This document shows, in pieces, positions 1 to 64,000 of a stretch of DNA of 64,000 nucleotides. Each line of letters begins with the position of its first letter. The stretch's first letter is position 1. The translations under genes were made by a program, and so were the position numbers. The DNA lies in assembly GCA_947561715.1 (NCBI GenBank), contig OX387204.1:1927001-1991000 (forward strand). The letters run 5' to 3'. The notes beneath the pieces are model-generated. The model saw only the letters and a program-made list of their open reading frames with translations, did not search any database and had not been told where the DNA came from. Source of the DNA: Ascidia mentula. Its lineage: Eukaryota > Chordata > Ascidiacea > Phlebobranchia > Ascidiidae.

Positions 1-48
1 GTTACGTCACCGTTTCCGGTTTGTAAACATTTAATTTTAATTGGACAG

Positions 49-1963
49 ACGCTGGTACTTTGACGAATCTTGTCAACTCGTTGGAAATGATCCCTAGCAT
101 CACCCAGCGGTTGTCATTGTACAAACACAGCATGGAGGAGCAAGCCGAAAAATCAACCAGAGAAATACAAGGTAGATTCCGTCCCGCGGGCCAAAACTGA
201 TTCGCTATGTATTACAATCTGACCCGTTATGTCCTTTTATTTGGCCCTTCAAGCCTCTCAATCTGACACGCCTGGGGTTGGTTGACATGGGCACGAGTTA
301 AACCCATAAAGGTTATCAGGTCGGGCGCCCATGTTTAAGGTGATTTTCTCACGGAAAATTACGCCTGCGGAACAACATTCGGACTGTTTGTATGCAAATG
401 TTTAGCCCGAGTAATATATGACCTTTACAGACTTACTGACCTTATGTAACCCCTTTTGACCAAATTAGTGAAATGACTGCTTCTGAAAAAAAATACAAAA
501 ACGTCAAAAAAGTCCTCACTTAAATTGTTACTGACGCTGCCAGGCATATTTTATTCTGCCAAACGTCGATAAAAATAAAGATTGCCAGAAGAGTAATATT
601 TAGCAATAAACTCCTTACTGGTCGCTTCTACTCTCTTACGAAGTTCGTGTGTTCGGAATTTTAAAATTCGATCTTTCGAACGACTTTGTATTTTCACCCA
701 GAACTGGAGAAAAAACTGGCCGAGCAGAAGAAGTTCGAGTTGGACTTGAAACGCAAATCTCAGCATCTGGACAGCGTGATGCCTCTCATACCAAACGAGA
801 AGCGACAGAAAAGAACGATGCTCAGATTCGTGAGACAGAAAGCCGTGGATTCGAGAATTCCACCGGGGGTCATACCTGGTAAATAAAACGATCGCTTGTT
901 GTATACCAGGGATAACCTGTTAACCCTTGCCCTACGCATCGCATTTAACCAACTCATGCCAATGAATCGAAGCTTATAATATCGCATTTAGTTAACGCTG
1001 AAATTTTATTTTTTAATGATTTTTCAGCCTGAAACACTTACACCCTGTGTCATTTTATAACAAAAAAACCTTCCGGGCTGTTTTAGAGACCCGATATCCA
1101 CTTACATTAACCAACCTGTTTTCGCAAATAACCGGCCTGCTGTCTGCACTTAATTTTTTACACTATGAGAATTTAGTTCGGGATAATTGACACCAGCAAG
1201 CTATTCTTATCTAACCCTTGTGTGTTTTTTGGTCACAGGTACTTCGTCATCTCCGGTCCCAGCATCCCGGATGTCCGAGGTCATGATGCCATCACGTGTT
1301 CCTAACCGTGAGTTATGGCCGCAAGCACTCCAGGTAATATATGACGACGTAAGTGAGATTTCTATGTAGGCGGTTCCCGCCATTTTTAAGCTGAAACTAA
1401 ATTTGTGCTTTTTTGTTTGTTTTAATTTGGAGAGTCTTTGTTTTCTATTAGTGATGATTTAATACGCAATTCGAAGGATTTAATGATAATAATGAAAATC
1501 TGGGGGCGCTTATCCTCACAAAAGTAGATCTAGTTTGCACTTGGAAAATATGTTCTTACTAAGGATGATTTCGATTCGAAACATGAAATATTATTTAACA
1601 TGTCGAAATTTTTTACCAAAACAGTTTTCTATAAAAGCGTTTCTGCAAAGCAAGTTTTAGTAGTAGAGCATACAAAATCATATGACCTCAAAAAGAACCC
1701 GCAACTTCCAGGAACTTCCGTAACCACACTTCCCCATTATACTCTTTCCACAGGCCACCTCAACCCAGCTCTCAAGGCTTAACGTATCCGGGTGCGTGGC
1801 CTCTGCTCTGCCCGGCATAGCTCCAATGTTCCTCACCCACGCCAACATACACACACCTCCGGAGGGTTTCCCCCCATCGTCACTCTCCCAAGCCTTCATG
1901 GCCTCGCAGCAGGCGGCGCATCAGCATTCGCCCCGCGACACACAGTCGCCCAGCAAGAAGTGA
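49..1963 (+). CDS. 3' part of an unidentified gene (last four coding exons)
   Basis: Four exons join in one consistent frame: 49-171, 702-878, 1239-1333 and 1754-1963 (stop TGA 1961-1963). Every junction has AG/GT borders and matching phase (1, 1, 0), which makes the model credible without a known homologue. The roughly 200 visible residues start with a charged, probably coiled-coil stretch (LEKKLAEQKKFELDLKRK), continue with a basic segment (PNEKRQKRTMLRFVRQK), then a Ser/Pro-rich part (GTSSSPVPASRMSEVM), and end in a Pro/Ser/Gln/His-rich tail finishing TQSPSKK. This composition is common in nuclear regulators, but I do not recognise the family and assign no function. The start lies upstream of the window, and the acceptor at 47-48 is less certain than the other three. 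A 3' UTR of about 0.8 kb with AATAAA signals follows. Confidence 0.72.
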
Positions 1964-2762
1964 CCGCGAGACGGCGCCCGAGAGAGCACAGACTTGATTT
2001 TATTGAGGACTCACGCACGCCGCGATTCAGTCGCCCGCGTCATTTTTACTTTTTTCTCTTTCTTTCTTTTTTCCTTCCCCGCGTGGTACACAACGATTCG
2101 GACGCTGGTGGAAACTCTTACGTATACTGGCGGGCGTGGCGATTATTTTTTTACCGTCTCCTTATTTCTTTCCTTTGAATTTTTCCAACTTTCTCTCGAA
2201 ATATTCAGTATCCCGGCGGCGACCTTGTAACGGCCGTGACGTAGTTGATTACATTTCCTTAGCGGCGACACGTGTAATTTGTAGCGGAACCAGCACTTAG
2301 TTCATATTGTTTCTACTGGAGGTCACTCTGGCCCGGCACCAAGCGGATTTTATTGAGGAAACGTTGCCGCTTTTTCGTCGATAATACGGCCCTCCCTACT
2401 ACACCCCTCACTGCTTGAGATTCGCGCGCGAACCCAACCGTTTTTTTCATTTTTTCAAAAGATTTTTTACCGTCGGCAATTCCCCGTTGCGCTTATCAGT
2501 TTCTCTGTTCCACACTTGTATATGACGTCACAATGCCCCGGCGCGCGTCACACTTCATTGTTCGCATTTGATCATGTCTTTCGTGTTGTCTGCACCTTTA
2601 AAGTTCAATGTCCCTTGCAGTATCACTCCGTCCCCCCTTGCGCGCGCATCACCGCCCTTTCTTACGTCACTGACTACCCTCGCGATGACGTCATCAACCC
2701 TCACGCCCCCTCTTTTGCTGTGGAAGCGGGTGTTTTTCGTCTTGGCCTTTGTGCTGCGACAA

Positions 2763-2798
2763 AATAAACGATAATGGTTTATTGTGAGCAAATAAATC
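2763..2798 (+). other. Poly(A) signals of the first gene
   Basis: Two AATAAA hexamers lie at 2763-2768 and 2793-2798, followed by T/G-rich sequence (around 2797-2830). They are about 800 bases past the stop codon at 1963 and are the first strong signals after it, so they probably end that gene's 3' UTR. Confidence 0.6.
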
Positions 2799-5700
2799 TT
2801 GTTACTGCGTCGTCTTGTGATTATTGTCTACTGCTGTGGAGTTGCGAAAAGCGCTGTAAAGCGAAATGGAGCTATATTTTCAGCTGAAGGTTGTTGTTTT
2901 AGGCCAGGGATTATGGCGAATATAATATGATTCCGGTTAAAATTATTCATCTAAGGTTCGTTATAGGAATTCGTTCATAGCAAATAAATGCAAATAGTTT
3001 GGCTCGCAGCCATAAGCTTAAAGCAACCTAACTTTTTGTAAACTACGACACTCCGTTTGTCTGAATCGCTTTCAATTAGCACCTGACAGTTCCAAATATT
3101 TTTAGTTGTCCTCTGTGCAAGGGCATTAAAATGTCGCTTCAAACGTAGAAGACAATATTAGCCAAGTGCGGCCCAAACCGTGGTTAACCGCCCCTCGAAC
3201 AAGCCTATGCCACAGGCCGCGGCTGTGTCCTGTCGCCGTCTCCCGCCAGATTGACGAGTTGCCGCTAAAACTGGTCACGTGACCCGTAGTGACTACAGCT
3301 CTTGGCAACGATGGAAGTTCGAAAGGCGAGGTTTCAGAAAAAGTTTCTGCCATATTGTTGTCTTTGTGCAGCCGTAGGAATTGTTGTGTTTGCTTGTGTA
3401 AAACGATACGTGAATATTTGTGGTTGGTCGGTTGACACTTGACTGTGAGATTGATTAATTACAGCTCAAACTTTGCTGCAGCTATTTTTGGACCAAGGTA
3501 CAATGGAGATGTAATTTCAGCATAAAAACTGTAAATCTTTGGCTTGCACCTGTTTTGTAGTGGCTGCAATTTTTCTGTTGACTTGTTTTGTAATATTTCT
3601 AAACCATTGTCTTTGTTTTTAACTTTAAAATCTGGTACAGGATTGTATTTATTAAAGCAACTTCCTTTGACAATTTGACTATTTTAAAAAAAGGTTTTAA
3701 ATATGTAGGTTACGAATGTTTAAGAACTTGGTAAATGTGCAGCTGTGTAGCTTAGTTACAATTGTAAGTAATGTATTGTGTAGTTAAACATCCTGTTTGA
3801 ATAAATACTACTGATTATACTGAATATAACTGCACATTTACATGTGCTACAAGTGTTTGCCATGATATTACTTGACATAGTTCCCAATTTTTGTTAGTTT
3901 GGAGTATTATTGGCAATACACAATTCTATTTTTAAAACATGTATATACAAAAGATATTACAAACCACAGTGACATAATTGCTTAGATATTATTTGTGTTT
4001 ATGTAATGATAGCAATTATACCGCGACTGTGAAAACCACGAAAATGTTGATGCATCATTTAAGTTTCAATAAATCAGCCTATTTTTAAAGAGATTCTTTC
4101 TGTTATTTAGTGGCCCTATCAACTTTGGTTTTATGGTTGGTATTCATAAGATATCACTTGTCTTTGGACAATGTAACAACTGTGTTAATGAATGAATTTG
4201 ACTGTTTGTGTACTTTAACATTTTCAACATACAAGTTTGAGAGATTTGTTTTAAGCAGGTTTTTACTCATAATATTTTTTGCACCTTTTCGTGCATGGTT
4301 TCAGCATGCCTACAGCTTTTAGGAAGTAAATTAAATCAATACTGTCTGGGCGTGATGTTTTAACAGGTATGTAAATTTTAATCAAGCTGTAAAAATGTTT
4401 TTCAGGATTGAATATTTGACTTGCAATTTGTAGTAAAAGCTTTCAAACTAATATCACATATCTATTGTGTTTTAAAATCAAATGACTTTTGACAAGAATT
4501 TGAAACATTTTTGTATTACATTTAGTTTGTAAAATATGCATGAATAATTTGCAACATAAATGATTTGGGTATTTAGCATGTTATCATATACAAGGAGGAA
4601 AGTTTGGTCTCACGTTTAGCATCGGTTCGTTGGATGCAGCTGCCGCACTAAGCAGCTGCTGTGTTAGTCGATGGTGGTGGTTGCAGCCTGCGTTATCGAG
4701 GCGTTCTACTCTACAAATGCTTCCTATTTGCCGTTTCCAATTACAAGGAAAGCCAGCTCGGAATTGTGCTGGCTTAAGCGAAAAAATGTGCAACGGCGTT
4801 GCTAATGCGACATTGCAACCTTTACGAACGTGGATTAATCGCATTTAAATGCGTCCAATCGTCGTTTTACCTATTGTGGCATCTATAAAAAGAAAACTGT
4901 TGTAATCCATTGTGTCTCGCGGTCTGGTGCTACATGATTGATATGAAATCTCCCAATTTTAGGAGATAGCTACAGAGGTTACAAGTAAATACTGCGCACA
5001 AATAACTGTATCACAGCTATACTATTCAATTACCTATATCTGGGTTGAGCAACCTTTAACACAGCGGGGCTGAATGCAACCAACCAGATTGGACTACCAG
5101 CCGTTTTTACTTATTGACAAACAAATTGATATTGCCATGTTCATTTCATTCATAAAATGTTTTCGGCAAACTGCTTCATTGAAACAAGGAGTAATTTCCC
5201 TGTGTTGGTTAATGTGAGATTCTAAATCAGTGTGAATCTATTTTTAGGACAATGGAAATAATGGTCATTATTGTGCAACAATCGATAAAACAATTTTCTC
5301 TCGCGTAATTTTGCCACATGCAAACTTACATAAATTGCAAGCAAAATGAATTAAAAATGAGTCGAATTTTTTGCAATTTAGGAACATAACTGACGGTTTT
5401 ACATATCGTTAATACAAACAAGATAGCAAATACAATGGTAGAGAACTTCATACAGACGTTTCGATTGTTTTCTTCAATCATTTTCATGAAAATATTGGCT
5501 TTTTATTGCAATTTATTTTTAATTTATTGCGTATTTGACCCCTGGTCGAGCACTTTTTATTTAAGCTCATAAAAAATGTCAGCCTTTCTCGGGTCGCAGG
5601 TTCCCTGACCTATATGACACACTCGCACCATTATATCAATATTAATTACACATCATGCAAGAATTTGTTGGCATCACTGTAAAAATTTGCACAGTAATAT

Positions 5701-7767
5701 TAAAATCAATACCACGAGTTCGTGACAATCCGATACTATTATTTCGGAACAAATATACCATAATAAAGTTTGGTTGAACCATTCGGACTTTTGCTTGCAA
5801 TGGCGGTGCGCTTTTTTTCGTCATGTTTGTTTTAATGACGCTTTTTTATCGGCGTCTGGAGTAAATTATTGATGCGATTCCACAGTTGCAGTGTTGAATA
5901 GAAATTGTACTCGAACATGCATATAAAAAAGGGCGCGACTATTCGAAAGTTAGTTGGCAGCAGGAGCGTAAGACGGTTGCCAAAATTTTCGAAATGCACT
6001 TTCGTTGGTGACGTAATGGTTACGCAACTTTGTTACACGACCGGCACTAATGAACATCCATCAAGCTAGAAGTAAATGACTTTGTAGTTTCGTTAAAGGG
6101 CAAGGGACATAATTTTGTTTTATACGGACTAATGACATCCACCTCTACAACTATAAACGTCGTCGCAGACTTACAAAAATAAATGAGTTTTAGGTTAGTT
6201 TTGCTTGTGTATCATGGCCGCTGTGTGCTCCGACGCCTCCTATACGTTCCACCAAAGAACGTTTTAAAAGGATCGCGTTTCCGGCGTCCTCCATTGTGAC
6301 GTCACTAGTACCGATTGTGTGCGCGAGAGGTTTGGCGTGTTGGCAAGGGGCGTTGACAGGGCGACAATTCTAAAAATATTTGCATACACGCGCACTTTGT
6401 GACGCCGTTTCTCCTGTTTCTCGGCGTTTGTTTTGTTGATTGGCCAAGTCAAAGCTATTGTGTTGCGATGCCCACTCATTCAGACACTTTGAATGTGGCT
6501 AAAAAAGTTACTTTTCATCTGAAAAGCGAAAACATTCTGGCGGATATAAGACATGATTGAGAATGCTTAAATTTGAATGTGTGTAATGTAACTTGGCCTC
6601 TATGCCTTTAGTGAGGCTAAAGAGACAATTCACCTGTGCTTCCTTGAATTTATCAGCCCTCAGGTCGTTGCATGCGCAAAACGAAAGTGTTTGTAGTCAG
6701 TTTGCATGAACCCGTGGACTTAAATGTTTGTTCTTTGGTTAATTTTTAACCCTACACAAGCGTGGAATGCTTGACATTTAGAATACGTTGAACAACATGC
6801 CACGGTCGCTTTTCGTGTTAAACTACTATGCGTTACGAATTGCTTATATTTTCTTTGTCTCAATTATCATTTATTTATTAAGTGGCACAAAAACGTCATT
6901 CAGATTGAGAGCCCACCCCACTCCTTAACAATTAATTGACAAGAATTCAAACTGTGTAGAAGTTGACCAAGCACAATAACGGTTATTCCGGATCTTCGTG
7001 TAATTCGGACAAATATTTAAGGTACAATTGATTTGTAAATACTGTATAACGGAGATGATGGACTACGGTCTACGTATGCGTACGTTAAAAAGTGGCAAGG
7101 AATCTTACTATCAGTTTGTTAAGAACTGTGTTAACCACCTTTCACCAAAATATTTGGGCAGCTTGTAGATATATAAATTTAAAATGTTCACAGACTCACC
7201 TGATACCGAAAATCTATGGTTGGAGAGTAGGTACTGTGCTGTGTATTCTAGACATCCGTGTTTACAGAATGTTTTCGCTTTGAAGTCGAAAGTCGTATCG
7301 AAAACCTATATGTTACCCGCGTCATTTCAAACCGCACGCCAACAATTAAAACACGTAAATCTTGCACTCCTTCCGTTTTGCGGTTTCAGCTGCGCAAGCT
7401 CCTTACTTCACGTTTCACGCATTGTCGTCGAAGTCCGGTAATTAACATTCCGAATGCCATGTTATTAAATCTTATAAACTTTCGCACTGGGTTCGTCAGA
7501 TAGCTTGGTATAGGGCTTGGCTTAGTTTGGTTAATTTGCTGTAAGCTTGGTTCAATGGTGTGGTCAGTTGATGAACGGCTTTGTGAATTCGTATAGTAAC
7601 GGCGCTTCACGTTTATCGTCTTAAATAAATCGTCGGTTCGTTACCGTCTGACTGGTGTAATTATGCGAAAGGATATTGAACTTTATTTCCTTTACCTAAC
7701 TTGTACTTCAATAGATGGAGATACTGCTTTGTTTACGTAGCAACAACTTTCGCCAGTTGTTGTACGT

Positions 7768-7780
7768 CAGAGGTGGGCAA
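7768..7780 (+). mobile_element. hAT-like terminal motif
   Basis: The 13-mer CAGAGGTGGGCAA resembles the end consensus of many hAT-superfamily DNA transposons (CAGNGGTGGGCAA type). About 130 bases on, the sequence GGCTCCAGAACCCTGG is reminiscent of the inner part of such elements. I found no clear matching right end, so this is at most a decayed non-autonomous copy. Confidence 0.3.
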
Positions 7781-10700
7781 CCGTTCGCATACAAAGAGAT
7801 ATTTTGTACTAAACTGTTATTTACATTGTTTCGTAAATTAGTTTACTGTCTCTATGAAGCTATAAAAGGGGCCAAAAGAACCCCTTCTGGCTCCAGAACC
7901 CTGGTTTACAGGTCTGGCGGTCTGTGGTATGAAGTGTTTCCCCGAAGAAAAACAACTGGGTTTCGGTGCTCTGTTGTCAAAAAATTTAGAAATAATATCA
8001 CAAACCACACGCGTTGCTGTTTCATGGAACTTGTCCGTGAATACTAACTTTTCACGTGGAACTGAAAGACCACTTGACAAGTTCCTTCTCTAAATTTGAA
8101 CGTGGTTGACGTGGACTTGACGCAAATACGTCGGTCGACACGTCATACACAGTAGTATCGCTAAGCGTAACATCGACGCCACAGAGTGACGTTAGTCATC
8201 GCTACAGCGGTCGAAACATGCGGGTATGGTGAATCATCGTCGTGATCACAGGAGGTACCAAGTTTACGTTAAATACCGTAGCATGCATGGGAGAAACGAA
8301 AGGAAAGCCCCAGTTATAATTTGTGTAGTAGTGTCGCCTTGTCCAGTAGTTTTTTGTAAAAGTGTTCAACTGTAAAAGTAAGGAAAGCTTGTGGAATTTT
8401 GTCTACAGCGAAAACGTGTAAGTGACACAGTATGTTGTATGTTTTCCATTCTGTCTGAACTGTCTGGTAAAAAGATGATTACTATGGACTTCAGCATGGT
8501 ACAAATTTCAATGTAGTTAAAATATAGTAAGTAAGCCAAACTTTGCGTTCTGTTCTTTAGCAGGACTTGTTTGGTGTTACCGTTTTAAAATTGCTGTTCT
8601 CCGGCTACAGAAAAACAGAATCTTTGTTATGTAACAAGAAAGTGAGTTGGTCAAAAAAGTGAGATACGAATTTGTGGAGAAGACAGCGTAGTAGAGGCGC
8701 CATCCACATTGATGACTGATCCCGAAATTGTTGGTGGGATTCGTTACAGGCAGTTAGATGTGTCATGCGTGAAGAGACCACCGAGCTTGAAAGTGAAAAC
8801 TCAAATTGCTGAGGGGGTGGCGGCAAAGCATGCGTTCGTCGACGAGATAACTTCCACTTGTAGTTGAGGTGTTTGGCGAGGGTGTAGATTTTAGTTCACA
8901 TGTGGTGTTGTGTTGAATTGGAAGATTTTTTTTAAGTGCGGTTTGTTGGTTGGAAGATAAGTCAAGCGCAAGAGTGGTGTGTCATATGGTTATTGATTTA
9001 GAGTGTTCAACATACAAGCTGTCGGATTTACAAAACAATTTATGTTCATATTCCAAGAGGGAGGAAGGAATGGCTTTGGCGGGCTGACAAGAAATGGTAG
9101 TATAACTCAAACCTATATCGTATCCACAACATAAATGTCAAGCATAGTACGTGCTTATGAACTATTTACCGTAGAATAACGGCATGATTTTAGATAATTC
9201 GTTATGTAATCATTATACAAACTTGTTTTAAATGCCCTATCTATTTATAAACATGTGAGGACGGTTTTGATGCAACTAACTGTCAAATGCGTCGTTTCTA
9301 TTACGCGGTCGTAACCCAACCTTAACCGCCGTAATCAGGGCGATGTCATTCACGTGCGAATGCCCAATGCGGGGAAATTTTAAGGTCGTTTGCCGGCTTT
9401 TGGGGCGTCAACTGCCGCTAATTGAGTGTCCTAGGGCTGATGTATACTCTCTCCTACACGCACCTGCCGGAAACCTAACAATATCTCACCGGGCGTTTGG
9501 CCCGGTTTGGCTCCCTCTCTTCCAGTTCCAACAACGTCTGACGCCGTGTGTAATGGCGGACGGGAATTGTGTTATTTCTATGTGTGTTCATGGATCAAAT
9601 CGTATGTTTTCGCAACAAAAAGTTTGATTTGATGTAATTTAGAACCAAACAAGTTATTTACAGGCAAAACTACAAATGAAGGAAGTGTAGCGTCACCCAG
9701 TTCAGCAGCCAATAGGACGTGTTTGTGCGTGATTTTATCAAACATGGATGAATTTCAGAGTAGAATGGAAATTTTTTGTTTTGAAAATACTGTGACAAAA
9801 ACAACAATTACTCATTATCAACAAAGCAGTTTTTAAATGACTTTTGCGTTTGCGCAAATATCCTTTATTGATTGTAGTGTTGCAGTTATGCAGTAAAATT
9901 AGGTGAGCGTGCAACAGTCCACACATATGGTAATGAATGCTGCGACAAAAGCGACGAGTGCCATTAAATGTGAATAATCTTGCCACTCTTCCGGGAGCTC
10001 GGGCGCTTTTGAAATCGATAAAAGCGACGGAAAAGTCGCATAGCCTCGAGGCAATATCAAACCTTTTCCGCCGAGACTTAAATTGCGTCGCGACGAAATG
10101 CGGCCGAACTGTCACCAAAAAACTATTGGGTTTGCGGTTGACGCAGCCAGTATTGTTGACAATAAAGCTCTGGCGCTAACACGATTGTGAAAGCCGCGAA
10201 AGTCTGAAATTCGAAGCGTTTCGTGGAACGTTTGACGCCACATTTCTTCAACGCTTGCTAGAGATACCTGCAACGCTAATGCGTCGAATGGCTGTGGGTT
10301 AATAAAGCGAAGCGCTTCATTGTTCAGTGTTCTAATTAGGACTTGCAGGACGAGTTTTGGTGTTGATTGTTTCAACCTGGTAGCATTTGCTAGAACAGCA
10401 ATACAATGAAGCGCAGTGCTGTGTTACGTAAGTTGGTTCCGTGTTGTAATTATGCAGTTTCGATATTATCTTATGTCCACTTTTGTTTTGGGGATTATAT
10501 CTTCAAAACTTTCTCGCTTTGATTGAAATATTTCGTCAGTTTTGTTTTCTGATTTTTTAAAATTTAGAATGAATGCAAATTTGTATGTTATTCAGCGTTG
10601 TGTCAGAAGATGACACCTGAATAGTATTCAAGATGTCATTTTGCTTTTCCCTCACGAAAGCGCAATTTCGTGTCAAAACGAAAGGAAATTTGATGTTTAT

Positions 10701-13700
10701 TAAACAACGTTTACCGAAGACCCCACGAACAAAGCCGAAAGTGTACGAAAAATTCCAAAAGAAAATATTATTTCGCGTCGCCGTCGCAGTGCAAATGAAA
10801 TGAGAATAGCACTGCGTAGTTTTGCTCGTTCGACCTGACCCACTTTTCACCGACCCTGCTGCAATCGCCGAGGAGGGGCCGGAGGCCGCGCACACGCACG
10901 GTTACGTCCGCACGCCTCGAGCGCACACACACACCCGCCAACCCCGTGTCGCCCGTCGATTTTGCCGGTACTTTAAATCTTGAGGCGTGGACAAGAGTTA
11001 GGGAGCGATAGGATGTTGGAAATAAGAAAGAATTGTCATGTGGAAGCGATTAGCTCGCAAGTGGGTCAGTGGGAGTGACTTTTGTTTGCAAATTAACTTC
11101 TGTCGATCATAGTTTATCCACCATTTCGATACTCAGTCAAAATTTTATGAATGGTATTGTTTGGAATTTTCAGTCTTGCCAACATTTCCTTTTTGAGAGT
11201 TAACCGTTTTGTTCCGCTCGGAACAACTGGATTCTTCTTGGAATAGATGGTTATTAGGTTGCAGCTAGTTAACGATGCGCCCCTCGCCAAAATGTCTTCC
11301 TCGTTTCCGCCCGTCGACACTGCATGTCCCTCCCGTTGTCACGTCACAGACTTTCTTTGTTCGCTCACAAAGTCGATTGTGACGGTGCAGGGCGGTGAAA
11401 GCTCCGCTCCGAGCGTTTGCAAACGAGTTTTTATCAGTCGTCAGCAAATAGTATATATGTGAGTTTTTAAAGAAAGCACATATATTGTTCCCAATAAACG
11501 TTGGGTCGTCGAGGTGAAGTGACGTTAAGTTTGTGTAAATGCCTGAAATCCTGTCTACAAAGGCTATTACTATGTATAGTTCGTTGAAGGGCAGACGTGA
11601 TTCACAATCTGCAAGTTTTTTGAATTGTGCGACCGATTCAATTCAACTGTGTTAAGTGGGTTTGAAGTAAAGCACATACCAAGCTCCCAAGCGCGAACTT
11701 ACGCTCGATAAAGATTGTATTCTGTAATAACGGTTACGCCGACCAGGCATTTTTGTGTGGGTCACTTACTGGCGTCGGTGACGATGCACAAAAGAAATTT
11801 GGTTCGCGGTGGGTGTTCGATTACTACGTCCCAGTGTGGTACCCGAACCGCAAACCCCCTTTCCTGTATTTCCATGCTGTTTAACTCGTCAGCCTGCAGA
11901 CACCGTGCATTTTGGCGAAATGTCTCAGCTTATCTGTTTGGTAAATATGTAACTAATGCGCATAAGGGGCACGGGGTTAAAATGCCACTTTTCCCAAAGT
12001 TTGCACCGTTTTTTCTTAACCATGCAGCGCCTGAAAGAAAACCTTAAACTGGGAACGACGTTTCATGAATTGACGTGGATTTTCCCAGTGTGTGGAGCTT
12101 TTCAGTTAGTGTAGCCTCAATGATGTGATCCGCAATATAGAAAATAAAAAAAGATGTTTTGAGTTAAAACAATACCATGGCAACCAAAGCTTTTCCTAAC
12201 TTATGGGACAATACTATGGTAAATAACACGTAACAATACCACGTTTTCTGTGTGCTGTCGTCCAAGAGTCACAACAAGCTGCACTGTTGAGACCTATTGT
12301 CGAAACAGCGGCCATCTGTATGCATCTCACAGGAATCGTTTTATTGGCTCCACTTGCATATAAATATATACCACGTTTATGTTACAGTCACAAGTTTGCT
12401 GCAAGTTTGTAACCATTTACCAAATAAACCTGTTGATGTGGCTAGCTAGGGTTAGGGATGAGGTTTGTTTGTTTTAAATGGAATGAATTTTTGCTATATT
12501 TTTCTGAAGACCTATGAAAAATAACCAAAAAATGACATAAATGTTTTCATTGATGAGGTGCACACATCGGTCGAATGGTTGTTTCTTTTCGCTTCATTTT
12601 ATTTTGAACAATGACTAATTGGCTCCTGAAGCTTATTTGCATCATTACTACTCCTTGCAAAAAACCCTCAATTTCCTGGGTTTATTGAATCGTTGTTAAG
12701 AATAGATGACCAAGGCCAGTAACACGATCACGGTTGTATGTCGTCTGTTATTTTTACGAGTTCTCCGTCAGCAGAATGTTAATCTGCTTCGTGCGACAAA
12801 GTGGTCCAACTTTTCCGTCACGCGTGTCAAAACTTGAGTAATTGGACGCCACAGCGTTATTGTTTGGGCAGAGTCGTGTTGTCAGAAACGCGCTTCCAAC
12901 ACCAGCGCTGCCAGTTAAAATAAATTTGAGCTTTGGTCATGTAAAAAGAGCACACTACATTTGCACTGGTCTGTGGTTTTATTTTGTTCGTATGTAATGC
13001 TGTCGGCCCCAGTCATTAAACCCAGACACTTGTATTCAAATCGCGTGCCAACAGTTTTGTTCCAGCACACACGTGATGTACGCTTACGCCCATTTTTATG
13101 ATGTCACAATGGACTCGCAGGCACAGCCCTACGGGAAGTATTTGTTCGTCGGCAATTAAAAACCACACAAACTTGAACTGCCAATGACTTATTGACCTTC
13201 AGGTGACCTTGACATATATCACGTTATACTCATTCATCCGTGTCAACAATTCAGCCCGAAGTCGACAGAAACGATTTTTTCTTCGACCAAAATAGGTAAT
13301 ATTGGTTCAGTATTGGGTTGTCTGGCTTTGTCAAGGAGGGCTACGTCATCGTTTGTTTGTGGCCATTAACAGAATTGCGAATACAGAAAACTGAAAATTG
13401 TAAAATCAACAAATAAACACCAGAAGCTGGAAAAATCTTAAATGCTTTGTTTTAATCCAGCCTAAACAAAAAATGGTTTCGAATAAGAAACCGAATGCTG
13501 AGATAATGTCAAATGCTGGAGTCATAGCCGTGTTGCCACGAAATTGTTCATTACATTTGCGTTGTTGTTCAGAAAGTGTTGGAGTGTAGGTTTACGATTA
13601 AATTGGAAATTTACAAACTGTTGTCAACGGCTAGAATCGGTTTCTTGTTTCTTTTATTTTTCAACAAGTATACTCAGTGTATATGTTATCATATGGCAAA

Positions 13701-16536
13701 CGTTATTGTGCACGAGGAGGTGACCTTTATAAACTGGGCACTCTTATCCTGTTCCTTATGGTAATAATGCCTTTATAGTGATCTGCATTTTTCTTTAATT
13801 TTCTTGTTTGTTATTGCTGTATGTAAACTAAATTTTTTTGACAATTCAAAACACAATTGTGGACTCAACATCTAGGCTATTATTTATTTTTGATGTTTGC
13901 ACTAAACTGCCAACTAACATCCGGTAGTTTATAATAGTGGTCTGCCGCACGTTAGCAGTTGGGATTTAGAGTTGAGTTTAATGGCGTTTCCTTGTAGCTG
14001 CTTCAACGCCAGTGGCTGTTGGGCCCATCTGTTGAAAAGCGGACAGCTGATCAAATATGTACATTTCTGTTATAATCTAACGCCACTCTTGCTGCTAGTT
14101 CCTGTAGCTGAATACCGTTGAGATGACAGTCTTAATTTTTAACAACCGAAACCTGATCATGCGTAAATGTTTTAGCGACAAAACTAAAATCAAATGCAAC
14201 ACTTCTGATTGTCAGGTGTCACCAAATCGCGGTTTAGCCTCATAGCATGACTGTATAATTAGGTTTGTATATTCGGCGTACAGAACAAACACAGCGGGAG
14301 TACGAGCTACTGCTGCATACAGAGAATAATTTGTGTAACAGAAAAACTAATTTCGTTCATTACTGCTTCTGTGCATCCAATATCGTGAACTGAACTGTGC
14401 CATAGACTAGGAACGAGAATTTAGTTTTAATTTTGCCGATTTTAGGCGCGTGCTTTACCGTGAACTTGTCTCCCGATCTTTGCGATATTTGAAAGCTTAA
14501 GAGACCGTCGTAATGTAAACGGACCATTGACTTCGTCGAAACAACCTTTGTAATTTACCTATGAGAACAATTCGACCCATAATGAGCAACCCCCCCTCTG
14601 GTGCACCGTAATGAGAGCTTAATTGCGAAACTACGGATTCTCGGAATGCTATTCCACTTAATAGGATATAAGGCGACTGTGAAGACGAAGTAGCATTCTT
14701 TCGGGGCAGTAATATGGCACTACATGGATTGCACTTTGACAGTATACACACTTTCAACATCTCCAGTAATTGTTCGTGAAGGTTGAGCGCCAACGAAGTC
14801 CCGCTTCACGAAGTTTTTTCGGGGGTGAAAGGTTTTGCTTTTCTTTGAAACGCCAATCACGTGAATGCTGTTTTCGAAAAGTTGATTTTCGTTCTGTGTT
14901 TTAAGCATCAAGAATAAAAAAATAACGGCCAATAGAAAGGGTTCCGTCGCTAGCGCGGTCCAGACACGCCGGGACCGCTTACTCGGATCGCGCCCTCTTT
15001 TTGTGACGTCATAAAGAACGGGGTGCGCGTGTGTGCGGAACTCGTGCACGCGTGACGTTTCTCTCTTTCCTGCTAGCGCTTTCGCGTTTTTACACTGCCA
15101 GATGGCGACGCCGCACGATTTAATGCCGCCGCGCATGAATATGTGAAGTACGAGTGTTTGTAGCGACGCTGCCACCGGCCCAGGTGCATTAGGAAATCTT
15201 TCCTGGTGTGTTTTAATTTGTACACAAAAAGCTGCGTTAGGTATTTGGTGAAGAAGCTGCGGTCGTTACCGCACAACAACTGTACGAAGGTGTGTTGAGC
15301 CTTCGCCAAATCGAATGGCCTTTTGTGTCAGTTAGTACAGTGATAGCGCGGAGGCTTTTTCCCGAATTTATTGCTTTAACGTAAGCGTGTATTGTGTAAA
15401 GTGACCGAATACATAAAATGATAGATGTTTTCAGTGTGTCGATCGGTTGAAACGGTTTTGCGCGAGTTTTAACGTACGTTTGTGGCTCTTCCAAAATGGC
15501 GTTTTCTCTTTACAACATTAGTCATGTTGAAAGAATGCCAACACCGACGGTTCGCTTGCGCAGCGATGACAGTAAGTGGACAAATTTGAGCAAAATATAT
15601 CTGCTTTTTTTCCAGTATGGGCAAGTAATTGTGTTTTAACCTCATCGTGCGTCACCCCTCATTGAAAGTCTCGAGAAGTCGCTTTTTTTATTGAATGAAA
15701 ACTGTCCCCTAATTTGACTTGCCAGATGGAACCTGACGTATGGACAAAAGCGGGCGCCCCGTCCAGATCAAAGTTTCCATTCGTTTGTTTACGTTTCGCG
15801 TCTTCGCGGGCGTTTAAATTCCACCTTTCCGCTGTGAAATCATCGGTAAATTGCGTCACCCGCCGAACCGCTGAACAAAAACGCCGCGAAAATGGCAGAA
15901 CTTCATGGCAAACCGCGCCCACGAAATTCGATTGAGAAAAGCACAAAGTGCGATGTGGGGACTAGGTTATCAAATTCGCCGTACAATTATGCGATTTTCC
16001 GTGTACAAACTTGTTTCTTTTCCGCCAGATATTAAAAAAACTGTTGCAATTTGCCTAAAGGTAGCTATTTCAGTTGAATTACTAGCGTGAGGTTGTGTAA
16101 AAGATGCGTTAAATTTTGTTGCGTTTGCTTCTTTTCTTATAAGAGACATCTGTGCGTTTTTTTTTTCATTTCAATTTTTGACAAAACGTCTCTCAGAACC
16201 AGTTGCGCAATTTGATAAAACGAAATTGTTATAAAATCGGACTATTAGAGTAATATACTCCACTGATGGCCATAAGAAACACTGGAAGGACTCAATTTAT
16301 AATAACTCGGTATGTTCGTGTACGTTTGGGATTTTTGGAGTCTGTGTCATATTTACTGTTGCTTAAACTCACTAAGACGGTTGGCGTCTACGCTGCGTGT
16401 GTCCACAGACAACTCTGCGGAAAGCTGGAAACCAGTTGGAAAACACAACACCTTACGCGGCTGTTTTTTACTTTCTATCAAGGAAAGTAGTTGATTGTGT
16501 TGCTGTTGCTGCCAGGCATGTTGTGTTTTGATTAAT

Positions 16537-16690
16537 CTGTTCTTCTGGCAAAATTAAACGTAATTTTTATTTACCGTCGTTTCGCCTGCCATTTAACCAG
16601 GCTTCATCAGGGTAATGGTGCATACAGCACACAACCAAGCAGCAGCACATCGGTGAATAAAAGTTACGTTTAATTGTGCCGCAAGAACAG
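16537..16690. mobile_element. MITE copy A, 154 bp with about 27-bp terminal inverted repeats
   Basis: The left end CTGTTCTTCTGGCAAAATTA and its extension to 16563 match the reverse complement of 16664-16690 with three mismatches in 27 bases. The interior carries TTTCGCCTG...AGGCTTCATCAGGGTAATG, which recurs in copy C near 63.65 kb. There is no coding capacity. The termini resemble copies at 21856, 46274 and 63607, so this is one dispersed non-autonomous DNA transposon family. Its superfamily is not clear to me. Confidence 0.8.
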
Positions 16691-19360
16691 ATGAGTTAAA
16701 CTAGTTTGTTTCCACTTTTGTAGTAACGTTGTCTTCCATCGTGGTCGAGCAAAAAACATTGAAACTCAACGAAAAACAAAAAGATTTTCTCTTGCAGTTT
16801 CGTGGGTTTGTTGATGACGTCAAGACCAACTTGGGCAACGTTTTCTGCGCACGGTGCGTTTCGCCAGCTTCCACAGTTGCTTGGGACAGGTAATGTTGTG
16901 GCCGCCACTCCCGTCGGTCAAAAGGTCGCACTTAAATATAGAACTCCTTCGCTCCGTATTGAACTGCGCACGAGAACGACCGGCCAGCGCGATTTTTTAT
17001 TGCATTCGCCGTTTCCGACTTCACGCCGGGCCTTCGGAACGTTTGTTTTTGCGATTATGACGTCACAATGGTTCTCCTGCGTCACGTGATCGCCAGGAAG
17101 CCGGTTTGTCGTTTTCGTATTGAGGAAGCCTCAGTATGATAACGACGACACACGCGCGCTTGTGTGTGTACGGGTGGGCGTGTTTTACACGTTTTAAATT
17201 ATCAGAGATTGTGTTGAGGTATATGCGTTCATTGTTGTTGGAGACGTAACCTCAAGTGAAGGCGTCGAAATTGTTCGTGGCATTTTTTTAAGTGAACGCT
17301 TTTGGAAGGATGGCAAAATCATGTTTGTTGTTCGAAACGCTTTGCTGTGCGGCAAGGTTTGCTTGGTTCGTTTGGCGGATCAAAGTAAGCCATCAACAAA
17401 CCTGCGTCGGTTTTGAAGACGGGTTTTGGTTAGGTTCTTAGAGATGGAGCCACAAAAAGTTAGGTTTTGGAGACCTCCTGGAGAAACTTGTTGTTTAGCC
17501 AACAAACTTGTGGTACTTTCGATGTGTGGTTCAAGTGCTGTTTTATAATAGTAGTTTTCTGTTAATGGAGTTATTACATCGAACAAGCGTTTGTATTTGC
17601 AACCACGCAATGAGGAAATTACTAATTAGTGAGTCGTTCAGCACACAATTTATGTATTTCAAAACACACAACAGTGTGGTTTGCTTTTCTGTAGTAAAGC
17701 AATGTAAAAGAAACATTTCCGATTGCGTTGCAGCTATTAAGTCTCCCAGAGAGCAGCTGTTTGAAGTTTAAATGGCAGACGTTCGTTTTCGGCACGTTTC
17801 ATCTCCGGTGCGACAGCTGGAGCGTGACGTCCTTTAATTGGTTGAATTTGCCACGTGGTTGCGGCGTAGCGGATTCTTTGTTCGATTCGGCATGTGTGTC
17901 TGTGGTTGTTTAAAATCGTTTCTTGTTTAACAATGTTCAATTTTTCTGTTTTGCAGGATCAGGATCTGTTAATTTATTACTATTTATTTGCTTCTGCCTA
18001 ATTATTACTAGGCACGATGGGAATGTAGTTCGTTGCTTTCGCTGCCAAGTGATTCTAAGGTGAGACGAACTGCTTTTTCAATTTCTCTGAAAAACCGGTA
18101 TTTCAAGATGCTCATTGTTCGCCGAAAACCTTCCTGACAACCCGACAATTTTCAATTTGCCTACAACAACCCAGCAAACTATTTGCTTGCATATTTGCAC
18201 ACACCGCTGGTGACTTTTTCGAAACCCTACTTCCCCCATGTCGGTAAAGTTTCCAAAATTTTCGCTTTGAAAAAACGTCACTTTTGCCATCAGGTTGTTT
18301 GGAAACTTGGTAGTTTCGCGTCGAACGTCAATGAGTGAATTATGAGGTCACTGAGGCTAATTTTTGTTCCGCGTATGACGCATAATCGGTGCGGAGTGCG
18401 ATACCAGACGCAAGCCTTTCTCCTTTGAACTTTCGGGAAGTTTTGATTCGGTTTATGCATCCATCGTTGTCATGTGCGATAGCGATAAGTTACCGAACGT
18501 TACAAAATATAAGCCCTGGGTTATGTCAGCCACGCATAATGCAGTTTATAGCAGTATCTGGCCGGAGAACTAAGTTAGATCAGTGTCCCTAACCTAATGG
18601 ACTCAGGACCGATTTAACGTGATATTAATAGTAATATTTTCAGGAAAATGTGACAGATAAACACTGTGCAAATAAATAAGATGCAACTTTTTATTACGCT
18701 GTGTAAGAGTAAGTCTTGCCAAAGACTAATCCAACCGCTATTGCTGGCTGGATTTGGTTTACAATCTGCTTTCGTGAGTGCGTGCATAAGCGTGTGACAT
18801 CTTTAGATTAAGGTCGAGAATACGTTTTCCTGTACAGACCGTTTAAATATGCCTTCGGGACTGTGATGGTTGCGGTTGACATTCGGGTTTAATGTCGTTT
18901 GTAAGTGATTGATAAAACTTTTTTTTTAGGTTAGAAACAAACTTCTTATCCAACTGTGATTGTTCGAATTATGTGAGATTATGGCGGAGGTGACACAACG
19001 CAAAGTAAGGTACAGAGACATGGAAAGAACAAGCTTGTCCAGAAAGAGGTACGAAAGTGTAATAAAAGTACTAATGACTTACTGCCAGAGGAATGGTTTA
19101 CAATTTACCAGATACTTAATGTAGAAAAAAAAAATATTTAACCAAAACAGTGCAGTCTTGACTTTCAACATTTACATTATGATGATAATGTTATTAGTTG
19201 TCTTTCAGCACACCCGCCATGATAGCAATGATCTTTGCTTTTCAGATTCCAAAAGAAGAAATTTCACAGCACCCAGGGTGTCTCTATGAAAAGCAGGTGC
19301 ATTACCATGGCGCATAAATAAACCCCTGTGGAATAAATTAATCAAACCTAAAAATTTCAG

Positions 19361-22300
19361 GCAACAAGCCAACCTATCGGTGTACACCACCCAAACCTCT
19401 ACCTCAACCCCAATCAACTATGCCGGTCACAATACCTCTTTTGTTACCATGGCAACCTCCCCCACCGTCACCGCGACAAAGTCGATGGTGTCAAGTCCCA
19501 TGTGCCTAAGCCAGTTGAGCAAGCAAGCGGAGAGCTCGGCTCTATGCAACGTCCGACTGTCTGAGGACCAAAGGAGAACCTCCGAGTACCAGTGCACAAG
19601 TCCCAGCCCTGGCAACCAACTTCCATTGCTTCGTATGCCAAAACATGATGCCACTAGTGATGAAGATGTGGAGATGATTGCCGACAGTCCTGACTCTGGA
19701 TTTGAGTCAACCACCACAAGCAGTGGCTCAGTTGTGGATTTTGATGAGAGCTCGTCGAAGTCAGATAGTTTTGATGAACTCAAGGTCTCAAGGCCACATT
19801 CTGTGAACTTTGACCTGAGCGAGAATCGTTTATGCCTTATCCCTCCACCCAAAGCAGAGCCAACACCTACAAAGAAAGGTAAAATCAATATGTACTCTCT
19901 TTCCGCTTGTGTCATCATTGAAATTTTATGAAATATTTTTCTATAGTGGTATGGAGATATTTTATGCTAATGCAATTTGAATGCCTGTTTTTTTTTAATA
20001 TGAACTTCTGTTTGTAAATCATATATTAAGCAACTGTTTTTTCAAACCTTTAGCTCACACATATTTGTGATATAAAAAAAGCAACACACATATATCCAAC
20101 CTCACTTACAAAGAGTGATTGACGGTCAGCCTCAATGCGATCTTTTCTTTTGAAATATCGCATAAATATTAATTTTTCCTAAATGCCATCGTCAGTTTCT
20201 GGACTAAAAAGAATAAACACAATCAGAAGCAAAGTTCAATGTTAACTCCTATGTATAAAAATGTATATGTTCAGTGATAAAACATGTATGCCAATGGGAG
20301 GAATGCATGCAGCAATTCCCAACTTCATGCGAGTTACACCTCCACTTGACTGACCATCATGTTAATTCAACTACAACCAGGTAATGATTTGTCATGTTGC
20401 AAAATGTGTATATCAGTACCATGTGTTTATTGACATTTAATATATGAGCACTATTACTGTAAACTCTCTTGCATAAGTTTTACATTTGGAAAATAGTAAT
20501 TTACTGATTAGCGTAGCACTAATGCAAACATGTCAAACACTAAACTGTTTATGAAACATTAATGATAATATACTCCCCAAAAAGTATTTTGCACCTGGGA
20601 GTTTGTGCATTTTGTAACACACGTTTTCTGTGTTGAACAGTTTTTGCTGCATGTGGACTGGTTGTAAAGTTTACAACAAAACCACAAGAAACCTGTCCTG
20701 CCTCGAGCAGCATATTCGTATTCATAGTGGAGTGAAAAGATTTCAGGTAAGTCTGATAGCATCTGGAACTTGATCCTGAATGTTTACTGATATTTATTTT
20801 CTGCCTGTTACCAAATAGAAATTCAAGACTTTAGAAAAGCATTTTAATTTGAAGTCTCATGAAATAGGAGTTTTTTTTAAATATTATTATTTTTGATTTA
20901 TAATGAAATTTTTACTTTGGGTGTCTATCAGTTAACATTTGGTATCGGTCGAAAAGGTTTGTGCTGTTGATAGCCATTAAGGGAGGTGGGGAAGTTAATT
21001 TGAACAGGCTAATTTGTAAAGTCTTGCAGTGACGGTGTATCTGAACATGAGTGGCTTATTTTTGCAAGAAAAATTTTGAATTAGAGCTGCCAGGCATGGC
21101 AATCATATATCCTCTGGCAAACTAACTACGTTTTCTCAATAACGTTTTATGTCTTATCTCAGTGAAAGTGTATCGTATAACGAAACCTAGATTAGAATAA
21201 AATAATTTTGCCAGAAAACTCCGATGTGAACTCCCTGGTTACTTTTCAGTGCTTGTTGGAAGGCTGTGACGCAAGTTTCAGCTCGCAACAGGGCCTTGCT
21301 CGTCACGTGCCATCACACTTCAGCGAGTTTAACATCCCAAAAGCCAAGTTGTCGTCGCACGGCGAAAGAAGATTTCTGGTGAAACGACGGCGAATCAAGG
21401 ACAAGAAAAAAGCCCTAGGTACTGCGATTATTTTTAACAGCAGTTGTTACGTAAATAGCCAAGCGTGATTAATAAATGGCACTTCCCATTTAGACATCTC
21501 GCTCTGCGTGATGTCATTTAGTCGATATAGCAAGTCCGACTTTGCCGATCATTTGTTATTTTTAACCAGTACGCACTGTGACGCAACAAACGTGCTCGCG
21601 CGTGTTCTTTGTCGAGGTCTGGCGGGAGTAAAAAGCCATGGGATTTAAATAGGATTTATCGCCGGCCAACGTTTACCTCACAGTTGCCTTGAATCTCTCT
21701 GTGACGTAATAATCGAATACAATTATGCTACATCACGAGGTTTTTTGTTTGGCTCTGTTAATGCTTCATATGAACTTGTTTAAATGGATGATTGTTAGTG
21801 CAGGTAAATACAAGGATGTTTGTTATATAACTGCTGTATATTTTTTTCAATTAACCTGTTCTTCTGGCACAATAAAACATACATTTTTTTTTCAACATTA
21901 CCCTAATGAAGGGTAGTTGAAAAACAGCTCAAACGTCTTGAATAAAAGTACGTTTAATTGTGCCAACAGGACAGATTAATTGAAATACAATATGCCTGGC
22001 AACAATATAACAACTGCTTTGTCACCTACTTTGGGCAAATGCCCTTATCAACGTCATAACGGAGCAACTAAAGTTCATAATTAACGATACCAAGTAAATA
22101 ATAACACTGACAGCAATTTTGCCCTGTCGCATAATTAAGGTTTGTACAGTCTACCTGATACTTTCAGAAGCTTTATGGTGTTGAGTTTTGCATATTAGAG
22201 GTTAATTTGAATAATTTAGTGTTGCGTGCTGTAATTAATTGCTATACTTTCTGCCTTCCAGCCAATGTACATGATTTCTTGGACCAACGAACCGTCGATA

Positions 22301-23838
22301 CACTTTTGACGTCACTCGTGCAGCGCGAACGAATGACATCACCGGATGCTACGTCACAGGTATTGTTTGGGCTGCTTTCGTTTTTAGTGAAGTTATGCAG
22401 CGGTCAATTATTTGTTGGTTTGTTTAAACTTTATTAATTAAGAAACATAAATTGTTGAAATTAGGCAAAAAATTGCAGTCTGGGCTTAATTCAAAAAACG
22501 TTATCCCGCAGTAGCATGCCAGTAATTATGTTTGCCAAAACATGCCACGGTTTGTTGCGCCTAATCGCCGTGTGGTACTGAAACTCCAGCCGCGGGAATG
22601 GTTTATGGATTTAGAAGCAGGATTTGATAGTTTAAGTGGGATTTCGCGCTCGTTGTGCCCGCTTGCTCATGGCGTTGGCTCGTTATTCGGTTTTGCGTAA
22701 CTTCAAGTGACTTTCGGCACTGCAGAGCATTGGCGGGGAAGTGTTTTTACTAAGGTTTGCCCTTTGACCTTCAAATCGCTGCCCTTTGGCCAAACATTCA
22801 AAACACGAAGCTCGTTCCACGGTACCAGGAACGATTGGTTGACCCACTTGCGAGATAAAGCGGCACTCACTGTGACGTCATAAACCGATCGCGCGATATG
22901 GAAACCAACAATAAATCCGTCGCTTGGAGACTTCAGCAAGGCGCGGTTTTGCTATGTTGCGTAGCAATATGTAAATTGTTACGTTATAATAACAGATGTG
23001 CGGCTGTTTGTGGCTGCTTGCATGAAAAATTGCCAAGTATTTTTAACGTTTTTATTCAAATAAGCCTTGTTGAACAACACCAAGAAGTTGTTTTTAAGTT
23101 TGTGTTTGTAAATGAGCTGATGGTTGCGTGTGTTCGTATATCATATATTCGTAAGATCGAATCCTGCATTGAATTATTCGTTTCAAACAAAACAATTGCG
23201 ATTGTGCGTTTAAGATCCTGAATGAAATTATTACGTGTTTCTACCAAATGACAGTGTTTAATATTTCGTTGTACCGAATTTCGATGCTCTCTTAGCTGTC
23301 ATTAAACCACGGTTGGCCAATATCCATGCATTTTCCACTTGATAAAAACTCAAATACAATTGTCCTTTTTGTGCATATTGTTATTCTCCATTGTGACGTG
23401 GTTTACATTGTCCTTGCCATTGTGGCGCAATTGTTAGCATTCACATTCACGTAAAGCACGCCAAGTGTAGTTCTGTCGACGTAAACTTACTCATACAAGA
23501 AGTATGTAAAGCAAGCGGCCCAAGGCGACACGTTGTTCTGTTGTGTAACACTTTGTTTTGTTCCAGATTCAGTGCAGGCGACGCGATGCATCGGGTCTTC
23601 TGTGGCATTTGGGCGAACCTGACCTTACGTAAGTTTTGGACCGCATTTGGCCGCGGGCGACTTGCCTCCGATTTTTGCGTAAATAAACTAAAAATTGTGA
23701 CCGCTCGTTTGCAGGTGGAAGGAGGTGGATCTTAGGAAAGACGGACCGCGACTTTTCTTCGCATCTCCGCGACCCAGAGGCCGAAAGTTGAAGGTAAAAA
23801 AACGTCTTGTTGTTATAAAACACAAATATGAAACATGA
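19361..23838 (+). CDS. AEBP2: AEBP2-like PRC2 accessory zinc-finger protein
   Basis: Coding exons: 19449-19878 (exon begins 19361), 20275-20380, 20641-20746, 21250-21418, 22262-22359, 23567-23628 and 23715-23838 (stop TGA 23836-23838), giving 364 aa with every splice phase consistent. AEBP2 is a nuclear cofactor of Polycomb repressive complex 2 that binds DNA and stimulates H3K27 methylation. The match rests on three C2H2 fingers: C149/C154/H167/H171, C182/C187/H203/H207 ([10 protein letters not shown], vertebrate CLWKGCKVYN) and C215/C220/H233/H237 ([13 protein letters not shown], vertebrate SQGGLARHVPTHF). A basic run ([10 protein letters not shown], about 257-267), [10 protein letters not shown] and a basic C-terminus follow. 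The first 143 residues are Ser/Asp-rich and unconserved. ATG 19449 was chosen for its ACCATGG context. The last exon reads through a donor-like GTAAAA to a tail resembling the AEBP2 end. Confidence 0.9.
20275..21418 (+). CDS. AEBP2: AEBP2 exons 2-4: the three C2H2 zinc fingers
   Basis: Each finger has its own exon. Exon 20275-20380 joins codon phase 1 of the long first exon and encodes finger 1 (VCQWEEC ... HLHLTDHH). Exon 20641-20746 encodes finger 2 and ends exactly at the HSGVKRFQ linker. Exon 21250-21418 starts with the first Cys of finger 3. A competing acceptor at 21213-21214 would break the finger linker and is out of phase, so 21250 is preferred. In vertebrate AEBP2 the fingers contribute to nucleosome and PRC2 contacts. 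Confidence 0.9.
21856..21974. mobile_element. MITE copy B in AEBP2 intron 4
   Basis: The left terminus CTGTTCTTCTGGCACAATAA and the right terminus ending AATTGTGCCAACAGGACAG are imperfect inverted repeats of the same family as copy A. The flanks extend the symmetry (CAATTAAC on the left, ATTAATTG on the right). The element is about 119 bp and lies inside the intron 21419-22261. Confidence 0.75.
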
Positions 23839-26800
23839 GAAGGCGTGTTTTTATGGCTTTTACGTGGAGTCAAACGTTTGTAACTTGCAATCATGGAGCA
23901 AACAGAATCAAATTTACCGCCATGAAAATTTATTTTTGTTTAGATCGGGAGATTAAATGGTAGCATAAAACCTATCTGTGCATATTTACGTAGCATCTAA
24001 TTAAAATCACTAATATTAAGGTTCACTACCATCTGCTACCAATGTCAATATGCAATACATCATACTATCCTTTACTGTTGTGCGTTGACTTGAATTAACA
24101 ATCCCCAGTACGAAAAACTTGATGTAAGGAGCTTCTTTCATTTTCAAGTCTTGTAACAAACTTTTTGGTGCAGCCGAAGGCTTGAGTTCACGACGTTGCT
24201 CTGACGCCACCCAGCGGACGTAGCAGTTTCTTCGACGATCCCGCTAAGCGGCGCGCTCCTTTTTACTTTTGTATTTTCGTTGTCCTCCAAAAACCCATCT
24301 AGTGAAAATTTAGCCAAATTCGTCACAGTAGCCCAATTGTTTCGTAGCAATGTACAAACAAAGCGATTCACTATGCATTGTCGTGTCCAACCAAATGGCC
24401 GTTAGTCATCATTTAACCGCCGACTCATAGAAAAATGTCGCAGTTATATTTTTTCCAGTCGTTTTGTCCAACTTTATTCGTGTAGTTGTAGCGAAGTCGC
24501 CGTTTTGTGAACAAAAATTCACCTGAATTCTGGAGAAATTAAAAGCTATTGCGCAATGCCTAAAACCCAACGTAGTTTGTGATCTCCTATCCAATAAGCC
24601 TCACCACTAGAACAGTTTAACGTGGGACACGTTTGCCGTGAATTCAAATACTGTGGCCTAATTTATATTTCCGGTAGTGCCGCTTTGGGGGAAATATTCA
24701 GCTGTGCTTTCTGTGTTTAATCGTTAAACCACAGCGCGGACCGATAACTTAACAAATCGCCGTTACATTCCGCTGCGGTCTTAAGCGTGTTCATGCGACT
24801 TCCTTCTTTCCTCCGTATTTTTATACTTCCCGTGGTTGCTGTTATACTTGGTCTGTGGCGTATCTTCTTCGCTCATTCGTTGCCGTTTCGTTTGTTCGTT
24901 TTCACCGCGCCTAAAGTACTGATTTCTCTGTGGATTGTGACGTCATTGAGTTGTTTGTGAAAGTCGCTGCTTTTCTGTGTCGTCACACTCTCTTTGTGTC
25001 TCGTGTAGATTTTTGATGACTTTCGAAATAAACACCCCGGAAACTGCATTCACTTCAATTTCACTTGGAGATTGTGAAAGGTTCGTCAGCAGGGGTGCAC
25101 AAAAATTTGCCCACAATAAAAGTATTTCCTCTTCATTAGAATACATTTTTGTGCCTTGCTATATATTGGTTTTCGCCTCTTAAGTGATCCACGATGTGCT
25201 GTGCTAAATTGGCCTGGTTGCTCCACAGACCAGTTGAGAAACCAATGTAACAAACTCTTGCTCTTGAGATCGAGGGTTCAAATCTCACCGGGAGCGATCT
25301 TTCATATCATCTTCAAATCACCAGAAAGTGACTTTGATCCAGCAAAACCGCAACTGCGGTGTAATTGCATATTAAAATCGATAAGTGACAGTTCAGGCCT
25401 TCGAAATCTTCCTGTCCAAGCATACGAAAAAGCATTGTTTCTCCATTACTTTAGGAATACAGAATGGAGATTATCCACCTGCGTACTTCCGCAAAACCGC
25501 ACAAACGGAAAGGAAACGCCATAACTCTTGTTAAAGCCGAGGCCATTTGGTGACGTCACAACCACCCACTTCCAGGGCGCCGTTATTAGTTCGACTCGTT
25601 TGTTCGACAATTGATAGATTTGTCAACTGTCTTTATGATTCGCTCTCAACTTAATCTCGCTGAAGGGAAGCTTCAAAAGTGTTCAAGCGCCGAATTAAAA
25701 TACTACAGGAACGTCGACATATTATTCATCTTGTGCCGCGCGCCTGTCACGTCATCTTCAAGCCGGGAAGGGTCGAATGGCCACATATAGAAGGCTGCTT
25801 GGCGTGGCATTTAAGGTAAGGAAGTAGCAATGTGGGCTTCCGTTAGCTGCTGGCGCCAAGAGAAATAAACAAAGACAGGAGGGGAGAGTCAAACAGCACA
25901 TCCCAACCACATCTGCGGTTATTTTATTAGGCGCTGAAGGAAAGCGCGCGCCATTATAAATGCGAGTGTGCGTTGGTGTGCGTATATCAGGATGGAGAGT
26001 GCGTTTACAGCTAGGACTTGGGCCAATAAGGGCCACTTTAGTCGACTTCCAGCTGAGTTGTTCTCTGAAAAAACATGTCCAAACAGCAGCTGGCTTAAAA
26101 TCAAAGCTTGGAGGTCAGGCTAAATGTGTACGCCAGGCATAAACAGAGCATGACAACCATTCAATTGGCGTTGAGACGACCTTGAATGAGCAGCGCTCAA
26201 TAATTGAATACTGACGTGAAAATCTTGTGAAAACAAATCGTGTCGAACACGACGTTTTGTGGCTTGGGATATTTAGGTTGGGCAATTTTGCACGATCAGT
26301 GTTTAAAAGCAGAAACTGTACTTGTACTTATTATCCCCCGCTGGGGTGTAAGTGTATAACTTGACAAGTCGACGGTCGTAGAATAGGAAAGTGTAGATTG
26401 CTGGTATAAAAAGTTAGTTACATTCTGGGATTGACTTTGGTTGTCCGGAGACTTCAAATTGACAGAATTGCAGATCTTGTTCGTGGTCGTAAATTTACTG
26501 AAAATCTGTAAGTCTTGTTCAGATGTTCTCGTATCAATATAGCAAGATACGTGCCTTTGAGCTACAACTGTTATTGCTTTAAATGTTGATTATTCTGCAC
26601 ATAGCCTACATTATGAACTATTTGGTTAAGCTTAATATTTCGCTAGATTGTGTGGGTAGCCTACACAAAATTAATTTAATTTCAAACAATAAAATGCGCA
26701 TGCATTTACGAGATAGCAAATATTACTAACGTTTGATCACAGCAGTTTAATATGTTTCACATCAAAGGTCCATTTGGCGTGCAGGTTAAAAGCAACAGAT

Positions 26801-29418
26801 GACAGTTGGCAGCATCTGCTGTGCTTAATGTCGTGTGCTGCATTTTATTAACTTCGAATTATGTGAATCCACCGCAGAGGACTTCTGTCCTCTTTATAAA
26901 CCGAGGACATGTGATTTGTATATGCATCAATTTTTAATGCCGACCGGGCTGTCGCTGTATACTTTTTATCCCAGCACAGAAGACAACTGTTGTGTGGAGG
27001 TAAAACAATGACTACCAACTGTTTTTGCGTTAAAAATTAAAAAAACAAACAAATATATAGTTGACGTTTCTTTAACTAATTGACAAATCACGGCCAATGT
27101 TGGATGAAAACTATTTTCTTGCCGGAAATTTATTTTAGTGACTAGCCCAATCCAATTCAAGCGGGCGATTTCCAGAATTTTTTTAAATAAAGCAGAGCAA
27201 CTGTCTGTAAAACCACGCAACAGATGTTAATTACTGCGTCACGTTTGTCCAAAACCTCCCGGTGTCAGCTGATATGTTCATTCAAGCGTGTAAGATTCAT
27301 TGTAGCGTGAAATAGTAAACATAGAGGAAGCGAAATGGGTTAGAGAGGACGCATAGGGGTAGGGGGTGAAGCATGTGTTTGGCTTCCGCGGTGAGAAATT
27401 CGGGAAGTGCACACAATCAGAAAAGGCGTTATGCGCCCGTTGTTGTTATGTGTGGACACGACTCAGACACGATTAGGAACTTACTACGTATAGCTATAGT
27501 GGAAAGCTTGCTTGGGATTTGGTTTCCGTATCGCAAGAGCATTTCGCATTCTGCTACGTTTTAAATAAGATATTATAAATTGAATAAGCTGTGTGTGTGT
27601 TTTTTTTGTTTTTTTGCTGTACAATAAACAGATATTTAAAACCTTATAGTTTTTATGTTATTCGTTGCAAAAGATTTCTTCTGTGATGTAGGCCAAATGT
27701 TATTGGGTGGTATTGAACTTGGGAAGAATAAAAATGTTGCATCATCAGATGCAAAATTGAGATTAGATTTGTTTATGAAGTTAAAAAGTAAACGTGAAAA
27801 TTTATGTTAATTTTGTATGTTTACATTTGGAAATTTAAATTTTGCAGGTGTCTTTTTTAGCGTATTTTGCAAATAATACTTTCATTAGGACACTGAAGCC
27901 TAAGGCATCTTGAGACTTGCTTATGGGGACACAACAACTAGAAACAAATTGGCTGTTCCAGTTATAACATCTGAAACTTTGGGAAATTGTACCCTGGCCA
28001 TTATGGCTGAGTAAGTAACACCTTATGTCGCACATTTATTTTATTCACATAGCCAATATATATTGCGCTTTAATGGATGTTTAAATAATGCATCAACTTG
28101 CATTTAGCAACCTGATATCTTACTGCAATAGCCTGTGTCTAAAGGGAGCATTATGAATAATAAAACACTTTCATGTCGATCTGTATGCACTGTGTCTAAT
28201 GCTTAAATATGCTTGAACAGTGCCTTGAATATTGGAAAGTATCAGTGCAGTTATGTTGATGTCCTTGTCGTTGGTAATTTTTGACCGTCAAAACAGGGTT
28301 ATGAGTGCTTAAATCTGTGTGAACAATATAAAATTGGAAAATATTACTTTTGAAAAAATTGCCCAATTGGTTGTATAAGTTTACTCCAGTACCTAGACCT
28401 TAAAAAGTCAGCTTGCATGAGCCGCATGTTTGTTAATGGAAGAAGACTGTCACATGTAATGCTGCTAATGTTTTTGATGCAAAATCAATAATTTTTTTTG
28501 AGTTAAGTAAAACAGAATTTTGAAAAGTGTGTGGCTGCCACTAATAGGTACCCCTACAAAGAATAAGCACATTGTGTACATTTTGTGCAATTTTTGTACA
28601 TTGTGAATATTTTTCTCAAAATACATTGTGAATCATACATATACATGTGATGTCATAAAGCTATTTGTCAAACTATTCACCTGACTAAATGCAATGCTGT
28701 ATCGGGGTTATCTAAAATATCTTTCTATATTTAGTATCGAAATGACGGACACATTACTGCTGTTAAAGCTTATGGTTCAGGCACAAATTACCAAAATTAA
28801 GATCATGCAAACTTTTGTTTCAACTGTTTTTGTGTCATTGTTTATATTGTTGTATTTACTACTTTCACAGATCTTCTTATTCATATTTACTTTTTGTTTT
28901 AAGTTATTTTTATCACAAAATTGTTACAATTTCCAAAGCATGGTTCCATACCAATAAACAACAAGTCTTCCTAAATTCCTTTGTGGCCAAACAATATTGT
29001 AAAGGTAAGTACAATGCAAGCCTTGTTTTTCTCTGTGTACTGAGCTTAAGACAAGTTTTATTGTTTTTTTTATGACGTTGCCTGTAAAAAAAACAAAAAT
29101 TAGGCAGAGTGTGACATGACTCATTACTTGTTAAGGAAGGAGCGTTGATTGATTCTTAATTGCTCAGTTTCCTCAAATATTGCGTAGTAAAAAGTGATGC
29201 AGTATTGTAGTTCCTCTGAAGGAAAACGTTTAATGATAGATGCAAAATTGGGTGTAAGAATGGGGAATGTGAAAAATACAAGTTGGCAGAATGCTAACTT
29301 TGGCAAAATTTTATTCATTTTTGATTTAAAATTGATTTAAGCTTACTTTTCAATTCTTTTTTTGCAACTATGTTTACCTCACTGTAAAAAATCTTCTTTG
29401 TATTTAAAAAAAAAACAG
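23839..29418. other. AEBP2 3' flank and region upstream of DGK
   Basis: No protein-like exon chain was found here. It includes the presumed AEBP2 3' UTR (no AATAAA close to the stop; one occurs near 25028), a tRNA-like sequence at 25220-25295, TGACGTCA sites at 24938 and 25551, and AT-rich sequence from 27.6 kb with T-runs and a short GT repeat near 27.59 kb. The segment before the donor-like GTAAGT at 29004 (exon-like tail ...QQVFLNSFVAKQYCK) is out of phase with the first DGK coding exon and could only be leader sequence. Confidence 0.45.
25220..25295 (+). repeat. tRNA-like sequence (tRNA pseudogene or head of a tRNA-derived SINE)
   Basis: A 76-base interval begins GCTCC and ends GGGAGC, so five acceptor-stem pairs can form, and it carries GGTTCAAATC, an exact B-box/T-loop motif at the right distance. 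The region where the D-arm and A-box would lie is only loosely tRNA-like. The anticodon arm does not fold convincingly and the T-stem has a mismatch. This fits a decayed tRNA or SINE head rather than a working gene. Confidence 0.4.
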
Positions 29419-31690
29419 ATGATGATCGTAAAGCGAAAGCGTAAGGACAAAAAGCTATCTGCACCGGACCTGGATTTAACTGATCACGAACACTGGCTTG
29501 TCCAATCGCCACTACATTTACCAAAGCAACTTTCAGAAAACAACACAAACAACAACGGCATCGGCGGGGGTAAAAGAAAAAACTACAAAAGACTCTACAG
29601 TGAAGAAGCCAAAAGCAGTAAGTGGTTGCATGACGTACACAGGCATGTAATTGTAAAAATAAACAGCAATACAGTTTTTGTTCGTGTTATTGGTGACACA
29701 TAGAACAATTAAATTTGACGTAGTAGCTGCGCGGATTTAATGACATCCTAACCGCAGACAAGTTGTAAGTTGTATCGCAAAGCAGAATTCATGTCTTCAG
29801 GCAATTTGTCTGCTCAGTAGCAAATACCTTCTTGCAATGATTAACCCAACATAGTGTGGTGTCTGTATTGAGGTCATTTGATATCTGTGTTGAGGTGCAA
29901 GACTAACTTTTTTTTCGTTATTTGTTATGCCCAGGTAATAAATCAGGATTATTGAAAAAGACTAAACAGAAAGGTGGGCTCAACAAATGCATGTTGTGTC
30001 GTGAACTGTGTTGGTTAAAGTTGGTCATGCATCCTGATAGATTTATCCAAAAATACATAAAAAATATATGACAAAATGAAGGTTTTTGTCAGGTTGTTGA
30101 ATAACCTATCTGAAAGGATAGTTTGTACAAGCAATAATTGTCGTTTGTTTTTTAATATACCAACAAAGTGGATTGTGAAGAAAAAGCAACACTGTTTGAC
30201 ATTTTATCTATTGCTTTTGTACAGCAACAAGACCACAAGAAACTTTTAACTGAATGATGTATTGATTTCTTGACAGGTTCGTTGGATAGCCTGTCTGACA
30301 GATTTTATTCAGACAGTGCTGAAAGGTTTGTAACTTCAGAACCAGGCTTGAATCCTACAAGCTCGAAAGACCCAAAATACTCACAGACTGGTAAGCCATA
30401 TACTGCATGTAGCAGTCATTTAATCATGTTTTAAACTTTTTCTAAATAAACAGCCGTTACAACAACCATTCGCACTTAACCTTGTGTGGAATTGATTTTT
30501 ATTTATGTTGAAAGTATTGATATATACCTATAGTTGATGTAAACCTCTGCATATATACCTGAAAATTGGTCAGGATCAGTTGTACTAATGTAGTAATCCC
30601 GCCTTGTTAGGCAAATCATTGGTTTTGTCCCTTCTGATCTAATAAACAGGTTTGCATGTAAGTTCATGTTGTAATTACTACATTTTACCAGAAAAAAACA
30701 ATTGATAGAAATAAGATATATATACAATGTCTCCAGCTGGTGCCGATCAGAAGATACCAAGGAAGTGATGTTTTGATTAAAACACAGCCTGCAATATTGT
30801 GTAAACTACAGGCATGACTAATCAGACACCATCCGTTGTGGCAGCAACAACAGCTATTTATGTGAATTAGGAAATATACGAACGCTGTATGTTCACAGGA
30901 CATGTGTAGTGCTGTGGTTTGCCTTTAGCCAATGCTAGTCAGTGGTGTGTGAAGTAATTAGTTGAGGAAGCATTTGATATTGACCACATATTGTACTGTT
31001 ACTAATACACAATCTTGTCTGAAACAGGAAAGGCTTTAGCAGTACGTTATTACAAAAAAAGTTGCTTTTATGCCAGATAAAACTCAACTGGAGAAGTATT
31101 GGACAGGAAATAGCTGCAGTTTGACAAGTCAATACGTTTAACAATGTAGAATGGCAAGTGGAGCGCCAAAATTGAATTTTATCATGGACGCCTGCATAGA
31201 ATTTAGTGTAAAGCTTTATTCATATAGTCAAAGTCACAGTCCCCATATTTCTAAACCTACCTCGAGGGAAATTTCGCGAGGAAAGGCGATTACGGCATCG
31301 ATCTTTGCGGATTAACGTACATTATAGCCAGGGCATCGCGTTCCATGTTTCAACTTTCCTAAAATACAAATGCGATTCCGTTCCAAACAGGATTCGGTTT
31401 TGTTTATTGTTTTCGCTGATGAAATCAACTCTCCCCAAAAAGTTAATATTTCTGTTTGTAATGTACAATTGGTCGATTGCAGCATTTTAATTGTCATTAT
31501 TTTTTGTTCACATTGTTGCTTACATTTGCTCATCACATAAGACTTTAAGTGACTTAATGTAGCAATGGAACTGTACGTAATGCCCAATCCGTTTTAAAGC
31601 TCCAGTGGACCACGTCCGATTACCTGCAGAGTATCCGCCTGATGAGCACCAGCAAGAGAGAAGAACGTCCGCTCATCGAGTATCTTACAG
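29419..31690 (+). CDS. DGKI/DGKZ-like: DGK exons 1-4: variable N-terminal region
   Basis: Exons 29419-29617, 29935-29973, 30277-30390 and 31600-31690 encode about 147 residues. These run from [12 protein letters not shown] through a Gly/Lys patch and a Ser-rich segment ([13 protein letters not shown]) to AHRVSYR. The last junction is the key evidence: exon 4 ends in phase 2 at ...RVSYR and joins KAIQKAG at 41404, reproducing the VSYRKAIS motif I recall in DGK iota. The gene therefore extends across a 9.7-kb intron. Exon 1 starts with ATG directly at an acceptor, so either it is internal and the true start is further upstream, or the leader is added by trans-splicing. Exon 4 has two in-phase acceptors six bases apart (after 31599 or 31605). 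Confidence 0.75.
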
Positions 31691-34600
31691 GTGGGTGCAG
31701 TACAATTTTTACATTCCTTTAAATCCGTGGTTGTCAGTCTTTTTGCACTTGGCGAACTGTTACGGCCCGTTTAAAACAAAATGTAATGAACTGAACTTGT
31801 TAATGAAAAGAGAATATTTAACGAGACAAGAAGAAATTTAGAATATAAAATTGAATATTCATCTTGGCTACGTATGGCAGGTTGCAAGCTATATGTTTGC
31901 TGAGAATTATCCAAGACTTTTATTTTTGCCTGGTATGATCTAAGCGAAAATGATGACCATCACTCTGAATATGCGTATGTATGCCGTAATCCATGGTTTT
32001 AAACATAGATTGTCATATAGCTTTTACCCTTTGTGTATAATACTTGAAACTTGCTGTGTGTTCTTCCGTGAGTTTCCCTCACATGACGAAAGTAAGTCAA
32101 AATGATGACGCCACCCAAAGCAGTTTCGTACGGGTGTTATTTAAAACTGTGATTAACCGAAGCGGAAACTTTGTATCTCCGACTTCCTGCATAATACGTC
32201 GGTTGGTCCCATCCGGCATACGAGTTCCAAGTATATACATACGAAACAAATACGGTCCTAGTTAGCCGCCCGTTTTAATGGACGCAGACACAGAGCCCTA
32301 AAAGTTACAACAAAACCCGGTTTTCCATCCACATAAATTTTGTTTTAGGGTGGTCTTTGTTATAAAATATATGGTGGCATTTTCTCCATCTTTGTGTATT
32401 TGCAATGAGTGGTGTAGTTTGTCCGTTTCGCCATCCGACCGGGATGCATCTGGTGAATATGGAATGCAATGGAGTCTCTCGGCGCCTGCCAGCTTGCGCT
32501 TGAAAACATGTTGATCGGCTTTCTTGTGGTGACATCAAAACGCATTGAGCCGCTGTATTGCGACTTTTGGAGGTTTAATTTTTTTTTAAATTCCTTCAAT
32601 CAACTGAAAGAAGAATGTGGCCAACCTGCTAATTTGGGATTTGGATGATCGGTTCAAAAATAGCTTCGAATATTTCGAATGGAAGTTAAGCGTCCCGTTA
32701 CATCTGATCATGCTTTCGCTACAATAAGCTTCCATTTATTTCAGGCCGCCAATAAATGTTTTAAATGTGCTTCGCGAACGTGCTTTTAGCGCAAAACTGT
32801 TTGGATTTGGACGCGCAGCTTCGCGCACTTGTTGTCGGCGAGGCAGCGGTTTCTTGTGTACACATCGTTAAATCCAACTATCTCCTTCTGCTCGCTTCTC
32901 GGCCGAACATAACAGCACCGCGTCATAAATTTATTCCGGTATGGGCGATGTTGCATCATGTTCAAGCAAACAAACATGGTCGGTTTTAGATGTTGAAGCG
33001 ATGCACTGTGCACTGAAGTTGTTTTTGGAACATTCACATGTGTCTATTCATTACACTACAAGGGAGAACTTTTTTAGTCGGTGCGCAACGTTCGTGTAAA
33101 ATAGATCGCATGACCTAAGCGTCAGGTCCTTTGTTGACAGGTAGAAAATACAACGCCGTTCACCAACATCACGCTCTCGGAATGTATAGCATACAGCCCG
33201 ACCTTATACATCGCACACCAGGCCAGCTCATTGTCCGCGGTTTTGTGACGTCACAAGGCTGCTTTTAGACACAGAAATAATATCCCGTTCTCAGCTTCGT
33301 TTTCAACAAAGGGAAATCGAATTACGTATTTTATATGACACGAGGTTTACGTCGAGTGACTGTTAGGGTCACAAGGCATGTAAGTGGGCTTGTTTTTTAA
33401 CCACAAGGAAAACTGCACTGCTAACTAACTTGATTTCGATTGACTGCTTCGATCGCTGCCATCGATATTTGGCGTGTTGCAGCACCAAAGCGTTTAGCGG
33501 AGCGGAATTGAATATGTTTTTCCGCAAGCGAATTTGACGGAGCCTGCTGTGCGAATACATTGCCATGGAAGTTTTTGGCGTTTCAATCGTGGCAAAAAAG
33601 TGAAACTGATGTTATTTAATAACCTACATCGAGTTTATATTCTGTAAATGCAAGCTCCAAGGACGTTATTTCACGACCACTGTTGCCGCAGCGTATGAAT
33701 GAGTCTTAAGATTCCAACAATAATAACAAATCTACACCGATAGTTTTAAACACTCCTTATTGTGGCGTGATTTAGTGTTTAATTTTGTTATTGGGCCGAA
33801 ACCGAAATTCGGGCACAACTTTATTTAAATAACTTATATTTAAATTTAAAGTACTATGCCCATACCCTCAAAGAGGTTAAACTACACAGCAGTTTAATAT
33901 TCTACATATAATATGGAAAAACGAAGTGTGGAATATATCGTATCCCCTCTTTTTTCCCTAAACTCTCTCTAAATATTGCGGTGCCTTTGACGTATATTGT
34001 GAGGTGGTTAGAATTAGAATCCAGCTTTAACATTGCTCAAAAACTATAATACTAACGCACTAAAAACATTAATTAACTGCATCCAAAATGCGTAACGGTG
34101 ATTCATTGGCATTTTTAACACATTTTGTTCAAGCTGGGAAAAGTGTCTCGATCGCTTGGTACTTTTGCCTGGAAAGTTTATGTAAATTGGATTATTAAAA
34201 AAAGTCATGGAAGCAATGGTAAAGCCTCTGAAAAGCTTGTAGCCTACGTAGCCGTGCAAACTCCCAAGATGGCCAACACTTAAAATGAATCACACAAGTC
34301 CCCTCAAAAATCAATAAAATCTCTAGGATATACTATAAACAATAACGGCTTAAAAGGTAATCTGCACTTGCGTACATGCAGAGTACAAATAATCAAATAA
34401 TATCGCATTTTCAACAGTTTCAAGGGACTGACTTGTCTTGACAAACTGGGTTGCAAGAAATTGCCATGGTCAAAATAGAACTCATGTAAATAGGTATATA
34501 AACTACTGGATAAGATAAACTTTTACCTTACAAATGCCGTAGCATCGTCCCAACCTAACGAAAAACACTGTTTGCGAGTTGTAGCATTCAATCTTTACAA

Positions 34601-37600
34601 GCATTTTGCAATCAGAACCGTGTACTTCGCGTAACTACAAAGCGAAAGTCCTCGTCTTTAGTTTTGTGCCTAGCAACGACGTTTGTTTGCAAGGATCGTA
34701 AGATAGCAATGACTGCGTTTGTGTTGACGCCGCAGTTTGTGTATTAAGCTCCCGCTTGGAATGTGAAACTGTTTTTGAATGAAAAGGGGGCTTTGATTTT
34801 AATTACCCCCTCTCCATGTCGGCGCACCGTTGTTTTCCAAAATATTTTAACGACAAGCTCTTGACGACAACATTCAACGCTTGACAAACACGCCAGATGT
34901 TACAATTTTTGTTTTCGGAATATTTTGTTTCAGTGTGTGTATTATGTTTATCGCAACTTCTATTTCTAGCTGTCAGTAAAACACACATAACGTCAAGCGA
35001 AATAAGACTGGCAAACACTGTTCTAAACCAAAATTGCTCGTCAACAAATCTTTTGCTAGGTGGCGATAAATATATCTGTACCAAATCCGCTAGGTGACAC
35101 CAAAGGTTTGTTTGGAGCGATTGCCCTTCTTTGACGTTCTTCGTCCGTCAATCGATATTTTTGCGTGTGAATGATGGACTGTGACGTCACATTGTTCATT
35201 TATAGTCGATTGTGCTTGTCTCGAAAAAGGCCAAAACCTATTATTTTTGTATTGGGCGAGGGAAGGGGGAAGTGCCGTGTTTTCAGGTTAAGACTGGATG
35301 TCTAATTGATTTTGTTTTTGCAACGGTTCGTGGTCAGTTTTGCTAAGCAGGTGCCAAATGATTCGATGTTTGTGTGAAGCACTTTCGCGGAGTTGCACTG
35401 CAGGAAGTGAAAGCCAAAACAACAGTGCATGACGTGAAGTATTATTTCATCGATTTTCTCTCAGCGGAGCCTTGCTTCGAACTGCAACAACCATTCAACA
35501 CGGGAAACTAGAGGGTAGCACAGTGATCAGAGGTTTTGAAACATATTGTGGCATCCGTTTTGTTCGATAGCGAAAACGTGATATGATATTGACAGGAAAG
35601 AGATACGCGTTTTATTTCCGCGTGTTGGCATATCACTCTTTGTTGACGCCATGTTTAGGGGATATTTTTATGGTGTTGTCAGTGTTCAAAATGCTGCATC
35701 CCAAATGTCACTGAAACACTGCTCGAGCAACAACAATTGCATGCAGAAAGTAACAATGCAGTTTGTGAGGGCATAATATACAGGCTGCAATTGGCCGTGG
35801 GCAGAGGGTTTGGTTATCTTAATGCTTTTCTTGAAGATGTGTTAGATTAAATCGATTCTAAGTGGACATTTTAGGCGTTATTTTGTGGTCAGCAGCAACA
35901 AATTGTTGTTTCACACTTTCCGGATGGAGGTAATGATTGCGCGCGCAACGAAATGGCAGCGGTGTAAAGACCAAGTAATATCGCATTTATGGTGTCTTGT
36001 GTGTTTGCGGAGTATGCCCACTTGCCCAAGCTAACGCCGCTTCTACTGTGTGGACGTATGTTTACACTTCACTGCTTCTTAGAACTCAATAGGCCCATGC
36101 CAATATATACACTCTTCACGAGCATCTAAGTGCAAATAGACCATCGTGCGCAGTATGTTGATCGAAGGGTAAAAACTTCCCCTAAGCACCGACTATGACA
36201 TCACAAAACAAGTGCAGGCGATTGGACCGTGATAAGGAAATAGTTGTTAAGTTGTTTCTTGCGGTAAGCTAACGATAAACAAGACGTGTAGATAGGGTTG
36301 TACTGTCTTGGGCTGTTTTGCAGGTCTATTTGATAAGTTTTGAGACTTGAACCCTAAGCCATAACTGAAAGTTTAAGAATTGATTTTTACAATCGTGCAA
36401 ATGTTAATAAACCATTGATTTTTATTCGTTGTGCGCGGACGGAGGTTTAAAAGCGCCTAACTAAGCGCACTTGCTGGGAGAAATGGAACGGAGGGCGACG
36501 GAAAAAAGTTTGCTTATGCACATCAGCGTCGGGGCAACACAGCTTGTCCAGTAGCCTGGCGAAAGCTGGATTGAGGCGGTGTTGTGATATTTGCAAGCTT
36601 ATACAAGCAACACCGAGCCTAATAGCACCACCCGGATACATGTCAATGCTTGCCAGTCAACGCACAAGTGTTCCTACTAGTTTGCAAGCTATATGTGCAA
36701 TATGGAGCTACACTTATCAGGGTAACAAACATCGTTTATTACGTCATAGCAGCACCAGGGCACTGGCCGATTGTTGAAGATGTAGTACGTGCGGGAAGTG
36801 CACGTCTTTGGTAGCCTATCCAAGCCTTGACCTGGTGATCGTGCGCTGAGTGCTAGCATACTATTCTTGTACATGGTATTCTGTGCTCGCTGCACTTATG
36901 CTGTATTCGCTGGATAGATGCATTTTAATGATTAGAACAGTTCGTTTATGATACGGCGCGACTCCATAGTTTGTTCAAAGTGACACAAACATGCCAGAGG
37001 CCGTGTCTAGTGTACCTTGTTTTGCTTGGTTGGACCACAAATGTTCGTTGTGTGCATATTTTGCTCAAACCGATGTTTGCTGGTGGCCAAGGGTGTCTAG
37101 GTTTTAGATTCGTATCTACAGCGACAAGAGGCATGCATTTGCGAAACCGAAAAGAGCTTTTGGTTACACGCAGTTGCTACTCAGTTTAGGGGATGTATAT
37201 AATTGGTTCTAACACTGCTGTTTATAGGATTAACACTCAATGGAAGGTTTTCAAATGGCAATCTATTTCAAAGGCAAAAGTAAGACATGTCCCATCTCAG
37301 GCTGTTTGTCGTTGATGGAGTTGGAACTTAGTTTTCGTGCCCGCTGTGCGTTGATGCAAATTTCCAAATGACTTGGCAAGGTCGGTTTCGAAAGAACAAC
37401 GTGCGTTTTCATTACATTCCCCGCTTCAGGAAGATCCATTGCCCTCAGGCACTAGCATTGTTAGCACTTGCCGTGACTATTTTCCTCTTCCTGTAAGGCT
37501 AGCCGAGCTGATGCCACAACGTGCTTACAGCAGTTCGTAGTAAACTGTTTACAGGAAGTCCTCTGATGGTTGGAAACATGGATGTCAGCAAGCCGATATT

Positions 37601-40600
37601 TGTCTGCTGCTGACCTTTTGTGGCATGGTTGAACTGTTATCACCAGGTGTTATGCTTCAGTTATTTTTTGCCGACTTTTCAATACATGCGGCAATTGATT
37701 AGAAATGAATCGGTTTCGAAAATTGTTGTTTTTTGGTGTTCTTACACTTTAAGTATGACTAGACATAAAGTGGTTTGTCACATATGTTTCAATATGGAGC
37801 CTATGTTGTCAGAAGTTAAGCTTAGCATGTCACCTGTTTTAAACCTTTTCATCAAAGTAAAGAACCGCAGAACACTCGGCATTTGCGTCCCGTTAAAAAG
37901 TTTAACAGCAAGGTTTAAAAAGTCGACTAAGTGCGCAAAAAGCTTTGTGTAAGCGTTTAACACACGTGAAATTGTACACCAACGGCAGGATGTTGTTATT
38001 TTACCGTTTAGGTGCTTAGCCAGCCGTTAACATTTTGTTCCGAAATGATCCACTTGCCGTATCGATTTGGACACACCGCAAACCTTGTTTAAAAATCAAT
38101 TGACTGCGATAAATTGTGACCAAATTTTACTTGTCCACGCCCACTAGTTGCCGTTGACCTTTCACAAACCTTTTCACTTTGTCACGATAGCTGTGTACAA
38201 AAGTCATGGTCTCGACAATTTTATGGCCATTTTTGATGACTGCGTATGGCTATCGCCGCCTCCGCGCACACAAAATACTGCATAATTGATGGTTCAAACG
38301 ATATACTATGGTAATTGTGTCGTCACTAAACTCCTTATCCCGGCCTGCCGAAGCGGAACCCTGGTGTTGCTTTCCGACCAGTTGTCTGTCATTTATCGCC
38401 AACTGCAGCATTTTGCGTAGTTCTGAACTTTAGCGCAGGTTTTTGAAAATCTTTGTGTGGTGCAGAGCGTTTTGCTTTGACAATGTTTGCGAGTAAGCTT
38501 AATTCTTTAGGATGCCTTCTCCAGCTAATCTTTTTCTTGTTGTTGCTGCTGTGTTGTTCGAAATTCGAATGTCAGTTTTTAAGTTTCACAAACGAGAGAC
38601 TCTGAAAAAACTTCAAAAGCATCAAGTAAACCTAAAAGTGTTTTACCAAAATTCGTTTTGTGTCATTTTGTCTCTTATGCGTCTGTGGCCCAAAATGCTC
38701 AACAAGCTTACTCTAGTAGGTTTATGGAACCTTCGTATTGATTCATGGCACCCACTTTGGGAAAGGTTGCATACGTGTGCGTTGCGCTAACAAACTCTTC
38801 TACATTGATTGGCCTCTTGGTGGGTCGTATGTTGTCAAGGTACAGGCGATGTGGTTATTTACCTGATGACAATAAAGCTAAGATGGTTTTCAAGGTATTT
38901 TGATGTAAACAGCTTGCCCAAATGCGAAGGCTAATGGTCTTGCATATTGCTGAACACACAGAATAATGTTAGGCGTTTTGTATCTCATACAGCGGTTTTG
39001 GCCCTTTCCGCTTCATCGTCGTATGTCACAAATTGACAGTTTATCACAATGTAATGTAACAATAGCTATATTTAGACACAATTGTCTCTGCTCTATGTGT
39101 ATTTAATTTATCATTGGCAGTTTTTGTAGGGGACGTTGTCGCTCTTGATCTGCGTAAGTGCGATTGACTTGTATATCGCTAATGTATTTTAAATCTCCAA
39201 ACACTTTGCAGATCAATGTGCCAGTCCATTAACATTTGCAAACTACTGTAATCACTAAGCCGTAACGTGTGCACTGAGCCGCAACGATGTCGTCACAAGT
39301 GCATACCCCTCTAGCGCGGAGGCGAAGCTCTAGAGAAATCATGGTACCCAACTCGCACAGGCTAAATTTACGAAGAAGAAGCTCTGTAACACAACGTGTG
39401 ACGTCACTGCCCGGTGACGTAACAGTAAAGCACCAGAGAAGCAGAAGCAATCCGGTTATATCAGAAAAAGGCAACCAGAGCCGTTTGGAGCGACGTCGAA
39501 GCGCAGTGACTTTCCCATCCACGTACAGAAGCCTAAATGCACCTACGAAGACTCCAGCTTGTATGACGCCATCAGTGACGTCAACTACTGAAATTTGCTG
39601 TTACGTACCTCGTCGGTATCCCAAACAGAAACGTGGCAACGACTGGTCCACCTTGGTCGAATGTCTTACCCACAAAAAAGCCGGATCCAGAATCAGCCCG
39701 CTAGAAATTCAGATAAGAAAGAGCCTCGAGTACGTGCATTGTGACGTAAAGCGTGTGTAGTGACGTAAGCATTACCGATTACGCTGAGCCGCTTAAACCT
39801 ACACCGTCGGGCGACTCCGCACAGCAAAGCGATAATGCATATGGAAACGTTTAATGAAAACATAACGCTGCGATTGTTGGCGTTCTATTGATCGTTGTGA
39901 CGCCATAACTCTTTCCTGTGAGCGGAGCGGAACAAGAGCGGTATTAGGACAGTAATCTCTGCCTGTCCCAACAATTTGCCTGCGTTGGTCACAGTCGTTG
40001 ATCAAGCGTTGCCACTGTAGCGTAATAATAGTACAACCCTGTTGTTGTGACCGGTGGTAGAGGGCTGACTAACGAAAGAAGCTTTGTGTAGGACTGCACT
40101 ACAGTTAAAGACAGGTGGCGTTTTGCATAAACACTAGCTATGTTTCGTCGGTAAGTTGTTTTTTATTTTAGGTGCTGTATGGTAACCTTTCGTTGGAGGA
40201 AGGCGCGTTTTTATTAGCCATTACCGGTTTTGTTTACCCTATTTTACCTACAATTAGGCCGAAAACAATAGTGCAGTGCCGACAATGGGTTGTGCAGTGT
40301 TGTATTCAAAATTTTTAAGCTGCTGCCACATAAATTGACATTTTGAAAAGAAGTTAGATAGAAGTTAAGACAATAGAAGCATTTCGATTTTAGCAGGATT
40401 GCCTAGGCTTATGTTGGTATTTAAAATCGTTTGCCAAGAAAAACGAGTTTTAAAATGTTTGTGAATGAATGTTCATATCTCAGCATATGATCGCAATCCA
40501 GATGAAGTAATTATACATTCTACGTTTGGTAAAAATATGTAATGCTAGTTTATTTCCCAGTTTTGATCAGGGTTTGACTTGCAAGTCGAAAAACAAGTAT

Positions 40601-43600
40601 GGTAGACAAGTAAAGTGGTATTGTTATGCATGCGGTGATGCAGTATATCAATTACACACCTCGTATGTTACGTCATAGTGGTATTTGTTATTGCAACACA
40701 GGTTAAGAACCAATCCTCTGTTTTTTAAACCGGTTTTCGCGTTAACTGAACTGTATGAGTAAACTAATCACAATTTGCCAATGAAAACCAAGCATTTTTG
40801 GTTAATTTTTGTGGTATTGCCTTTGTACTGGTACATGTTGGTTGGGGCTTTTTTAAAAAAAAGAAACTTCCAATAAAGTCTTTTTTTGCACTGCGATATT
40901 GCTGACATTTTGCTTCTATAGTAGAGTAACCCATATGTATTATACACTACTAAAAATTCATGCGCGTTCACGAAGAAGCATGTTAATTATAGATGTGAAA
41001 GTATGAATTGTTGTGACACGGGGTCTGACTGCACTATTGGTTTAGCTTTTGCTTGGTTTCCATCTTGTTCCGCCGGTTGGTTGCACCTGGTTTTGTGCCC
41101 GATGGATGACGGTGATTGTATAGTCACCACAAAGTGGAAGTCTTTGCTTGGCCGTTTGGTCAGCAAAGTGCACTGATGATACCTTACATGTCGAAATAGT
41201 GGCCATCAATATGAGCTAACAGAAATAACAAGTGGCTGTATGAAGTATAGCCTATATTCACCTAAATAGACAATAAACTGGAAGAAATGCCTTGCACGTT
41301 GTCAATGCGCTTGTACCAATCCATAAATATATCACAGTCAACGTGTAGGAGGTGCCTACAAAGGAATTAGACATCTAATTAAGGCTATTCGTTATTTTTG
41401 CAGGAAGGCAATTCAGAAAGCCGGTTACAACATGAACGAGTTGGTCTCTGCCACCACAGCCAGCTTTTCGCCGATCGCACAACGACGAGTGACTCCGAAA
41501 ACCGAAGTTGACTGGACGGTGAGTAACTCGTTGATTCCTTTGTGTATTTCCCTTTCACCATACAAAGGATCCCACTTTCCAGGAAATAAGGGTTCACATT
41601 GTTAATTGACCGAAGCGATTGATGGCGTGTACTGTTGAACAAGCAGGCGTACTCGCGGGTTAAACACTCATAAAGGAATTTATTAGTTATCGAGTGACTT
41701 TTAGGTCTTCAACCAGGGGGCACATTGTTAAATATACCAAGCATCTTTCGAATTATTCGGTCTCATCAGTGTAGCTTTGTGGTTACTATCCAACAATCTT
41801 GCCTGCCAAACAGGAACATTGGCTCTGTATGCAGCTCACTACAAATATTAATTGGCTTCATTGCTTGTATATGATGGTGTTTGTACACAAAACAAAAGTT
41901 TTCATGGGTTGCAAATGTTGGGTGCTCAGTCTGTAGTGATGTCATATCGTCTTGTTAAAACTCCTTGTCAATTCCCAACGTAAATGTGTACACATGATGG
42001 GCTTTTTGCAGCAGAAATCTTGCGATCGTTCGTTAAATCCACTAAACGTCATACACACTGACGCACGAGCTAATAACAACAATTTGTTACCCTTTTGTTT
42101 GTAGGAATCGGCGCTGAGTGATGACCACCTTTGGGCCCCCACAAACGCTTCTGGCGACCTTTGTTACGTCGGGGAACAGAATTGCAGCGTAAGTGTGACG
42201 TCATAATCTCTGTTGGCGGTCGGGAGGTTGGACAAGTTTTTTTTAATTAGGTTTTGTGAAAATCGAAACGTGCGGTTACAAAACAATAGGAGACGAAAAC
42301 CCTATTTTGGTTGTGAGCTACCGTGCATTGTTGTTCATTTTTGTACGACTTTGCGCGTATATTGCGTATTTTGATGGTTTGGGAAACGGACAGTCTTACT
42401 TAGTTGTCGGTAAGTATTCCAGTGGTTTCGCGATTTGCGAGTTAAGCAACGTTGTTAGAGGCGCTTTTTTCGAATAATAGCATGACGAATGTCCAAGCCT
42501 TGAAGCTTTTAGGTCATTGACAGCGTTTCAAAATTTGTTATACTCCCTCTATTTCTTGTCTAATGGAATTTTTTTTTAGAAATCCGGCGGCCGAAAGAAG
42601 TGCTCCGCTTGTCACATCGTCGTGCATGACGCTTGCTACGCCCAACTTGTCAGGGTAAGCGATATTTTGTTGCCAAAGGCATTTTTATGGGAGCATAGTT
42701 AAATGTTTATTCATTTGCCGAAAGACATGTGTCCGACAACAAGACTAAATTTTTCACGGCCAATGCGACCTTTTAGGATTCCAAACCAGCTATTATGCCA
42801 ACAACCATAATGTAGTAGGTAAAAAACTACATGTCCTTTCTATGTCAAGGCAATTTGTTGCAATTTTCTTTTCCAACCGATAGTGTTTCCTGTCCTATGT
42901 AAAGGACTGAGATTCATATAATGTGTCTGTCTGATCTCTATAGATTAACGGACAATATAGCGCCGTGTGCAACTTCTTAACCTATTGAAACCATTTACTT
43001 ATAGTATCGTATGAAAAAAAAAGTCAGTGAACGAAATAACCACACATGAGAGCTTTTTCCAAAATATAACTTGTTGATAAAATCACATACCAGGTATTTG
43101 TTGCCCATAAGACTGTTTGGTGGTTTCGATAGTTATTCATCGAGTTTTATTATACTGTTTGTGAATGTTGTGTTTTGTGAACGCAAAGTAGATATTGGAA
43201 TCCATACGTCCTCTTGATATGTTTTTGGTTTACAGATCGGCTTCCGTTGCAAGACGACATTTCGCGAGGCCACCACTAGGAGCATGCGAGAGGTAAAGTT
43301 TTAATTTCGCTCGGGGACCTGTTTGATAGTGCCGACGTATGTTGTCCTTGTTATTATCAGCAAACAGCTTCCAATTATTTTGGTATGAAATCAAGACCTC
43401 AACTAATTAAAAAGGGAAAGGGCATTGTTTAATTTTCATCGCTGAAATATTTTTTGTTGCTCGCGGGACGGGTTTATTATTCTCATGTTTACAAAGAGAG
43501 CGTGATCAAATCGATTCTGGATAACTATAGGTGAAGATGTCTATCGATTTGACGCACACATTCACCGCTTCGTGATGTGTAGTCCCTTGCTTATTATTGT

Positions 43601-46600
43601 AATATCTGCGCAATCAAGTAGTTTTGATTACTGGTAGCTTTTCGGAAGGAAATTGGTTTGAAAGTTCAGTATGAACAATGTTTCACCATATTGTTTTCAA
43701 CGTGTAAAATATCCATTGTTGTTTAAGAACGCTATTAACGGATTTACCCGTAATTCTGAGAACAAAATGGCTTTTATTGAAGTGAAATATTACCGGAACG
43801 CCTCAAATAAATATAACATGTCTATGTTTTTTTTGCAATATGGGTCACAGTCTTTTCGTCCCACCTCGTCATTAACACTGTGTTCTTCTCGCCTAATATA
43901 TAAATATATACTAACAGACATCATTGGATCGCACTTCAAAACAGCATGGTTATGTTTTTTGAACCAGTGTGATCTTCGCGTAGATTTTTCCAACCACTTG
44001 TAATATGGTTAAATGTTTTTATCCTCCAGACTTTGGTTGTTCATCATCATTGGGTTCATCGACGCAAGCAGGAGGGAAAGTGCAAGCAATGCGGAAAGGT
44101 AAGAAAAGGTTAATTTAAACAAAATCCCATGAAAAATACATAATACGTAGAGGCTTGTGGAGATCTTGGACGCGAAATCGAAACGTTCAAAACGAAGCTT
44201 TTCGCATTTTAGTGGTTTCATTCTTTTCCTTCGTTGAGTTGCTCGTCTGAACAAAAAAACAATTAGCGCATTCTACATTCATAGTTCATAAATTATTAAT
44301 GCTGTATCACATGCGTTCACCCTATCATGACCTCAGTAATCTTGTAAAAACAGACAGAGACATGAAATAACAAACGTCTTGGCCATAGATATGCTCATCT
44401 GTAATGCAAAGAATAATGTTTATTAAACATTTCGAGAACCGTTTAAACTTATGCTGTTAAACGTTTTCTTGTTATTATTATTATGAGGCACCTTTCATTG
44501 TCAGGTTGTCATTAAATTCGCGGTTAATCGCAATGAAACTCTTATTTTTATTTTCACAGTCCTTCGAAAAACGATTCGGTTTTCGAGAAACCTCGAAGGT
44601 GAGTCGTCTGGACTATCGGCCAATAATCCCTGGCATTCGCCCCGAGACGAATTTAGACGGGAATCAATAATTGAACGCCTTTACATTGTTGGGTTGTCAC
44701 TGTGCAAGCGGATAACCATACTGTTGCCATAGTGGACGACTTAAAAGTGTGATTGTTCATACACAAGCACACAGTTTTAATTAATTCTTCAATTAGACAC
44801 CACGGTTTGCCTTTATCTTGCCAATAACAAAAGCTGGCCATGCTATATTGCAGTACAAAGCTAGTGATTATAATTCTTGTGGCTCTCCTTTAAAAGTCAC
44901 CAATGTTGTTACCGATAAAACAGCCGAAAATTGCCATTCAAACACAAGTTACATGTTTGAATTTGCATGAGGTTGCTGCGTTCGTGTATTTTATTTTTGA
45001 GGTGTGTTTCAAATGGCATGTTTTCGTGCGGCTTGTAACAAACTTAAGGCTTTTTTCTATATTAGGTCGGGTTATGGAACACTATGGGTTGGGCTACACC
45101 TGACCAAATTTAATTTGCGCAGCCTATGCAGGAAACATTGTCTTCATTAAACATTAAAAAATGGGTTTATATTCAATTAACTGCCGTTAACTTAACATTT
45201 TCAGTGTCGCTGCTTTTAGTAATTTTTTTCCTAATTTTGACAAAGAAAAGTAAATGCCCTCAAGTTTCTGGAATTTAATTTTGTGAAATATTTCGAGGGT
45301 GCTGAAGATTTCACAGTTCCAGCTTTTTTTGACCTATTGCCCTTACTTAGCGTGATATGAGGCAGAACGTCTGAAGCACACAAATATCCTCTGAAACTAT
45401 CACACGACGAAATTAAACGCATATCGTGAAATGATAATTTTACTCAAGATGGACGGCTTGAGGACAGGAAGTTGTCTCCCGAATCGACCATCGTCCAGTC
45501 TGATTGAATATTCAGTATTATCGCAGTGACGCTTGTAAATCTTGCGTAATTTTAACAAACTTTACTACTTATTTTTTGCAAATTAAGCCCTATTTTTTGT
45601 TTTTTCACTTGTTCACAAATGGCCCGTCCTTCACTTGTTTTGATTAAGCTTTTTAATAAAGCCTCATTATTGGGGCCTATTTTGCAAAATTGTAAAAACG
45701 TCTCAGCGCAGCCTGTATTGGTGCAACAAGTGCGAAAAAATAAGTTGTTATGCAAAAAAGATTTTGGTGAAAATCACGCGATACCTTCAAACATTATTGC
45801 GATAATATTCAATGTTTCAAGCCTTGGGCGCAAGAAATGTTGTTGGGTTGCGATTAACGTGAGATTGGTTCAACTTAAACGGGGCAATACTCGTTTTATA
45901 TGGATATATAGACATACATCATTTAAACAGTTATTTCAATTGTCTCATATACGCAAATGATCATCGTGTTAATTTTACATCCATAAAATACACCAACCAA
46001 TGAATAATTAATTTTTACTTTGATCTCCAGATTGTAGCTATCAGCTGTTCTTGGTGCAAAGAAACTTACCACAATAAAGTGAGCTGCTTTCAGATGCACA
46101 AAATCAACGAACCGTGCTCGCTGGGTGCATTCGCTAAAAGCATTGTCCCGCCAACTTGGATAATCAAAGTAAGAACCTGGGGCTGTTCCTTCTTCTTTTT
46201 GGCTTGAAATCATGCGATGGCAAAAATAATTCTATCTTTTGACTGAACAAAAAAATAAACTTTCCTTTTAAACTGCTCTTCTGGAGTTAATTAACCTACT
46301 TTGTGGTTCTGACGTCCATACAGCAAGACTTCTTCGGGGTTTTTCCCTTGCTGTATGCCAGACGAAATGTCGTAGCAATAAATTACGTTAATTGATGCCA
46401 AAAGAGCAATCCTGTTTGCACAAGAAGCTTATTGTGTTTGTATTCTAATGACTTAGCAAGAATGATTTGATCCAAATATCTACACGCCAATGTTAGGCAC
46501 GATGTGTTCTCCATGCTTTTCCAGCCCTGAGATATCATGTAAATGCAAAGTTTTGAATTTAATAAATAACAAATTTCCGCTTTGATGCCACGACCTCCGA

Positions 46601-49600
46601 CACGGCTGACAGCTTTGCGATCCTCGGAAGCAGCGATGCGTGACGTTTTAAGCACGTGCGACCTTTTGTGTGCGGCGAAACTCGATGATGTGTTTGACCT
46701 GCTAGGAATTTTCGCCTGCGTGCTTTGCAAGCAGCGTACGACAGCTAAATGCTGTTTAAATTCGCTTCGTCGCAACCAAAAAGGTCATCGGCTTGTACGT
46801 GCACTAAAACTATAGAAATGCGCGTGGCGGTTTCACGAATATCTCATGGGACAATCTTTAGGGACTCTGGTGGCATTTTCACACCGTATTTGGGTTCGAT
46901 GCATTAGGGCCGGTTGGCATTTAGCTTATTTCGAAAGTTGCAATTTGCAAACAGAAATTCTTCTCGTGTAATGAACCCAACTGCCATTGAGGTTGGCGGG
47001 TACCGCACAATCCATTTGCGAAAAAAAAATAATAATACACCACGAAAAACTGTTAATAGGAGATTTAGTAATAACGCATGTAACCGCCCCGTATGGAACC
47101 AATTCTTTACTCTTGTTTACCAAATCGATGCATGTTGACGTAAGTTTATTGCCACTATATATCACCAATCGATTATGACGCAACAATGAGTCACTCCGTA
47201 GTGCTAGGGTTTACGAACAGCTTGTCGCGATTCGAATCCAACCGGATCCTCTTTCGCAGTCGTCGCAGAAGCAGAAGTCGATCCGCAATCGATCGAAGAA
47301 GAAGCGCGGATCAGGAGGCACCTGGAGGAAGAAATCCTCAAAGGAGAACAGACAGCGAACGTTCCTCATCCGTCCTCTCTCCCACCAAGCTGCTTTCCTC
47401 ACCCCCACGCTTATATTTATTAACCCCAAAAGCGGGGGTAACCAGGTGGGTAAGCGGTAAATCCCGGATAACAATCGGGGACTATCCCACATAAGCCGTA
47501 AATTGGTCTGTTCGATCTTGGGGGTCCGTTGTGTAAAATAACTTGAAAACCGCAAATATCACCTGTTTTGAATTGCGCCGCTACTTATCGTTGCCATGGC
47601 AACGTTGTACGTCAACAGCCCTACGTACGCTCATTGACTTGATTTTTCACAGGGCGCCAAACTGATGCAAGCGTTCCAGTGGGTAGTGAATCCACGTCAG
47701 ATCTTCGACCTTTCGAAAGGCGGTCCACAGGAAGGGTAAGAAAAAAAACCTGTGTTTTCCCCGAACAGATTCATGCTCTGGAACAATATCACGGATTAGG
47801 TTGCAATTCTGATGTCTGATAGGCTGGTCCATTATGCAAAGAGCATTGCCATGTTTAAAAACCGTAGTCTCAACATCTAACCCCGTTACGCCATTTTATT
47901 GAACTGATACAGGGACAAGTTATTGCCGGAACGTCCACTTAAATTAAGCTAATGTTTTCTGCATTATAGACGATTTATTTATGTTGTCAAACTTATTATT
48001 CTTGGGAGTGAAATGCAAAACAGCAATGATTACGACCCTATTTTAACCAACGCAACGCATCTTCAATACCCACACTAAACGTATAGTAGGCTGTTTAGAG
48101 CAATGTTCGTGAAATGCCTTTTCGTTACAAGATTTCCATTCTGTTTTGCGACAATTAATTTCTACAGACTTGCGAAAGTGCGGCAAATGTATTGCGTGAA
48201 GGCAAATTCGTTGCAACCAACATGTTGCTAAAAAAACAAAACCGCCAACAGCATATAGCTCCCATATATAGTTCAATGTGCATAGCTGTCGCACTGAGGG
48301 GGTACCAACGTCCATGGCAATTTTTGCGTAACGTCAAGTGTCACACAATGTTATTGTCAAATTTATTGACCTGCCCGTGCGAATTACATCAGGCGCACTA
48401 AGGGCTTATATCCTGTAATACATAGCGAGCCGTGAAGATTGGCCTTGTGAATAATGCAAAAGCAACTGTAAGAGGCACGTCCACGTTAATCATCACCGTC
48501 ATTTTGTTCGATAATCGGAGCGCGCGGCGTCTCTCGTCATTATCGCGAAAACCCGATTTTAATGATTAGCCTTTATACGGTCACGTGATCGCGGCCAGCG
48601 CTTTGAAACAAGTTGAAAGCTGTAGCATTATACGTTGCGAATCGTAGAATTAACATCAATTATTGGTTTTACCTGGGCTTCTGTGACTGTTTTGACGTCA
48701 CCAAAAGCGGTTCTGCCACACAGGACAAAAGGTTGAAAAAAACTGATTTAAATCATAAAGGCATGAATTGCGTACCAAGGTTTAGTCGAGTGCCGACGTA
48801 TTTTGATACGTTGTCTGCCATTTTCTGCTTACGCTATGATGTAATATGTATTTGTGCCCGTAAGCCTGGGTGTTGATGCATGCGATTTCAACCTGAACTG
48901 TAAGAGTATGAAATGCAACAATTTAAAAAATACACCTCTCATGTTTGATAGCAATATTTATGTATTTTCATTGCGGAAGTTGATTGTGATGAAACAACTG
49001 AAAATCTCTCGAGGGGGGGTGTCAACTTTATAAGATATTGCAACTACATGTTTTACTTTGTATGATGTTAACTCTTCGTGACCCACAATATTTGACATGT
49101 CACCCCTGCAGGGTCGCCCCCCCACCTTTGGGAAGCTCTGCTTTAACTCATCGCTTTAATTTATTAATCCACGTCTTGTAAGTCTTGATAGTAGCCGATA
49201 CAACGGCTGTGTGTTTGGTTCCACGTGTAAAAGAAGCTTCAGAACGGGTAATGACAAACGACAAAGCACACCGCCACAAGACGGCCTATACACTGTGTAA
49301 CATTTTTCATAAATTATTTATCTTAGCGCCGCGAATGACGAACCGGGTTGTTATGTTTCCGGCATCACATTACTTCAATCTAATCCATTTGACATTTGCG
49401 GTGGCACAAAGGCATCGGAAAATGTATTTAGTTTGATGTGGCCGATTTTTTTAGCTGAAATAGCTTTGGGATCATGGTGGGGGTGGGGTCCTTTTGTGGT
49501 CGAAACAACATCTTCACGGAAAGCTGTTTTTCTCTGTGGCGTGGTAAAAACTGCAACCGACGGAGTCTTAGCAAATGAAAATAACCCGGGAAAAACAGCT

Positions 49601-52600
49601 GAGCTGTGATGCTGTGAAATGAACCGATTAATTTTGACGGTTTTAGTTGCGTTTGACGTTTGTTGTTCCGTCACAATCATTTTACAAATAAACATTCAAA
49701 ACGAAACTTTTCGGAAAAAATTCTTCATAAAACCTCGCGAGTCAATCAAATGCTAAGCAAGAGAAACAGGTGATCATAACTGTTCTGCACTGACCCGTTG
49801 TACGCGGTTGATAATAAAGCTCTGTCGCCCTAAATGTGTATTTCAACAAAACCAAATGTACTTTCGATTTGCCAACAGATTAGAGCTCTATCGAAAAGTT
49901 CCAAACCTCAGGATCTTGGCTTGTGGAGGCGATGGCACGGTCGGCTGGATTCTATCCGTACTTGATAAACTTTCGTTGTCTCGACCGCCTCCAGTGGCCA
50001 TTCTTCCACTGGGAACGGGCAACGATCTGTCGAGGACCCTCAACTTCGGACCGGTGGGTTTTTGTGACGTGATAAAGGTTATTGTTTTGCAACAAACAAA
50101 GACAATTGAATTTGGAAACCTTTGTTTGTTGTGACGTTTGTGAGTGTTTGTCAGGTCTCTGTTTCGTGATAAGTTCGTTTTGGGATGAAATATACATTAT
50201 AAAAATGGTAATTTTGCATTAAAAATTGAAAAATGTTTTTTATGCAATTACCTTTAGCGCTACTCATAAATATAAAATGAACTTAACCCCCCTTTCTTAG
50301 TCACGAGCCTAAAACCGCATGAAAACTACCAAAGTTAAAAAAGTTATGACCTATATTTCGTGCGTTTCCCAAACTCCACAATTTAATCTTCCTCGTGTTC
50401 CGTGCAGGGTTACACTGACGAACCAATCCACAAAATCCTCCAGGGCGTAGAGGAGGCCAGACCCGCCAAATTGGACCGTTGGAAGTTGCACGTGGAACGG
50501 AACGAGCAAGCGCAACTTCCCGCTAGGCACACCGAAGACGATGAGGTATGACGTCATACACAAAGCTTGTGTTGTTTTTGTTTATTTGCAAACAATAGTT
50601 CGCGCACTGAGAAAACAAGGAAAACGGGCTTCATGCCAGGGATAGGGTCGAATTCACTTTTTGTCCAAATGTCAGCGTAAAAAAGGTTATAATCCTCCTT
50701 GGCTTTGGCATTTGTTTAATCTCGTTAAGTATAAGGGTTCGGTTTTTCTGCTGTCTCATCCAAAGGTTAAATCGCGTGAAAGCCGATGCAAATAACGTTA
50801 GGCATTCAGGTCGGGCTCTGCAAAGACGGGAATTCGATCGGCAGGGATTTGCGAAATTTCCATTTTAAATATTTGCTAGTCCTTGCACTGATTATGAACA
50901 CAGTTGAATTTGAAACGTCTGCCAACAACTTTATGCTAACTAACAAGTTCTTAGTTTTGGCTTTCATGTTGAAAGCAATAACGTCCAAATATATGTTGTT
51001 TATTCGTAGCAAACGAATTTACCACCAGAAGAGAATCTGATGACTGGGGTGGACAATCCTCCCTTAGATGTGGTGAACAATTATTTCAGCATCGGTTCCG
51101 ACGCCCAAGTCACCCTCGCTTTCCACGAATCAAGGGGTGAGTTCAGCTTTAAACTTTTATAAGTGCTTTGTGTATAAGTGAATAATAAACCAGTGGTTCC
51201 GGCCCGTTTTCATGCGCAATTCTACCCGAATGATTATCGTGGCATTTAATTTTAATTTCACTAGGAAAATAAAATACAAAAAAACATATTTAAATAGTAA
51301 GCATTTGATTTTGGTGGAGTTTCATATGTGGTTAGGCAGTTAAGAAACAATGTTCAAACTAGCATGCGTAAATTTCCTTAACCCATTTTTTTGGCTTAAC
51401 AGAGGCCCATCCAGATAAGTTCAACAGTCGCATCGGTAATAAAATCTATTACGTGAGAGCCGGCATGTTCGAATACTTGACACGACAATCCAAGGATCTA
51501 TCCAAACACATCACTGTAGTCGTGAGTAAACATATGTATTTTTCTTCAGTTGTTCTATATATTTTCTGTCAGTGTCGCACAAAACAGGTCACACATGCCA
51601 AGCTTGGCAGCCATTTGTTTGAAATTGGCACGCGGACTGATTTTACTAATATGTTCAAGTCACAATGTTAAAATCAAGCTTCTTTGTGAACACGTATTGT
51701 AATCGATCTCATAGTGCATTTTATTTGACTACATAGCAGTATTTCCCAAACTGTTTAATTCGAGAAACCCGGCAAGGCTATTTAAGTTACAAAAACATCA
51801 AGTAAACCTACATATTTTACCCAAAATTATAGCATTTTTTTTGTCTTTTCGGATTGGTTCTCATCCGTTTTTTTGTCCAATGTTAAGTTTATTAAGCTTG
51901 AAACCAGATACTAGCTTATGTATGGTTCGGCAGTAACCAAGGATTATAGCAACGCACTCCAACGGCTTGGGTGGTAAACTTGCACTTAACTTACGTTCAG
52001 TGTGACGGCCAAAACATTACGCCGAAGATCCGGGAGCTCAAACCAGTCTGTATCCTCTTCCTCAATATTCCCAAGTACAGCTCCGGGACTTGCCCTTGGG
52101 GAAACCCCAGCGGCAGTGAGTTCACTGTGCAACGTCATGACGACAAACTCATTGAAGTTTTGGCGTTCAGTCTCAACCAACTGGTAGGTGTTGATATTTT
52201 TACCAAAAATGCATATCCTCCGCTGAAAAGTTATGCGGATTTTCTTTCATACATGGTTTTCCTTAAAAATATCTACCTAAAAAATATGTTTTATCAAAAA
52301 TACGATAAAAAACTTGACCAGACCTTAATCTTTGTGACGTCAGAACCGTCAATTGGAATTGTTTCGGCACGAAAGCTCACACAAAAAGTTGCAAAACTCA
52401 TGTCTTAATTGTTAGAACAATAACTACCGTCGGGGTTAATTGTAACGTAATAAAACCTGTGTGTTTTGTCACTTCTCACAGGGCATGATATTCGTCGGAG
52501 GACACGGCGAACGACTCTGTCAGTGCAGGTCGGCTACCATCAAGACTTACAAAACCTTCCCAGTGCAAATAGACGGTGAACCCTGCAGGTATTACGTTAG

Positions 52601-55600
52601 CAGTAATTATGAAGTGCACCACTCTGAACCAGTGGTTCCCGACTTTCATGTACCAGTGACACACTCAAACTCACCCTCAAAAACATACTCAACCCAACCT
52701 ATTACGCCCCATGTAAAAAATGTCGACCGTTTTGGTGGTAGTTGAACGGTTTTGGTGGGTTTTGGTGGGTTTTGGCAGTTTTTAGAGATGAATTCGCTAA
52801 CGTGCACAGGAACAATAAGTCGTTTTTTTTTCTTTATTGGTACAACAGGAAAATAGTCGCAAGGCCTGATTTGAAACCTTCCAAGTATAGAAACCCTAAA
52901 AAATATTTAAACGACGCACAAGTGTTTCCGAACGCACCATTTGGAAACTCATTTGGAAACTAATCCCAACGTTTCGTCATAGGTTAAATCCCTCCATTAT
53001 CAAGTTTGAGTTTTTCAACCAAGCTAACATGCTTTTCAAATCCAAGAGAAGAACATCCGCAGCGTCAGAGTAAGTATACTCTCCTTTGTTAATAACATCG
53101 TATATTGCACGTAAATTAACCTACTGTGTTGTCATGGATTAAGGCCCCATCCTCACGACCAGATTAAGATTCGTCTAAACCTGCTGACGAGTTATGATTT
53201 CGATGCTCAAGGTGGAATGAAGGAGAAGCTTATTACAAAGGGTATATTGAGTTTGAAACATGTGTAAATGTTTTTGTTCAGTTTTTTTTTACAATTTTCC
53301 TAGGAAATACATGATTTGTGCGTAATATAGTATGGCGTTAATCCCTTTAATTTTGAAATTGTTTTCAAAAAACGATTTTCTCAATACCAAGTTCTCCATT
53401 TCAAACGTTTTCCGTTGATTATAAACAGAAGTTTTGTTTTTGAAACCGCATACTCATTTAATGCACCAGGGGCTATAATAACTTCTTACATGAAGTTTCG
53501 CCTATGGTGTTACGCTTTGTTTTTTTGCAATTGTTCCTTGTAAATAAGTCTTACATTGTTCACAGCATCCCCCTTCCTTGTAACTGTGGTGATGAGCAAT
53601 TCGCGACTGGACGTTTTGCGAACTTGCCTGGACAGCCTCAACACCGTAAGTTAACTCAGTAATTATTTGATAATAAAAGTTAGTGCTTTCATTACGTCGA
53701 GTTGCCTATACAGCTGCACACATCATAAAATCGTACTCCCAATTGCTATGTAAATGTTTGTACTTTTGCAGGCGAATGCTTCTCCCGATCCGAGTGTTGA
53801 ACGCTGGTTTTTTCTTGATTGTAAGTTTTTGTTCTTCCTTTTAATGAATACTTACATGTAATCATGCACGCTTTTGTACGTAATTATTAAAATACTGTTG
53901 TAGTGAATGTAACTGCGTTCAAGCAATAAAGTTGTCATTCAGTCTTCAAACTAAGAGTTTTAGTGTTGAAGTAATAGTTTGAAACTAACTTAACTAAGTA
54001 CCACTACAAAACTGCCTGTAAAGTTGTTTCGACAAGTATGTGTATAATTTTCCAATTAATGAGTGAAGAAGTTTAAAAAACGTTAATGTTTAAGATAAAC
54101 CGACACCTCTTTGTTTCTCAGCAAGCGACGACGACAGATTTTATCGAATCGATCAAAACCAAGAGAACCTGCATCTCGTTTGTGACGTCATAACCAATGA
54201 CCGCGAGCTTTACCTTTTGGAAGTTCCCGAGCCCCAAACATCTCCGTTACTAGTGAGTGTGACGTCACAGTAACATATTGTTTCGTCTGTTTATTGACAC
54301 AGCTTACCTGTGTATTTTTAACAGCATTTTCCAGTTCGTTCGAGGACAATTGACAGGAAATCTCTGCAATTCCGTGGAAGGGTACACAGCGACTCAGTCG
54401 TCATTGGGTATGGGTTTCTATGCTAAAATTGTGTTTGTGTTCCGGATATTGGTAGCTTTGAGGTTTGAATATGTAATAAGTTTTTCTGTTTTTTTCGCCT
54501 TTCATGAAAGCTAAAGAATAGGTTTTTATGCATGTTTGTTAACTTCCATTTCTTTTCAGGGAGAATCTTACTGATGCTGTAGACTTTACGGCGATGACGC
54601 AGGTTTGTGAATAAAAATGTTGTAATATTTAAGAAGTTCGTTATTCCTCACAAATACACCCAATTCGTTCTTGTGTTATTTAAATAGTTTTTTTTCGTAA
54701 AAGAGTGTCTAAATGTACACAAATATTTTATTATTTTTATCGGTTATTTTATTGTTTTGGTTAATTTCGGGGTTCCTTTATTCTAAAGCATCGTAACCCG
54801 ATCTCCCATGACGTCGCCAAGTCCGGCAACGTGAGTCCTCGAGTGTTGAGTTCTCAACTAATAACGTCGCCGCTAGACGTCGTCCTTGAAAAGGACCGCG
54901 ACGAGGAAGAAGTAATCGTTCCAGCGAAAACTGATGACGTCACATCAGTAAAATCGGAAGGTACTGACGTCGCACTGGCATTCGAACCAGAAGTTACACT
55001 GGATACTTCTGAAGAAAAAGAAGTGACATCAGAACCGGTAAATGACGTACCCGTCGTGGAGGTTGTAGCGGATACGTCGCCATCCAATGATAAAATACCG
55101 AGTACGTCATCATCAATAACAGCATCCCCGATTGCTCACGTGAGTTGCGTCTCTTCTTCTGTTTCGCTGGTAGGGGAAATTTAGAAGGGGAATGAATAAA
55201 ACTTAGTTGTTTTGTACCACAGTGCAGTTGCTGGATAATTTACAGAACTCGGCAATATTATGTTGCAACATCATATCTCTCATGGTCTATATACGGAAAT
55301 ATTTTTTAATTCGCTACAGCGACTGTACGAAAGCGACTGCTCGTCGTACTCGACTTCCAGCAACGAGTACGTCATCAACGATGACGTGGGAGACGCTTCA
55401 CAAAGCAAAATTGCCAAATCACGACACAAGTCAATGATGACTCAGCGCTCACCGCAAAAATCGCCTCTCCGCACTTCGCAGTCGAACCCCCCGATTGCAG
55501 GCGGACAACTGCTCGGCGAGTTTGTCAGGTGGGTTAGTGACGTCATAGTCGAGGGTGACGTAATCAACGGAGTGTTTTCCTGCTGTTTAGTAAACTTGAC

Positions 55601-57477
55601 GAGGTATCGACGGGGAAGAAGAAAGAACACCGAAGAAGCAACACCGACACCGATCCAAAGAAGTAAGTTTGTGTGTTCGAGCCGGGGTTCGAACCCGGGA
55701 CCTTCGGGCTTACCTTGGTTCCGTGTTAATATATAATAGGAATAAGCCAGTATCGATAAAGCGTATGTTGGTATAAGTTACATGCACGCACCTAAGATTT
55801 CAACTGGTTATTACAGTGAATGTAAATAAATCAAATCAAACCAATCTCGTCGATGATATGAGTGGATTTTTGTTGGCTTTACGCGTCACAGCTGTCCTCT
55901 ATAAACAAAGTTGAACATTGCAGATCTCTGGCGAGTGGTGGTCAAATGTTGTTAAGCAACTTTGTGAAGACAATGAAATTATCCAGCGGCAACAGTAACA
56001 GCAACAATAATAACAACAACAGCAACAACAACAACAACAATAATAACGACGTATTCGACCTGAAACCATGCCAGAGTTGTGAGGATGTTTCGATCCCAAT
56101 TCTCCGTCGCAACCATCTCGCTTGCCGTCGTCATAGCTACGCGGAGTCACGTGCTAATCAGGTAACAACGTTTTTCCTTAATTTATTCCCGACGCAGTTT
56201 ATGGTTATACCGGGTAATTGCAGATTGTCAGTTTATGAGAGTGGTATGGGTAATATAGGATAACCATCGCGTTATATGGTGCGAAAAGAAGTTGCTTTCC
56301 ATTGAAATTACTTGAAATTACGACAAATATACACCTTTTGTTTAAAAATATTGTGTTAGTTAATTTTTTGCCGCAACTTATTTCTATGTTTTCCATCAGG
56401 GTCAACAGAATCCCGACAACCGTTTCTGGTAAGTGGTACTGCACCATTCCATGTCAACCGTTGTGACGCAACAATAACCCATCGATTTTGTGGCGCAGGA
56501 ACGCGAGATTTTTGGAAGCGGCAAAAAATGGCGACGTGGAAACAATGAAAAAATCGATCCGACGCGGTGCGGATGTTTATGCGACAACTAGTGGCGGAGA
56601 AACGGCTTTGCATTGCGCCACTAGAGGGCATCATGCCGATGCAATTGGATACATTACCAAAGGTGAAAAATTTGGGGCAATGGCGCCCGTACGAATGAAT
56701 TATTCATGCAAGTCGTCGCGAATTGGGAATTTTTTGCAAAAAATTTAAAATATTGCTCGCATTTCAGAAATTCCGGAGATCGTTAATTTGACGGACAAAC
56801 ACCGACAGTCAGCGCTCCATCTAGCGGTTAAATGTGGCAAAAGCCTGTGTTCAAAGTTGGTACATGCCGGTGCTACAATCGGTATGGTGGATTCAACGGT
56901 GAGTTCCCACTTTGTTTCTTTTGCAGCATGTTCAAGTACTCCCACAGAAACTGTATGTAAGTGACGTCAGTGAGTGATATATAATCACACACATTACTTT
57001 GCAAGGTGTTCCTGGCTTTAAACAGACAGTATGAATGCACTCATGATCGTGATTTTTGTAAGACTATATATTCCGTTGGATTTAATCGTATTTGTCAAAA
57101 CTCTCGAATCGAACGTTTTGCTTCGACGTATTACTAAAATATCATTACCCGTCGTCCCTATTCCTCTCCATTAGCTGCACGTTAATGTGTGTCTTTACTG
57201 CCGTATGGTTGCTGCGTTAAGGAAGAAAACTTTTCAGTAACATTTGGAATCCAGCAACTATCTGTAAATTAGCAACTACGGTGCATATTTTTAAACTCAT
57301 CCAAATTTCAGTTTTTCAGCAAATATTTAATCAAAATATTTTCTTTGTCTTCAGGGCAGGAGCGTAATCGATCATGCGAAACATGAAGACAACCTCCCAT
57401 TGGTTGAATTTTTAGAGAGCGAGCAGAATTCAAGGTTACAAACGGTCATGAAACTGGCGCCGGAGACAGACATATAA
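29419..57477 (+). CDS. DGKI/DGKZ-like: Diacylglycerol kinase, zeta/iota type (34 coding exons, 1341 aa)
   Basis: Type IV DGKs phosphorylate diacylglycerol to phosphatidate, at membranes and in the nucleus. Exons: 29419-29617, 29935-29973, 30277-30390, 31600-31690, 41404-41518, 42105-42188, 42580-42654, 43236-43292, 44030-44098, 44560-44598, 46031-46168, 47260-47445, 47653-47735, 49879-50053, 50408-50545, 51010-51136, 51403-51521, 52001-52183, 52482-52588, 52983-53069, 53144-53241, 53566-53645, 53772-53820, 54122-54252, 54325-54407, 54560-54602, 54789-55139, 55320-55528, 55591-55662, 55924-56161, 56400-56428, 56499-56662, 56768-56898, 57355-57477. All 33 junctions agree in phase. Domain order: two C1 (187-340), MARCKS-like basic stretch (341-373), catalytic (from 388; GGDGT 446-450, GTGND 475-479), accessory (about 550-720), variable linker, ankyrin repeats (1203-1301), C-terminal ETDI. 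The pre-duplication state of zeta and iota is likely. The true start upstream of 29419 is unsettled. Confidence 0.93.
38581..38770. repeat. hAT-like non-autonomous repeat, copy 1
   Basis: The block containing GCATCAAGTAAACCT followed by TTTTACCAAAATT, a T-rich stretch and AAGCTTACTCTAGTAGG is alignable by eye with the block starting at 51737. It ends near CCCACTTTGGGAAAGG, which resembles a hAT terminal repeat (AGTTTGGGAAACACTG type). Borders are approximate. Confidence 0.5.
39287..39729 (+). CDS. DGKI/DGKZ-like: Probable alternative first coding exon of DGK (RRRS-rich)
   Basis: An ATG-initiated frame stays open for 157 codons here, unusually long for this non-coding background. A donor-like GTACGT after 39729 leaves phase 2, which is what the exon at 41404 needs. 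The resulting isoform would read ...[15 protein letters not shown] and replace exons 1-4. The 147 residues are basic and Ser-rich, with three RRRS motifs (Ser14, Ser32, Ser72) that fit basophilic kinase sites. Isoforms of vertebrate DGK zeta also differ at the N-terminus. Against it: no homologous sequence is recognised, the donor has A at -1, and two TGACGTCA palindromes lie inside the frame. The initiating ATG at 39287 is the first in frame. Confidence 0.5.
41404..46168 (+). CDS. DGKI/DGKZ-like: DGK exons 5-11: linker and two C1 domains
   Basis: Exon 5 (41404-41518) gives [13 protein letters not shown]...VDWT. Exons 6-8 encode the first C1 domain ([40 protein letters not shown]). Exons 9-11 encode the second, extended C1 ([46 protein letters not shown]...VPPTWIIK). 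Zinc-ligand Cys and His residues typical of DGK zeta and iota C1 domains are visible. In this class the C1 domains do not behave as classical phorbol-ester receptors but are needed for activity and targeting. Introns are phase 0 from exon 5 to exon 13. Confidence 0.93.
46274..46407. mobile_element. MITE copy D, hairpin-forming, in DGK intron 11
   Basis: The left end TGCTCTTCTGGAGTTAATTA and the right end ...TTAATTGATGCCAAAAGAGCA are inverted repeats related to copies A-C. The centre contains a second inverted repeat, TACAGCAAG (46319-46327) against CTTGCTGTA (46347-46355), so a single strand could fold almost completely. The loop TCTTCGGGG resembles the middle of copy C. Confidence 0.65.
47260..50545 (+). 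CDS. DGKI/DGKZ-like: DGK exons 12-15: MARCKS-like stretch and catalytic domain
   Basis: Exon 12 encodes a Lys/Arg/Ser-rich segment ([17 protein letters not shown]) in the place of the MARCKS phosphorylation-site-like region of DGK zeta and iota, a nuclear localisation and PKC-regulated element in mammals. It is followed by [12 protein letters not shown], the start of the catalytic fold. Exon 13 gives [16 protein letters not shown]. Exon 14 gives [20 protein letters not shown] and [20 protein letters not shown], with the ATP-binding GGDGT intact. Exon 15 gives [17 protein letters not shown]. The Gly-rich motifs needed for activity are all present, so the enzyme is predicted active. Confidence 0.94.
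49130..49140 (-). mobile_element. hAT-like terminal motif in DGK intron 13
   Basis: Read on the minus strand, 49122-49140 begins CAGAGCTTCCCAAAGGTGG, a typical hAT-type end. The adjacent GTCACCCCTGCAGGGTCGCC is also typical of the subterminal part of such elements. I could not place the other end with confidence. Confidence 0.4.
50090..50131. repeat. Perfect 12-bp inverted repeat in DGK intron 14
   Basis: CAACAAACAAAG at 50090-50101 is exactly complementary to CTTTGTTTGTTG at 50120-50131, with an 18-base loop. GTGACGT also occurs outside both arms. It begins 36 bases after the donor of exon 14. Confidence 0.6.
51010..52588 (+). CDS. DGKI/DGKZ-like: DGK exons 16-19: accessory domain
   Basis: Exon 16 starts at 51010 (TTATTCGTAG acceptor), chosen over AG at 51028 because only 51010 keeps phase 0 and it restores LPPEE...[16 protein letters not shown]. 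Exon 17 gives [18 protein letters not shown]...[11 protein letters not shown]. Exon 18 gives [36 protein letters not shown] and [15 protein letters not shown]. Exon 19 gives [15 protein letters not shown]...[11 protein letters not shown]. These are hallmark blocks of the DGK accessory subdomain, which packs with the catalytic lobe in all DGKs. Confidence 0.93.
51191..51210 (+). mobile_element. hAT-like terminal motif in DGK intron 16
   Basis: CAGTGGTTCCGGCCCG at 51191 matches the CAGTGGTTCCC-type end of hAT elements. No right end was identified, so this could be a chance match or a small remnant. Confidence 0.25.
51737..51920. mobile_element. hAT-like non-autonomous repeat, copy 2, in DGK intron 17
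   Basis: It begins CAGTATTTCCCAAACTG, a hAT-like terminus, and continues with a body sharing CATCAAGTAAACCTA, the TTTTACCCAAAATTA stretch and AAGTTTATTAAGCTTG with the copy at 38581-38770. The right border is not sharply defined. Confidence 0.5.
52630..52780 (+). repeat. hAT-like end followed by a short GGTTTTGGTG tandem array
   Basis: CAGTGGTTCCCGACT at 52630 resembles a hAT terminus, 42 bases after the donor of exon 19. Near 52730-52780 the unit GGTTTTGGTG or variants repeat about four times in tandem. The whole lies in intron 19 (52589-52982). Confidence 0.4.
52983..55662 (+). CDS. DGKI/DGKZ-like: DGK exons 20-29: conserved post-catalytic segment and variable acidic linker
   Basis: Exons 20-24 still align with zeta and iota: [78 protein letters not shown]. 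Exons 25 (54325-54407) and 26 (54560-54602) were needed to restore phase between exon 24 and exon 27. Exon 27 (54789-55139) encodes an acidic Glu/Asp/Val/Ser-rich stretch with no homologue that I recognise. It has two in-frame GTGAGT donors, after 54830 and after 55139. Exon 28 starts at the acceptor before 55320, because upstream readings hit stops. Ser/Lys-rich exons 28-29 continue the linker. The region explains why this protein is longer than vertebrate forms. Confidence 0.78.
55676..55712 (-). repeat. tRNA 3'-arm-like fragment
   Basis: On the minus strand a perfect 5-bp T-stem (CCGGG/CCCGG) encloses the loop TTCGAAC, followed by CTCGAACA like a 3' acceptor half. No matching 5' half (GTTCGAG) is found within 100 bases, so it is a tRNA or SINE remnant. 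It starts about 12 bases after the donor of DGK exon 29. Confidence 0.4.
55924..57477 (+). CDS. DGKI/DGKZ-like: DGK exons 30-34: Asn tract, ankyrin repeats and PDZ ligand
   Basis: Exon 30 (55924-56161) was placed at the acceptor before 55924 because the one before 55892 is out of phase. It contains a Ser/Asn repeat with runs of six and eight Asn, encoded by AAC and AAT codons. Exon 31 (56400-56428) is only 29 bases. Exons 32-33 encode ankyrin repeats ([47 protein letters not shown]). Exon 34 ends LAPETDI before TAA 57475-57477. ETDI fits a class I PDZ-binding C-terminus and corresponds to ETAV of DGK zeta and iota, which binds syntrophins and PSD-95-type proteins in mammals. Confidence 0.9.
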
Positions 57478-59219
57478 CATGAAGTCACCACAGATGCTTG
57501 TGACGTATACAAACGCGCTTTGTGGCGTGTCTCACTTACTGCGAGTTTGTGTTTTCTCGTGTGATGCCATCTGTGGCATGGTTTGTTTGTCACATGGCAC
57601 CATAGCGACTTGTCACGTGTCACAAGAAGGCGGGTTCGTTGTAAACGTACAGCATGAACGTTTTTGACAAAGTATCAGTGGTAAAAGAGTAAAACGATAT
57701 CCATCGTACTGAGTCGACTCTTCATCTAAGGTACTAAAGCAAACGCAGAAAACATTCCGCTTTTTTTGGTACTTTTCCGTCAGTTTAAATGTACGTTTTC
57801 TATTGTTTCGTTTACATACAAAGGCAAGCATTAAAACTCCCAGCATTCCTTGCATTCTCCGCGCTTCTTCTTTTCGCGGTTCACAATCTTCTGTGTGTCA
57901 CTAGTGTTACCGTCCACTGATCCAGTATTATCAAATATTATTTTGCAGTCATTCGGCCCCGGCGTTTGTCGTGGGGTCGCCACAAGGACACTTTCATCCT
58001 CGATAAAGATTGCACTTAAATGCGAGCTATGAGATGGCGCGAAACCCAATCGCACGTGCGATAAATCCCATGAATTTCTGCACTCATTATGTCTCACCTG
58101 TTCGTTGCTTTTTTCAGTGCGCCCGAAATATTTTTTTTCGCACGGAACCAGAACCAAGGGTCTTTTAAAGTTTGGAATTTCCCGACCCCTTTTTGATATG
58201 TTGTGACGTCAGAACTCATTGATTGTTCTTCGACGCTTCAATAACCCCGGAAACTTCAAATTTGTTTTTTCTTGGTGATGACGTAGTGTTCTGTTTATGT
58301 TTCTGACGTAACAACTCTCATTATTGTATACAGATGGGATTTATGTTTCTGTGCAATAAACTTTTGTTCACGTGACAACTTTTGAACATTTGTACTTGGC
58401 AAAAACAGTGTGGGGGTCTCGTGATTGTAATTGCGACACATTGATCATGCCAAAATCATGTAAGGGGATAAGAACGTCAATTATTCAGCTTTCACAAAAG
58501 AACAAATTTGGTGCGTTTAGAATTCCAAGCGATTATAACTTTTTAAAAAAATTTGATTTGGAAAATATCAATAATTTTTCAAATTGGTGTTTTGGAAACC
58601 ATTCAAGCGTATCGGCACAAAAGTTTGGTTTGTTTGCAAATATTTAGGATACTACGGATATAATGAAGTCATTGGGCTATTGTAGTGCGAATAGTTGTTT
58701 AAATGTTCAGATGGTAATTTGCATAAAATTTGCGTAAACCAGTCAGGTAATAACAAATAATTGACTGGCCAGTCATGGAACACGTGAGCATAAAGTGTAC
58801 AAACAAGAAGTGTTTGCAAATAGTGAACGACTTAACCTATTTACAGTTTGTAAACATATGAACTAACCTATATTCGTTAATTAGATAGTTCAAACAACAT
58901 GTGAACTAATTAATTAACGAATAAATATCCTTTCCAAAAAACTGGCATGACAAATTTATAGATCCAACGGGTCAGATTTGGCCCAAGATAGCTGTTACTT
59001 ACTGCCATGTAAAATAAATATAAGATTTAAAAGTGACACATGAATGTTATCTACTTAGGCTTATAATAAAATAATTAGTCCAAATTCTCTCAATCGTTTT
59101 GAACTTTTTGTTCCGTTTATCTAGACAGTGTTGGTTGTTTTTTTGCAGCTTAGCTTGTTTCAAAACAAGACTCACAAATGAAGCCTTTTGTTGGACATAA
59201 TTTAAATATTATTTTTCCA
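57478..59219. other. DGK 3' UTR and spacer before LRMDA
   Basis: The DGK 3' UTR probably runs to AATAAA at 58355-58360, about 880 bases past the stop. It contains a TGACGTCA site at 58204 and a 108-codon minus-strand open frame at 57831-58157 with no known relative. From 58.37 to 59.22 kb the sequence is AT-rich with nothing recognisable except a pyrimidine-rich acceptor-like TTTTTTTGCAG ending at 59149. Confidence 0.5.
58355..58360 (+). other. Poly(A) signal of DGK
   Basis: AATAAA followed by TTTTGTT-rich sequence. I see no better signal between the stop codon at 57477 and the next gene. Confidence 0.5.
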
Positions 59220-59220
59220 G
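59210..59220 (+). promoter_or_regulatory. Splice acceptor just upstream of the LRMDA start
   Basis: The sequence TTATTTTTCCAG ends at 59220, 39 bases before the ATG. No upstream coding exon fits. It can accept either a 5' UTR exon or a spliced leader, which tunicates are known to use. Confidence 0.5.
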
Positions 59221-59259
59221 AACTGAAAGAATACATGCGACCAACTGATTTCTGTGATT

Positions 59260-59931
59260 ATGAGTTCTAAAACTGAACTATCAAATTTCTCTGACCCTGT
59301 CACTATCTACTCTTACACTGGGCATAGTTCTGACACTGTACCCACTTTCCTGGAAAGACATGCAACGGAGATAAAAACGTTAAATCTGAGCCACAACAAC
59401 ATAAACAACCTTGATGGATTGGAAATGTTTAGAAACCTGGAAGAACTAAATCTGGACAACAACTTGATTGACGAAACCACAGTCTTTCCCAAGTTACCAT
59501 TAAGGACTCTGACACTAAACAACAACCGTATTTCGAGCCTCTCCCAATTTCTCGAAAATCTCATTCCTGCATTCCCACATTTGTCCTACCTTAGTTTGCT
59601 GGGTAACAAAGCTTGCCCAAGTGATCTGCTTAATCCAAAATGCACAAAGGAACAGTATCACCGGTATCGTTGCATTGTTGCATACAGAGTACCTTCTTTA
59701 AAATTCCTCGATTTCAAGTCGGTCACTGATCTTGAAAGAGCCGTTGGCTACAGGGTTTGTGTTGAAATGTCAACAGATGAAATGATTTCTCCTTCGATGG
59801 AACAATGGGAACCAGAGGCCCATGATGACCTTGATCAGCCAAACCGAAAAGTTCTTCTTGGTCGCTTACGGCACTCTTATGTTGGAAAAAATTCTGAGGG
59901 AAATCGCTTTATCAGAAATAATGATCTGTAA
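59260..59931 (+). CDS. LRMDA: LRMDA-like leucine-rich repeat protein (intronless)
   Basis: A single open frame of 223 codons encodes leucine-rich repeats (IKTLNLSHNNINNLDGLE, LEELNLDNNLIDE, LRTLTLNNNRISSL, LSYLSLLGNKACPSDLL), then the LRR-capping-like block YRCIVAYRVPSLKFLDFKSV. It ends GKNSEGNRFIRNNDL, nearly identical to the end of vertebrate LRMDA (C10orf11), GKNSEGNRFIRDDQL. In humans this gene is linked to melanocyte differentiation and oculocutaneous albinism; the protein is cytoplasmic with no enzyme domain. ATG 59260 is the first in frame; the GTG six bases earlier is not a likely eukaryotic start. A splice acceptor (ATTTTTCCAG, to 59220) lies 39 bases upstream, and an 11-codon upstream ORF begins at 59235. 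No internal introns are seen. Confidence 0.9.
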   Translation: MSSKTELSNFSDPVTIYSYTGHSSDTVPTFLERHATEIKTLNLSHNNINNLDGLEMFRNLEELNLDNNLIDETTVFPKLPLRTLTLNNNRISSLSQFLENLIPAFPHLSYLSLLGNKACPSDLLNPKCTKEQYHRYRCIVAYRVPSLKFLDFKSVTDLERAVGYRVCVEMSTDEMISPSMEQWEPEAHDDLDQPNRKVLLGRLRHSYVGKNSEGNRFIRNNDL

Positions 59932-60194
59932 ATGATTTGTTTCAAGTGTGTTGTCTGTTGAACTTATGCTATGATGCTATGCACTTTTGTCATGTTGTGA
60001 TGCAATATAATTTTATTTGTATCAATTATAATCTTGCCTAATATTTTGTGCAATATAAACATATGTTTTCTAAGGTGATATTTTGATAATAAGTATAACT
60101 TTGTTGTCCGAAATCTTGTGAGGTGTGATCATATATATATATAACGTCTCCGTAAATTATACATACCAAATGTTCATATATTGTAAAATTCTGT

Positions 60195-60205
60195 TGTTTT
60201 CATAG
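60195..60205 (+). promoter_or_regulatory. Splice acceptor just upstream of the PHF10 start
   Basis: TTGTTTTCATAG ends at 60205, leaving an 18-base leader before ATG 60224. The spacing of about 270 bases from the LRMDA stop and the absence of AATAAA in between make it a candidate trans-splice site. Confidence 0.45.
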
Positions 60206-60223
60206 CGATATCAAAGTAGTAGA

Positions 60224-63200
60224 ATGGAAGAAAGTTTGAATGTTTCTTTTGGTGAAAAGGATAAAGTTGATTCTTCCAAATTGGACCCAAATCCTACAGC
60301 TCCAATCGATGGTGAACAACAAGTAGGCATCACAAACACTGCAGCAAAAGTATCTGTTATTCCACAGTGTAGAGGCCAAGTTGCAGATGTACCTACACAA
60401 CATCACACAGTATTGCATACCAACCCCGATGGGTCAGCTTCAGGCTCTCCTCACAGTTTGGTTTCGAAAGAAAATGCCAACAATATATCCAATATTTCTG
60501 ATCAATTACCTGTTGATTTTGCATCAGCTGAGGATCATGAGGTTGAAAGTTTGATGAATGACATTGTGAACAAGATATCACTGACAGCAACACAAGATGT
60601 AAAAAAAGGCAAAGTTTCAAGCAAGTCTGGTGGAGATGGCCCGAGTGAGAGCAAACCTAAATCTCAGGGTGGAAGATTTGTTGACCCCATTTGTCTTCAG
60701 CAGAATATGTAAGTTCTCCTTATTGTTAAATTATACAGAAATCTGAATTCTGTTTCTTCTAACTCGACCACTCATTTCATATGTCTCAATATTTACTAAA
60801 ATAGACTGATATTTTGTAAGCTGCATTATTATTGTATATCACAAATTTGTTTATGCACAACTATTAATGTTGCTATTAAAAGACATTTTTTAATTGTTAT
60901 CTAGCTGTTTCCAAGACTAAGTTGTGCACTTGTTTAGATTTTCTGCTATCGTTGCCGAGAATCTTGTTGAATACCAATGGCCACCTGATGGTTCTGGCGA
61001 GTATTACATGCTCCAGGAACAAGTCAGCACATTTCTTAGCATTACTTCATTCAAACGAAAATATCCAGGTACACATACAATTGGAAGTTTGTGTCTGGTA
61101 AAATTGTTGATTTTGATACATTTATGTGTGAGGTAATCATGTCCAATTTTATGCAGAAATTCAACGACGAAAACTGGACCCTGCTGAGGTAAATCATTTA
61201 TTGGCCGGTCATTTTATCAGTGAAGTTCAAGTAACTTTGGGTATGTTAAATTTGTACAAATTTTTATGTGAAGTTCTGTATTATTGAAAATAAATGTCAT
61301 AGCTGTGAATTTGCCAGCTTACATTTTGCATACATTTCAGTCACACTGTCAGTTTTTAGCTGCACTAATGATGAGCACAGTTATATTTGAAATGTCTGCA
61401 AGATGTGGGTTACCAAATCCCTTTTCCTGGCACCTTGTTTTAGGATCATATGTTATTAAATATTTTGCTTAGAACTATGTTATGACCATTACAATCACCT
61501 AGACACTAAGCATTTGTGCGATGCTGCTGAGTTACATAACACATCAGTTATAAAATATGAATTTTTTTGGTGCTCTACAGGTTTAACAGCACTGAAAAGC
61601 TCAGATGTGTGTGACATGATGGCAAAAGAATACCCTGAAAAGTACAACGAATACCAGATTGTTATGCAGGAAAGGGAGAAGCAGAACCTGAGGAACAAAT
61701 ACAAACAATACGCATCGGTAAATATTTGCTTGTGTAGTAAATTTACAACATATCTTGTGATCAACACTTCATTGTCAGCGATAGATACAACTTATTTGCT
61801 TTTTGTTACCATAAACAAAGAACATGTTATTTTTTAATATGTTGTAAACATGGCTAGTTGACAAAAAAAATGGTCCAAGGGTACAGGTATTTTTGGATAA
61901 AATACTGTTTCAGTGAAAGCTGACAGACCACAGACATAAAAATCAGGTTTACTAAAAAAACTTTGTGGTCCATAGTATAGTCTTGCCAACACTAGAGCTA
62001 TATATAAACTCCCTTTTTTAACGCAGTAATATTTCTTGCAAAACATCATGCACTGTTGACAGTGATTGTTATGGCTCATTTGCTTTTATGTTGTGAACAT
62101 TTTCCATGAAATAAATTGTCTGTGTAGTCGAGCATACCGGTGGAAAAGTCACAAATGCCAGCATACTTGAAGAAAGCGATGAAACAAGCTGCCTCATACA
62201 ATGCAAATCTTAACAGACAACGACGGGAGGAGTTTGGTGCCTACTATGATATGCAGACTAATGTAAGTACTCCATTTCCTCTTTGGAAATAGTCCACATT
62301 GCTTTCTGCTGTGCTAATGGAAACGGTAATTAGGAAATCATTTTTTTGTCTGTGATAATTTTTTGTATCTTTACTTTTTGTGGTAATGGAATAAAAGTTT
62401 ATTTAAATTTTTTTATCCTTAAAAATTGTTTTTTTATCCATGTGTGTCAACAAATACATTTATTTCATCGTAGGTTCTTCAGTTACCTCGAAACAAAGTT
62501 CGAAAACTTGACCCGGAATTGACGAGGCCCAGTTTGTACCCTTGTGCTTTGATTCCTGGACAGTTTCAGGAATATTACAAAAGGTTTTTCTATTTTGAAC
62601 ATTAAACTATTTTCCCATATTAGACGTTTAAAGCAAAATGATTTTTAGTTACACCCGCAATGATATGATGTACATGCCTTTGACCACGTCTCTGTACGGG
62701 CCTCCACAACCAGATGATGTAATTGAGGAGATTGAAAGTTCCGGATCAGAAATTGATTCAGTAAGTATTTAAACAACTACCTAACCTAATGCTATGTTTG
62801 TGTGAATCTGAATTATATGTCACCCAATTTTAATAATTCTATTTGAATAAGAATTGAAGATGCTTCAATAAAAAGCGAAACATGTTTTCTAAAACTAGCG
62901 TGGACACAAAGTTGTTCTAGTAACATTTAATATTCAATTTAAATAACCACTAAATTTTATTTTAATAAATTTTCAATCCAACAGCAGTTTAAAAATAAAG
63001 TTATGCTTTCGCAGTCAGTAAACCAAGCCCAATTCATGATCTTACTTAATTATCTTCTGAACTTGGGGCACAGTACCACACATATATAAAGATCATTCTT
63101 TTAAATGTAGGAGCCAGATTCAGTGACAACAATGTCATCTGTTCCTCAAAGTGTCCGCTCCACGTCATCTGCAAAACATAAGGAGAAACCAGGTACAACC

Positions 63201-64000
63201 GAACTATTTCTGTGACAAGTAGCAGACATGTAACCCGGCAATCTACTACAGCTTCTACACGATCGTCAATTGCTGGTGACGCTCAACCGATGGAAACAAA
63301 CCAAAAGGAAAGTGAAGAAGAAAATGCAGTCAGTGATTTGGAAGACAAAGTAAATTAATGTTAACATTTGGTAGTATCAGAGGTGGTAGATTTGTAAACG
63401 TGACAAATGGCATTTATTAATTTTGACACACCATGTGTGTTAAATACTGATATATTTCATTTCTATATTGTGTTAAAGCCATCTGAACTGTTATAGTGTT
63501 TCTTATCTTTTCAGTTAAACATTTTTATTAGAAAAGTCATTTTCCTAAAATATATTATTTGCTTCTATATGCAAAACTCAATAGAGTATCAGGTTAACTT
63601 CATAATCTGTTCTTCTGGCATATATAAAAACGTAACTTTATTCCGACATTTCGCCTGTTATACAACAAGGCTTCCTCGGGGTAATGAGACAGGTACAGCA
63701 CACAACTAACGCCAAAAAACGTGCCAACACGAAAAAGGGGATAACGCTAGCACCGCTTGTGAAATCATGTGATGTATAAAAAATGGGCGGGAAAACTACA
63801 GTCACAGTAAGTTGTTATAGAGCACCGGGAAGTAAAGTATTAGGTTTGCCGGCACACAAGTATTTTGCAATTCAAGCGCATTTTTTTTGAACGGAAAATT
63901 TTTATGTTAGGAACCATTCAACCCAGTCTGTGGCATTTGTGGCAAAGACGAGACTTGCAACAAAAAAGATGAAGCTGAAGACTTGATTAAATGCTCACAG
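60224..64000 (+). CDS. PHF10: PHF10-like PBAF chromatin-remodelling subunit (5' ten exons, truncated by window)
   Basis: Exons: 60224-60708, 60938-61068, 61157-61240, 61581-61717, 62128-62262, 62474-62583, 62649-62760, 63111-63192, 63252-63349, 63911-64000 (window end), 488 residues so far with consistent phases. PHF10 (BAF45a) is a nuclear subunit of the PBAF SWI/SNF complex. The first 160 residues are a low-complexity Ser/Asn/Pro region. Then comes the conserved SAY domain: [141 protein letters not shown]. The last exon, [16 protein letters not shown], opens the first PHD finger; the rest is outside. Start ATG 60224 is the first after an acceptor at 60205. Confidence 0.93.
63193..63251 (+). 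other. 59-base intron of PHF10
   Basis: GTACAACCG...CTACTACAG is the shortest intron I infer in the window. Without it the frame stops after nine codons; with it the frame continues through [14 protein letters not shown] to the next donor. A different frame is also open across it, but it would shift the upstream exon. Confidence 0.65.
63607..63708. mobile_element. MITE copy C (left part) in PHF10 intron 9
   Basis: CTGTTCTTCTGGCATATATA, TTTCGCCTGTTATAC, AAGGCTTCCTCGGGGTAATG and ACAGCACACAAC follow the same order as in copy A at 16537-16640. The right inverted terminus is not recognisable, so the copy is truncated or diverged. It lies between exons ending at 63349 and starting at 63911. Confidence 0.65.

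Follow-up and report, generated by a model that had tools for sequence, protein, structure and literature searches.

A genome-wide excess of the CRE palindrome in the ascidian Ascidia mentula, with dispersed bZIP recognition sites as its candidate explanation

Why should one eight-letter palindrome recur throughout a stretch of ascidian DNA in which about one copy is expected? The window analysed here, 64,000 nucleotides of Ascidia mentula (assembly GCA_947561715.1, contig OX387204.1, positions 1,927,001 to 1,991,000), contains 24 exact copies of TGACGTCA, the CREB/ATF-site palindrome or CRE, between positions 2523 and 58211. An earlier note on this DNA had reported 24 copies against roughly one expected, and both figures hold on recounting: 100 dinucleotide shuffles of the window give a mean of 1.07 copies and a maximum of 5, the trinucleotide Markov expectation is 0.97, and the octamer ranks first by z among the 8-mers of the window. 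The copies had also been described as often taking the form TGTGACGTCA, and a left-adjacent TG is indeed found at 12 of the 24. Near-miss forms had been called frequent, which stands for TGACGTAA (12 copies versus 2.52 in shuffles) and TGATGTCA (8 versus 2.90); for TGACGTGG the evidence is a raw count of 10 in a pooled set of 134 kb. This pooled set consists of the window and seven 10-kb loci, among them L014 and L015, picked as dense, and L016, picked as sparse; L011 (10 kb, all N) and L001–L008 are excluded from it. The window has 375 CREs per Mb and the genome on average 128 per Mb, a 2.9-fold difference, and the excess in the window is therefore partly regional.

The copies are spread over the window as exact matches at 2523–2530, 6297–6304, 15004–15011, 16815–16822, 22873–22880, 24938–24945, 25551–25558, 35182–35189, 42196–42203, 48693–48700, 50549–50556, 52335–52342, 56962–56969 and 58204–58211. 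Others have related words nearby or an extended form: the CRE at 2686–2693 is accompanied by TTACGTCA at 2662–2669, that at 17058–17065 by the E-box TCACGTGA at 17082–17089, and that at 55538–55545 by TGACGTAA at 55556–55563, and the copy at 33246–33253 is extended to TTGTGACGTCACAA. The E-box palindrome is itself over-represented in the window (6 copies versus 0.91 in shuffles, at 3275, 14857, 17082, 48581, 55136 and 58368) and in CpG-retaining bins of the pooled set (10 versus 1.71 expected).

Five copies had been assigned to predicted exons, and this assignment is plausible, as each lies in a frame uninterrupted by stop codons across the examined stretch (53 to 160 amino acids). The CRE at 22307–22314 falls in a likely exon (frame ...LLTSLVQ...) and is followed within 60 bp by TGACATCA (22334–22341) and TACGTCAC. 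Those at 39399–39406, with TGACGTAA at 39415–39422, and at 39576–39583 share one open frame of 160 amino acids. The remaining two, at 54183–54190 (likely exon, frame ...LVCDVITND...) and 54935–54942 (in a 139-amino-acid open frame), belong to a region (49.8–56.7 kb) that matches diacylglycerol kinase catalytic and accessory domains and ankyrin domains. Exon status is supported for these two sites because they are flanked by matches to the diacylglycerol kinase accessory domain (51950–52405) and to ankyrin (56467–56745); domain support of this kind is absent for the frame at 39278–39757 and the exon candidate at 22307. A further CRE, at 54260–54267, directly follows a putative splice donor, assigned by eye. 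The presence of CREs in likely exons is odd for purely regulatory elements. Downstream, the product of the frame at 59257–59928 is a leucine-rich melanocyte differentiation-associated protein. Its best relative comes from Phallusia mammillata (68% identity over 100%), followed, among the relatives with a name, by proteins of Clavelina and Ciona; judged by this single gene, the host is probably nearest to Phallusia mammillata.

The excess is real, genome-wide and sequence-specific. Over 195.8 Mb in 79 contigs, TGACGTCA occurs 25,112 times, far above the 6,257 copies of the backward word ACTGCAGT that serves as its control. Of 20 contigs whose length was determined, four measure 19.7–27.9 Mb, and contigs C67, C52, C73 and C71 extend to at least 19.8, 13.3, 8.4 and 6.2 Mb, respectively. 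The core GACGTC is not over-abundant, with 45,568 copies compared with 54,314 for its backward form CTGCAG; the excess appears with both flanks, that is, with the full octamer, which contains 55% of GACGTC copies as opposed to 11.5% for the CTGCAG control. The seven-letter word TGACGTC is found 31,063 times on the forward and 30,954 times on the reverse strand, and its backward control 16,395 and 16,240 times. When the left T and right A of GACGTC are arranged in a two-by-two table, independence of the flanks predicts 4,013 octamers, leaving a surplus of about 21,000; the odds ratio is 6.3, and the same calculation for CTGCAG gives 1.7. Words of the same composition tell a similar story: in the pooled 134 kb, TGACGTCA leads the 96 palindromes that can be built from its letters with 57 copies, followed by the E-box TCACGTGA with 11. 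At ten loci chosen for bZIP or KID exons, 9 CREs occur in 31.4 kb and the backward word does not occur. The distribution is strongly clustered, with 0 to 14 CREs per 10 kb in the first 220 kb of contig C1 (mean 4.45, variance 21.5).

One way to account for these counts is that the octamer is a by-product of CpG-rich composition, since CRE density climbs with the observed/expected ratio of CpG (CpG o/e). Inside CpG-retaining bins of the pooled set, however, 51 CREs are observed versus 1.85 expected from the local Markov model, and the 567 non-palindromic CpG-containing permutations of its letters have a mean of 2.7 copies versus 57, the leading ones being words that overlap the CRE. Composition alone is refuted by these figures, and it is an exceedingly improbable source of the excess.

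Dispersal as a tiny mobile unit or repeat family, one of the three options raised in the earlier note, is rejected for the tested sites and has next to no likelihood as a general account. The note had remarked that the flanks of the copies differ, and at these sites they do. All 11 of the window CREs searched with 60-bp flanks (11 of 24, in a search that skips very common words) match their own place alone in the genome. Among 2,850 flank pairs from 76 listed sites, shared flanks are confined to the overlapping loci L005/L006, to a young tandem duplication within L015 and to a single pair of diverged segments within L009. What this explanation has in its favour is that a few copies do come from tandem duplication and from a minisatellite. 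The duplication in L015 (C1:162001–172000) is 98% identical over about 1.46 kb, with its copies about 7 kb apart and four CREs in both, and it is therefore too young to inform on CRE conservation; its second copy was dropped from the variant-clustering, first GC and CpG-bin Markov tests. In the single diverged case, at L009 4591 and 8024, the CRE is intact in both related segments and the flanks agree at 60 of 120 ungapped positions. The minisatellite, at C1:258508–258622, carries at least 4 CREs exactly 35 bp apart.

Other repeats were seen along the way. A satellite whose repeat unit measures about 206 bp occupies L016 7674–10000, in a CRE-poor stretch of contig C1. A short diverged repeat starting with TAAYCTGTTCTTCTGGCA is found in the window at 16533–16580, 21852–21899 and 63603–63650 with no CRE inside; its first two copies have inverted partners nearby, and it is possibly a small MITE-like element. 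No tRNA genes, and no Rfam families at gathering score, were found.

CREs are rare where CpG is depleted. In one-kb bins of the pooled set, those with CpG o/e below 0.7 contain 1 CRE in 26 bins, and those above 1.3 contain 8 in 9. All 24 CREs of the window fall outside its 15 bins whose CpG o/e is below 0.9. Two CpG-depleted 4-kb segments of the window, at 28001–32000 (CpG o/e 0.63) and 60001–64000 (0.54), have no CRE, and neither do two CpG-rich 4-kb bins beginning at 8001 and 44001. Part of the scarcity in CpG-poor bins is trivial, since the loss of CpG lowers the local Markov expectation to 0.14, with 1 CRE observed. In the available portion of PMC3827831, Ciona gene bodies are described as being either heavily methylated or not methylated at all, and methylation as absent from promoters and intergenic DNA. 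By analogy with this pattern, the CpG-poor segments may be read as methylated. The CpG-retaining, CRE-bearing DNA is probably unmethylated and accessible.

This context leads to an alternative in which the CRE is chiefly an architectural or methylation-protecting element: unmethylated copies, bound by bZIP or other factors, would mark unmethylated domains and keep them so, with little direct role in the transcription of nearby genes. The scarcity of CREs in CpG-depleted bins and their strong clustering along contig C1 are in line with such a role, as is the lack of bias towards the transcription start site (TSS) described for Ciona CREs in the accessible part of PMC1796609. Causality may nevertheless run in the opposite direction, as CpG is lost from methylated domains, where the local Markov model already predicts few copies. 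It is a rather unlikely explanation of the excess.

More direct information comes from the letters around the octamer. Genome-wide, 15,886 of the 25,112 CREs (63%) have the form RTGACGTCAY, with a purine before and a pyrimidine after the site, as opposed to 1,438 of 6,257 control words (23%). In the pooled set, the base preceding the octamer is A at a frequency of 0.49 and G at 0.39, with a weaker preference for T at -2 and -3. CREB-type proteins favour purine flanks and bind TGACGTAA well. This one-letter variant also tops the Markov comparison in the pooled set (39 copies versus 4.7 expected, 8.3-fold), where it is accompanied by TGACGCCA (12 versus 3.0), TGATGTCA (22 versus 6.7, 3.3-fold) and TGACGGCA (9 versus 2.7). 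Methyl-CpG decay, by comparison, would favour TGATGTCA and TGATATCA, not TGACGTAA. No copy of TGATATCA was found in CpG-retaining bins of the pooled set (2.34 expected). In CpG-poor bins, TGATGTCA (4 versus 1.78) and TGATATCA (2 versus 0.90) are slightly raised on few copies, which is compatible with decayed CREs.

Genome-wide comparison with backward controls reverses the order of the two variants, as TGATGTCA has 14,172 copies versus 6,739 and TGACGTAA has 20,400 versus 12,372. The count of TGATGTCA is inflated by tandem arrays, 29 of its first 100 places lying within three arrays of contig C1, and the enrichment of TGACGTAA is handicapped because its control has GC for CG. Given this reversal, the arrays and the uneven control, the variant argument is only moderate: the pooled set puts TGACGTAA first, and the genome-wide backward controls put TGATGTCA first. 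The three TGATGTCA arrays are similar to one another, with a spacing of mostly 21 bp, and lie at C1:649754–650051, 705908–706184 and 750645–750942.

Half-sites and variants also gather beside CREs, in numbers that are only suggestive. ACGTCA occurs 26 times within 100 bp of CREs (10 expected). Variants within 25 bp number 4 in the window (3.33 per kb versus 0.49–0.62 beyond 200 bp) and 5 in the pooled set (1.89 per kb versus 0.76–1.13). A search for 6-mers near CREs placed CGCTAG and others on top, uncorrected for many tests.

The second option of the earlier note included a mutational bias, to which a repair bias may be added: either would create or protect the octamer with no bound protein. 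Such a process would act inside and outside likely exons alike, where CREs are indeed found, and it could draw on the excess of TGATGTCA. Against it, the top neighbour in the pooled set is the transversion TGACGTAA and not a transition, a point that the genome-wide controls leave less clear; the purine/pyrimidine preference extends past the octamer; and each of the remaining 95 same-letter palindromes has at most 11 copies. The GC-richer surroundings described below, present relative to matched octamers, count against it as well, and a bias of this kind appears an improbable cause.

Around the CREs, GC content is raised over a patch of about 200 bp, which fades within a few hundred bp. Within 25 bp of the CRE, GC content is 0.457, compared with 0.412 around 1,371 matched CpG octamers (source-matched P 0.0025, n=53). 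A second test on other loci (n=17), which left out L004, L007, L018 and the L006 overlap, gave 0.446 versus 0.416 at 0–100 bp (P 0.0065) and a P of 0.09 for the 0–50 bp bin; at 300–700 bp, GC lies below the control (0.401 versus 0.419).

Such a patch could also stem from biased gene conversion, the other half of the second option. If CREs marked meiotic hotspots, as does the M26 site bound by Atf1–Pcr1 in fission yeast, GC-biased conversion would produce the GC bump, and its fading within a few hundred bp suits this idea. Hotspot motifs are, on the other hand, expected to erode rather than accumulate, and neither the flank preference nor the TGACGTAA variant needs conversion. The M26 precedent is described as a CRE-like sequence bound by an ATF/CREB protein, which makes it similar to the present octamer; it differs in coming from a unicellular fungus. 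A hotspot origin is accordingly regarded as very doubtful.

Candidate binding proteins are encoded in the same genome. A bZIP_1 profile matches 15 exons, two of which lie 0.5 kb apart on contig C71 and match PDB chains of the CREB1 bZIP domain (E 3.1e-20 and 2.6e-19). A KID match is located about 3 kb upstream of them, so that this CREB-like locus, at C71:6232227–6235957 (L017, L018 and L027), combines a KID match with two different bZIP exons and provides a CREB-type protein gene with a matching basic region. The second of these exons is presumably similar to the second DNA-binding exon found in vertebrate CREM, a hint that alternative exons of the CREM type are older than the vertebrates. 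Other bZIP exons of the genome are taken to be JUN-, FOS-, XBP1- and ATF4-like. As several bZIP dimers could use CREs, CREB itself is not singled out.

Of the three options, the one with the strongest support is a regulatory or chromatin signal, through the flanks, the variants (moderately), the CpG context and the GC patch. The palindromes are slightly more apt than not to be dispersed recognition sites of the CREB/ATF family of bZIP proteins, some 25,000 exact copies that would lie mainly in CpG-retaining, putatively unmethylated DNA, as candidate sites in non-coding DNA and in some exons. Under this explanation, bZIP binding to an unmethylated CpG-containing palindrome would keep short, GC-richer patches accessible, and CREs that bind well would be retained. 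Sites would turn over one by one through point mutation, and the flanks of different CREs would therefore be unrelated. Binding, accessibility, methylation state and selection are the steps that we infer here. A bolder version, and an unlikely one, is that CREs serve ascidians as a general genome-organising mark: bound by bZIP proteins in coding and non-coding DNA, at up to about one per kb in some domains, they would nucleate small accessible GC-rich patches and delimit unmethylated domains, a role filled in vertebrates by CpG islands and pioneer factors.

Comparison with known systems places the candidate sites close to the canonical CRE bound by CREB/ATF. The octamer is identical, and the flank preference, like the leading variant of the pooled set, is as expected of a bZIP site. 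The difference is one of position: according to the available portion of PMC1796609, the CREs of the surveyed vertebrates cluster upstream of the TSS (at 1 to 150 bp in mammals), and those of Ciona, fly and worm have no positional bias; in the present window they are scattered, and some fall in likely exons. Cyanobacteria, too, have a short palindrome, HIP1, that recurs across entire genomes, according to excerpts of PMC4390886; it has another sequence and another setting, a prokaryotic one, in which it is discussed together with DNA methyltransferases.

Studies of other ascidians partly fit a dispersed CRE excess common to the group. In the sections available from PMC11001920, TRTGACGTCA is the only MEME motif to reach significance in notochord regulatory regions of Ciona, with 10 copies in one 1.8-kb region; it overlaps a needed AP-1 core in Cnot11, most copies lie outside minimal enhancers, and a further two putative CREB sites proved dispensable. 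The motif shares its core and the TR on its left with the present CREs, and is interpreted there, differently, as possibly a context-dependent enhancer motif; part of its signal could be genomic background. Two constitutively accessible Ciona Ebf elements contain mainly CREB and T-box sites (PMC6952182, in excerpt). Ascidian muscle promoters are CRE-enriched, and mutation indicates that CREs are needed in the Ciona Mlc2 and Mrlc2 promoters (review PMC6589888, in excerpt); these are likewise ascidian CREs, albeit ones that concern the promoters of one tissue and not a genome-wide excess. The ATAC motif analysis of Ciona savignyi names Fos-B, and the terms ATF, AP-1 and bZIP do not appear in the portion of that article at hand (PMC10931586), nor do ATF, CREB and bZIP in that of PMC10944513. 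Searches of open-licence PMC papers brought up no account of a tunicate with a genome-wide excess of CREs.

The finding thus concerns a single octamer that stands in an ascidian genome at four times its backward control and about six times the expectation from independent flanks. If other ascidians share this excess, searches for enhancer motifs would find the CRE by default, and published CRE and AP-1 enrichments therefore need a genome-background control. A shared excess would also make tunicates a clean system for relating a CpG-containing bZIP site to mosaic methylation and accessibility, and for asking if vertebrate CREs acquired their promoter bias from a dispersed arrangement of this kind.
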